This document shows positions 1 through 64,000 of a stretch of 64,000 bases of DNA, one piece after another. The stretch is from Candolleomyces eurysporus. Taxonomy: Eukaryota; Basidiomycota; Agaricomycetes; Agaricales; Psathyrellaceae. Where the stretch lies: NCBI GenBank assembly GCA_027579435.1, contig JANBPK010001189.1, positions 62,001 through 126,000 on the forward strand, read 5' to 3'. Positions within the stretch are counted from its first letter, which is position 1. Every line of letters begins with the position of its first letter. The position numbers and the translations under genes are program-made. The notes below the pieces were generated by a model, which saw nothing but the letters and a program-made list of their open reading frames with translations, ran no database searches and had not been told where the DNA came from.

Positions 1-1384
1 CGGGGAATGGCCGACGAAATCAGACATGAACACGCTGATCCGTCACATTAAAGGATCCTTCGTTCTTGCATCAACTATTTTCAAATTCATCGTCCAACCT
101 CCAACGGAAGAGGACCCCTCGACGCCTATGGACCGCCTCCCACTCGCCCTCAAGGAGAATGGCCTCGATGGATTGTACGCTCGAACCCTCACCCGCTCGC
201 AGTATCTTCCCCATTTCCGCACCATTATCTCTACCTTGGCGCTCCTTGATGAACCACTCCCGATTGTTGGGATAGCGAACCTTCTTGGCATAGAACCCTT
301 CGAAGTCGTTCACGTCCTGCTGAACCTCCAAGCGATCGTTCATGTTCCCGGAACCGATGGTCAGGGCAACGTGACGCTATGCCATACGTCCCTTCGTGAC
401 TTCCTCACCGCCAAAAGTCGATCGGGAGGTTTCTTTGTGCCACCCTCATTCCATCTCCATCTTTCGTATTATTGCTTTGTGTCCATCTACGAGAAGAGCA
501 ATCGGCCTGCCCGTGTTTATCGAGGGGAGCATGTCCATGTCCATTGGCGGAGATTCGCCGAACCAGAAGCCTGCGACTTGATCAATGAGATCCAGTCATT
601 CAAGGCTCAGGCTAGCCAATCCCTGGCTGTGGTGAGAGCGCCCTATCACACTTTCCTCTGCAGCCTACTCTTCTACTCTCTCTCCCTGCCTAACTCCCAA
701 ATCTCTGTTGGTTTCTCATACCTACTCACCGAGTGCATCGAACAATTCGCGCTGGCTATGGAGTGTCCTGACCCCCGCATTAAGCTCTGGCTGGAAACTG
801 TGTTTCCCAGTGGCTTCGTTGCGTCGTATAGAGTGAAGGCAGATCAATTCACGGAGCACACATTCAAGGTGTTTCAACGCAATCTACAACGTGCATCAAA
901 CGCTATCCATGCCAATGTATTTTTTCGAATTCATCATTCCATCCCTTCATATAACTCAACTATCTCGTTAGTTTCCAGAAATTCTGGAACGTCACCCTCG
1001 CTCAACTGGAATGGAACGCGAATATACTATTGGGCAGGTGCGAGCACTTGATCCAAAGCTCCAAGTTTACCGTGATGATAATCATAGCTTCCAGGATCCC
1101 ATTTTCTTCCANTTTTTTATCAGGAAGGGAGATTTTTGGTGTAAGTCGTCGGATTCGATCCGGAAATGTCATCGCCGCTGAATAGTCTCTAAAAGGTGCT
1201 TCAATGGATCGTCGCTCGGGCTCAATTCGAGTGGGAAGAACTGAAGAACCCGCTGCGACCTCCTTTGAAGTTTTCTATTGTCTTCCGGGATTTTCGGGTC
1301 CAATTCAGGCTCGACCGACAGATGCCCCAGAATATGCATCGAACGGACGACAACAATAGTAGCGACGACAACTCAAGACTCTAA
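1..1384 (+). CDS. NACHT-type NTPase, copy 1 (5' part outside window)
   Basis: This is the 3' part of a STAND/NLR-like NTPase. The frame is already open at base 2. The visible residues match the segment after the NACHT core of the full copies at 2410 and 7529, including GSFVLASTIFKFIVQP, MDRLPLAL and CHTSLRDFL. The last motif is a conserved block in agaricomycete NACHT proteins. The P-loop lies upstream of the window. The main exon ends near 909 at a GT donor. A second exon (about 967-1029) and terminal exon(s) around 1120-1384, containing VARAQFEWEE, are inferred from alignment with the other copies. The exact terminal splicing is tentative. Fungal NACHT proteins act as cytosolic signalling switches, often in allorecognition and cell death; the ligand is unknown. 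It is the first member of a tandem array. Confidence 0.75.
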
Positions 1385-2409
1385 TCTTCTGATCCAGACT
1401 AACTGTATGCATGAACGGTACGTGTTCATTCCTCATGAGTCATAATTACTATTCAAATGTCGTCGTTCTCTCCAACAGCAAGGCGAAACGCTACCCGAGA
1501 ACGCACCACTCATCTCCAACATGATCGGCCGCCCGCATCGACGTCGGGCTCAGGTGTCCTCGCAGAAAAAGATTTTCACTGCGCTGCAGGTGGACGAGAT
1601 GGTTGGAGCATTCGAACTTGAAGCAATAGTTAGTGGGGGGTGCAGCCTGGAGATATTTAGACACATCCGAGGTTCGAATTAAGATTGTCCACCGTTCACG
1701 TCGAGTAAAGCAATATGCAAACAAACAGTTATCGGAACTATTTGGTAACGAATTGGGAATTGTATGGACGATGATAACATCGCGGGAAATTCATGACGAG
1801 ACGAATGGATGGTGTAGACAGGTCGATAGAGAAAAATTCTATCGGGAGTAGACGGTGCGAGACTGAGGTATCAAATAGCACCACACGCATTACAGAGAAT
1901 GTGTATACAGCTATCTCGAGGCCGGGTAGGCGAGTTGCTACTACACTTCACTATATTTCCAAAGTTGTTTCCCTCTCGGGTCTAGCACTCGAATCAAATT
2001 CAGCATGCCGATCGAAGCTTGTTCAACCTGTTGTGGGGTCTTGGCGGAGAGGAACTTCGAGGGCGGTTGCCAGGATCAGGACATCCTATCGTCCACTCGT
2101 TCCGAGTACGTTGATTTTTTTACTGAGAGCTGAGGGTCATCAACTTCAAAGTACTTCAATATTATTGTGGAACGCGGCGACCCGAATTGTTTGGATGGTA
2201 GGTGTGATCCAAACAACGCGTCTTCTTACTCGATGAGCTTCCTTGACAACACGCCGGATTCCGAGCTCGATATGTCTGTTGACATGGCTTTGCCTACTCA
2301 CGGGACAATCTTGAGTAATGGGTGTGGGGCAGTGCGAGCGCTCTTCCCAGGTTGCTCCATCGCTCTCCCCATCTTCCACCACTCGATACCTCATCGCAAC
2401 GCTTCTTGA
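1385..2409. other. Intergenic spacer between NACHT copies 1 and 2
   Basis: I see no convincing gene here. Parts of the spacer resemble the spacers downstream of the other NACHT copies. For example, the block near 2040-2105 resembles 10490-10565, and a block near 2277-2345, upstream of the copy 2 start, resembles 5826-5895 and 7389-7435. This shows that whole gene-plus-spacer units were duplicated. Confidence 0.6.
2187..2216. promoter_or_regulatory. Perfect 10-bp inverted repeat upstream of NACHT copy 2
   Basis: TTGTTTGGAT is followed by a 10-base spacer and its exact reverse complement ATCCAAACAA, about 190 bp upstream of the copy 2 start codon. A near-identical element lies upstream of the pseudogene copy (5492-5521). 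A dimeric regulator site or a cruciform is possible. The function is inferred only from conservation and position. Confidence 0.4.
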
Positions 2410-4710
2410 ATGCAAGTGGGAGACGCACCTCCGCGCTTCGAGGATCTCCCTGGAGCTCATGATGTCCAAATCCCGGGGCAGAAAATCATAACCTTTATCG
2501 CTGGAAATCGATACCTTTCGAACGAGAGAAAAGGTCAGTAAAACATCGAGAGCATTATATTTGCTAAAACCGTGCCTTCAGACCTCATTCTTCGACTTGA
2601 CCCAATTTACGATGCCTCTCACACTCGGAATCGAATAATATCTCCCCCCGACTCGGCATGCTTTCCTGGAACGAGGAAGGGTGTGATCCAGGGGATAACA
2701 TCCTGGGCCGACACCAGGATCGTCCTCAGCAAAACTCCGGTTGTGCACGTCTACTGGTGTCACGGATTCGCAGGAAGTGGCAAGTCAGCCATCTCACTGG
2801 AGATCGCAAAGATATACGCTGGCTCCGGGCGCTTGCTTGCAAGCTACTTCTTCTTCCGCAATGCAGGAGACAGGAGCGGGATGGACAGGTTTGCAGTGAC
2901 ATTGGCAGCTCAAATGGCGGCTTCGGTTCCTACCACCGCCTCTTTCATCAGAGCTGCTCTCAAGGCCGAGCCAGGCCTGATTACGCGGGGTGTTCCCTTG
3001 ACTATGCAGCTGGAGCGGTTGGTTTACGAACCGTTCCGAGCTGCTCTGAAACGAGGACTTATTGTCAAGGCTCTCCTCAAAGGGCCTTTCCTCATCGTCG
3101 TTGATGGACTCGACGAATGCGAGGACAGGCAAGGGGTAGTGGATTTCATTAACCATATGCTCGATTTCTTCAAAAGACATCCTTTCATCCCCCTCCGATT
3201 CTTCATCGCTAGTCGGGTGGAGCAACACATCCGTACTCGCTTGGAAAAAGACGGCGTTCTCTTAGGCGATCTCAACAGTCATTCGGCTGACGAAGACATC
3301 GAAATGTTCCTACGAGCATTGTTCCAGGGCGCAGCGGTCAACGACCACGTCATACAAGAATACGTTCGAGTGCACGGAGAATGGCCGGCGAAGCCAGACA
3401 TGGACACGTTGATCTCGCGCATCAAAAGATCCTTCGTTCTTGCTTCGACGATTTTCAAATTTATCATCCAACCTGCAACGGAAGAGGACCCCTCGACGCC
3501 TATGGACCGCCTCCCGCTTGCACTCGAGATGAATGGCCTCGATGGCCTGTACGCTCGAACGCTCGCCCGCTCGCAGCATCTCCCCCATTTCCGTAACATT
3601 ATCTCCACCATCGCCCTCCTAATGGAGCCGCTTCCAATTGTTGGGATAGCGAACCTTCTTGGCATAGAAGCTTTCGAAGTCGTTCACGTCCTGCTGAACC
3701 TGCAAGCGATTGTTCATGTTCCCGGAACTGACGAGCTGGGCAACGTGACGCTATGTCATACGTCCCTTCGTGACTTCCTCGTCAGCGAATCTCGATCGGG
3801 ATGTTTCTTTGTGCCACCCTCATTTCATCTCTATCTTTCATACTATTCCTTTTCCTCCATCTTCAAACGGAGCGACGGGTCTGCCCATGACCATAGTAAG
3901 CCGGATTTCCGTGCCCATTGGCAAGCGTTTGTCGATAGAAAAGGCCGCGAAGTCATCAATGGGATTGAGCAGTTCAAGGATCAGGCAGGCCAATCTCCCG
4001 ATATCAATCGACTACCCTATCACGCTTTCCTCTGTTTTATGTTTTTTCACTCCCTCTGCCTGGAGCGCCTCCAAATCTCGGTTGGTTATTCGTACCTACT
4101 GACCGAGTGTGTGGAACAGTTGGCGCTGGCCTCAGAATGTCCTGATCGCCCCGACATTACCAGACTCTGGCTGGATAAACGGCTGACCGATTACTGGATT
4201 GGGCTGGATCTTAAGATATGTCAACTCACTGAGACCACCTGTGAATCGTTACAACGCAGTCTACAACGTGCATCGACCGCTATCCATGCCAAGGTACTTC
4301 TTTTCTGAATTTCACTCTTCCATTATTTCATCTAACTGAAAACACCGCCTCTCTAGTTTCCAGATATTCCAGGCCATCGCCCTCGCTCAACTGGAATGGA
4401 AAACGAGTATGTTATGGAGGTAAGAGCACTTGACCCAAAGCTCAGCCCTACCATGATGATAACCCTGGCCTCCAGTGNTTTTTTGTCAGGCAGAGATATT
4501 TTCGAGGTAAGTCGTCGGTCTTCAACTCTGGAAGAGTTAAAGGCATTGAACAGCCTTTCAAAGGCGCTAGAATGGATGGTGGCCCGTGCTCAATCTGAGT
4601 GGGAAGATTCGAAGAGGATACTACGACCTCCGTTGAAGTTTTCCATTGACTATGTGCAACCGGCTTTTCGGCTCATGCTGGCACCTGGGGTACCCGCCTG
4701 GGTCTTCTAG
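2410..4710 (+). CDS. NACHT-type NTPase, copy 2 (full-length member)
   Basis: This is a STAND ATPase of the agaricomycete NLR-like class. A first exon at 2410-2533 (start ATG at 2410) splices to a large exon at 2582-4293, and the phases match exactly. A third exon is at 4357-4419, and a terminal region extends to 4710. The Walker A motif is GFAGSGKSAIS, the Walker B motif is FLIVVDGLDECED, and the later block is LCHTSLRDFL. No WD40, ankyrin or TPR repeats follow; the C-terminus is short and contains GRDIFEVSRR and VARAQSEWED, as in the sister copies. The protein is expected to oligomerise on nucleotide exchange, like other NACHT proteins. Exons 1-3 are well supported. The join to the terminal region at about 4490 is uncertain, and an N (4478) sits in that intron. 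Confidence 0.82.
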
Positions 4711-5965
4711 TGGGGTAATTCGACACGACACCCATCCCCCTCGGGCCCAGGGTCTTTCAGGAGAGAGCCCACTCCCCGCCGTAGATAGATGTGAGGGTCC
4801 GTGATCATTCGAGGTCGAAGCGGTAGATATATCGTCACTTTTGAAAGGCAGATACAGCCCGATTGTGTATGTATCAACATTCGCAGGGATTTGAGTAAGG
4901 TTTTACCGTTCACATCGAATGCAGCCAGGAAAGGACTTGTCTGAGCTTCGGATCCAGTGACATGCTCGAAATCATGCTAGTTCAGCGATCGTACAGGCAG
5001 CACGATAATAGAGGGGCCAAACACACACTACTGGAAATTCGTGACAAGGTGAATTAATGGCGTTCGTTGTAGGACAGGGGAAGTAGACTGAACCAGTAGT
5101 GAAGATAACACCGGGGAACAGGCGGTGGTCCCAACGGCTGGATATTCGTCTTGGGAGATTATAGTCTTCGCCAATCCGATTGGCGGACGCAGACTTCTCG
5201 ATACTCATAATTGTCACTGCATCTCTTGAGCTTTGGATGTGTGTAAATACTACCCATAGAGCGCATGGTTGAATGCAGGTCTCCGAGCCGCAGGGCCAAG
5301 GGTAAGCGCTAAGCCTGTACTTTGCGGATGAAGAATTTCACGGTCAGTCGTTGGGCCCACCGGGCCATGATATCCACTCGTTGCGGCTATCTTAAAAATT
5401 TCATCGAGTTCTCGAGGATTTGAGGGTTCTCGGTAGTATATAGTACAGTACTGAAGTCAAATCGGAAAAAATCATCATTTGCTCACCCCAATTGTTTGGA
5501 TAAAACGCGTGATCCAGACAACGCGTCCTCAACGACGAGGAGTATCTCGAGTTTATCAACTCTCAATCTTCCTTGTCGACGTCCCCGGTGTCGTTAGCTA
5601 TGGACGCCCATTCACGATTTTTAACTTCCTGGCACACTCGCTCTCCATCCAGCACATTCAGTATCCTCATTAGGCTGGTATTGGCGTGCTCGACGCAGCG
5701 TCGACGCCATCCGTTAAGGGCTGGCCTCAGCCGGATCAAGGCTTTTACGATCCTCGTTACAATCGTATCTCTCACATAACTCTATGTGGCTATAGTATAT
5801 TGAAACTCGATTCGTCTTCCTTTGACAGGTTGGCATGGCTTTGCCTGCTCACGGGACAGTCCTCGTGTTGCATGCCACCCGAGCGCTCTTCCTTCCCTTC
5901 TCTCCATCCCTCTCACCCTCGCCCATCATCTGTACTGTTTGGCACCTTACCCCAACGCCTCTTGA
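4711..5965. other. Intergenic spacer with duplicated blocks
   Basis: No gene is recognised. The part near 5035-5215 is similar to 10195-10385 downstream of copy 3; both contain a block like TCGCCAATCCGA followed by GCAGACTTCTCG. The part near 5486-5530 is similar to 2182-2225. These are decayed copies of the array's spacer. Confidence 0.55.
5492..5521. promoter_or_regulatory. Second copy of the 10-bp inverted repeat
   Basis: TTGTTTGGAT is followed by a 10-base spacer and ATCCAGACAA, which has one mismatch to a perfect palindrome. It lies about 445 bp upstream of the pseudogene start. The spacer bases differ from the copy at 2187 while the arms are kept, which suggests that the arms matter. 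Confidence 0.35.
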
Positions 5966-6840
5966 ATGGCAAATAAATCCGACGCCTCTCTGCATTTCGA
6001 GAACTTCTCTGTGCTCGTGGTGTCCAAACCGAGCAACAAATCGTTACCTTTATTGCTGGAAATCAATGTGTTTCGAATGGGAGGAAAGGTCTGTAATTGT
6101 TCTAGATCGTGTCTATGCCTGCTAAGGCGCGCCTTTAAGCCTCCGAATTCTTCAGCTTAACCCAATCTTCGATGACTCTCACACTCGAGATCGAAGAAAG
6201 TTTGCTCCCGACTCGGCATGCAAAACTAGAACGAGGAAGGATGTGATCCAGGGAATAACATCTGGGTTGACACCGAGATTGTACTTGGCGAAACTCCAGT
6301 TGTTCGCGTCTACTGGCTTCATGGATTACCAGGAAGTGGCAAATCTGCTATCTTGCTGGAGATCGCGAAAATATACGCTGGCTCCGGGCGCTTGCTTGCA
6401 AGCTACTTCTTCTTTTGCAATGCCGGGAACAGGTGCCAGATGAACAGGTTCGCGGCGAGATTGGTGGCTCAAATGGCGGGGGCAGTCCTGGCCACCGCCT
6501 CGTTCATCGAAGCTGCCCTAGGCGCCGAGCTCGACTTGCTCACACAGGGTGTTTCTTTGACAGTGCAGCTGGTGCGGTTGATTTACGAACCGTTCCAAGC
6601 CCCTCTGGAACTGGGACTGGTTGAATGCTGGAAGTGTTAAAGCCATTGAATAGCTCTCAAAAGGTGCTGGAATAGGTAGTGACTCGTACTCAAATCGAAT
6701 GGGAAGAATCAATGGAAACACCGCGGCCTCCCTTGCAGCTTGTCGCTCTCCAGGAAATCCGGTTCAGATTCAGGCTCAAGAGACACAATCTACGTTGGAC
6801 GGACGACAACAATAGAAGCGATGAATGGTACGATTTACCC
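5966..6840 (+). pseudogene. NACHT NTPase pseudogene with internal deletion
   Basis: The 5' part aligns with copies 2 and 3: the start region, then the P-loop region near 6320-6360, then the segment ending in a block like VRLIYEPFQAPLELG. It is broken by frameshifts, for example between the first exon and the P-loop region. Right after that block, at about 6617-6622, the sequence jumps to the C-terminal region of the sister genes (compare 9628 onward). About 1.4 kb is missing, including Walker B and everything downstream. Stops follow, and the tail resembles the copy 3 tail. It cannot make a working NACHT protein. Confidence 0.8.
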
Positions 6841-7528
6841 TTCACATGAGTCAGAAAGGGAGTTCACATGTCATATATACTTCTCACTAACAGCGATGCC
6901 ACTGAGGTTCAAACCCCTTGTCTTCCGCATCGACATGGGGCTCAGGGTCCTCCTATCGCAGGAACCCCTGCCGCAAGTGGATGGGACCAATCGAGCATTC
7001 GAACTCGAAGCAATATTCATCAGACAAGGCGCTGAATGAAAAAATGGATCTATCTTGGTCGGGGGATGGCACAGGACGCTCAGTTAGTGTGTATGTTCTG
7101 GGTGTGTATGGAGCAGGTTTGAGGAGAAAAGCAGATGAGTGCGTCGCGGAAAGGCAGGGAGACATGCAGCGATTCCGAGGCTGGCCAAAGCCCGGGGAGG
7201 GGTCTTCCATTGACACGACGGAGGAAGATGGGCGAGCAGAGTCGAAGCAGAGTCGCTCGGTTGCCCAATCTTCATCAAGCGCCTTCAGCATGCNTTTTGA
7301 AGCCGGCATTGACCGACTGCTGGGTTGCACTCGCATCTCTTGCCTCATGTAGCCATATTGTATTAAAACCCTAGGTGTTTTGCTGTGACATGTTGACATG
7401 GTTTTGTCTACTCATGCGACGGTCCTCGTGTTGCATGCGGGGCAGCACAGGCGCTTCTCCTTGCCTTTTCCACCTCCCCCCCTGCACATCTTCCACCTTC
7501 TTCAATATCTCACCGCAAAGCTTGTTGA
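6841..7528. other. Spacer upstream of NACHT copy 3
   Basis: No gene is recognised. An N sits at 7294. The stretch at about 7389-7460 matches the upstream blocks of copy 2 and of the pseudogene and probably belongs to the shared promoter region. Confidence 0.5.
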
Positions 7529-9859
7529 ATGGCGGATGCACCCTTCCGCTTCGAGAGCTTCTCTGGGTCTCAGGGTGCTCACGTGGAACAACTCACCTTT
7601 AACCTTATCGCTGGAAATCAGTACCTTTCGAACGGGAGAAAAAGTCGGTNAAAAATATTGAGAGCATGCCTATCGTTGCTGAAGCAGTGCCTCTAGACCT
7701 CATTCTCCAGCTTAACCCAATCTTCCATGCCTCTCACACTCGAGATCGAACAAAGTCTCCCCCCCGACTCGGCATGCTTTCCTGGAACGAGGAAGGGTGT
7801 GATTCAGGGAATAACATCCTGGGCCGACACCAGGACCGTTCTCAGCAAAACGCCGGTCATGCACGTCTACTGGTTTCACGGATTTGCAGGAAGTGGCAAG
7901 TCCGCTGTCTCTCTGGAGATTGCGAAGATATACGCTGGCTCCGGGCGCTTGCTTGCAAGCTACTTCTTCTTCCGCAATGCAGGAGACAGGAGCCGGATGC
8001 ACAGGTTTGCGGCGACGTTGGCAGCTCAAATGGTGGCTGCGGTGCCCGCCACTGCCTCGTTCATTAAAGCTGCTTTACAGGATAACCCAGGCTTGCTAGC
8101 TCAGGGTGCTTCCTTGACCATGCAGCTGGAGCGATTGGTTTACGAACCGTTTCAAGCTGCTCTAAAGCGAGGGCTTGCTATTAAGGGCCTTTTCAAAGGG
8201 CCTTTCCTCATCGTCATTGACGGACTCGATGAATGCGAGGACAAGCACGGGGTAGCGACTTTCATTGATCATTTCCTCGATTTCTTCCGACGACACCCTT
8301 CCATTCCCCTCCGATTTCTCATCACTAGTCGAGTGGAGGAACACATCCGTACTCGCCTAGAAAATGGCGCTGTTCTGTTAGGCAATCTCAACAGTCACTC
8401 GGCTGACGAAGACATCGAAATGTTCTTACAAGCATCATTTCGAGACGCAGCGACTAACGACCGCGTCATCCAAACATACGTCCAAGCACACGGGGAGTGG
8501 CCGACGAAGCCAGACATGAATAAGTTGGTCCAGCACATCAAAGGATCCTTTGTCCTTGCGTCAACGATTTTCAAATTCATTGTCCAACCTGCAACGGAAG
8601 AGGATCCCTTGACGCCTATGGACCGTCTCCCACTCGCCGAGATGAATGGCCTCGATAGCCTGTACGCTCAAACGCTCGCCCGTTCCCAACACCTCCCTCA
8701 TTTCCGTAACATCATCGCCACCGTCGCGCTCCTGCGGAGATCACTCCCGATAATTGGGATAGCGAAGCTTCTTGGAATAGAAGCTTTCGAGGTCGTTCAC
8801 GTCCTGCTGAACCTTCAAGCGATTATTCATGTCCCTGGAACTGACGAGGAGGGCAAGGTGACGCTATGTCATACGTCCCTTCGTGACTTCCTCACCACCG
8901 AAAGTCGATCAGGGTGCTTCTTTGTGCCACCCTCGTTTCATCTTCATCTGTCGTACTATTGCTTCGCCTCTATCTACGACAAGAGTGCTGAAATTACCCA
9001 CCATTATGCAGAGCGGCATATCCATGCCCATTGGCGCAGATTCCCTGAACTAAAAGCCTGCGACTTGATCAATGAGATTGGTCTGTTCAAGGCTCAGGCT
9101 TGCCAATCTCCGTTGGTCAAGAGACCGCTTTATCACGCTTTCCTCTGCAGCCTGTCCTTCTACTCCCTCTCCCTGGCCAACTCCCGAAACTCGGTTTGTT
9201 TGTCGTATCTACTCACCGAGTGTATCGAACAATTGGCACTGGCCGTGGAATGTCCTGACCATCGCATTAGACTCTGGCTTCAAAGTCGGTTGCACATCAC
9301 CCTTTTTCCTTTGCTGAAAGAGGGTACAGATCAATTCACTGAGCAAACGTACGTGGCGCTACAACACAACGTACAACGTGCATCGAACGCCATCCATGCC
9401 AATGTATCTTGTCTCGAATTTCATTCTTCCATTGTTTTAAATAGCTGAAACACCTCGTTAGTTCCCAGAAATTTTAGAACAATCTCGTCGCTCAACTGGT
9501 GTGGAAAGTGAGCATACCATTGGGGAGGTACGAGCACTCAATCCAGAGCTCCAGGATCACCATGATAATAATTATAACTTTCAGCTTTTTTTTTACAGGC
9601 CGAGATATTTTTGGTGTGAGTCGCCGACTGTTGAATGTTGAGGATGCCAAAACTGAATGGCCCTCAAAAGGTACTGGAATGGACAGTGGCTCGTGCTCGG
9701 ATTGAGTGGGAAGAATTGAGGAGAACACCACGTCCTCCGTTGAAGCTTGTCATTGTCTCCCGGAATTTCAGATTCAAATTCAGGTTCAAGCAACCGGTTT
9801 TGCGTCGGCGGGACAGCAGCAATAGTAACAATGAACGGTATGATTTCCCCTCCACATAA
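7529..9859 (+). CDS. NACHT-type NTPase, copy 3 (apparent frameshift near the N-terminus)
   Basis: This is a third STAND NTPase of the array. A first exon starting at ATG 7529 resembles exon 1 of copy 2. The second exon begins after an acceptor at 7696 and runs to about 9402; short tail exons reach about 9859. The Walker A motif is GFAGSGKSAVS and the Walker B motif is FLIVIDGLDECED. CHTSLRDFL is present, and the tail carries VARARIEWEE. The run of C at 7759-7765 has seven bases where copy 2 has six, which shifts the frame between the N-terminus and the NACHT domain. This could be a true mutation or a homopolymer miscall; an N nearby (7650) shows the region was hard to read. If real, translation from a later ATG (7727) would still give an intact P-loop protein. 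Confidence 0.75.
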
Positions 9860-12997
<3,138 letters not shown>

Positions 12998-14357
12998 TCG
13001 AACGAACGTTGATAAGGGTAATCGCTCCTTGCCTACATTCGCTTACGACTATCATGTAGAATACTCCGGGCATTTGTACATATATTTCATTCCAATTCTG
13101 TAGTAATTCATTTGACAATAAGTAGCACAAGGCATATTGCGGCTCCTCATCGGGATTTGTGTAATTGTCAACGGGAGTCCGTATTAGGTTCTCCGACCCA
13201 ATGATACGCCTCCGATCTTTCAAGAAGCACCTTGTCATTCATCGATAATGCCTTGTTCTTCTACATAGGAAATATGTCCTATCTCACTCTAGCTCTAGGC
13301 GCTTCCTGCACGCGGTTGATGGCAAAGCTTCAGCTGAACTGAAGAGCCGATGTCCCGATGACGTCTCAGTTGCCCAAGATCTATCGCAACTCTCAGGTTC
13401 TGGCCAGAAACAGCAGCGATTCAGATACTCGAGATGCTCTGTGCTTGCTGCGGGTCCATCCACGCCCCCGATACTTGCGGGTGGCCCGGCCGTACTGCTC
13501 AGAGATGGCATCTTGATGTGGTCCTGTTTGAAACAGAAGGTTAAGGTAGCCATGGGTCGGCAAATGGACTTAGTGAGTCGGCAATTGCAGCCGCGGTAAC
13601 ATGCCGGCACCTTCGGAAAAAAACATAGTTTCCCAACCTTTCCATTCCAACCCAACCGTCCAACCGAACATAGGTCGTTCTCTGTAGAAAACGAGGCTAC
13701 CTGTGCTTCCTGGCGCTACTTTTGACGTCGCCAATGAGTCCTTCCAATGCAGATTCCTTCTCCGATTGTCGACCTACGTCCCGGCTCCCGGATAGCCATA
13801 ACCGACAGCGACGTCTGGGCGCTCGCCCTCCGCTTTCGTCCGGCCCAAGTCCTTTGTCCACAACACTTTTCTTCGACCTTCTTTCTGCTTATCTAAAGTC
13901 TTTATCAAGCTTATAAAACAAGATATTGGCCTGAGTCACTGAAACCTCTACGACGAGAGTTTGCGAAACGGATATCTTGCCTACACAGCCTACCGTTACT
14001 ACCGTACCTGGGCCTGCGAGCCCCACATTCAGCAATGACCCAACTCTGGACAAGCCTCCCGAAAGATCACGATGGATCTGCAATAATAGGTCCTTCGACA
14101 TCAAAACCAAATCACTAACTTGCGACACCAATGTACTACTGGCACTTATGTACGCACCCCTTGCCCGAGACACCCTCGGGTAGTAGACGCGTCTTCAAAT
14201 TCCATGTAGCGCTTAATCGCGTATACATATATATACTGGAACATTGAACCGACGGAAATCAACTTCCTCAGCCCGCTCTCGAGTACTGCAAAAGCTACTC
14301 TACTCAGCTTTCTTCGTCAACAGCAGTTTGCTCATCATCCAGTACGCGGCTTTCGAC
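12998..14357. other. Intergenic region between UBC4 and the DUF6593 gene
   Basis: There are short open frames on both strands but none with recognisable protein features. The last 400 bp are rich in short pyrimidine runs and include an alternating CATATATATAC stretch near 14226, about 130 bp before the next start. This is a possible promoter element. Confidence 0.45.
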
Positions 14358-15078
14358 ATGTTCTACAACCACCCCTTCGAAGCTTGGTCTCAAGCCTCCG
14401 GCTCCGCCCAATCTCAAGGACCTTCTGTTTTCGGTGCACTCCCATACCCAGCGGACCCATCGACAATGACCTCGTTCTTTTTCACCTCCTACAACCCCAA
14501 CATCTTCAATTGCACAGTCGTCGGGCCAAAGGCGCAGCCATGCTATCAGATTGTCACCGATGACCAAATGCCCGGATACACCGTGGTCAAGGACATGGAG
14601 GGAAAGAATGTCTCCCTAATTGAATGGCAGAAGCAGCCGTTTATCGAGATACGAGGCATGGTATCGAAGCAGGCCATCGGAACCTGGCTTCGGCTCTCAC
14701 CTAACAAAGAGTACGTATCCTTCACTTTTTTCCATTGGAAATCACTTCCTTGGCAGATGGACTCAATCATCCTTTTCATCATTTTTAGCTCTCGGGCAAT
14801 GGAGGTACGCGGCATGAAGTATATGTGGGTACCTAAGGAGAAGACAATCAACGTGAGTGAGATGAGTTGGCTCGTACCTCTCTGAATAGTTTTTCTGATA
14901 AACGTTCTCCATTCAGCTGTACGCCGCTACCTCCGGAAACCCCAAATTCGTCGCTCGAATTAACCGCTCGAACGGTGCTATAGTTCTGGACTTTACCCCA
15001 GAAGCTATGCAATTAGGGCTTCTGGAGCCGGTCATTACCGCCTGCCTTCTCATGCAGTGTGGCCGCAACATCGACTAA
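14358..15078 (+). CDS. DUF6593 family protein
   Basis: This belongs to the DUF6593 family, which is widespread and multi-copy in agaricomycetes and has no known biochemical function. Exons are 14358-14710, 14789-14852 and 14917-15078, giving 192 aa with consistent phases. The start is chosen because the segment beginning MFYNHPFEAW and running through SVFGALPYP resembles N-termini I know from this family. Further family-like blocks are ALIEWQ-like VSLIEWQKQPFIEIRG, MEVRGMKYMW, and a C-terminus ending LMQCGRNID. There is no signal peptide or membrane segment, so it is probably intracellular. A second, divergent member lies at 52728 on the other strand. An N (15084) follows the stop and does not touch the CDS. 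Confidence 0.8.
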
Positions 15079-16899
15079 TTGCCNTTTTTTTAACGATCGA
15101 AGATACGATTACCTAGACATAACGATTTTAAAGGACTTGGAAAGGACTGGATATTTATTGACTATTTTTTCTTTGTATACATGTTCCCGGGCTCCCCATT
15201 CATCTTTGATAGATCATCCATTGTATCGTGCTCAGGCCATGGTGTAACATTGGGCACTTCTGTAGCATAGTTATTTCCCCTTCTGTAGAATGAATTATAC
15301 GTGTATCGAAAGCAACCTTGACAGGGACGGCGTGCTGCGTCATGACCAAGTCTTAAGAATCTCAGATCGGCCTCCGAAACTCTGATGCAGTGATACACTA
15401 GGCTCGGATCTTTTTCCACCCTCGGACGGAGATCAAATCATCCCATGAAGTCACTAGCGGACAGCGGGCTGTATCCCAGTTGCAACCATCGCTAGGCTTC
15501 ATCATATACTTGAGAGGAGGAAGGAAGTTTGCGACACAGCTTATAGCATCGAGGTTGCCTACCAAGAACGAAGTGTTTCTGGTCCAGAGTGCGTGTATGA
15601 CTCCAACTTATGGTTTGAGAGTTGAAAAATTGAACGGCTGAGATGTCAATCAATACATACCGTATCAGGCGTACCGCCACTTCCGGCCGCTCTGATGTTC
15701 CCCACAACCTTGCTAAATCTGCGCTCATCATCATCGGTATGCATGGCCTCCGAGCTGCGCGTCTATCTAGACTGCTGCAGGTGGAAAGTTGTACACCGGC
15801 GGCGTCGGCTGCTATTGCAACATTGCTCACTTTGTGGACGGAAGACGACCGCGCAGTTGAAAGTCTGTGTAGCGAAATCCAATGTCTTCCCGAATCTCCA
15901 TCAGGGGGCTCAATGCACAAGCCATTTGTCGGATGAGGAGCTCATTGCCTCAATACAAAAGCTGGACAGCTTAGCCGACTTTACTGGGAGCGCAGTAGCT
16001 CGCGCAGTCGAATTGTCGCTAGGCTGTCCAACTAACATATTTCCTCTCTGTGCATTTGTCAGAGTCGCGGAGTACTATGCCCAGAACAATCTGTAAAAGG
16101 ATCTAAGGGTGTATTACTTTGAATTCACATGTATCTCGTGATTGGTTGGTTTATCGTGCAAGGCACACAATGGGTGAACCGGGGTTGGGCGCTCGGTACC
16201 CTGCCATGCAGCGCACTCCACACATGTCAATGTACACACTGACTACAAAACCTACGGAGGTGAGCCGCGGTCTCACTTCGAGCACACCTTTGCAAAGAGC
16301 CTATCCGCCGTCCTGGTCGCACCCTAGATTGAGTCAGTATATTCGTTTCACTCTTCCTGAGACGTGCAAATCTCAGTTATCCCATCGTTGGCCCGCTGGT
16401 GTATCTTGATCAGCTACTTGCTATATGCACAGACACACCTTTGATATTTGTGCTTGTAGAAATCGCAAGGCGAAACACAACACCTTTGTCAGAGATGGAC
16501 ACAGGGAATAGGGTTACCGACTCTGCCACTGGTACCCGTTACGCCCGAATTCAGTGATTGCCTGTATTGAATCATGATTGAGTGTTCATCATCAGTTAAT
16601 CACGTCAGGGTCATTGAGATCTAGCCGTGCGACCCAAATCTCAGAGTTTCGCACATATGTTCGTCCTCATCTTTGTTGTGTGTTTTGAAGGTGAGACTAT
16701 GGATCCCTGTTGGCCTCGGACTTTTCTTGAATCCGTGACGTTGACCTTTGTTCCGACCATCTTGGCAGGGACGATGCCCGAAATAAGCAGACACGGATCA
16801 AAGCAGTCGGTCCGTCGGAGGTTTGATCGCCTGTTCTGGACGGTCCGGGGGTTGAGGTGGCATCGCGCGGTGACCAACATCCAAAGTTTACCACTCTCC
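15079..16899. other. Gene-poor region before the GH16 gene
   Basis: No gene can be supported. Open stretches at about 15640-15940 on both strands encode fairly ordinary-looking peptides, but they match no family I recognise and have no clear splice partners. Confidence 0.4.
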
Positions 16900-18552
16900 A
16901 TGTCACTGATTGGGCTGGTCAACCTCTTATGGCTGATTTCGTTGGCAGTTGATAGTACCGCTCTCCATTCTGCGTACTCTTTGTCCGAACAGTACATCGG
17001 AGAGCAGTTTTATGATGGNTTTTTTTTTCGAGGACATTGCTGACCCAACTCATGGACGAGTGTACGTTGTATCAACTTCAAGTTCTCCATGCAGCAACTA
17101 ACGTCAATTCGGACCTTTACATAGAACTTACGTGAATTCTGAAGTGGCACGTTCAGAGGGAATGGTGTTTGCAGACACAGACCGTTTCGTCTTGCGACCT
17201 GATACAAAGACGGTGCTGTCATCACATGGTCCGGGTAGGAAGTCGTTCAGACTCAAGTCCAGAAGCCAATACAACACGGGTGTCATGGTGTAAGCTAACC
17301 CACTATCATTCAATCACGGACTCACATAACTCTCGATCCGATAGCTTTGACATTAGGCACATGCCTCAGGGTTGTGGGTAAGCTCTATGATGGCGCATCC
17401 GAGGGTGTTTTCATCGTCAACTGAGCTGCGTCCGTATACAGAACGTGGCCAGCAGTATGGACTGTTGGGATGCCATGGCCAAATATGGTACGGACCCGGT
17501 CTTCACTCCCAGCGGTGATTAACAGAAGATCCCCACCAGGGGGAGATAGATATCCTTGAAGGAGTGAACGACGTAGGACCCAATGCTGTCACCCTTCACA
17601 CTAGCCATAGTGCGTTTATCCCCGCGAAATGACCTCTACTCCCGTTCTCAACCGTCAACTAGGATGTGATATGCCCGACGGACGACCACAGACAGGGTAA
17701 GTGCCCCCACCTCCGGCTGCAAAGTTCAAACCTAACCGGTGAACGGGTATGACAGGAATACCGTAAAAAATTCTTGTGGGATCGGCCTTTTCGGCAACGA
17801 CTATGTCGGGTGTCCAGTCCAGGTGAACGATGAACAGAGCTATGGCCCCAAATTCAACGAAAATGGAGGCGGATGGTAATGAATATTTCATGACCTTCGC
17901 ACATGGCTCAGCCTGCTTCCTCCTGTTTATAGGTACGCTATGGAGCGGACGGAATCGTTCATCAAAGTATGGTTCTGGTCCAGGTCCGAGTTCAGGACAC
18001 CATGGGATGTGCTTGACGGCTCCCAAACAATTGATACAAGTCAATGGGTATGTGAAAGTAATCGGTGCTTTTCGGTGTAGTCTTCGTACGGCTAACCCGT
18101 TCTCCAGGGAAAGCCTGTTGCTTACTTTCCCAATAATCCTCGGTGCAATATGAAAGCTAAATTTGGTCCCCATAACATCATAATTAACCGTACGTGGTAT
18201 CTTTGATTCACTTTAATAATTTTCCAAGTGACCAACGATCTCATCTCAAGTGACTTTTTGTGAGCCCTTTCATGCTTTCACACTCAACTTGGCTCACGGA
18301 AGCCAAATAGGTGGGGACTGGGCTGGAAATGTCTATCGGAAATCGGGTTGTCCAGCAACATGCGTCGGTAATACAAGGTTTCTACCATGTCTTCAGAATT
18401 TTCTCTCATCATTGGCGTTACCAGATTACGTGAATAAGAATCCTACGGCTTTCGAGAAAGCGTATTTCGACATCAAGGCGCTCAGAATTTACAAGCCGTC
18501 GTCATCATTATACACTCCTTCTCGCCCAAAACACAAATTATACAACCATTAA
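16900..18552 (+). CDS. GH16 secreted endo-beta-glucanase (laminarinase-like)
   Basis: This is a glycoside hydrolase family 16 enzyme of the fungal endo-1,3(4)-beta-glucanase type. It acts on beta-1,3/1,4 or 1,3/1,6 glucans, including the fungus's own wall. The N-terminus is a signal peptide, followed by GRV at the end of exon 1. There are twelve exons: 16900-17061, 17125-17289, 17345-17377, 17442-17487, 17540-17609, 17663-17696, 17756-17875, 17933-18047, 18108-18189, 18251-18259, 18311-18367 and 18425-18552. Leaving out the N at 17019 gives 1020 nt, or 339 aa. The catalytic motif GEIDILEG provides the nucleophile and acid/base glutamates. Other hallmarks are FDIRHMPQGCGTWPAVW, SYGPKFNENGGGWYAMERT, CGDWAG and FDIKALRIY. 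Exon 10 is only 9 nt long. No single long open frame shows this gene because it is so finely split. Confidence 0.93.
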
Positions 18553-19455
18553 GGCATGGGATAGAATGAAGACATTGAATACACAAAGAATCGGGGTCCG
18601 TTCTCGGCGGGGGCCCATCTCGTTATCCTCAACAACTACTGAAATAAACGCCCTTTTACCACTTATGAGCCGTCGTCGTGTTCCTCTGCGAATCGCGGTA
18701 GTCCGCATTCTTCGTTGGCCCCGGAAAGACACGGCGCCCGTCAGCAGCATTTCTCTGTCCGTGAGAACGGACTCAGGCATCCCATGCATCGGATCTAACT
18801 GCCGGAGCTACAAGGTTTTTCATCGACCCGAGCCCCAATATCCTCGATGAATTGCTTATACGCCCTATGCTTGGCAAGCCTCTGCTCGCTGATTCCGTCG
18901 ACTATGCGGTCCATTACGACAAGGGCGCCTGCAAAAAGGATCGCGAGCTAGTTGGCATGGGCGCTGATGGTCAGACCAGAGTTCTTGACCACTTTCTGAC
19001 CTTGAGGTCCGGCAAACGATTCAGAAAATCTGCCCATCGTAATCTTCGGGGTAGAAAACACTTGGTCGCTCAAACGAAAACCCGATCCAGGTCGCCAGGG
19101 CGTCGGTGTCGGCCGCTGGATGCTGCTCTTTCAGCTGCCTACGTCATACCCGAGACCAGCTTCCTTGGTCGTTGGAGTCTCCGAGGTGAATGAAATAAGT
19201 GGCTTCGATACTTAAGCCAAAATATTCGCTCATCTTTCCACTTGCCTGCCTTGCCCTTGGCGACACAGTGAATCTATTCTCTCGTATTAAAAAAGTCCAG
19301 ACAAATAATCAACTACATAGAAGTTACAACAAAACTGCGGCTCACTCAGGCGGAAACCCTTTGTAAGAACCGGGCGTAGCTTTTTCCTCTTAAGAGATTG
19401 ATCTTCGTTGAACCATCCATAAAGTTGTGCAATGGTTGCTTGAGCTATCACATCG
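18553..19455. other. Region between GH16 and NUP96; possible minus-strand exon
   Basis: On the minus strand, near 18800-18940, an acceptor-like TTTTTGCAG is followed by an open stretch reading ALVVMDRIVDGISEQRLAKH. It could be the last exon of a small gene whose other exons I could not assemble. No family was recognised. Confidence 0.25.
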
Positions 19456-22400
19456 TCAGAAAGGATGCTCGACCGTCTTAAATCTGGCCAGACTCACCAG
19501 CGTGGAGGGTTTTGCTTTGCCAGTCACCCTCAATAGCGACTGTGTCATCTCTTCAATGACGGCGGTATGACGATCGTCCACCGAACGAGGGCGATGCAGG
19601 ATATCGGGGAGCAAGGCGATGAGCTTGGGAACTTTACGCATGAGGTCTTCCAACTCTTCAGCCGGGGAAGGTTCCCCTAGAGCAGAAACACCCTCTGCAC
19701 GGCCTTCCTTCTCTTCCTGCAATCGCTCTTGGAGCTGAGGTACGCGCGTCATAACGTTGGCATAGTCCACGAAAATCTGGAGAAATATCGCAATGAGTTG
19801 TTGGTTTGACATCAATCAAGTTTAGGTGGCTTACCTTCCCACGGACGAACCATCCATCAATCTTGTCTCTCCTTCCCTCAAGATCAAAGGGCTCAAAGAG
19901 TTCACGAAGAAGTCCTACATCTCGGCGGAGAATAGCATCGGGCGCCAATTCCAACACTGCAAGATCGTGTGCGGAATTCCATAACTGCGCAGAGAGATAG
20001 AGTTCATAGGCGCTGTAAATGTCACCCTGACTGCGGGCGTGCATAGCCTGTAAAGCAACAGGTTGAGCCGCAGCTGATGAAACAAAGGGCAAGAACACGC
20101 ACCTTCGCTTCATGAACCCAGGTTATGGGTATCTTCAGGCTTCCGACCAATCCTCTGGTCATCCAATCATCCATTAATGGTGCAGAACGTGCCAGGAGAT
20201 CCTTGATAGCCTTTCTCCGCCTGCCATCGAGAAAACACCTCAGTCGGTGTATAGCATGATATATAAAAATAAACTTACCCTTCGGACGCCTCGAGATGCA
20301 AGAGCACGAATGCAGCTTCCTGCACCATACCCCAACCTTCCAACTCGAACGCATATGCGCTTGTCAGAAGGTTCGCGGTGTGACTGTGTCCGTCATGCCC
20401 CGGTGATACATCCTCTTCACTGTTATCGTCATCTTCCTGACCATGGATTCCATTTGGCACACCATTGACCTTCCCTTTGCCTTTTGAGGATGCTGCTTGC
20501 ACGCGGTCTGCAAAGTCTCGCACCCCCATAACCCGAGAAAGGATCATATAGAGATGCCAGCACATTGCGATGCCTCCCCACCGCTCGTCAGGACCAAATG
20601 ATAGAGGGTCCAGTGCTTGCGAGAGGGAAAGTGCAGTATCTGCATGCAGCCGAATAAGAGTGTACTGAGGATCGTCATGTTGATGGTGGCTTGACGGAAC
20701 AGTCGAACCCGAGGTGATTAGCCCCATACTAGGTCGCGAACCGAGCAAGTTGAAGGGTGTTGCGGACGAAGACGCAGTTTGTCGGCCAGAACTCTGTTCA
20801 AGCTGCCAACGCGGGAGGGGGCGAGCGACAAGGTTTGACGCATATCGCCGTGTCAAACCCTCATATAGCCGAACGATATCAGCAACGGAGGTGTCAACAC
20901 CCATGCCATACCACAGGCAAAGCCCAAATATCCGCTTCCAGTCTAATCCCGCACAAACTTGCTCCACCCAACCTTCGTCTGCTTGGTCAACTGGACCTGA
21001 GAGCAGACGATACACCTTCCAAACGCCTCTGCTAATCAACCCGTTCGATCCTGCGCCCAACCCACCCCCACCAGTCGTCGGAGCCAGCTTCTCGTCCTTC
21101 CATATCTGCAGTTGAGCTCGGATATCAGCTTTGAAAGTCTCGTCGCCTCCCGCCTGGCTGATGAGCGTAGCCAACTTTAGGTAGCCAGCATCCATAGCCA
21201 CAGTGCATGCTTCCGATATTTGATGTCCAGTAAGCTGGGAAAATACGGTATCCGCCACTGTATAACCGCCTGCCAACGGTGTCAGCAACTCATACTCTTT
21301 TGAAAACTGAGAAGGAAGGCGACCTACCCGATATTGGCCCAGTGGCTTTAACGCGAATATCGCCATCAGCGGATGGTTTCACAACGTGTTCCAACCATTG
21401 GCCAAGTGCAGTCCGCCGTCTAAGAAGCGTAACGCGGATTCTGACGTCCGGGGTAATTGCAGTGGCACCAGCGAACGAGCTACTAGAGCTCTGTTTACGA
21501 CCACCTAATCGAAGATCAATGGGGTCAAACATTGCGCTGCCCAGTTTGAAAAGCGGACCAGGTCCCGCTGTATCCGTGGTAGGGAAAAGTGAGGCAAAAG
21601 AGCCAAAGTTCANGGGGGGTACTCTTGGGGTTCGCGAGTGCAATCCCTGCGCCGTTCTTACTGATTGGCGTATGTGTGAGGTGGTGTTGTAATAGTTTCT
21701 CTGAAATGGCTGCAGGTGAGGCGGGTTCCGAGATCTCTGCTGTTTGGCGGGGTTCGATGGCGGGGAAAGGTGTTTTAGTCAGAGTGACAATGGAAGAGTT
21801 GACAGAGGAAGGCCTGTGCGATCTTGAGCTTCGATTATTGAAGAAATGGTTAGCTGCGAACGTACGATGATGCGAAAGGACCACAGATGACCCCGACGTG
21901 AACCAGCTTTCCACCAGGACCCCAACCAACGCGGAAAGAGCGACCAAACGCCAACCCAGCATCGACATAGCTTTCCTCTTTTCCATTAGCGACTGACGAG
22001 GTAATTTCAATGCGTGCGTATTTGCGTGTTGGTCGAAGAGCAGTTGGGCCGATGTCATGGGCGAAAGATGCACGCTACACCACAATGAGAAACCAAATAA
22101 ACAAAGGTGAAGGGAGCAAAATACCTCTGTCGAGCCTGTGCTAAGTCCATCGCCTTCAGAGTCCCTGCTATGCTTCCGATTCAAAGAAGGTGGTCCGAGA
22201 TTGAGTGCTGCGACCGTTCTGCGTTTTGCGGGTGGTTGGTTAAGTGCTTTGAGTGCCGCCGCCTCTTCTGGCATTCTGAACAGCGACGTCTGCATAACAT
22301 GCATTTTCTGTGCATCCACGCCAACATGGCGAGCCCAGGGGATTATGTTTTGACCAGGACCCACGGCCCTGGGGTCAACTGGGGGTGAGGACCGCGACGA

Positions 22401-22724
22401 GGATGGTGAACTGTCTCGTTCGTCGGAGTCTTCATCGTCGCCAGTGACTTGAAAGTCACCATTTTCGTCCTGGAAGAGTGCCTTTCTTGACCTGGACCGT
22501 CTTGGTATCAGTTCTTCCTCGAGAATTCCAGAGGACCCTTCGGACTCTGAGGACTCTGCCTCTTCCTCCTCTTCCTCCTCCTCTTCGTCCTGGTCATCCT
22601 CAGGCTCGTATGCAGGCGCCGGCTGAGGTTTACCGGGCAATCGCTTCTCGTTCAGCTGTTGAACTTCTTGCTCATCTTCGCTGCTGCTGCTGGAGTCGGA
22701 CTCGAACGCGCGAAACCGCGCCAT
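19456..22724 (-). CDS. NUP96: Nucleoporin Nup96 (Nup145C) of the Y-complex
   Basis: This is a scaffold nucleoporin of the Nup84/Nup107 (Y) complex, needed for nuclear-pore assembly and mRNA export. Minus-strand exons in transcript order are 22125-22724, 21866-22074, about 21328-21828 (a nearby acceptor at 21822 is also possible), 20279-21257, 20103-20220, 19835-20047 and 19456-19776. With the N at 21613 left out, the total is in frame and gives about 979 aa. The N-terminal 150 residues are acidic and disordered. Next comes SFRVGWGPGGKLVHVG, diagnostic of Nup96, and then an alpha-solenoid with QISEACTVAMDAGYLKLA, CAGLDWKRIFGLCLWYG, WHLYMILSRV and ITWVHEAK. No Nup98 autoprotease domain (HFS motif) is seen in or upstream of the ORF, so Nup96 appears to be a separate gene here. 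Confidence 0.93.
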
Positions 22725-22903
22725 GGTTGAGGAGGACGTATGACCGCTATGTTCTCGCGTTGGGTCATGAGATGGCTGACATCAAACACATCAAAAACAG
22801 CAACAAACACGCCTCATGGTCCCAAGGACAATGGCATTTTGAAGAGAGCTATAGAGATAAACCAATAGATAGAAGTACGCAAATTACAAGCTTTGATAAC
22901 AAG

Positions 22904-24404
22904 CTACAACGGATATTCTTCAGGGTCATAAGAGCTACATCCCATCTCATTCAACCATCTCGTTCTCTCCTTGTCTTTATTACAAGACACCATACTCATC
23001 ACGCCCATGCATCTCCCACCGCTACAATGAGCTGTTGATTTGTCACTCAAAGGCCACACGCTTCCACCACCACCAGGTGTGAGTAGAGTCGGATTCACCG
23101 GATCGGGTAGACATCCATCGGAAACACGAAGGCGATTCAGGGAAGGGAGAAGANGGGGGGAGGGTAGACGGGGAGGCAGCATAGCTGAATATTCGGCTTC
23201 GCTGTGCGGACGATAGAGACGGGGCCAAAAGCGACAATATCGACAGCTGGAGTTCCATGGGAAGCCGCATGAAAGGGAAAATGTCGGGATCTTGAAGGGT
23301 TAGAGCACCAGAATGGCCCGGGGGTGTCGTTGGTGGTGCCGGTGACGGACTCGACTCACGGTTCAGTGATGAGTGCAACAACAAAGGCCTAGAGTATCGC
23401 AAAAGCTCAAGCGCCTGGCCCTGCGTATTTCGCCTGAGGTGGTCGTTCCTTGAACGAAGGCGCGAGAGCTGGGACTGACAAGCTTTCCATGCTTCGAAAG
23501 ACGACTCGTCGATTTCTTCCTCCTCTTCTGTCTCGTCATCCAAAACAAATTCTTCGAGCTCCGCATTGTCAACGGAGCGTTGGTTGGCGTAGAATTCCAT
23601 CGTGAGCAACGAGTAGTTGCTCTGCTCGATTGCTCTGATGATGGACTTGACTCCACGCAAACTCAGGGAATTCCCGTTGCAAGCAAGAGTATGCAATCGA
23701 CAATGCTGGGACGAGCGTATGAATTTGGCGATGTGGGGAACAGCGCGCGGAGTTAATCCGATCGTTGAAATATGGAGTTCCCTGAGGCTTGGTGCTTGAA
23801 GGGCTGGTAAGAAGTGCTCAATAAATGTATCACCCAGACCATGGTTGGTGGTAAGGGACAGGAGCTCAACGGTGGACGAATTCAGAGCCTCGACGAAAGC
23901 CTGAGTGACGGTCGGATCCCCTGAGAAAGCATTCTACACGGAATAAGCTTGGGTAGTCGAGGATGAGACTGGGGGACTCACTGCTTGTAGAAAGAGTTCT
24001 TTAAGAACTCTATTGTCTTTCAAGTACCGAGATATGGCCAAAAGGCCTTCGTTCCTGATACCATTAGAATTCAGGCTAATTTCCGAGATGGGGTATTTGC
24101 GACCCAGCGGTGACTCGAGGAATCGGAACAGAATTATAGTTCCCTCATTCCCCAGATTATTGTGGCCCAGAACGAGCTTCGTAACTGTATTTCTGGACGA
24201 CATCATAGAGATCACCTCATGTGCGCCTAGAGAATAGCAAAAAATTAGACAGTCAGTGATTAAACCTCTGCTGCTGAAGACGGACCGTTATAACGCGGTA
24301 CCTCGAACTCCAGTTAGACCAGCGTCGAGTCTGTGAATCTCAGCTCGACCTTGCGAGGGAACCTTCGGGATGAACTGTCGATGATTCAATGACATTGCTA
24401 GCAT
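22904..24404 (-). CDS. Leucine-rich-repeat protein (RNI-like)
   Basis: Exons on the minus strand are 24302-24404, 23982-24226 and 22904-23933. Several ribonuclease-inhibitor-like LRR units are visible, including TKLVLGHNNLGNEGTIILF, ISEISLNSNGIRNEGLLAI, LRELHISTIGLTPRAV and LHTLACNGNSLSLRGVKSI. An acidic stretch (DDETEEEEEIDE) and a Pro/Ser-rich tail follow. LRRs of this kind bind proteins; no partner can be named. With the N at 23154 left out, the frame ends at 22904 (458 aa). If the N is kept as a base, it ends at 23043 (about 412 aa). I prefer the first reading because Ns elsewhere in the window are spurious, but both frames are open. Part of the C-terminal DNA is repeated at 26480-26640. 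Confidence 0.78.
22985..23135. repeat. About 150-bp dispersed repeat, copy 1
   Basis: It shares blocks such as TCACGCCC, GCATCTCCCACC, AAGGCCACACGCTTC and ATCGGGTAGACAT with 26480-26640 in the same orientation. Here it overlaps the 3' end of the LRR gene. Similarity stops near 23140. The origin is unknown; it could be a fragment of a mobile element or of a duplicated gene end. Confidence 0.6.
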
Positions 24405-25059
24405 GCGGTTCACGGGCAAGATAGGATAGTGTGCGAGGAGCTCGAGATGAAAGTGGAGAACTAAGCCTGGGAGACCGGAAGCTTATCAGCAACTATTTGT
24501 CTTTGGTGAACAACATTCACGGATGTAAGCGAGGCCAAGCAAAAGGCGCCGATTGATCCCGCAGAGCCCAGGCACCCCATCTTAACCCAGTTCTCATCCT
24601 GCACGAGTCCTCCACTTCTCTCTAGAGCCTGGGATGTATAGGCGGCCGGCCCAAATTTCCTGGGATTCTTGATGTTGACCCAATCTTGACCAAGAGTTAA
24701 GGGTCATTGAAGAATTGTCGCATGCAGTGGTCACCAGCACAGTTTTTCCGTCTTCGGCGACCTTCAGAAGCAGCCCTCGTCCATTGCAGGGGGGGGCATG
24801 ACCTCCCTTCTCATACTTCTATTGACTTTCATGCCTCGAGGACAGCACCCGTACGATCTCTGCTCCCTGGACCGAGGAAAATACCGCCTACCGCCCCTCC
24901 GCATCTGGTATTTAATCCGAACCCTTGACGATCCCATATGATGCAGTAAATCCGCTCCGTCTTCTCTTCTGTGTATCCCCGAAGCTAGAATCTATATAAT
25001 GGGCATATACAATTTACCAGATGCAAAGCGAAGTCTGGAAGCCTGATCTCCCAAACACG
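24405..25059. promoter_or_regulatory. Divergent promoter between the LRR gene and GH53
   Basis: This 655-bp region separates two divergently transcribed start codons. A TATA-box-like TATATAA at 24993-24999 lies about 60 bp upstream of the GH53 ATG, a plausible core promoter for a regulated secreted enzyme. No equally clear element was seen on the LRR side. Confidence 0.5.
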
Positions 25060-26412
25060 ATGCTCGCTTTCGCTAATCTGGTACTCTTGGCTAGCCTCTC
25101 TACGCTCTTCACGGTAGTTCAGGCTATCCAATACCGTGGAGCCGACTTTTCTTCTCTCATCAATCTCGAGAACCAAGGGATACGATACAAGGTCAACGGT
25201 ACAACGCAACCGCTCGAGACCATTTTGCGGAATCATGGTTGCAACCTTGCCCGTATCAGAATCTGGACCAGCAACAGGGACTCGGAATATAGCTTGAACC
25301 ACGGCCTAGCCTTGGCAAGGCGTGCTGCAGCCGCTGGGATGGACCTCTATATTGACTTGCACTACAGTGACACTTGTGAGTACTCGTCGACCTTCGATAC
25401 ATAGGTTGCGTGCTAATTCATGCGTGATAAAGGGGCCGATCCGGGGAAGCAAGGCATTCCGTCTGCTTGGCCTAAGGACCTCAGCGGTCTGAACACTCAG
25501 ATTTACACGTAAGCCGCTTCGATCTGTAGCACCTCGTCTATTTCCTCAGCCGTGTTTCACAGGTACACCCGCGATGTGGTTCTCGCTTTCCAAAACCAGA
25601 ACACCCCCATCAAATACATTGAGGTTCGAGTTCTTCCCTCCAGTCTCTGAATCCAACTCACTTTCGTTTTTTCTCTTCACAATTGTACACAGCTGGGTAA
25701 CGAGATCAACAGCGGAATGCTCTGGCCCGTCGGACGTATCAACAACAACAACTTCGGCCCCGTCTCTGAACTCTTACATTCTGCCGCAGCCGGTGTGCGC
25801 GCAGCCTCGTCTTCTGTCAAGACGATGGTCCACCTCGCAAACGGCTGGAACTACAATACTATGAATTGGTTCTTCAGCGGGGTCTACATGCCAGGCAAGT
25901 TGACGACTTCAGACGTGGATGTTCTCGCCTTCTCCTTGTACCCATTCTATGGTACCGGAGCGACCCTGGATGCTCTCAGGTCCAGTCTAACCAATCTGGC
26001 CAACCAGTACGGAAAGGTATGTTTCAAGATATATATTGATTCTCTGTGGTTGAGCCGTCGGCGCGCTGACTGGTAATATAGGAAATCATGCTCGTCGAGA
26101 CCAACTGGCCCGCGTCGTGCTCCGGCGTCTCTCTGAGTGACAAGTCCATCCCTATCTCACCAGCTGGTCAGCTCACTTGGTTCAACAACGCCAAAAACAT
26201 CGTTCAGAACCTTCCCAATGGACGTGGAACTGGTATCGTTTATTGGGAGCCCGGTTGGATCGGTAATGCCGGTTTGGGTTCTGCGTGCGCGGTAAGTACA
26301 AACCGAGTCTCGAATTGCGGCAGCAACCCTGATTTGTAATTTCAAGGACAACCTTCTCGTTGATGGTTCTGGGAATGTGCGGTACCCAAGTATCAATATG
26401 TTTGCAAACTGA
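25060..26412 (+). CDS. GH53 endo-beta-1,4-galactanase, secreted
   Basis: This is an arabinogalactan endo-beta-1,4-galactanase that cuts beta-1,4-galactan side chains of pectin, so it points to plant cell-wall use. Six exons are at 25060-25375, 25433-25508, 25563-25623, 25693-26016, 26082-26291 and 26347-26412, totalling 1053 nt or 350 aa with all phases consistent. The signal peptide is MLAFANLVLLASLSTLF, cleaved before IQYRGADFSS. The GH53 hallmarks are present: ARIRIWTS, MDLYIDLHYSDTWADPGKQ, the acid/base glutamate in LGNEINSGMLWP and the nucleophile glutamate in IMLVETNWPASC. The length is typical for a single-domain GH53 with no binding module. It looks fully functional. Confidence 0.96.
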
Positions 26413-26479
26413 AAGCGTTTTCTTTCTGGTCGATCATGTAAAGTGTATTTTTGTGATCTTTTTTGGACTTAACGAGAGA

Positions 26480-26640
26480 TACCATATTCGTCACGCCCGT
26501 GCATCTCCCACCAATGGTGATTGCCTGCTGAAGTATCACTCGAAGGCCACACGCTTCTATCACCGCCACCACCACCACCGGCGGGCTATGAACAGAGTCG
26601 GATTCCCCGGATCGGGTAGACATTCATCGGAGATACGGGG
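26480..26640. repeat. About 150-bp dispersed repeat, copy 2
   Basis: This second copy lies just downstream of the GH53 stop codon, in its 3' flank. The codon frame used by the LRR gene is broken by stops here, so this copy is not coding in that frame. Confidence 0.6.
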
Positions 26641-27602
26641 ACCCTGGCGGGAGGCGGTCAAGCTCGAATGCAATCTGCAGGCTAAGATTGTTCGGTATAC
26701 AGATCTCAATACCTAATACTTGGCGATACAGTACATGGGCTTTGTTCTGGCAGAAAAAAAAATGGCGAATCTCGTTGCCTGCAGTCATGCCTCCAACTCA
26801 ACGATCACACCTTGCTTTCAGCGGCCATGTCTCCGGATCCCTTCCGCACAATCGGCTAGATTTCTAAACTCTATTGGCGTCGACCCTGCAGTACGGACCA
26901 CCCTCGGTCCCAATCAACGGAGAACCAGTCATGTTCGCGGAGAGAGCTTCGACTGGAGTTTGGAGCCTTCCTCGCCTGAGAGTATTGGAAAATCGATGAT
27001 CTGGCCCGATGCTTGCCTTCATAGATTGCAAGGAGATCTTCCCTGGAGGAGATAGAATGAAGTCACCACTGCAAGAACGATGGTGAAAACTTGTTCCGAC
27101 TGTCATCGAAGTCTTTGAGGGTGGTTTCTTCCCCGATATGTCCGGACTCCGATCTCATTTCAAGGCGTAGACTCGGACTTTGGTGGAGTCTTTATCTGGC
27201 AGGAGGGGCATCTTCTAAGGTTGATGACACAAAGCGGTGAACTGAGCATTGCGAGGAGATGATCGCGGCCATTGGGAAGCAGTTCGGGTCGTGATGGCCT
27301 CCCGCTGAGAAATGGCAGGCGTTGCAACAGCTGAACAAATTTCTGGTCGACCCTGCGATTCTTCGTGGTGTATTTGGTAANTTTTTTTTTGCATCTCTGA
27401 ACGTTGAACTTCCTGCTGATATTAGGTTGCCCCACCATGGAGTGCAGGAGCCAGGAGTCGCATCATAAAACGGTCAGTGGACGGATGACGTCAGGGTTTT
27501 GGCAAGATGTTTTAAAAGACTCGTTCAGAGCCGGCATTTGAATTCAACGATTATCATTATCTACGCAAACCTCTCTTACATAAAACGCCAATATCCACAA
27601 TC
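26641..27602. other. Intergenic region without recognised features
   Basis: Open stretches on both strands are short and show no family motifs. An N (27381) precedes a T run. Confidence 0.4.
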
Positions 27603-28001
27603 ATGCAGGAAGTATATAGCAAAGGGGTCGGCAAGCGGGGTACCACCATGGTGAGGGTTTCTTGCGGCTCGTAGTAATCGGACTTCGGCTCATTGGTGTC
27701 CGCGACAGGCAGTTACCTGTGTAGGAGCTGTCGGAGCTACCTTGGGGGCGATGTACTACATGAATCGAGACGTTCAGAGAAACGAGCGTGCCGTGTCACC
27801 GTATGGTGCGTGTCGGAGCTAGACTTTTGTCGTGATCAGGAAAACTCACATACCTCGGCATTAGCAACGCAAGGCCAAGGGCTTGGTGGGACTGACAAAG
27901 CCATGACTTCGTCCGATGTCGCCGCTGCAATCTCGTCCTCGAGAGCTCCAGGTCCTGACAGACTCCGAGGAGCAGTGCCGAGGAATCAAGAAAACTCATA
28001 A
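27603..28001 (+). CDS. Small single-pass membrane protein, uncharacterised
   Basis: Three exons at 27603-27650, 27709-27805 and 27874-28001 give 90 aa, with GT-AG introns in consistent phases. A short N-terminal segment is followed by one hydrophobic segment (VTCVGAVGATLGAMYYM), a basic RDVQRNERAV and a polar tail. Size and layout resemble small inner-membrane mitochondrial or ER proteins, but I do not recognise the family. The two exon joins that place the hydrophobic segment after a start codon are the main support. Confidence 0.6.
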
Positions 28002-28508
28002 CGGGAACGGGAGAACAAGACACTGTATCATTGTAGTAATTAGACGAAATTCAAGTGGCACTTTGAAGGGTGGCCGATAGTAATATCTTCAAATGCGGAA
28101 GAAAATGCTCTAGATTCAGGTAAGTACTCTTTGTATGGAGAAAGAGGCCCAAGGCCGGTATCCAGACCACGTTGACGAGGCGAGGGTCGTGGTGGCCTCT
28201 GGGTCGCTTTGCCCCTATCCAGTTCCGCCGGCTATAGCTGTGGGAAAATGTGATGGAGGCGAGTGCCGGGCCGGAGCCATGACGGAAGGCAGCTCTTTGG
28301 ACTTTTGCAGCACCCTAGAAAGCCTCCAGGACCTCGCGATTATCACTATCTGTCCATGCTGTCACTCCAACTCTATAGGCGTTTGCGGAGGATCCGGCCT
28401 GGGGGTCATCAAACAAATAAAAGCATCGCCAAACCAGGGCAATGCTCCTAGCGTCGTGCCCAACGCATGTTTGCTCAAGCCTTCTTCGTTCCTCTTTGAC
28501 TTTTTCCA
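28002..28508. other. Intergenic region, likely promoter of the RING gene
   Basis: A plus-strand open stretch (28135 onward) shows no family motif and overlaps the next start. I see nothing else. Confidence 0.4.
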
Positions 28509-31500
28509 ATGTCTTCCTCGAGAAGTGCGGACGCAGCCATTTTAANCCCCCTATCCGCCTGGAATCAGCTCAGGAAGAAGTGCCAACGCTGTCCCCGAAG
28601 GCTCTGAACTGTCAAGACAGAGCAGGAGCCGAAAGGGAGCTAAACCTCGACCAAGAAATGACAGAAGCTCTCGGCCGGAGGAAGAAAGGTTTAATGTCGG
28701 CCCAATAAACCCTCGAAATACGAGCGGCGCTCGTAGTACTCGTAGGCACACGCGTAACGGTCGCCAGGACCGTCCTGTGTTCCCCGATTTGAACGATGGT
28801 GAGTGAGATACTAGCCTTCGCTGGGCGCCTCCGAACAAGCTGACAGTCGTCCCAGGCGTTCCAAATTACCCTCCTCCAACGTTCCAGGAGGCTATATCTA
28901 CGCAGGGACTGTCCATCTGCCCGAGCACCTTGACCTTGGTGTCGTCTGTGGCATCCCCCACCGGCACCCTCTTGCCACACAACATGCCATCGATCCCCCA
29001 GCCATCAGTCGCCACATCGCGGTGGACGCCTAGCACTACGGAGGTGAATAATACGGACCCAGAGTCCAATTCGGACTCCGACGATTCGTTACAAATAATC
29101 GACAGAGGGTCGGCACCACCAGACCATGGTCTGCCTACGGGGACGGACCTCGACACGAGGGTTAGAGAGGATTGGCGCCATCGACGTGGAGTGGAATTTC
29201 CTAGTCCCACCGGCAACGCCCCTGGTGATCCATTGCAGAAAGTGTCCTCGCGTCCGGATACTCGTGGAAGAAGTCAACAGCGTCCCACCCTGGATCTTGC
29301 AGCGATTCTTGACAACCCCGAAACGCTCAGGAGCCCTACCATTGCCTCCCCAAAACGTCGCTTCTTGTCTCTCTCACCTTTACGGACGATATTTCCTTCC
29401 AGAACGCCGCAAAGTGGAGATCGCCCGCAAACTGCTCACCCCACTCCTGGGACATCACCCTACATGCAGTCGCCCAAGGGCTCGACTTTCTTCAGGAGTA
29501 CTACTTCCCTTGCCACCACCTCGTTTCTCCGCCTTCCTTTAACCTCCTCTTCTCATAACAGTAAATCTGAGAAACGCCGGTTTTTCTCCTCTAAATCAAA
29601 GGAAAAGCACCCGACAACACAGTCACCACCAGAGGCTTTAGAGGCTTGGGAAGAACTGTCAGTCGACGATGCTGCTGACGAAACCCCGACCAGCCTCTTG
29701 TCCGTCGTAGAGTCGGCCTGTAGCTGCGCTTCCTCTTCGGTTGTAACCAGCGCCTNCCCCGACTAGGAGCGTCAGCTTCACGTATGGTGCACAGGTGCCA
29801 GATGCATTCCGTTCCTTGCATGCCTCGCTCCCCGCACCTGCCGCGCCACAACCCCATACAACTACGCCTGCACCCCCGGCCTCTCCCCCTCCCCCGGCTC
29901 ACCCACGTNCAAGAGCATACGGCTTCTGACGTTCATCCTCTATCTCTCCTCGATCGCAAAACCCCCTTTATTCAGCGTCCCGTTAGGCGTTCTCCCGCTC
30001 CGACGCCACCCCGAATTCAAGTCCCTATTCCTGTCCCCCTTGNAACCAGTCTTGACCACAGTTCGTACAAGACTACCCCAGAACCAACCCCCAGCTGCTC
30101 CTCCTCCTTCCCTTGCAGTCCCACCTCAGCCGGTTCTCCCCAGAAACATCGCCGTTACTCAAGTCACCCGTCCTTCCCCTCTCAGCCAAGAATCCTTTTC
30201 ACCCGCTGAAACAGAGGTAGCAACAACGGACCCCTCGTTCTGGAAGGCTGTTGAGACCCCTTTGCCTTCTACTCCTGTCCTTTCATCTTTTCCAACCTCC
30301 AATGGCTCACCGACGACTCCTAACGCCGTGGTTCCCCACGCCGCCCAGGCCCCTGTTGCTCAGCCGGCCCGCCCGGATAATAAGTCCGTGGAGTGCGGAG
30401 TTTCAAATTGGGAGCGTCCTCCTTTGCTCGAGCAGCCACCAGTCTTTTCCAGGGCCCCATCGCCATTCGTCGAGGAGCCAATTACTCCCACTCGGCACCA
30501 CTACCCAGGGCGACCACTGCCACGAACACCGGGTTATTCTAGGGCCCACATTGATTCCACCTTTGCACCCAACGAGGAGTTCGAGTCCACTTTTATTCCT
30601 GCATTGACCACTTGCCCTGAAGGGTTGCTCATCGACCTCGAAGACGATAAGGAACCTGGCGAAGAGGAGGGTGAAGATATATCCACCACCTTCACCGACG
30701 ATCTGGTGGACCTATCTCCCGCTTCTGAGTCAACAGTGACCCCCAACGTATTTTGCCCAACGCCCCTTTCTACGACGCTCGAATCTCTGACATTCATGCC
30801 GGCATCATCATCTACACCACCCCCACAAATTCGTGCGGACTCTAATAGTCCTGGTACGAACGCGTCTGGATACTCCAATCTCACAGATCTCGATCTGTTC
30901 GTCTCCCAGCTCATCAGCGACGACCAGCGGCTTCGTGATGGTACTCATTATGACGTGAGTTCTTCCTCCGTCCCTTCCACCCCTGGGTTCAAAGTAGCGC
31001 AAGGAGGAGTTGGGGAGGTTGACGGAGGGGTATCTAGAAGGAAGCACCAATCACTGAACGTTTTGCCAATCGAAGGCTCTGCTTTTGGTAGCGGAATTCG
31101 TTGGCCCCGCGAACCCTCCCCATCTAGGATATCCTGGCGGAAGCCCATTAGCGCAGACCTCACGGCCAGAGGGTCGGAGAACGGCGGCAGCAACAATAAC
31201 CCCTCTATCGTTAGCAGCGTCCCAAGCCGGGTCATCCTCGACAACCACCCCCGCCAGCTCCAGTGGCAATATCTCCCTGCTAGGGTGCATTGAGCTTGTA
31301 AGACGACGGGTTACAGACGATGGTCGAGTGAAGGTGAAGTTGACATTGTGTGGGGCGAATGTGGATCGTTGTGGAATATGTCTTGCGCAGTTCAAAGCCG
31401 GGCAGATGGCTGGGTTGACGTCGCTCTGCCAGCACGCTTTCCATGACAGGTGCATGCAAAGCTGGTTGGCGAGGAGTAGGACGTGCCCGTTGTGCAGGTT

Positions 31501-31513
31501 ACCTTTGGATTAG
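28509..31513 (+). CDS. RING-H2 E3 ubiquitin ligase with long disordered N-terminus
   Basis: This is a probable E3 ubiquitin ligase. Exons are 28509-28798, 28856-30954 and 31076-31513. With the four Ns (28546, 29756, 29909, 30043) left out, the frame is continuous at 2823 nt, or 940 aa; with them in, it breaks four times. The first 790 residues are Ser/Pro/Thr-rich and low in complexity, with basic patches near the start. The C-terminal 70 residues form a RING-H2: CGICL, then CQHAFHDRC, then CPLCR, ending LPLD. Just before it, in the last exon, is a conserved-looking AEFVGPANPP. The RING would recruit an E2 such as UBC4. The substrate is unknown. Confidence 0.88.
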
Positions 31514-32659
31514 GACAGTTGATGATGACGATGATCTATTTTTCTTCTACTTGTTATATGGATCGGGTTCAGGCCTCCTCCCTTCTTCCTTCTTCTTTTG
31601 CTTCGGGAGTTCGTCGGGACGTTCATCTCTTCTTTACGAGCGTGCTGTTGTTGCTATTCTGTTTCATTTCATGGACTCAACAGAAAGTTTGCTGTCACCG
31701 TTTGTGCATATNCTTTTTTTTCTTTTTTCTTTTTTTTTTTTTTAGTTTGTCTATGTCCACTTGGAGCCTCGGATCCCTGATTTATCACATCCCTTCACCA
31801 CCCTCTCCCCTCCACACATTCCTCGAAACGAATATCGAGTCATCGTCCTCCACTTCGCTGACAGCCCAACGAATCCGCTTTGTAGTTGATGCATGGCATT
31901 GTACTATCCCATATGATGTACTAGCATAGGCACGCATATCGACGCACACTTCGTCGACTCAATAGTGTCAATTATGATTCTTCCATACTGTCCTCTATGT
32001 TGAATAAAAATTCAAAAAAAAAAAAGGCATGAGCGTGGTTCGAACACTTGATCTCGGTCGTTGCGTCGCCTTGTCTCGGGAGCACTTCCCCTGCCTTCTC
32101 TCTTCCTCTCTTCGACGACTTGCAAGGGAGGCAAGGCACAAGTTTCGCGTTATTTGAAAATTTCAAGTACGTTTACTCTCGAACTTGCAGTCGTTTGCAA
32201 AATAACATGCGCTCTCTTTCGTCTTCTGACAGCTTGATGCGACCAAATGTCACATTTCCCAGTGCTCAACGATTTCAGCAATCAACTATTCCGAGCCATT
32301 GAATCAAGCCGGTATTTAACGCTCTTTCGCAAGAAAACGGCGCACGTTATTTTGCAAATGACTGTAAGGGATTAGGCCTGAGGTTCAAAACTAAATATCG
32401 AATGCCATCTAAAGGCTGAACCCAGAACCCACGCTCGCGGCTCGCGAAGTCGGGTCCTTTCACCCCGCGCAATGATAAGGATACAAGGTTCCCAGCATGG
32501 TTCTCAGCACAGCCATTTGACCGTAAGGATTGGCCTTTCGGAATGGTAGCTAAGTGATGGCCCTGCCAATGGGGCTTAGGCGCCTTCTAACCTCAACGGT
32601 GAGGTCCTGAGCCCGTCCTCGTCTTTACGCGCAGCATCTTCCATCTCTCACTCAGAATC
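31514..32659. other. Intergenic region before the modular family
   Basis: A long T run follows an N (31712) at about 31714-31744. No protein gene is seen. A degenerate tRNA-like sequence at 32026-32095 is listed separately. The end of the region is the promoter of the first modular gene. Confidence 0.45.
32026..32095 (-). ncRNA. Degenerate tRNA-like sequence
   Basis: On the minus strand a 70-nt stretch begins GGCAGGG and ends TCATGCC, which pair as a 7-bp acceptor stem with one mismatch. A T-loop-like TTCGAAC sits at the correct distance from the 3' end with a partial stem, and a run of 12 T follows directly, like a Pol III terminator. No sound anticodon arm can be drawn. It is probably a decayed tRNA or a tRNA-derived element rather than a working tRNA. 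Confidence 0.3.
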
Positions 32660-35600
32660 ATGGCAAAGAAAGGCACAGACGAGTCCACGACGTTGTTTGC
32701 AGGTGCCCACCACCAATCCTTCCAGGGTGCAGACTTCAGGACTGCGGGAAACGACATTTACATGCCCACGTTCAATGTCAATTTCAATGCACCTGGTCTC
32801 TTGGTCGCCCCCAGCTCTCCTAGTCCCAAGTCGGCTCCAGCTCCGAGCACTCCCAAATTCAGGAAACGCGTCAGTCTCAGTCGTGCCGTCCAACAGGTGT
32901 CCAGATTCTTCCGGTCTTCTAAGAGCCAAGATCCTCAGTCGCATCCGTCTCCATCAGCCTTGACCTCGAATTTCGAGGAGATGAGGCAGATGCTCGAGGC
33001 CGTGCCTACCCACCAGGGCCAAAGCTCGACGAGTGGCAATACAGGCGTCCAAGATACCGCGTCTGATGACCAGCCTTCCGAGCGGTCCAGTGAGGATTTC
33101 AATGTGGTGCGTCTTACCACTTGGCTCTACGGCCTTTCTCATGTTGATTGCCGGTAATTAGACCTCCCTGGACGATATGGATTTAATATCAACGCAATTT
33201 CAAGATATTTCCAAGGCGGAGATTTATATCCGCAGTATGTTGCCATCGAGGAGAGGCTTACCGTGTTGGCACCCCCGACCTAGAGGACCGTATGTCGGTG
33301 AAGAGGGTGTTGTACCGGGTGATGTGGGGACGTTCAGCGCTGCAGATGGATTTAAGAAGATATTTAACCTCTGGGAAGACGAGTGTGTACGAAGATCTGA
33401 CTTGTCATACGAGCCTCCCGCCAAAGAAGTCATGCTTCATCGAGAAGAGCTCGCAGAAGGAGATACCATTGTTGACGGTACCTCGTCGAAGGTATACAGA
33501 ACGGAGGATGGGAGGTGCGTGTTGTTTCTTTCTCTAACCGAGATTGTTTGCTGAGCCCTCCTAAAGGTCCGTTACATTGTTCGAGTTCACTTGCCAATCA
33601 CAGCAAGGTGCCATACTCGCCTGTACCTCTTCGGCAGACTTGGAAGAGCTCGTGGACATAACGTCTCTTCGAGATTTCATAGTACAGCATGCAGGGCAGC
33701 TATACCGACATGCGAATGCCATTCGACGCGTGGCAGATGAAGACTCTTTGTACATAATATCAGGATGCATCAAGTCCGACAGCTGGGGTGTTGCAGCGTA
33801 TACGAACGTGATGCCAGCACCGCACGACGTTCTCAGGCTTGTCAAGTCAGGAGCTCAAAGCCATACAGCACAAATCGCATCGTATACTTGGACAGACCGA
33901 GGGACTGCGGAGGCTCGTTTTGGCTTGACTTCTACGGCAAGGTGTCCAGGTGTTCACAAAGGGAAGGACCAGTGTCTTTTCCTTCGGGGATTCAAGCTGG
34001 CCTTTTCCCAGAGCTTCCGTTCTCGATTGAAGGACCCGTCCTTCAGGCTACCCGGCGGCTCCGGGTCGAAGGACATGGGGCCAAGTCCAAACTCGGCTCC
34101 TGATGAAGCCCACCAGAAACCAGAATCACGAGGTGGCGGCGACACTGGGGGATCGAAAGGCAACCAATCTGGCTCCGCCGGGGCTTCCTCTCCGAATTCA
34201 TTTTACGGAGGTCAGAATCACATATTGACCGGTGAGATAAGGGTCGACAGCTTCCCTCCTTCATCAGAGAGAGTACGTTTCTCATATACATACACCTGGC
34301 AACGCACATATCCTCATGATCTTCACTTAGACAATTCATCCCTGCGACAAGATCACTGACTCCCTGCTAAAACTGGTGGGTTCAGTACCTATGCGGCGAC
34401 TGCTCAGTCTGGCTGATGCGATTATAGACTGGCGCAGATTGTGCCTTGAGTCATGACAATGATTGGAGATTCAATCTTAAATTCGTATCATTAGATGGTA
34501 CGTGCTCGATATTTTTGAAAGTGCATTGATTCGATCTCTGAGCGTGCCTCTTTGTCTTTCAACAGAAGATTCATGTACCGATTTTATTCGATCCAAAGCG
34601 ATTTCTGCTCGCAACGGTCAGTCATCAAGTTCCCGTCATCTGTTGAAATATATTATTGAGGTGAATTCGACGAGGGTAGGGGTAGCATACTTGATACCTG
34701 AAGACGAGCTCTCGATGCAAAGCTCAGCCAGCCCAGGCAGCCGCACACTCAACAAGAAAGACATTCAGTCCAATACTCCTGTGCAGGACTTCGCCTCCAC
34801 GTCACCCCGAAGCTCTGTTTTACAAAGAGACTATGAAAGGTCTCAATCAACAGAGCCCACCACGTCCAGCACACGGCTTCTTTCAAAGTTTATAGGCAAG
34901 CATAATGCACGACGTCGCCCAAGGGAAGATGACGATGCTTTTCCGGAGCCGTGGCTCACTCTAACACCGCATGATGAGGCGAGGGAAAAGGAGCGTAACG
35001 ACGAAATAAACAAGGAAATCGTGCGAGAGCGTAGTACCATCAAGCATAGAGACCGGAGGACATTCAGGTTGTTACTAGTAGGTTCGTCCAACTCCTCCGG
35101 CTCACGCTGTCCATTTTTGCTCACATTCAGAAGGCCAAAGCGAGAGCGGTAAGACTACAACGTTGAAGAGTACGTTCGCCCATCTGCTATCTTCGTTCCG
35201 GGCATTCATCTCAGGGTTGATATCCCTACACAGACTACCAACTTAGCTTTGGAAAACAAGAATGGGAACAAGAGCGAGCCGCGTGGCGTCCAGTCATTTT
35301 CTTGAATCTCGTTCGCAATGTCAACATCGTCCTTGGACACCTCAAGGCTGAAATGTCCAGCGAGAGCTCGACACCTCAAACCTCGGGCCACTTACCTCTC
35401 GGTTTCACTGATAAACACCGTCGACTCGTCTCAAACTTAGCCAAGCTCTCTGAAATGCAGCACGACTTGGAGCTTCAGCTAGGCGCCAAACCCGAACTCA
35501 AAACCCATAACAGAAGAGTGGATCCTTTGGATCCTGAACACTATGAAGACAGTGTTGATCGAGGTGTCCCAGAATTATCCTTGTATTCATCCAAGGGTTG

Positions 35601-36904
35601 GAGATCTGTTCTGGAAAAGGTCAAGGCGAGACAAACAGAGGGGGATCAACGTCTGGAAGAGGAGGAAGGTAACGTTGCCATGTCACTTGAGTCAGTGAAA
35701 GACGACATCAAGAAGCTATGGGACGATTCCGTCGTGCAAGAAGTCCTGTCCAGGAGGAGAGTGCGTCTGGAAGAGATGCCAGGGTTGTATGGATTGTTTT
35801 TGCATATATTATCATCTCCGATGTGCTAACAAGAGTTACAGCTTCATCATGGACGCCGGCAGAATTGCATCGCGTGACTATCAACCAACGGATGATGATG
35901 TCCTCAGGGCTCGCCTCCGAACCATTGGCGTCCAGGAGCACAAATTTACCTCAGGACGTGGTATGTCTTTTGTGGTTAGATTTCCCGCATAACTGAGTCC
36001 TCGTTTTCAGCAGGGATAAACCAGGGCTATCAATGGCACTTGTACGATGTTGGAGGCGCGAAGAGTGATGTACGTCGGCTAATTACCTCTAGGGGCGCAT
36101 GCTAATCACTCCTATTTGGTAGAGGGCGGCCTGGGTTCCTTACTTCGACAACGGTAAGTGTCGTTAACGATACCTTATATCGATTGAGCGACGCAACCCT
36201 CCATCTAGTGGACGCTTTGATCTTCTTGGCGTGAGTTGAATTGGTTCTCTGTTTGGGTACGACTTGATGACCCCCTTCATGCATTGCTCTCTCAGCCCTA
36301 GTGAGTGACTATCTCATTAAAACATCACTTGCGTTCACGTACTTTCAGTCTCGGCATTCGACGAGAGTTTAACCGAGGATCCCCGAGTGAATAGAATGGA
36401 AGACAGCTGCCTCCTCTGGAAGTCAATCTGTTCCAGTCACCTGCTCGCTCGTACACAAATCATTTTGTGTAAGCTTGATTTTAGTATACACCATTCCGCG
36501 GATTAACGCATTCGACCAGTTTTGAACAAGGCTGACCTTCTAGAAGCGAAGCTTCAACGAGGCGTTCGGATTCGTGACTCAATTTCTAGCTTTGGGGACC
36601 GGAACAACGATTTGGAAACAGCGACCACCTGTGCGTAGAATTACGCTCTCGATTTTCGGGTGTTAGCAACGGCAATGCTTATATTCGTCACACAGATTTC
36701 CGCCAGCATTTTGCTAAGGTCGCCAAACAATGCTCGCCTGTTCCAAGGAAGTTCTATATTCATGTAACATCAGTTATTGTGCGCCCTCGCTACTCATTCG
36801 CATAGTTGGCCGTCTTACTGATTCTAATCCAGGATACTAAATCTACAGGACTTATCCTACAATCCGGTGCGCTTTCACTTTTTAATCGTCTTCTGCGCCG
36901 TTAG
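32660..36904 (+). CDS. Modular fusion protein A: shared module plus G-protein alpha subunit
   Basis: This 1093-aa protein is made from about 18 exons. Module exons are 32660-33106, 33162-33514, 33567-34272, 34331-34375, 34428-34497 and 34566-34616. The exon at 34680-35081 runs without a break from the linker GVAYLIPEDE into the G-alpha start RRTFRLLLVG. Module motifs are SFQGADFRTAGNDIYMP, GLPCWHPRPRGP, EGVVPGDVGTF, SGCIKSDSWG, DQCLFLRGFKL and ADCALSHDNDW. G-alpha motifs are the P-loop GQSESGKTTTLK, switch I LRARLRTIGVQE, switch II YDVGGAKSDRAAW, NKAD and HVTSVIDTK. The catalytic Gln of switch II (normally DVGGQ) is Ala, so GTPase activity may be low. Exon 36296-36300 is only 5 nt. The C-terminus is short and lacks the usual end; an alternative last splice would stop at 36921. 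It is probably a GTP-binding signalling fusion. Confidence 0.85.
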
Positions 36905-37410
36905 CTAATGCATGTTGGTGAACTGGCTCGGTTGTTTGCACCCCATAGTCGAAGGTTCAATCTTGCGAGAGAACCTAGCATCGTCGAGCCTCATATGAAT
37001 TTGAGGGGGGATGATGATTCCCAGGCCGTATATACTACTTTATGTTTAGATGAGACGATGAAGATCAATTATTTTGACTTCTGCATGATTCAACAATGGC
37101 AAATCAGAATACATTTTGGAATTTACGCAACTATGTACTTTTTAACGTTGCTACCTTCCACTGACTACGAGGTTGTTGTATCTCGGGGATAGTTTCTGGT
37201 AGGTAGTGCCAGCCAGTGCTGGAGGAGTGAACACCATCTTGTCAACGCCGCTTGTTGTATACGGGCTGAAGGCCTGTACGAACGCGATTGTTGGTTCTCG
37301 GCGAAATCAGACACGAACTCGCCCAGGGATTGCTCGATTTCCCTCCCTTTGCCTTCCAGGTGAAGTTTTGGATAGTTTGGTAGCGAGCAGGCGGTGTGAG
37401 ATGCTGGTTC
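36905..37410. other. Spacer downstream of fusion gene A
   Basis: No gene is seen. The segment to about 37140 is duplicated at 49385-49610, together with the last exons of the G-alpha part, showing that this 3' flank was copied with the gene end. Confidence 0.6.
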
Positions 37411-38285
37411 TCCTTGGATGACATGGATTTGATATCAATGCAATCTCAAGACATATCCAAGGCGGAGATTTACATTCGCAGCATGCTGCCAGCGAGAAAG
37501 GGCTTACCATGTTGGCACCCCCGGCCTAGAGGGCCATTTGTCGGTGAGAAGGGAGTCGTACCGGGTGATGTGGGGACCTTTAGCGCGGCAGCTGGATTCA
37601 ACAAGATGTTTAGCCTCTGGGAAGACGTGCGGATACGAAAATTAGTGGGTCCTGACATGGTATACCAGCCTCCCCCTAAAGAGGTCATTCTCTATAGAGA
37701 AGAACTCGCGGAAGGAGATACAATTGTCGACGGGGCATCGTCGAAAGTATAAAGAACGCCGGATGGAAGGTGCGGTGCTCATTTATTCTTCTCCTGTTGA
37801 GACTGTCTATTGAGCCTTCTCCAAGGTCGGCTACACTGTTCGAGTTCACTTGCCAAACACAGCAAGGCGCCATACTTGCCTATACCTCGTCGGCGGACCT
37901 GGAAGAACTCGTTGACACAGCTTCTCTTCGAGAATTTATAGTACAGCATGCCGGGCTGCTATACCGACATGCGAATGGCATTCGACGCGTAGCAGATGAA
38001 GACTCTTTATACATAATATCAGGATGCATCAAGTCCGACAACTGGGGTGTAGCAGCATATGCGAATGTGATGCCAGCACCTCACGACGTTCTTAGGCTTG
38101 TCAAGTCGGAAGCTCCAAACCATGCAGCACAAATTGCGTTGTATAATTGGACGGACCGAAGAACCGCAGAAGCTTATTTATGCAAGAACCAGGTCGTCCG
38201 CCCGGACCGAACGCAGGAGCTCGCTCGTTCCGAACCAACTCTGAGGATAAGTTATGTCGATTTCGTATCTCAAAATGGCGGATAA
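37411..38285 (+). pseudogene. Truncated pseudogene copy (B) of the shared module
   Basis: It matches module exons 2 and 3 of fusion A closely (ISKAEIYIRSMLPARKG, GVVPGDVGTFSAAAGF, IRRVADEDSLYIISGCIK). The first exon is missing. In exon 2 a codon that is TAC (Tyr) in A is TAA here, near 37749, a nonsense change. Exon 3 breaks off after RRTAEAY, and the motifs from the DQCLFLRGF region to the C-terminal domain are gone. It is a dead fragment between fusion A and fusion C. Confidence 0.85.
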
Positions 38286-38359
38286 GCGCATATACTGTCC
38301 GGACAGGCAACGGGATGTAGTGCGTTACGTTTCGCACACTGAGGAAATCCCTACAGTCC

Positions 38360-38586
38360 GCTACAGTATGTAAAGATTGATATTCACGCAACTTCGATCT
38401 TCCACTTGTTACTGACTCCTACTCAAATTTCAAAGCTTGACAGAATACGTCCGCTCCTGTGTTGTAGGAAGATGGGCAGCAGAGCTGGCACAGCCAAGCT
38501 GTCACATGGGTTCGGGCCCTAATTTCACGCATAACATCCCACAAGTTCCAGAACAGCCCCTACCTTTCCTCTCAACTTCCGATAGT
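38360..38586 (+). promoter_or_regulatory. Upstream region shared by fusions C and D
   Basis: The 220 bp before the C start codon align with 44285-44503 before the D start codon. Shared blocks include GATATTCACGCAACT, AAAGCTTGAC and GGCACAGCC. Shared promoters suggest that the two paralogues are, or recently were, regulated alike. Confidence 0.55.
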
Positions 38587-41500
38587 ATGGCCAAAGAGTC
38601 TCCCGCGACATCCACAGCGATGTTCTCGGGTGCTCATCACCAATCCTTCCAGGGAGCAGACTTCAGAACCGCAGGCAACGATATTTACATGCCAACCGTC
38701 AACGTTAGCTTCAATGCCCCAGTTCTCGCCCCTGCTGCTGGGCCCAGCTCCAACTCGCTATCAGAACGATTAACTCCCAAACAACGTCGCAATCGTTTTG
38801 TCCAGCAGGTTTCCAGATTCTTTCGATCTGCTGAGGCTGGAGATGCACTTTCACATCATCCGGCTCAGCACCCGGGGCGGGTAGAGCAGGCAGCTAATGA
38901 CGCAACTTTTTCACCTCGGCAAAATGTGACGCCAGATCCAGTCGATGTCGCTGAAGAGAACTGCAAGTCACCGAATGAAGGCAAGGAACCTGAGGATGAC
39001 TTCATCGTGGTATGTTTTCTACTATAGCACTCGGTAACTGACGCCTAAGCGTAGTGCAATGGTCGCCATCAACAGTCAGCATTGGATGACCTGGATTTGC
39101 ATTCGATGCAAGCCCAAGTGGTCACGAACGCGGAAATATACGTTCGCAACATGCTATGTGCCAGAGCGGGCTTAGCATGCTGGAGTCCTCGCCCTCGCAA
39201 ACCGTTCACTGGTGAAAGAGGGGTCGTTCCAGGCGATGTGGGAACATACGATTTGACTGACGGCTTCAAGACCATTTTTAATATCTGGCGAGACGAAGCC
39301 TTGCTGAAAAGGATGAACCCTGGTATGCAATCATGCAAACTACCGCCAAACGATACCACCTTCCACTTGGACGAACTCAAAGAGGGAGCCACAATTGTTA
39401 GCGGAACTTCTTCCAATGTTCATGAATCACAAGATGGGCGGTATGTTGAGATTCATTCATATCATACCGGGCACGGACTAACATAAGCAAAAGGATCACA
39501 TCCTTCGAATTTCATTGTACGTCTGAACAAGGTGCTGTGCTCGCATGCACCTCTTCTGCAGATCTAGAAGAACTAGTTCGCCCTGTCGCCCTTCGCAACT
39601 TCTTGGTTCAATATGCAGGCATCATCTACCAGTATGCAAATGCCGTTCGCGGAGTCGCCGATGAAGATTCGCTCTACATCGTTTCAGGGTGTATCAAGAG
39701 CGACAGTTGGGCCTTGGCAGCCTACAAAGATCCGGCCCAAGCGCCGCACGACGTTCTTAAACTCATCAGGAAAACAACTGAAAATCTTGTCGATCAGATT
39801 CCAACATACATGTGGACCCTTCGAGGAACGGCGGAAGCACGATCTGACTCAACATCTACACCAATGACTTCCGAGCGTCACCAAAGAAAGGATCAGTGCC
39901 TTTTTCTCCGTGGTTTCAAGTTGTGCCTTTCCAAAGATTTTCGTCTTCGTTTGAAGGATTCACCACTCGAGTTCGATCATGATTCCGACTCGAGAGATGC
40001 AGCTAGCCCCAATCCCGAAGACCCCGATACACCGCAAGGTGGTCACGGTCAGGGCCGAAGCAATGGCACGAACTCAAAGAGAAACGAGAGGCAAGGAAGC
40101 GGAACTTCTTCAGCAAACCCTCCACCGTCCAGCAGCAGGAACCTTTCGTCGGAGACTACTGGGTTGCAAATATATTCTTTCCCTCCTTCCTCGGAAAAGG
40201 TGTGTCCCTGACTGCATTTTGGATGTTTATTGACTATGATTCTAGATGATCCATCCTTGTGATAAAATCACAGGCTTATTGCTGGAGATGGCGAGTCACG
40301 GATAAACTCATGCGAACTTTATTTGACGTGCTGTTCATCTAATTTAGACCGGCGCAGATTGTGCATTGAGCCACGACGATGATTGGAGACTTGGTTCCGA
40401 CAGCGTCTCTTCGTGGGATGGTAAGTGCACCTTTAGTAGTGGCGACCTTCATACACTACTCATCATTGCACAGATGATTCGTGTATCGACCTACTTCAAA
40501 CCAAAGTGATATGTGCCCGCGGTGGTGAGCATTGGCAGTACGATTTGTAACTCGTCGTGGTTGGTTGACACAACGTCCGATAGGAGTGACTTACCTGCTG
40601 TCTAGAGACGAACAAATAGCACAATCTTCCGAAGCCGTCTCACAAACTGAGCCCCTGGGTCTCCCTAGCATTAGTCCAGTACACCCCTCGCCAGTGCAAC
40701 CGTTGTCGACCTCGCAGTACCGCCCAGCGACGCCGTCCTCGCCGAACCCCCACCCATCATCTAGCACATCTCAAAGGGAACAAAAAACGTCGCACGGCGT
40801 CGTCTTGGGCTCCCCAAATGCTCGTGAGCAAGTTAATAGTCAACCTGGTCCAGAGGCCCCGCTTTACCCGGACGTCTATGCCCACCCTGCTGCAGTAGCC
40901 TATGCAGCTGCACATCCACGCCGCCCTATTCCGAAATTTGGCCCGTACCTTATGTTACAAACACTCGGGGAGGGTGAATTCGGGAGAGTCAAGCTCGGTC
41001 TTCACAGCCAATGGGGAGAAGAAGTTGCCATCAAACTCATCCGGCGTGGAAATAGCACCACCGACATGTCCAAGGTTGAGAGGGAAATCGAAGTTCTTCG
41101 CGTACGTCACGCTATTCTAAATTTCTGCCTTATGCTAATCCTGCGACCAGTCCTTAAAACACCCCAATATCGTCCGCCTCTATGACGTAATTGAAACGGA
41201 CAAGTATATCGGCGTTGTCCAGGAATACGCATCCGGAGGAGAACTCTTCGACCACATCCTGGCCCATCGTTATCTTTCCGAAAAACACGCAACGAAGCTG
41301 TTCTCTCAACTCATCTCCGGTGTTTGGTACATACACCAGAGGAAAATTATCCATCGCGACCTGAGGCTGGAGAATTTGCTCCTCGACCGTCACAGGAATG
41401 TGATAATTACCGGTTTTGACTTCGCCAACAATTTTGGGCATCGTAAAGACGATCTTATGCAGACGTCATGCGGTAGTCCTTACTACGCCGCCCCAGAACT

Positions 41501-43589
41501 CGTCATCAGCGAAGGGCCTTACGTGGGGAGTGCAGTCGATATCTGGAGTTGCGGTGTCATTCTTTACAGCATGCTGGCAGGCTACCTTCCTTTTGACGAT
41601 GACCCAGCAAACCCAGACGGAGACAACATCAACTTACTTTACAAATACATCATCAACACAGCTCTTTCCTTCCCCGCCTACGTTTCTGCAGAAGCGAGGG
41701 ACCTTCTCAGCCTCATGCTGGTTCCCGATCCCACACGACGTGCCACTCTCGATACCGTCATGGACCATCCATGGCTGGCTGCATACCATGGAACTCCACG
41801 AACCGACGGCGTCCCAGCAGCTTTTGGCAAGAGCGTGGCACACCTGGAACAGATCGAATTTGAACAGCGTCAACAGAAACGCATGTCGTACAGGAAGCAA
41901 ATCAACCCTACCACTGCCGTCACCAATTTCGCTGGGGCTCCCTCTCCTCGGGGCCAGAGCTTTCAACCGGAACCCTCCAGCTTCCAGCTACCTGATTCAT
42001 TAAGCTCTCCACCGACCTATCATTCAGTCACGTCGCACGCGTCTCCTCCGTACGGCTTTTCGACCGAAGCGCATGAACTGTCCAGCATAACAGACCCCCT
42101 CTCATCCAAGGCGCAGGATGGAGTCGTGGAATCAAGTTTTGGGGCTTCGTCAACGGTCGTCTCCCCAACCCTGGGAAGGGTAACAAACAACCTTCTCGAG
42201 AGCGAATTCGCGCCAGACCAGACTGCAGATCCCATCTGGCTCATGGGTGTGCAACATCCTGGCTTCAAACAGCCGTCGGGATCGTCTCCCTCTCATATTG
42301 CCTCGACCACTTCTTCCATTGGAACTTCAGGTAACAGATCAAGTCTGGGATCCATCTGGCCCCAAGAGTTTTATAGCGACTTTGGCTCCCTCATTTGGTT
42401 GACATATCGGTCGAACTTTCCTTCACCACTCAAAGACGAAAAATTAGAAGATCTTCCGGACATTAAATCAGGCCAGTTCGATGGAGGGACGAAAATTCCT
42501 TCAACCAAGCCGCGATGGAAGTCCGGGGAGACCGGCTTGTCGAGCGATTCTGGGTTGGGATGCATGATCCGAACGGGTCAAAGCTTGCTCGCAAACGCTT
42601 TGATACATGTCCAGCTGGGCCGAGATTGGCGGAAACCGTCACATCCAGTCTTGACATCCAGATACGCCACTTATGTGCAAATCTTGACGTGGTTTTTGGA
42701 CACGCCAGAGGCGCCGTTCAGCATCCATAGGATGGCGTTGGCGGGCAAGGAACTGGGAGTACCTGTAGGACAGTGGTTTGGACCAAGTGTAGCCGCGGGT
42801 GCGCTGAAAATGTTGGTTGACGACTACCCTCTAGCAGGTATTGGCATCGCCATTGCCGCTGGCCATGGGGTAGTTTACCAGACGGATGTCTATGCCGCAT
42901 CGCATGCAAGCCCACTTGAGACAGGGTCAAACAAAAGCCCAAGAACATGGGGAGACAGGCCAGTGCTCGTGCTAATTGATACAAAGCTCGGGAGCTGGAA
43001 TGTCAGCATCCGGCCAATCTGCGACACACTGAAAGCCCTTTTCACTTTCCCGCAATCAGTGGGCATTGCAAATGGACGACCCAGTAGCTCGTACCATTTT
43101 GTTGCAAGTCAGGCAGACGAATTATTCTACTTAGATCCACACTTCTCGAGGCCGTCAATTCCGTTGAGGCCACTTCAAATAACGGCCGGAGACGAAAGGA
43201 ACAACTCAGTGGAGGTGGATTGGGATCGGGATCGTGGGATAGAGACGTTGGAGGCGGGACGGAGTGGGCAGGAAATACCGTTCAAGCAAGACGGAGAACA
43301 ACCGACGAAATCGACAGGGTCCTCAGATTTACGCCACCAGTTCGGCCCTCATGAACTCGAGGAATCCACGTTGGATGCTGTGGAACTACACTATTGCACT
43401 GCGTATACCGCAGCAGAACTGCAAACCTTCCACTGCGACAGGGTTAGGAAAATGCCACTGTCTAAGCTGGATCCCAGTATGTTGATCGGCCTCCTGTGCA
43501 AGAACGAGGAGGACTGGATGGACGTGAAAAGGAGGGTTGCAGAACTCCCTAGTGCTATCTTCATGATTCAAGACGGGCCCTCTTCCTAG
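38587..43589 (+). CDS. Modular fusion protein C: shared module, Kin4-like pseudokinase and ATG4 protease
   Basis: The protein is 1539 aa from eight exons: 38587-39009, 39076-39440, 39494-40199, 40246-40290, 40348-40420, 40474-40524, 40584-41101 and 41151-43589. Exon 7 is open from GVTYLLSRDEQ into the kinase start, and exon 8 joins kinase to protease without a stop, so the fusion is seen directly. The kinase has GEGEFGRVKLG, VAIKLI and HRDLRLEN, but DFG is replaced by GFD (ITGFDFANN). The Mg-binding Asp is therefore lost and it is probably a pseudokinase. The activation segment SCGSPYYAAPELV resembles Kin4 kinases. The protease is peptidase family C54 (ATG4, which processes and delipidates ATG8): PIWLMGVQHPGF, the catalytic Cys in GCMIRTGQSLLANAL, and Asp/His in FYLDPHFSRP, all present. 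Intron 4 has a GC donor (40291). A TAG at 43587 precedes a still-open acidic tail. Confidence 0.88.
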
Positions 43590-44503
43590 TCCGAGGACTC
43601 GAAAGGCAGTACGAATGTGAAATCGACTGATGATATCGATTCAGACGAGGCTGATTTAGCTGAGTCTGGGGATGACAAAGAAATGGAGTCGGGAAGGGAG
43701 GAGACAGGTGAAAGGTATCGGGATGAAGAGCCGGTGTATATGGTAAGGCTCCAAGTCAGAGGGCCAACTAATTCCGCGAGCGTCAAACCAGCAGTTTCAA
43801 ATTAGCTCCGAGTCACGTGGTCAGATAACTTGTGTACAGTCTATGTTTACAGATTCTGTAGAAGCGTGTCCCTCAATTGCATGCATTATTCCTATTTTTC
43901 ATCCACTGAGGCTGGACAAGGAACGCGGGGCTGAGCGCGCTGAACCCTTGTTGAAGAGGACGGGCTCGACAAACAATAACGCGGTCGCGTGACGTGATGG
44001 CAAAGACGCCGGTACTGTAACTATATGGCTCACTCCTCTTCTCATGGTTGTATGCATGCCAAGGAACCAACCAGTCACACATTACTCCAGTTATTCTCAA
44101 AACCCCCACCTTTCCCCCCNTAGTATTCAGGATGGTTGTGTGGGTCTATCAGCGGCGGCCATGTCCAGGATTTCATCTTTCAACAGTCTTCTCAGTACTA
44201 CGAGCCCCAGCATTGACTGTCCTTCCATGTTCCATGTTGACTTTCGCGTCCAACAGTGGCAAATAAGTGCATGTAGTGCATTTTGATATTCACGCAACTG
44301 CTTAAACTGCTACCTTCCACTCGTTGCTGACAACTTCTCAAAGCTTGACGAGATACGTCCACTCCCGTGCCGTAGGAGGACAATAAGATGGGCGTCGCAG
44401 TTGGCACAGCCGAACTGTCACATGAATTCGGGCACCGATTTCAGAACTGCCCACAAGTTCGAACTATAACACCACCTTCCTCCCTCTCGACTTCCTCCAT
44501 ATT
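43590..44503. other. 3' flank of fusion C and promoter of fusion D
   Basis: The frame of the ATG4 part stays open to 43805 after the TAG at 43587-43589. The region near 43835-43925 is repeated after fusion D (49115-49205). From 44285 on it matches the promoter of fusion C. An N lies at 44120. No separate gene is seen. Confidence 0.6.
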
Positions 44504-47500
44504 ATGGCGAAAGAATCCCCCGTATCGTCCACGGCGATGTTCTCGGGGGCTCGTCAACTATCCTTCCGAGGAGCAGACTTCAGAACCGCAGGCAACGATA
44601 TGCACATGCCAACCTTCAACGTCAACTTCAATGCCCCATTTCTCGCCCCTGCCGCTGGCCCCAGCTCCAGCTCACTATCGGAACGATCAACTCTCCAACA
44701 ACGTCGCAGTCGTTTTATCCAGCAGGTGTCCAGATTCTTCCGATCTGCTGAGGCCAGAGATGCACTTTCACATGATTCCCAGCACTACATGCGGGTAGAA
44801 CACGCAGCTAATGGTGCAACTTCTTCACCCCAGCAATATGTGACGCCAAATCCAGTCGGTGGTGTCGCTGAAGAGAACCGCAAGTCACCGAATGATGGCA
44901 AGGAACCTGAGGACGATTTCAGCGTGGTATGTTTTCTTCTCTAGCACTCGATAACCCACGGTTCAGCTTAGTGCATCGACAGTCAGCCTTGGATGACCTG
45001 GATTTGCATTCAATGCAAGCCCAAGTGGTCACGAACGCCGAGATATACGTTCGTAACATGCTTTGTGCCAGAGCGGGCTTAGCATGCTGGAGTCCTCGCC
45101 CTCGCAAACCATTCACTGGTGAAAGGGGGGTAGTTCCGGGCGATGTGGGAACGTACGATTTGACGGACGGCTTCAAGCCCATCTTTAATATCTGGAATGA
45201 TTCGGAAGCTTTGCGAGAACGGATGGATACCTCCAGTGATACCCAATCATACAAACTACCACCCGGAGATACCACGTTCCACTTTGACGAACTCGAAGAG
45301 GGAGCTACGATCGTTAACGGAACATCCTCCAATGTTCATGAATCGCAAGACGGACAGTATGTCGAGAGTCATTTATATCAGTGTGCATAGACTAACTCAA
45401 GTAGATGCATCGCATCCTTCGAATTTCACTGCACCTCTGAACAAGGTGCTGTGCTCGCATGCACCTCTTCGGCAGACCTAGAAGAGCTGGATAACCCTAT
45501 CGCTCTTCGCGATTTCTTGATCCAATATGCAGGCGTGATCTATCAGCATGCAAATGCCGTTCGCAGAGTCGCCGACGAAGACTCACTCTACATCGTCTCA
45601 GGCTGCATCAAAAGTGACAGTTGGGCCTTAGCTGCCTATAAAGATCTAGCACAAGCTCCGCACGACATTCTCAAACTCTCCAAGAAAACAGTGGGGAATC
45701 GTGGTGATCAGGTTCCAACATACAGGTGGACTCTTCGAGGGACGGCAGAAGCACGGTCTGGCTCGACAGCTACGCCAATGACTTCCGAGCGTCATCAAAG
45801 AAAGGACCAGTGCCTTTTTCTCCGCGGTTTCAAGCTGCGCCTTTCCAAAGATTTTCGTCTTCGTTTGAAGGATTCACCGCTCAAATTCGATCACGATTCC
45901 GATTCGAAAGATGCAGCTGGCCCCAATCCCGAAGGACCCGATACATCGCAAGGTGGTCACGGGCAGGGCCGAAGCAATGGTGTAAACTCAAAGAGGAACC
46001 AGAGTCAAGGAAGCGGAGCTTCTTCAACAAACCCACCGTCCAGCAGCAGGGACCTTTCTTTGGAGACCGGCGTACAAATATATTCCTTTCCTCCTTTCTC
46101 GGAAAAGGTGTGGTCCGTGATTGCATTCTGGATGTTTATTGACTATGATTCTAGATGATCCATCCTTGCGATAAAATCGCAAGCTTATTGCTGGAGATGG
46201 TGAGTCACGAATCAACTTGTGGGAAATTTATTTGACGCGCCATTCATCCAATTTAGACGGGCGCAGATTGTGTATTGAGCCACGACGATGACTGGAGACT
46301 TGGTTCCGACACCGTATCTTCGTGGGATGGTAAGTGAGCCTTCGGCTGTGGCCCCTGATCTGTTACTCATTATTACACAGAAAATTCGTGCATCGACCTG
46401 CTTCAAACTAAAGTGATATGTGCTCGCAACGGTGAGCATCGGCGTTACGATCCAATTAGCATCGAAGGACGCTGATTCCTGGATTACCAATAGGAATAGC
46501 CTACTTGTTAGCTAAGGACGAACAAGTATCCTCCGAAGCCGGTTCAACAAATGAGGCCCTGGCACTTTCTGGTATCTGTGGGCAGAATCAGCCCTTTTCA
46601 CCTCTTTCCTCAGCGACCCTCCAATCATCTCATTCCTCCCCGCGCACAGCCGGACCAATAGGTGATATTCAGGACAGGGCCGAACTTGTCCCTTCGAGAA
46701 GCAATATCCCAACTCTCAACCACTTAATTGATTACCAGAGTGGCAATCCGGCGACTTCACGTTTATGTGCTTATGCGGGCGCTGACTGGGACTTTCGCAA
46801 GGCCATCGAATCCACTGGCAATACCGACCTACCTCCCATCACTAGTGAACTGTCTACTATCGCCTCCGCACCGCCAAATACGTCGTGCGAACGCATTCAT
46901 TCTCACTCGGCGGAGACAGTATTGTCTACACTTCTCATGCCTCTTCCCGATTCAGAGCCAGATACACGGGAGGCCTCACCCTATCGGCGCAAACGGGGCA
47001 TCCGCGGTCGCAAGACTGACCAAGATAGTATAGCTGCATCACTCGCCAGCACCGCTGGTCCAAAAACTTCATCACAAGCATTCCCAGGTAACCGAAGCAA
47101 CCTGCAGGTTTCACCCCGGCCGAAGAGAATGGAGGACCATAAAGACTTCCGCTCTGCTATTGCAACGTCCAGCTCGTTTGAGGAGCGGTATCAATTCATA
47201 TTTGCCTACGGTGCTCGCGCAGGTTTCAATACTGCTTCCCCCCATTTGTCCACCTCTTGGGCCAAACTGGCGACAGGGCTCCACACAAATCCTATGCGCG
47301 TGTGGAACCACATGGAGGCTCTAGATTGGTCAATAAGGCCCCTTGAGAGTCTCACAAACTATCTTCTCGACAGCGAAACCGCCTCAGCCCAGATCGCGTC
47401 CCCAATTTGGCCCAAATCGGCCTCAGCCCAAAGGACGTACCCAATTTGGCTCAAATCGGCCCAGACCACGTACCCAACTTGGTTCAAATCCGCCACCACA

Positions 47501-48946
47501 GACCCAATCTGGCTCATGGGCGTTAAGCACTCAGGCTTCAGACAACCGTCGGAACCATCTCCCTCTCATACCACTTCGAGCACTTCTTCTATCAGTTTTT
47601 CAAGGAGAACGAACCCGGGATCCACATCCATTCGGCCCCAAGAATTTTACAGCGAAGAATTCTCCAGCGACTTCAGCTCACTCATTTGGCTGACACACAG
47701 GCCGAACATCGCTTTGCGCCTCAGAGAACGAGGTCAAGAAGATTATTTTCTTAAGGCAAAGCAACGCTTTATGGAGATGCATTTCACGCCAAGCGATCGA
47801 CGATGGTATTTCGTAGACGGGGACTGGTCAAGTGATCCTATGTGGGGGGGCATGATCCGGACGGTTCAGAGCTTACTCGCGAATGCTTTAGTACGTGTCC
47901 ACCTGGGCAGAGATTGGCGGAAACCATCAGACCCAGCCTTGACCTCCCACTACGCTGCTTATGTGCAGATTTTGACGTGGTTTTTGGATACACCAGCTGG
48001 AGAGGCTCCGTTCAGCGTACATAGGATCTCGTTGGCGGGCAAGGGGCAGGGGAAACCGATAGGACAGTGGTTTGGGCCAAGTGAGGCTGCAGGCGCGCTC
48101 AAAGCTTTGGTCAACGCCTACCCTCTAGCCGGGATTGGCATCGCCACTGCCGTCGATGGACTGGTTCACCAGCCAGATGTCTACGCCGCATCGCACGCAA
48201 ACCCGCTCGAGACAGGGTCGAGCAAAATCTCACAAGCATGGGGAAACAGGCCGGTGCTCGTGCTGATTGAAGTAAGGCCAGGGGTGGACAGTGTCAACCC
48301 AATCTATTACGACAATTTGAAGGCCCTTTTTACTTTCCCGCAATCGGTGGGCATTGCGGGTGCACGGAAGATGTTCATTGCACGTGGACGGCCCCGCGAC
48401 TCGTACTATTTTGTTGCGAGTCAGGCAGACAAATTGTTTTACCTGGATCCGAGCATCTTGAAGTCTTCGATTCTGTTAAGACCGCTTCAAAACACGGCCA
48501 GAGACGAAAAGAACGACACAGCGGAGGTGGATGGGGGCCGGGACTGCGGGGTAGAGGCGTTGAAGGTGAGACGGATTGTGCAGGAGGTGCCGCCCGAGCA
48601 ATACGAAGAACAACCAACGCAATCGGCGGGGTCCTCAGGTTCACACCACCAGTTTGATCCTCGTAAACTCGAGGAATCCATGTTGGATTCTGCACAGCTA
48701 CACTATTGCACTGCGTATACCACAGCAGAACTGCAAACCTTCCACTGCGACAGTTTTAGGGAAATCCCACTGTCGGGGCTAGATCCCAGTATGTTGATTG
48801 GCTTCCTGTGCAAGAACGAGGAGGAATGGATGGACTTGAAAAGGAGGGTTGCAGAACTGCCTGGGTTTATCTGCATACTTCAAGACGAGCGTCCCTCGGA
48901 CCGAGAACTTTCATTGCAAGATGAACCGACACGGGTGTTGGATTGA
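44504..48946 (+). CDS. Modular fusion protein D: shared module plus inactive ATG4-like protease
   Basis: The protein is 1373 aa from seven exons: 44504-44926, 44983-45356, 45405-46107, 46155-46199, 46257-46329, 46381-46431 and 46494-48946. The module is very close to that of fusion C (exon 1 is also 423 nt). The last exon begins GIAYLLAKDEQ and runs into a long linker and an ATG4 (C54) domain with no kinase. In this domain the catalytic Cys is replaced by Gly (DPMWGGMIRTVQSLL, where C has GLGCMIRTG) and the His by Ser (FYLDPSILK, where C has FYLDPH). The fold-level sequence is otherwise kept, including VASQADKLFYLD and the C-terminal LDPSMLIGFLCKNEEEWMD. It should not cut ATG8 but could still bind it. 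A short tandem repeat of the PIWLM motif precedes the domain. Confidence 0.87.
47390..47520 (+). repeat. Tandem repeat inside fusion D encoding PIW-KSA units
   Basis: Four decaying units of about 30-38 bp encode SPIWPKSAS, YPIWLKSAQ, YPTWFKSAT and DPIWLMG. They look like copies of the conserved DPIWLMG segment at the start of the ATG4 domain, which occurs once in fusion C. Confidence 0.75.
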
Positions 48947-49236
48947 CCGGTGACTCAGACAAGGCTAATTTAGCCAAGTTCGGAATGCCGGAGGAACGGG
49001 GTCAGGAAGGGATGAGGCGGGTGAAAAGTATCGAGATAGAAAACTGGTGTAGATTGCGATGAAGCTTTGACCGTCAAATTTTCAGCCTGGTTCCGAGTCG
49101 TTTTGTAAGATAATTTGTGTATAGTCTATGTTTATGGATGCTGTAAAAGCATACTACTCAATTGCATTCATTGTTCCTATCTTTCCTTCAGTGAAGCTGG
49201 CAAGCAACGTGGACCTAAATCGTTTTTGAAGAGGTT
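48947..49236. other. 3' flank of fusion D
   Basis: It is homologous to the 3' flank of fusion C, with shared blocks such as TAGTCTATGTTTA and CTCAATTGCAT. No gene is seen. Confidence 0.55.
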
Positions 49237-49610
49237 TTTCTATATTCATGTCACATCAGTTATTGTGCGCCCTCGCTACTTAGTCGCATAGTTGGCCGTC
49301 TTACTGATTCCAATCCAGGATACTAAATCTACAAGGCTTATCCTACAATCCGGTGCGCTTTCACTTTTTAACCTTCTTCTGCGCCGTTAGCTGATGCATG
49401 TTGGTGAACTGGCTTGGTTGGTTGCACCCCATAGTCGAAGGTTCTATCTTGCGAGAGAATCTAGCATCGTCGAGCCTCATATAAATTTGAGGGGGGATGG
49501 TGATTCCTAGGCCGTATACACTAGCCTCTACTTACTACTTTATGTTTAGATGAGACGATAAAGATCAATCATGTTGAACACATATTGAAATTTACGCAAC
49601 TATATGACAG
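49237..49610 (+). pseudogene. 3' remnant of a G-alpha fusion gene
   Basis: It matches 36758 to about 37140 almost base for base, including the last introns (donor GTGCGCCC), the coding blocks DTKST and LILQSGALSLFN, and the 3' flank. Only the last two exons are present, and the rest of the gene is absent. The frame of the final exon is kept, with a few replacements. It is a duplicated gene end, not a gene. Confidence 0.85.
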
Positions 49611-49789
49611 TATTTTTCAGCAAATATTCATTGTTGCACTAAAATCCTCAGTTCCACCCTCAAGTTCCACCGAAATTTTAACTATTTAGTCTTCGGTTCC
49701 CCTATTTGATGGAAGCGTAACTTAGTAAGCCGTACTCTGCACTCAGTCAAACGAACTTTCCCGACCCTAGGTTTTTTCTCTAAAGGCCG

Positions 49790-51092
49790 AGCCACCCTTG
49801 CTGGCAACTCGAATCCCCCAGGATGTCTTCGACCAAATCCTCTCCCATATAATTGCTACAGCCGCCTTGAAACGGTGCAGTCCTGCGTGTCATGCTTGGT
49901 TGTTGACATGCCGACTGTATTTGTTTTCTGAGGTGCTCCTCACGATCCTTCCTTCGTTTCCTCCGCGGAAGTACGCACACCACAATCGCTAGTTTCATAC
50001 GCCATGCGGCCATCTGCAACTCCTGAGACGACAGCACCAAACACGACCTCCGTCAGCTGGCCGGACTCCTGCCAAAGCTCTCCAGGTTGCAGGAGCTCAC
50101 CCTAAAACGGTACCGCTAACCCTGGCACCTCATCGACAATATGACTCTTCTATCCAAAGTTCCATTCCCTTAAAATGTCACCTCGATTTATTTGCGCGAT
50201 TTGCGTTTCCCGTCCCTTGCAAAGATCCAGGAATCCGTCGTCGCATTCGCTGGGCTACAAACCCTTTCTATCGACGGCGTTGCATGGGATAATACCGACT
50301 CCATCCCTTCGTCAAGTTAGATGAAACTCAAATTATACGACGTCAAGATCCGACGCTGCAATGGTGCAGCGGCTATCCTTGACTGGCTGTCGGACATTAC
50401 AACGGACGATCATCCGCATCTCCTGCAATCACTGTTGGTTTGCAACCTCAATGCATCTGAAGCTCCGCCGCTTGCTCGTTTCGTCCGCAAGCATGGTACC
50501 CTACTTCAGCACCTCACCCTTGTATTTCAGGGGTGCGATGCTAATGTAGACGAACAAGGTGCGTTCCCCTTTCAACTGTCATTCCGGCTGGGCACTCACC
50601 CTTTCCCTAACATCCTCTTTAGGATTGGCTTGTCCAAATTTGAAGAGCTTTTCAATTGACTCACTTTCACTATATTGTTTCCCGTCTACCCAGGGACACG
50701 ACAGAACCGTGCCTACCCTCCTGAATGTCCAAACCCAATCCCTTGTACAGGACAATCCGGAACGTAGGCCCACCCCATCCCGAGCGAGCAGCGCATGGTA
50801 CACGACACTGCTTTCAACAATGACGTCGTCTCTACTGTCTCGCTTGACCTTCACCCTATGGTTCAGTGCTGAATTCCAGCTTGACCAGATGGATTGGGGG
50901 ACCCTCAACGCATTCCTCCAGTCTTCTCCGCCGCTCGAAATCCGATTCGTGATATGGGGGTTGGGAACTGCCGGCACGGAGGCTTTCCGTCTTGCCCGAA
51001 GCTGGTTCCAGCGCTGGCTGTGGGTGTTGCGGTCGCGAACTTCGTTGAGCGTTGCGACTGACCAACAGACTTTCGGTCGATATAATGGGTAA
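49790..51092 (+). pseudogene. F-box/LRR-like pseudogene
   Basis: It starts with a recognisable F-box (IPQDVFDQILSHI, then CSPACHAWLLTCR) and continues with blocks typical of agaricomycete F-box proteins (LRFPSLAKIQESVVAF, LQTLSIDGVAWDN, ARFVRKHGTLLQHLTL, CPNLKSFSIDSLSL). Several in-frame stops interrupt it, for example near 50171 and 50319. A later part with one intron (about 50555-50629) is still open to 51092. The intact form would be a substrate adaptor of SCF ubiquitin ligases. As it stands it is broken. Confidence 0.7.
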
Positions 51093-51305
51093 AAGATGCT
51101 AGATGAATCTGTATTTCCCATAGACTTTGGGTGTTTCTGAGCATATGTTTCCGATTTTTCTATGAGCGCCCGTCCTCGAATATTGACCATAGCATGACGA
51201 TGACAATTTTTGCGTTTGAGAATCATCAGATGGTGATGAGGGGCCAGTGCTCCTGTCAGGACCTATGATGTTAGAACAGTAGACGGGTTTCTTTCTACCA
51301 CCACC

Positions 51306-52474
51306 ATGTCCTCAAGAATCAATATCACCCGTCCTGCGACCGACTCGTACAACACAGACCCCCATGGCCTGTCCAACTCGAGGCCTTCTACAGGCTACAG
51401 GGCAGCCAACCCCGACGGCCCATTCGAGAAGTTCCACGCCGTCAGCAAGCAAGTCGAAGACAACGTTGAGATCTACTCTCAACTTTTGAAGCCCTATTTG
51501 CCAGCAATTGGCCGCTTCCTGATCGTGGTGACCTTTTTGGAGGATGCGCTGAGGATTCTTACACAGTGGGGCGACCAGATCCGGTATCTGCAGAAGTACG
51601 TATTGTCATCCACACGTTTCGTGCGACCCTCTCGCTAGCATACTCATCGTCCTTTGATAGCCACCGACACTTCCCCTGGGGCATTTCGCACCTGTTCCTC
51701 CTCTTTAACGTTCTTGTGAGCCCGTTGCGCACTTTATTCCAAGATTGCATGTTTTGACCAGCGTATTAAGACAATGCTCGTTGGATCCTCCGCCGTCATT
51801 GGCAAGCGTTACACCGAATACGCAGTGGGCGGTCTTCTCGGCGTTGTCGTCATTCAAGGGTTCGGCTATGGACTTATCTTCGACCTCAACTTCTTCCTCC
51901 GCAATCTCAGCGTTATTGGCGGGCTCTTCATGGTCTTCAGTGACTCTATGATCTCCCGCAAATCCGGTTTCGCTGGCCTTCCCCAAATCACAGAAACAGA
52001 CCGGAAGAAATAGTGCGTCGATTTCATTTTCCATGTTTCCATGCAACACAAACTCATGCCCTTGCAACGTGTAGTTTCCTCCTGGCTGGTCGCGTTCTCT
52101 TGATCTTCCTGTTCCTTGGGTTCATCCTCCAGGGTCAATGGAGCGTCATGCGTGTCATCGTTTCGATCATTGGTTTCGCTGCCTGCATTATGGTTGCCGT
52201 CGGTTTCAAGGCCAAGTGGTCAGCCGCATTCCTCGTGCTTGTTCTCAGCATCTTCAATGTCTTTGCAAACAACTGGTGGAGCGTGCACTCTGCGCACCCT
52301 GAACGCGATTTCTTGAAGTATGACTTCTTCCAAACTCTCTGTAAGTATCCCTTTTGCGCCTTTCTGAACGATTGCTTATGTTTCATTCTTTCAGCCATTG
52401 TTGGTGGGCTCATTCTCGTTGTCAACATGGGGCCTGGTGGTTTGTCCGTCGACGAGAAGAAGAAGACCTTCTAA
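51306..52474 (+). CDS. ERV29: ER cargo receptor ERV29/SURF4 family
   Basis: This is a multi-pass membrane receptor that loads soluble secretory cargo into COPII vesicles at the ER. Exons are 51306-51595, 51661-51715, 51771-52012 (51762 is also possible), 52075-52340 and 52395-52474, giving about 310 aa, typical for the family. Hallmarks are RFLIVVTFLEDALRI and RYLQNHRHFPWG (across an intron), LFMVFSDS, GRVLLIFLFLGFIL, FLKYDFFQTLSIVGG and MGPGGLSVDEKKKTF. The C-terminal KKTF is a KKXX ER-retrieval signal. At least six hydrophobic segments are visible. It is a conserved housekeeping gene in good condition. The divergent N-terminal 50 residues are polar and face the cytosol in homologues. Confidence 0.95.
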
Positions 52475-52727
52475 ACTATAATGTCTGCAAAAACCATGCA
52501 TGCCGCGCCGGTGGGCTGCTTGCACTCGCATAGCTTACCAACCTAATTTACAGCGAGGGATACCCTGAACATCTGGGATTTTTAATTTGAATTTACCTTC
52601 CGCTGTATATCCTTAGTGCGTTTTATTGTATCATGCCTAAAGATTATTTATTTCACGGCTACAAGCAGGGTTCAATCGTCATCGTCATGGCCTGGTAGGA
52701 CATTATGGTGTACGTGTGCTCTCTGGA

Positions 52728-53506
52728 CTAGTTTGCTGCAGTGATGACTATAGCACTCAACGGAATGGCAACTGACGCGGCCGTATTCGCAGCTCCGTTC
52801 TCTCCAGCTCCGTTCCCTCTGGCTCTCCTCCCTTTTTCGAGGATGCAGAATGATATGACGACTGTGTCCAGGATCTCCAGACCCAAGTCAGTGATGGTCA
52901 GTGTGGCTGGATCGTACACCTCCTTGGGCGGGGATTGCTTGTGGTCTTTGTATCGGTAAGATTTCTTGAAACGTGCGATGGGGTTCTTCTTATCCGTCTC
53001 GGAGTATAGCTACAATGATTTTTATCCAGCCCTTTGGAACAAGAACAAGGAGCAAGCTCGACATACCTCGAAACCGGGCCGAGGAGCGTTGCCTTCCATT
53101 TGAAGTTTCGTCCGTTCAAGTCTGTGAAGTACACCGTGCTGGAATGTTACGGCTCCTATCATCAATTTCGAACGCTACCTCGAGTATGAGGAATCAACGC
53201 ACTGTTTGAACGGTAATATACTCTTTCTTGTCCAAGAGCGACCTTGTCCGAACGGACGTCCTTCCAGACCCACTGGGCCAATTGTACACCATTGTCGTTG
53301 AAGATCTTCGTCACGGACTCTGGGCCGTTGTGTTCTGTCCTGACAGTGTAGAACTCTTTCCCGGTTTGTTGATCTGTAATTATGGTGTTGCAGGGGTTGT
53401 CGGGCTCGAGGACAAGAACGAGGGTGGTGGGTTCTGTGGGCAGACTGAGGCTGCGGTGGGGGTGGCTTTGCCTTACCAGTGGGAATATATATCCTGGAGG
53501 ATCCAC
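52728..53506 (-). CDS. DUF6593 family protein, second member
   Basis: Minus-strand pieces fit the DUF6593 pattern: TTLVLVLEPDNPCNTII and VQLAQWVWKD, then VYFTDLNGRNFKWKATLLG, then LYSETDKKNPIARFKKS and LTITDLGLEILDTVVISF. The last exon is 52728-53009. The earlier exon edges are tentative: the donor that keeps frame before LYSETD is a weak GTTTCG, and a join near 53150-53220 is unclear. I found no certain start codon; the frame is open from about 53506, and an upstream first exon is possible. The function is unknown. A C-terminal hydrophobic stretch (AASVAIPLSAIVITAAN) may be a weak membrane segment. Confidence 0.65.
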
Positions 53507-54595
53507 AATTGCTGTAAGACGAAGACAGAATGCACTGCCCTTATCTGCTAGTCAACTTCTTCTGACATAGGCTATGGAGCGTTGGCCCATGCCAGTGTGC
53601 AAAGTGTCCAATAAGGTGACGACGTCATACACCTGAATCTAGGTTTGGCTAAAGATAGTGTAACGTGAGGAATTTCTGTTCGGCGAAGCCGCGAAGGTTT
53701 TTTTTCTCATTCAATTTGCTTCATCATGTCCCTAGCCGCCTACGTGATGGTTTGCTTCACATTCTGTGCTTTAGTTATCCACGATCTGATGTTGGCTCCT
53801 CACAAAAAGTATATTACGACTTGGCGTCTCCGACTCGCTTCGAATTACTCAACCCCAACTTGTCGTCGAGAGAAAATGCCTACAGCTCTTAACATTCCCT
53901 TGAAGTTGATCTTGCCACTTTCTAGATCAGCGACTGCACAAGGGAAGCAGTGGACGAACGAGCCGATTACCTATAACGAGAGGCAAGGACAACGGTGAAC
54001 AACCGATCGGTGGGTAGGTGTTATGGTGAGTACCTTGATTTCGTCTCCAAGGATCGAATACACATCATAGGCCATGAACGTGCCGCCTATCTGGACGTAG
54101 TTGATAGCGTCGTTGGCAACACTTTCGCCACCGGTCGCATCGATCTGTAAACTAGGCTCATTTCCCTTTCGTGTTCTTATGCTTATTGAAATAAATTAAG
54201 CGGTCGCGTGAGGTCACAAAGGCGCGGTCGGCTTGGCGCGTCCGCTTTGACCTTTGTGAGCCCAAAACGGATAAGTATTGTGGACTCGTTTTGGCCATTT
54301 AACAACGGTGTAATGACAAAGCACTCGGGCCTTTAAACAACTTCTAGTACCTCGTGAATTGTTCTGTTCTCTTCCCTCGCCACCGACGACCACCCATCAC
54401 AATCTCCACCACTACCACAATCCCTCAGATCAACGGCGAGTCTCTGACAGTCCATTGACTAGAACCTGTGTCCTGTACCTGAGGACTTTCTATCTCCACG
54501 ATTACGAACAGAAAGCCCAACCAGACGAACGAACACCCACAGCTATCCCACCTGCCACTCACCAGACGCATCCGATTGAAGACAAAGAAGTCACC
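53507..54595. other. Intergenic region with an unassigned minus-strand open block
   Basis: Near 54025-54150 the minus strand reads INYVQIGGTFMAYDVYSI between plausible splice sites. It could be an exon of a lost or unassembled gene. The region after 54200 is the presumed promoter and 5' leader of the next gene. Confidence 0.3.
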
Positions 54596-57391
54596 ATGGA
54601 TAGTAGCCCCACACCAGCACCCAGAACCAACGGCAAAGGCAAGAAAGTGAACATTATGGACTTCTTTACAGAACCTCCACACCTTGTTGAACGGCGAAGA
54701 AAGGCTGCCTTACAGACAGTGCCAACTACCCCCAACAACGCAACCAGGCCTCAGGCTCAGCAATGGGGCAAGACAGGCGTGTCGCAGGCTCAGATAATCA
54801 TGCCCAGTGCACCAGGGAAAGATACCCAGATGTAAGTCGCCGAGCACTCGACCACTATCGCGATACAACCTTCAACTAACACGTGCCACAGGGCCGCTGG
54901 AAATCAGGAGGATGACAAGACGGATGTAGCAGACGATGCGACAGACGTCGGAGACCTCAAGGATTTTGAAGAAGTAGAAGCGGAAGCACAAGCCGCAGGC
55001 CTATCGAGCGAGGTTACGACGAACTTCAGGACGCCAGTGCACCAGACTTCGCAGGGCCAAGGGCAGAGGCGGAACGGACTCGTACGGCAGGATGCTATCA
55101 CCCCAGAATCAGCGTACCAGGAGTTCAGCTCGCCGTCGACGAGCGGACCCTTCTCAAAAGCCCCACTGCCTTCGCTCTTCGAACGATTGGCCGCAACACC
55201 CACGACGCCGGATCCTACGGCCCCTACACCCGCGATGGTGGACGATTTCATTGCGTCGGCGTTGAACATGCACACCTCACACCTTGTGTCCCAGCAACAC
55301 CATGATGCCAGGCCGCCTGCAGGACAGGCAGCCTCAAACCTGCAAATACAGAACGGTGTAGCTACCCAGCCCAAGCTTGAGCGTATGACGCCCGAGATGG
55401 TGGGAGGGACAGCGGATGCAACGTCTGCGATGCAGGTTCAAGAGACGCCGTCCATGCAGGAGCGAGCACGCAGCAGTGCGTTTTCCGCTGGTTCAGGGTT
55501 CAACTCGACGGCGCGTTCAACATTCGGGGGAGCATCTTCAGCGCAAACCCGAAGTGCTTGGGGCACGGGAAACAATCAGCAGCCGCAGACCACCAGCACC
55601 ACCTCATTCGCACAGACGCTCGAGAATGACCTCGCGCAATTTGGCTTTGGCGCCAAGATCACTCAAGCCAGAGCCACTGATCAAGTAAGTCAATACCCAT
55701 CATCCTTTGTGTTTTCGTCGAGAAAGAGAGCACAAAAGGACTCACCACCGGCTTTTTTTTCTTCTTTTGTTTCTTCGTAAGCAAAGACGACGACTGGTGC
55801 CACATGGACCTCTATATGGGATCATCAGCAATCACAAAAATCAACAGCACCGGAGCAGCCTACTCAAAGGACTGTAATACAAGCACCGAGTGAGACGTCA
55901 CAGGAGGGAAACCTCCAGTTACAATTCCAGCCTGAAGCTCCCTCGTCGACCCAGCCTAAAGGTCTTCAGCAGCAACAAGCTACGGAGTCGACACCCCAGC
56001 CCAACATGACCGCAGCTGCGCCTCAAAACACCTTCTCTTTCAACAGCGCATTTTCATTCAGCACGACGAGTGGCTTCTCCGTCAATCCAGCACCATCCAC
56101 ATCCGCGGTCACGACTTGGAACCCAAAAACCCAGAACAGCGTCGCGTTCGATGGAGCGCCATCCAAACCCGCGGCTACGATTTACGCCCCAAGCACCCAG
56201 AACCACGTCGCCTTCGGCGCAGTACCATCCACATCCACGGCTGCGATTGGGAACCCGAACAACCAAATCGACTTCGCCACCCAGCAGGTCTGGGCCCCAC
56301 CACCACCAAAGGTGCTGACCGACGTTGAAAGGTGCAATCTATGGTGGGCCGAAATGAGCAGGAGGGTGGCCTTTGACGAAGAGCAGAAACGAGCGAGGGA
56401 GGCCAAGGCAAGGGAGGAAGCCGCGAAGATGAAGGTGCCAATGAAGACGCCTCCGTTTGCGGTAGTGACAGGGCCAGAGGAGAAAGGGAAGGTGGAAGAA
56501 GTGAAAGGAGTGAGGGTGAGGCCAGAGGAGATCATCCCGGGCAACGCTGCTTCGGAATTCTACAAAAAAATATTGGAGCACGAGGAGGCCTTTGATAAAA
56601 GGAGAAACGCTGGAGGGTCCTTGCTTTTGACGGAGACGGGGAAACCCGAGACGAAGGCCGACGGATGGAGGCGTTACAATGCGATAATGGACAAGAAGGA
56701 GGAGGAGAGGAAGAAGAGGAGGTTTGAAGAGGTAAGGATATTTGTTTGATGATTTCTGAGAGATGTGCTGATTAATTTTGCGCTATAGGCCTTCAATGGG
56801 ACCCGGAAGCGAAGATATTATCTGGCCGGCGATGACGACTTGGAGAACATCGCGGCAAGCCACCACACGTTGTCGCCTCGAGTCGCCTATCATCAGCTAT
56901 ATCCAGCTGACGACGTGGCTGTGCCACCTCTCCCCGTTCCGCATCCGCCCAACGCTTCCTTCCCAGTGCCAGCGGTCGAAGAGCAAGGCGACGGATGGGT
57001 GAACCCGGAGTGGGTCAATGAGGGAAAGGCAAAGGAAAGGAAGGTGATAGGGCTGGGAAGATCATTGAAGGCACTGGCGTCCGGGGTCTTCACTACCGTG
57101 AAGGGGAAGCTCAAGGCGATTTGGGGGCGAGGACAGGCGATGAAGAAAGCGCAGGCGACAACGCCGCACTTCAAGGTCACCGAGCAGGAACTGGCGGAGC
57201 TGGGTGTGAACTTTGAGGACTATCAGAAGATGGCCCGACAGGTCTTTGAGGAGATGGGTTTCCAGGTGCCCCAGGAGCCTGTCGTCAATCCCTTCGACGA
57301 CGACGACGAGGAAGATGGAGATTACATCGACGATGGCGATAGTGAATCAACCGAAAGCATATTCACAGGCTCCGTTTCTGATGACTTGTAA
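54596..57391 (+). CDS. Large disordered protein, uncharacterised
   Basis: Four exons at 54596-54831, 54892-55684, 55787-56731 and 56789-57391 give 858 aa with all phases matching. I do not recognise the family. Most of it is Gln/Ser/Thr/Pro-rich and low in complexity. A triple 22-residue repeat lies near 56090, then a charged, probably helical segment (RRVAFDEEQKRAREAKAREE), an AEMS-like block, and a C-terminal part with QELAELGVNFEDYQKMARQ and a very acidic end. It has no signal peptide or membrane segment. The short FSFNSAFSFS motifs are faintly nucleoporin-like, but true FG repeats are absent. Confidence 0.72.
56090..56280 (+). repeat. Coding tandem repeat, about 66-bp units
   Basis: Three units of about 22 codons begin APSTSAVTTWNPKTQN, APSKPAATIYAPSTQN and VPSTSTAAIGNPNNQ. 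They sit inside the disordered protein at 54596. The DNA copies are still fairly similar, so the expansion is not ancient. Confidence 0.75.
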
Positions 57392-58085
57392 TTATAACAA
57401 CGACAAATAGCTATTTGACTAACTTGAATGTCAAAGCAATCTACTTTAGAATCACCCATCGACATAAGCTCTGTGCTAAGTATTACGTTCAGTCGTTTAG
57501 AAAATTACCCAACTATCTCTTTCCCCTCTGGTTGGGATTACGAGGTGGTTACGTGCCAAAGCGAAGAGATACCAGCTCTAGGATTCTCCTAGAAAACGAC
57601 ACGCTGTACGAAATAATCGAACTCAAACGCGACCCTTTTCCGACCTTTCCACGCATTGCGGACGATGAGAAAGGGGTGTAATAAGAGGGCTCTGTGCCTC
57701 CATTTTAGCCATAGAGCCGCCAACGTTTACAGCGGTTGGGTATGGATCTCTTGTATTGAGTTTAATACGGATAGGGTTTAGTCATTTTCGGCCAGGATCG
57801 ACAAATCGACACATTGCAATCAAGCTGGTGCTCAAGAACAAGGATGAGCTGAAGACGAGCTTATTCGCCCGCAGGACATAAGACATTGGACGAGAACGTC
57901 ATTCGCGCAGTACTTAAATTATTGTAGATTACTACATCTCATTGCTTCGTCGGCGACTTCTTCGATTTCGTGAAGACTGTCCGACAGTACAAAGGTACGA
58001 AAGAACTTTGTTCAATCCGGAGGCAATCGCGAAGAGATCATGGAAGGGGAAACTTTGCCTTGCCCTGGAAAGTGAATCGAAGGGA
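57392..58085. other. Intergenic region between convergent genes
   Basis: Two genes end here from opposite sides. A short plus-strand frame at 57415-57681 has no family motif. Nothing else is seen. Confidence 0.45.
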
Positions 58086-61000
58086 TTAGCATTCTCTGGC
58101 GAGATCTCGGAGCGGGAAAAGTGGTCGTGACGCACTCTGTGTGTACTGCCAAGGGTAGTTGAGGGAGTTTGGAAGATAATTGGCTGAGACATGCTTTGGT
58201 GGCATCGAAGGTCCACTGGTAGCACCTGGCCCTCTTGATTGAGGAACAGCGCTGTATGGTGACGTATCACACGGTGGCAGCGAGATATGGTCGTACGAGG
58301 GTAATACAGCTAGTGGAAGAAGTCAGAAATATTACCTATGAACCTATGCTCTATACTGGAGTCGACGTACCAATTCGAGAGGCATCGCTCACTTTCCCGC
58401 TTTTGAACGGATCGAAGCTAGTTCTAACGTTGGGTTTTGTGATGTCCTTGGAAACTGGAGGGTGAATTCCAAAGAAAGGATTGAGCCGTTGAGGTGCCTT
58501 CAGTGTCCGATGGTGAGCCTATCAATATAACAGTCGACAACACATCATACCGAGTTCGAAACGTCTGGCTCCTTCGATGTACCTTCGTCTGGCTTAATGG
58601 TAGTATTCTTGATACCTTTAAAAGGAGGAATGGGTTGGATGACCATGGGCACGCGTATCTTCTGCTGAAGCGATCCTGGATCATCTGGATTGGGCGATGT
58701 GTCCGACGGCTTTTGAGGGTCATCGTTGAGTTTATCCGGGCCTGACTCAGCGCTTCCCGAGATCGTTGAATTATTTACAAATTTTTTGTTCTCCTGCGTC
58801 AGGTACTCCTTCCCCATTGTCACGGACTCGTAGCAATCGAGAGGATGAGCAAGTGTCTGCGCAATGATAGGATGGATTGAGCGGAGAACAATCGCACATA
58901 TGACGCTGCCCTAAAACAAACCTCATTCGCAGAAACCGTAGGCGCAGCTGGAGAAGCAGGCCTGGGTTGAAGGCTTTTAGCATCTCTACCGGCAGTAGAG
59001 GAGCCTGTAGTCGCTGTAGTACCAGCCTTACCAGCAATAGAGGGGACGTTAGTCTTGCTTCAACCAACGGCGATATGTTAGGGCATAGATTCTCACTTGC
59101 TCGAAAGCACCGGCTGAAGGTCTTCCATCGTCACGGGCTGGCTGGTTAATGCACTGATCCCTACGGGCTCCAATCTCAGAGCTTTGAGCGATGTTTTGAA
59201 CATCTTGATCAACCGGGACTCTTCCGGACTTCTTTGGAGATGAGTGCGGGACTGAGGCTGCCGACATGGAAGGAGTAATCGAGATATCCTGACTCTGCAC
59301 CAGGTCTTCTCCCACCGATGCTACAGCAAAGGACTCCGGTAGTTGTTCGTCTTTAGATAACAAGTATGCAACCCCTGTTGACCTTGAGCTACGACATAGA
59401 GCGGCGCGACTTTTACCACCCACCGTTCCGAACACAAATCGTTCGAGATTGGAGCAGGTCAATACATGAATCAACTGTTCGTAAATAGGCAAGTGATATC
59501 AGCCCTAGAATCTAAGAGGTATGGAATCAGAGCATTTACCATCCCACGCAGTGGTATCATCGAGGCTCGAAAGTCTCCAATCGTCGTCATGACTCAAAGC
59601 GCATTCTGCGCCTGTCTACATTGAACGCTAGATGTCGAATTGAGATTTCTGTTGGTCAAAAAGATGACTTACCATTTCTAGCAGGAGGTCCGCGATTTTG
59701 TCACAAGGGTGAAAGTTCTGAAAGGTAGATGAGGAGACGTTCTGACGCGCGTCATTACGAATAATTCACCTTTCCGGACACTGGAATTAAAGACTCAATT
59801 TGAATTCCAGATGTCAGACTGTACTTTTCACCACCTGATGGTAAGGTTGAAGAAGAAGGATTGCCCCGTCTATCTTCGTTTCTCCCTGGGTTCCCATTAC
59901 GACTATGTCGCCTGTCGGTGTCTTTGTAGCTGTCAGAAAAGCGAGAGTCATGGCCGCCGCCCCTGGACCCGGAGGTGGGGTTCAACGACGGTTTGTTCAA
60001 GCGCAAACGAAAATCTTTGGAAAGTAACAGCTTGAAACCCCGAAGGAAAAGACACTGATCGTTCCTCCGGCGGCGCTTGGCGGTTGCTGGTGCAAGGATC
60101 GGGCCAGATTGAACCTCTGCCGTCCCTCGGTCTGTCCACCTATAACTTGAGACCTGATCTGCATCATTTTGAGTCCTCTTGCGAACTAGCTTCATGGTAT
60201 CATGCGAGGCCTTCGGGACATCGCGCCATGCCGCAAGGGCCCAACTGTCGGTCTTGATACACCCAGATACGATATATAAAGGATCCTCATCGTCTATTCG
60301 TCGAATACTGTTTGCATGTTGATAGACGACACCAGCATGCTTGACCAAGAAGTCACGAAGAGCAATAGGGTCGTCAAGCTTCTCAAGGTCCGCTGCTGCC
60401 GTACACGCGAGTATAGCACCTTCTTCAAATTCGCAGTGAAATTTAAACAGTTTGGGGCTTTGCGATCGATGTTCGTTAACATCAAGGGCTTCTGTAAGAT
60501 AATCCGTTACGTACCATCCATCTTTCGATGCCTTGACAGTCGCAGAACCGCCGGTGACGACAGTATGACCTGCTGAGAGCTCAGGGTGCGAGGTGATCTT
60601 CTTCGGAGGTAGCTGCTCCGGCTCGACACCAGGCACAGCCAACAACCACCCAGAGTCTTCCCATATGTTGAATATCTTCTGGAAACCGTCCGTCAAGTCG
60701 AAGGTTCCCACATCGCCTGGAACTATCCCTCGCTCTCCAGCATGAGGAGGTCGAGGATGCCAGCATGCCAAACCTTTTCTACAGCGCAGCATTCCTCGGA
60801 CGTAGATCTCTGCGTTCGTGGTCTCTTGTACTAACGTCGATCGCAAGTCGAGGTTACTCAATGCAGTCTGTCATTGAAGTCAGCACATCTGGAGGGAAAG
60901 CTAATAGGTGTCCGAGCAAAGAATACGCACCACACTGAAATCGTCTTCCTTGTCTTCGTTTGGCAGTTGAGTTTCCGCGCCCTCTCGACCGACATTGACC

Positions 61001-61362
61001 GTTGCGGAAGTGGAACCTTGTCGGATCGTTGGGGTTGGAGCAGGCAGCGCCATCGGCGCGAGTTCGGCGCGCTCTGTGGGTGCTGGCTGATGTATGAGTG
61101 CATTCCGAAACTCGGGGGACCGGAAGAATCTGGAGACTTGCTGAAAGAAGCTACAGCGTCGTTCTTTTGGGGTCGATTTATCAGGTGTCAAATTGGAGTC
61201 GGTGGGGCCGCTAGCGACCGAAAGAGTTACTGCGCCTGTGCCCAAGCTGATGTTAATGCTGGAGGTAATCATGTCATTTCCTGCAGTCCTGAACTCTGTG
61301 TCTTGGATGTTCTGGTGATGAGCGCCCGAGAACAGGGAAGTATTCGTTTTCTTCTTAGTCAT
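58086..61362 (-). CDS. Modular fusion protein E: shared module plus disordered tail
   Basis: Minus-strand exons are 60931-61362, 60515-60867, 59770-60457, 59673-59717, 59540-59615, 59424-59474, 59097-59374, 58922-59026, 58551-58856, 58371-58497 and 58086-58309. The phases agree throughout and give 894 aa. The start is MTKKKTN, aligned to MAKKGTD and MAKESPA of the paralogues. Module motifs are FRTAGNDM, GLACWHPRPP, GIVPGDVGTFDLTDGF, SGCIKTDSWALAAW, DQCLFLRGFKLLLSKDFRL, FHPCDKIADLLLEM and AECALSHDDDW; then GVAYLLSKDEQ. After that no enzyme domain is seen, only a Ser/Pro-rich tail with blocks like PLDCYESVTMGKEYL. Exon 2 length (353 nt) equals that of fusion A, while the sequence is diverged. 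It may be the ancestral form without a partner domain, or its partner may be unrecognised. Confidence 0.78.
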
Positions 61363-61972
61363 GATATGGAGGAGGATGGGCAATGATGAGCGGGAGTGTG
61401 ATAGAAAGCCTGAAATCGGGGGACATCGTGGCCTTGGCCAAATCAGTCAAATTGGTGTAAAATCCCATGTGATGAGTTGGCTGTGCCCCCCTTGTGCGGA
61501 ATTTTAGCACGACGCTAATTTCGGAGGGCTGGAGACGGGGACGCTCTTCCTCCAACCCTATCCCTGATCATGAGAAAGAGGAAGAAAGCAAGATGAATGT
61601 AAGCGTAAGTGGGTGGTTGAAGTGCGGAGACGCTATCAGCTTTCGCGGCTAACAGTGACAAACAGCCTCCCAGAAGATCTTGCCTTGCAATTGTGCCTAT
61701 CTTGACTTCGAACGCACGTACGTTTTGTTGAAATGAGAACATTTTCTTTTTGTTAAACTAGGATTTTCAAAGGACACGTCTGAGCTAACCACGGAAACAT
61801 CCGTCTATTTAAGCTCTGCGTTTCAGATTCAACACTGGCAGGTGGTTATATACGCCAGAACGAAGGAGAGAGCGTCGACTTATTAACAATCATGTTCGAA
61901 TGTTTCATTTCTTGTACCGCTCCTTCAGAGGTTTTCTGTGAATTTAGCTACGCGAATTTAGCTACGTGTAAA
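61363..61972. other. Spacer between fusions E and F
   Basis: This holds the promoter side of fusion E and the 3' flank of fusion F. No gene is seen. Confidence 0.5.
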
Positions 61973-64000
61973 CTAATCATTATCAGGCTTTCCGTTAAAC
62001 AAAAACAAGATAAAGAAGCAGACAATGACGCTAATAACAGCGAGTAGGGGAGTGGAGACCTTGCTCTTCGAACTAGGATTCCTTGCTTCCTTCTGCAAAA
62101 CCCGGATACTTTTGTGAGTCCGTTCGGCCTCAACCTCGGCGTCCCTAGCGATCCCCTCCAGCAACGTCGCAATGCTGTTCTTAATCGCCTCGGCCTGTTC
62201 CTCGTAATACCCCTTGTCGTCTGAATTGACACACAATCCGGCGGCTCGCAGGTAGTTTTGACGGGCCTTCTCGTAGTCGGCCACATCTCTGGTGTGTTGA
62301 GCTCTTCCGAGATAGATACACGCAAGGTTGTTCGCGACGCGTGAATTCCAATCGTTATCTTCGGATGCTCCAAGTACTGTTTCGTACAACGCGACGGCGG
62401 ATTCAAGTGTGGTTTCAGTTTCAGCTACCTCTCCGCCGATTTCGCAACGAAAAAAGATAGCCCCTGCTAGGCCAGCCAGGATTTCTAAATCCTCTTCGTG
62501 AATCTTTGCTTTCCGATAGAGTGTTATGGCTTCGTCAAGCTCTGTGGCGGTGGGATTGGCGAAACGTGACGAGAGCGCTTCCGCCAGTACAATATTTAGG
62601 TGAACGCCCAAGCGCTCGTCTCCATTGGCAAGCTCGACCGCCTGCCGTGCATATCCGATGGCATCCCTCATCCTTTCTTGAGGTTTCTCGAAGCCGAATT
62701 CGGAAGATTGGAGGACACAGATGCATTGCGCAACATCAATCAAGAATGTTATACGTCGGATTAGCGGCATCTTGAGCGGGAGAGCGGCCTCCCCCTCAGC
62801 GATCGCTTTGTCCAAGTCCTCCCATGACCCCGATCTTCTGAACTTGTCCTGATGAAGCATGAATTTCGTCATGAGGATGGAGGAAAGTAGATAAGGTTGA
62901 TCTGAAGGGCATATGGATTTCGCACCGTCGACGGTTTTCATCGCGTGTTCGATATGAGTCTCACTTCCTAGGCGACAGAGAGCGACGATCCTCAAATCTG
63001 AGACTACCTGGTCCTCAGCAGCATCGCTGTATCCTCTGGCCTTGATGTGATGGAGAAGGGAGCGTCCAGGGTCAAAGTTTTGGTATGCTGCTCCCAGCTT
63101 TGACGCGATGGCACGGGCGTAAACCCTTTCCAGCTCGTTCCAGCCTTCAATCTCCAGAAAGTGGGCTTCTATCTTCTCCAGCGCCTGTTGATCGTTATCC
63201 TGTTCCAACAGCGCAAATATAAGCGCAAGCAAGATGACGTTTCGAAGAGGGTGCCCCTGCGGCGCCAAGTCCAGCGCTTTACTGTACTCCTCGGCGGCTT
63301 TGACAAGGGCTGACGAGTCGCCAATTTCATCCAAATATTCGTACCAGGCGGTGACTCCGCTGTTATACAGTTCATCGACAATGGAAGGGGAAGGAGGTGA
63401 TGCACCGCGTGCCCCAGCATTGCGAGCGCGTAAGGTTGATACGCACTTCTTCCACCAGCGATTACGGCTATTGATTCGAGGAGAGGGGCTAGAAGACTCT
63501 TCCATAGAGTTTCCATCTTCGCGAACAGTAGGTTGTGCGTCAATTTCTCCTGAAAGTGGCGGGTATGCCACCCCTGTTCCAGCAGTTAGATTGCGCCCTG
63601 AGGGTCGCTCGGGATGAGCGTTGGGCAGCGGTGCTTACCATTGCTAATGTATATATCTTTGAGCTTGTTGCATACTTCGGCTGTTCAAACATAGATTTGA
63701 GTCATGTTACACGTGAAAGGCTGATTTCAAATATTTTCTTACAGGTCGAAAGAAGATTACAGTCATCATCCCATGGCTCGATCACAGGATCAGGGGTGTT
63801 TTGCCAATCATTGTCGTGACTTAGGGCATAATCTGCATTGGTCTGGATGTTTTCGATGAGCGAAGCTTTCCAGCGGTCAACAACAGGACTCACTGTTTCC
63901 GACAATTCCCGTGTAATCTGGTCACTTGAATTGAAGGAAGTCTACAAGATGATGTTTAGGCATTCGGAGTACCTTTTATGCAAAAGGCAACGTACGGGTT
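61973..64000 (-). CDS. Modular fusion protein F: shared module plus TPR domain and membrane anchor (5' end outside window)
   Basis: The minus-strand gene enters from beyond the window end. Visible exons are 63996->64000, 63743-63941, 63639-63680 and 61973-63597. The module part shows ADYALSHDNDW and then GTGVAYPPLSGE at the same place and intron phase (phase 1) as GVAYLLSKDEQ in the other members. The large exon continues without a stop into about 450 residues of TPR-like helical repeats (for example VKAAEEYSKALDLAPQGHP, LDEAITLYRKAKIHEEDLE and YEKARQNYLRAAGL) and a charged stretch. It ends with a hydrophobic segment, LLAVISVIVCFFILFLF, and NGKPDND. This layout predicts a tail-anchored protein with a cytosolic TPR scaffold. 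A reading in which a separate TPR gene starts at an internal codon fits less well, because no ATG stands at the 5' end of that exon. Confidence 0.8.

Follow-up and report, generated by a model that had tools for sequence, protein, structure and literature searches.

The genome of Candolleomyces eurysporus contains a family of fusion genes in which one conserved module, with a predicted gasdermin-like fold, has repeatedly been joined to different C-terminal domains. A genome-wide search yielded 131 exon matches and 65 core places of this module; together with fused gene models in other species, these numbers argue that the fusion pattern is not due to chance. The modular family, originally proposed from one 64,000-nucleotide stretch of contig JANBPK010001189.1 (the window), is borne out far beyond it, and modules carrying other domains occur both elsewhere in the genome and in public gene models. 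With moderate confidence, we interpret the encoded proteins as probable all-in-one gasdermin-like executioners, in which the exchanged C-terminal domains would serve as sensor or lock.

The window holds six copies of the module, A to F. The sequence-only reading had counted five genes with the module; the family is real, but a truncated copy (B) brings the number to six and the core of F lies outside the window. Spliced models of A, C, D and E give open reading frames that run from the start codon across the module and the linker, with a short conserved motif at the N-terminus ahead of the module. This motif and the module occupy positions 32660..34679 in gene A (plus strand; exons 32660-33106, 33162-33514, 33567-34272, 34331-34375, 34428-34497 and 34566-34616), 38587..40524 in gene C (plus; 38587-39009, 39076-39440, 39494-40199, 40246-40290 with a GC donor, 40348-40420 and 40474-40524), 44504..46431 in gene D (plus; 44504-44926, 44983-45356, 45405-46107, 46155-46199, 46257-46329 and 46381-46431) and 59424..61362 in gene E (minus; 61362-60931, 60867-59770, 59717-59673, 59615-59540 and 59474-59424, with one intron left unspliced within 60867-59770). 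Copy B (37384..38285, plus) comprises the GDVG exon and part of the core, with no linker seen, and the module core of F is found at C193:126047-126837, beyond the window. The near-constant exon lengths and the conserved phase-1 intron before the linker were both confirmed: in each of A, C, D and E, exon 4 measures 45 nt, exon 6 measures 51 nt and the pre-linker intron is in phase 1. The GVAYLL-type linker follows SHDDDW by about 28 residues, and the module ends close before it.

Gene A continues (34680..36660, plus) with the linker GVAYLI and an intron-containing G-alpha domain, whose exons score 65.1 bits in Pfam with neighbouring exons and whose motifs are GQSESGKT (~35132), DVGGA (~36045), NKAD (~36524) and TCA (~36626). 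Decay of this domain on the grounds of DVGGA was considered and rejected, since the same letters in L003 and P0034 mark it as a class feature. The tail of gene C (40584..43589, plus) consists of the linker GVTYLL, a captured kinase and an ATG4/C54 domain (42363-43532), in frame up to 1539 aa. Gene D (46494..48946, plus; linker GIAYLL) ends in an intronless ATG4/C54 domain (47654-48844), in frame up to 1373 aa. In gene E the tail (59049..59374, minus; linker GVAYLL) is about 108 aa in all and has no known domain. That of gene F (61973..63634, minus) has a GVAYPP linker at ~63574, TPR-like repeats and a hydrophobic C-terminal stretch. Pfam recognised the proposed G-alpha, the kinase and C54 of C and the C54 of D, but the TPRs of F scored below its cut-offs. 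The linker and the new domain had been placed in one uninterrupted exon in four genes, which holds for D and F; in genes A and C, the exon that carries the linker enters the new domain without holding all of it, because introns fall at the G-alpha P-loop and inside the kinase, respectively.

Two captured domains have identified parents elsewhere in this genome: C1016 for ATG4 and C9 for the kinase. The kinase of C, which matches its parent in DNA at 40672-41978 including a 49-nt intron (41102-41150), is by this sequence evidence a DNA copy taken in with its own intron, whereas the ATG4 of C and D is apparently an intronless, mRNA-derived copy. The proposed pseudokinase indeed has GFD where its parent keeps DFG, and the ATG4 of D, called inactive, has Gly in place of the triad Cys and Ser in place of the His, but the ATG4 of C retains Cys and Asp-Pro-His. 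The D domain nevertheless evolves at an omega of 0.39 over 444 codons; given these sequences, a catalytic output role for it or the C kinase, both constrained, is unlikely. Neither of two stretches tested, gene D and a neighbour gene, has a near-identical second copy in the genome: gene D matched itself, the ATG4 parent, other modules and, with identities of 84% and 74%, gene C, and the neighbour gene matched itself alone.

Downstream sequence was inspected at 52 of the 65 module places. Tails that share an open frame with the linker, wholly or at their start, include G-alpha, kinase plus ATG4, ATG4, CH, TPR, WOPR and a Tle1-like lipase; NACHT-type, GTPase, methyltransferase, zinc-finger and helicase-like tails lie across likely introns. 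The GTPase-like labels of L031, L034, L041 and L054 denote motifs recognised by eye, and Pfam gave no match on the tested pieces of L041 and L031. Likewise, Pfam matched none of the tail pieces of L028, L032, L033, L035, L036, L037, L042, L043, L053, L061, L063 and L068, and nothing in P0028. By eye, the tails of E, L028, L035, L036, L038 and L040 look disordered (no Pfam match in the four tested), and L052 and L058 have no evident tail. The first piece of L055 had no match, and its manually joined cysteine cluster matched Zn_clus; in L055 and L069, 1.4-1.6 kb separates linker and domain, so these domains may be separate genes. Public gene models of related mushrooms (53 proteins found, 35 Pfam-scanned here) add GATA, forkhead, caspase and kinase tails and show G-alpha and NACHT-type tails again; the G-alpha of P0034 and the caspase of P0048 are tail kinds recurring in another genus. 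On a module tree of 50 rows, 40 of them labelled and with the short cores L066 (which reaches a contig end) and L069 excluded, the tail label changes at least 20 times.

Gasdermins are the executioners of pyroptosis. The likeness of the module to them is one of predicted fold: Foldseek returned gasdermin structures, with low TM-scores (the VIA-align lists re-examine what Foldseek itself had matched), and module sequence profiles, which can miss distant relatives, gave no match at E <=10 to the Pfam gasdermin family or PDB gasdermins; likeness in sequence is not taken here as defining a gasdermin. RCD-1 of Neurospora crassa and HET-Q1 of Podospora anserina share no detectable sequence similarity with the module. 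RCD-1 has only 244-257 aa, whereas the module carries a long N-terminal extension; HET-Q1 sheds only ~5 kDa, whereas here whole foreign domains replace the C-terminus. Reviews present fungal gasdermins as stand-alone proteins whose C-termini are short, which mostly depend on a separate protease and which are commoner in ascomycetes. About 80% of known fungal gasdermin-like proteins adjoin protease genes; in contrast, no S8 or CHAT protease gene was matched within 10 kb of any of the 65 module places (nearest, 21.5 kb), although the match lists give minimum numbers and some of the contigs are short; such a neighbour is usual for a fungal gasdermin but does not define one. Bacterial gasdermins (Vitiosangium, Runella, Bradyrhizobium) are clustered with protease genes and have an inhibitory tail that is short; PMC12881547 does not describe fused host proteins, as seen in Candolleomyces, for them.

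A C-terminal part follows the module in A, C, D, E and F. The analysis shows the fusions, their recurrence, the conservation of the module and its predicted gasdermin fold; from these we infer that the module forms pores, that the tail holds it inactive and that the tail reads out attack or non-self. On this reading the module is a gasdermin-like pore-forming domain preceded by the short N-terminal motif, and the family has repeatedly taken up other proteins behind the linker, at the phase-1 intron junction; besides the kinase and ATG4, these are CH, WOPR, TPR, lipase, caspase, G-alpha, DNA-binding and NACHT-type domains in further copies or species. The C-terminal domain would keep the pore domain off until its cleavage, binding, oligomerisation or change of shape released it, and the cell, or fusion cell, would die. 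A tentative extension holds that fungi have fused copies of regulators of their own (ATG4, G-alpha, kinases, transcription factors, cytoskeletal domains) to such pore domains across the whole family, as an executioner-guard system. Each protein would then be a bait and a sensor as well as a killer, wired by the shared N-terminal motif, and the family would correspond in basidiomycetes to integrated decoys and to pyroptosis alike.

The sequence-only reading had likened the family to plant NLRs with integrated decoys. Host-derived pieces have indeed been captured into one receptor chain, as in those NLRs, but the likeness is only partial, since they occupy the regulator position of a gasdermin: the module is gasdermin-like by predicted fold, not an NLR core, and a Pfam scan of the tails of A, C, D, E and F found no NACHT, NB-ARC or LRR. 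Integrated decoys are plausible, not proven, and an immune or allorecognition role may be supposed. In the strict form, which we consider possible yet doubtful, the tails are baits resembling host proteins attacked by parasites, viruses or competitors, and a hit on the bait fires the fused pore. The captured ATG4 and kinase, with their parents in the same genome, fit such host-derived baits; the tails draw on central regulators (forkhead, GATA and WOPR besides G-alpha, ATG4 and kinases), and the dead ATG4 of D and the GFD kinase of C combine lost catalysis with constraint. On the other hand, there is no known attacker, tails of the NACHT and TPR kinds resemble sensors rather than baits, and the checked motifs are intact in the caspases P0004 and P0048, the kinases P0006 and P0014, the Tle1-like L062, the G-alpha of A and the ATG4 of C. 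Because caspase, kinase and lipase tails keep these motifs, not all tails need be inert, and the idea that every tail is a dead decoy was dropped.

There is also some likeness to fungal all-in-one NLRs, which PMC12881547 describes as a HeLo/HELL N-domain with a NACHT-type sensor: NPHP3_N follows the module above the cut-off only in L050 and L060, where we infer joins across likely introns, and in the public gene model P0036 (L029 falls below). The module differs from HeLo/HELL in its gasdermin-like fold, however, and its tails are mostly not NACHT-type. The N-terminal motif, which is also seen by itself ahead of a kinase and of a WOPR regulator, was compared with the agaricomycete NLR amyloid-like motif (NLR05/22 group). 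Among ten NACHT upstream stretches, L084 scored 10.2 bits, above all 1960 shuffles (best 8.2), and L083 did not; with only this one above the shuffles, the idea that the N-terminal motif is proven to be the NLR amyloid motif was dropped.

It is rather unlikely that the module, despite its gasdermin fold, acts as a regulator that binds membranes or senses ligands but makes no lethal pores, the work being done by the tails (kinases, GTPases, transcription factors, protease). Signalling and DNA-binding domains do make up many of the tails, several of them with checked motifs intact, and the G-alpha and caspase kinds reappear in another genus; but the constrained D ATG4 and DFG-lacking C kinase are unlikely to be catalytic, and the tails of E, L028, L035, L036, L038 and L040 look merely disordered. 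Neutral exon shuffling, with chance fusions in fast birth-and-death genes and no selected role, could account for the truncated B, the apparently tailless L052 and L058 and the many label changes on the tree, but is disfavoured and most improbable given a module omega of 0.12-0.17 between C and D, frames kept open in both over seven or eight exons, and like fusions in another genus. Merging of adjacent genes by annotation or assembly, conceivable for L055 and L069 and for the public models P0011 (NOPCHAP1 upstream) and P0024 (coatomer epsilon), is almost certainly not the general explanation, as the initial reading had maintained, because one open exon spans the linker and the tail or its start in A, C, D, F, L015, L021, L030, L057 and L062, and fusions occur in multiple species, under multiple annotators and in lgn ORFs.

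The dozens of fusion genes look like a kit of cell-death switches. If they are gasdermin-like executioners, interchangeable C-terminal domains would represent a new way to switch gasdermin-type pores, and the family a natural experiment in making any domain a pore lock. The models of somatic incompatibility come from ascomycetes (PMC8229728). The tens of copies in one mushroom genome would, on the same reading, supply candidates for the basidiomycete side of this process.

Reading frames of the window genes, which lie on contig C193 (window at 62001–126000) of a genome of 65.85 Mb in 1296 contigs, were assembled by splicing at consensus borders and are complete. Ahead of the linker exon, gene A has exons of 447, 353, 706, 45, 70 and 51 nt, gene C of 423, 365, 706, 45, 73 and 51 nt, gene D of 423, 374, 703, 45, 73 and 51 nt, and gene E of 432, 1098 (one intron left unspliced inside), 45, 76 and 51 nt. 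The near-constant module exon lengths and the conserved phase-1 intron proposed in the sequence-only reading are borne out: all four genes possess the 45-nt and 51-nt exons and a phase 1 intron preceding the linker. The intron of gene C that follows the 45-nt exon (40291–40347) has a GC donor, with GT at the corresponding site of gene D.

The product of gene C (1539 aa, using one further 49-nt intron) carries a tail, the part C-terminal of the linker, with Pkinase (8e-55) and Peptidase_C54, i.e. ATG4 (8.6e-82), and that of gene D (1373 aa) a C54 tail (1.3e-71); Pfam also identified G-alpha exons in the tail of gene A. The tail kinds first assigned to these three genes hold; in gene F the TPR matches are weak and under the Pfam cut-off, with a hydrophobic C-terminus, and a Pfam search of the gene E tail found no known domain. 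Since complete spliced frames and Pfam domains occur in the same genes, the fusion of module and tail in the window is a direct sequence fact. Other genes in the window are a SURF4-family gene among the module genes (51240–52471, plus strand), a RING finger gene immediately left of the array (zf-RING_2, 4e-13; 31058–31510, plus strand) and one for a DUF6593 protein (2e-7; 53165–53551, minus strand).

The gene C module as query gave 131 exon matches, counted as 65 core places genome-wide. Downstream sequence was inspected at 52 of these (window A–F, 24 loci among L015–L043 and 22 loci L048–L069), and 14 copies, including A, C and D, have tail domains over the Pfam cut-off, of 13 kinds. The other eleven encode CH (L015), NPHP3_N with NACHT (L050), NPHP3_N (L060), C2H2 (L059), TPR_10 (L030), methyltransferase (L023), MMR_HSR1 GTPase (L048), Tle1-like (L062), AAA_11 (L069), Gti1_Pac2/WOPR (L057) and Zn_clus (L055); for L023, L048, L062 and L055 pieces were joined by hand across introns. 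NPHP3_N in L029 is under the cut-off, and by eye CH recurs in L021, methyltransferase in L026 and WOPR in L067. The L061 and L065 tails resemble multi-span membrane proteins, and L049, L053 and L056 share one domain of unknown kind with P0028, a public protein of C. aberdarensis (no Pfam match in the L053 and P0028 tails). Many remaining tails are disordered or without assignment. A tree was built of 50 cores (155 columns); the 40 rows that carry one of 18 tail labels, some of them assigned by eye, require no fewer than 20 changes of label, compared only with a floor of 17; closely related modules differ in tail, involving CH, two unknown kinds, NACHT-type and methyltransferase. The module copies of contigs C327 and C994 form matching sets that score almost equally, either a segmental duplicate or a haplotig. 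Large families of the genome include CHAT (87 matches), G-alpha exons (84 matches) and NPHP3_N (150 scored of 1340 candidates).

The joins between linker and domain differ in firmness. D, F, L015, L021, L030, L057 and L062 have a single open frame that covers both linker and domain. The claim of one uninterrupted open exon in A, C, D and F is upheld in this form for D and F, and in A and C it is the linker exon that continues into the domain. In L023, L026, L029, L031, L034, L048 and L067 introns must be assumed, because the domain stands 0.5–0.8 kb beyond the linker in a different frame; for L048, this join is made in a public C. eurysporus gene model (P0003), which reads identically after the linker. 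L050 and L060 each show a GVAFL linker about 0.6–0.7 kb ahead of a NACHT-type P-loop in a separate frame. At 1.4 kb (L055) and 1.6 kb (L069) from linker to domain, each locus may represent two genes. The script detected no linker in L041 or L059; a GIAIL sequence is visible by eye in L059.

What follows the module was also searched for elsewhere, and other domains were found both at these further loci and in other species. Three protein searches, two of which scored the best 8000 candidates, returned 19, 22 (8 seen before) and 21 (1 seen before) proteins, at least 53 in all. Those with species names come from Candolleomyces (P0003 and P0022 from C. eurysporus itself) and from Coprinellus, Ephemerocybe and Coprinopsis, all Psathyrellaceae. 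A Pfam scan of 35 of the 53 found tail domains over the cut-off in 13: GATA (P0001), caspase C14 (P0004, P0048), Pkinase (P0006, P0014, P0015), Fungal_trans (P0007), forkhead (P0009, P0010, P0026, the last also with HLH), coatomer epsilon behind the module (P0024), G-alpha (P0034) and NPHP3_N at the end of the model (P0036). Under the cut-off were Zn_clus (P0013), MIT (P0010), MLKL_N (P0015) and ULD_2 (P0038). NOPCHAP1 precedes the module in the P0011 model; this model and P0024 may be merged neighbour genes. P0006 (978 aa), P0010 (1033 aa) and P0013 (815 aa) come from source lgn, where their contigs do not exceed 3685, 4016 and 2951 nt. Because 18 of the 23 introns of A, C, D and E bring an in-frame stop and 15 of 23 are not a multiple of three, we infer that these frames represent spliced transcripts crossing the linker, taking lgn to hold RNA assemblies and those species to have the introns.

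Three ATG4 copies were found in the genome, in C, in D and in a gene on contig C1016. The last is interrupted by introns (e.g. 55 nt, absent from C, between blastn blocks 5952–6032 and 6088–6270) and no intron breaks the ATG4 stretches of C and D, a pattern that points to a copy derived from RNA. The kinase of gene C was captured as DNA, because its match to a kinase gene on contig C9 (85% identity across 1334 nt) includes the 49-nt intron of this parent. Synonymous divergence between C and D is 0.45–0.57 for module exons 2–6 and ATG4 and 0.28 for exon 1, and 0.33 between the C kinase and its parent. By these values the fusion of module and ATG4 predates the C/D duplication, and the kinase, lacking in D, joined C afterwards. 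The selection measure omega is 0.12 for the GDVG exon, 0.14 for the core, 0.17 for exons 4–6 with the linker and 0.41 for exon 1; among the tails it is 0.39 for ATG4 (444 codons) and 0.19 for the kinase.

The C kinase retains HRD and has GFD in place of the DFG of its parent. ATG4 of C retains Cys and Asp-Pro-His; that of D has Gly and Asp-Pro-Ser instead. In both enzyme families these motifs serve in catalysis. The G-alpha tail of A retains GQSESGKT, NKAD and TCA, and its DVGGA is common to L003 and P0034.

A 40-residue query with the N-terminal motif matched 36 places at E ≤10, 31 of them, counted by position, directly ahead of a module core. Two of the remaining five occur, without the module, before a kinase (L074, C260:16500-20400) and before WOPR (L075, C203:40800-44700; Gti1/Pac2, 7e-36). 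Second copies lie behind the linker in L033, resembling the start of the L074 kinase gene, and, as an additional copy noticed by eye, in L062 ahead of the Tle1-like lipase; two of the 36 places have no assignment (C735:13497, C1246:4499). A relationship to agaricomycete NLR amyloid-like motifs (PMC9815663) is suggestive only.

In the reviews consulted (PMC12881547, PMC10197012, PMC10989679, PMC13304501), fungal gasdermins are separate proteins with short C-termini, and about 80% of their genes adjoin protease genes. In contrast, none of the 65 module places has S8 or CHAT within 10 kb, among the 108 S8 or CHAT matches listed. A literature search, mostly outside subscription papers, found no report of mushroom gasdermins with exchanged C-terminal domains. 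Most likely, the tail would lock the putative pore domain, which would be freed when the tail is disturbed. Tails of NACHT type or with TPR would then act as classical sensors, those with a caspase could cleave the linker of their own protein, and tails of the ATG4, kinase or G-alpha kind may serve as baits or guards.
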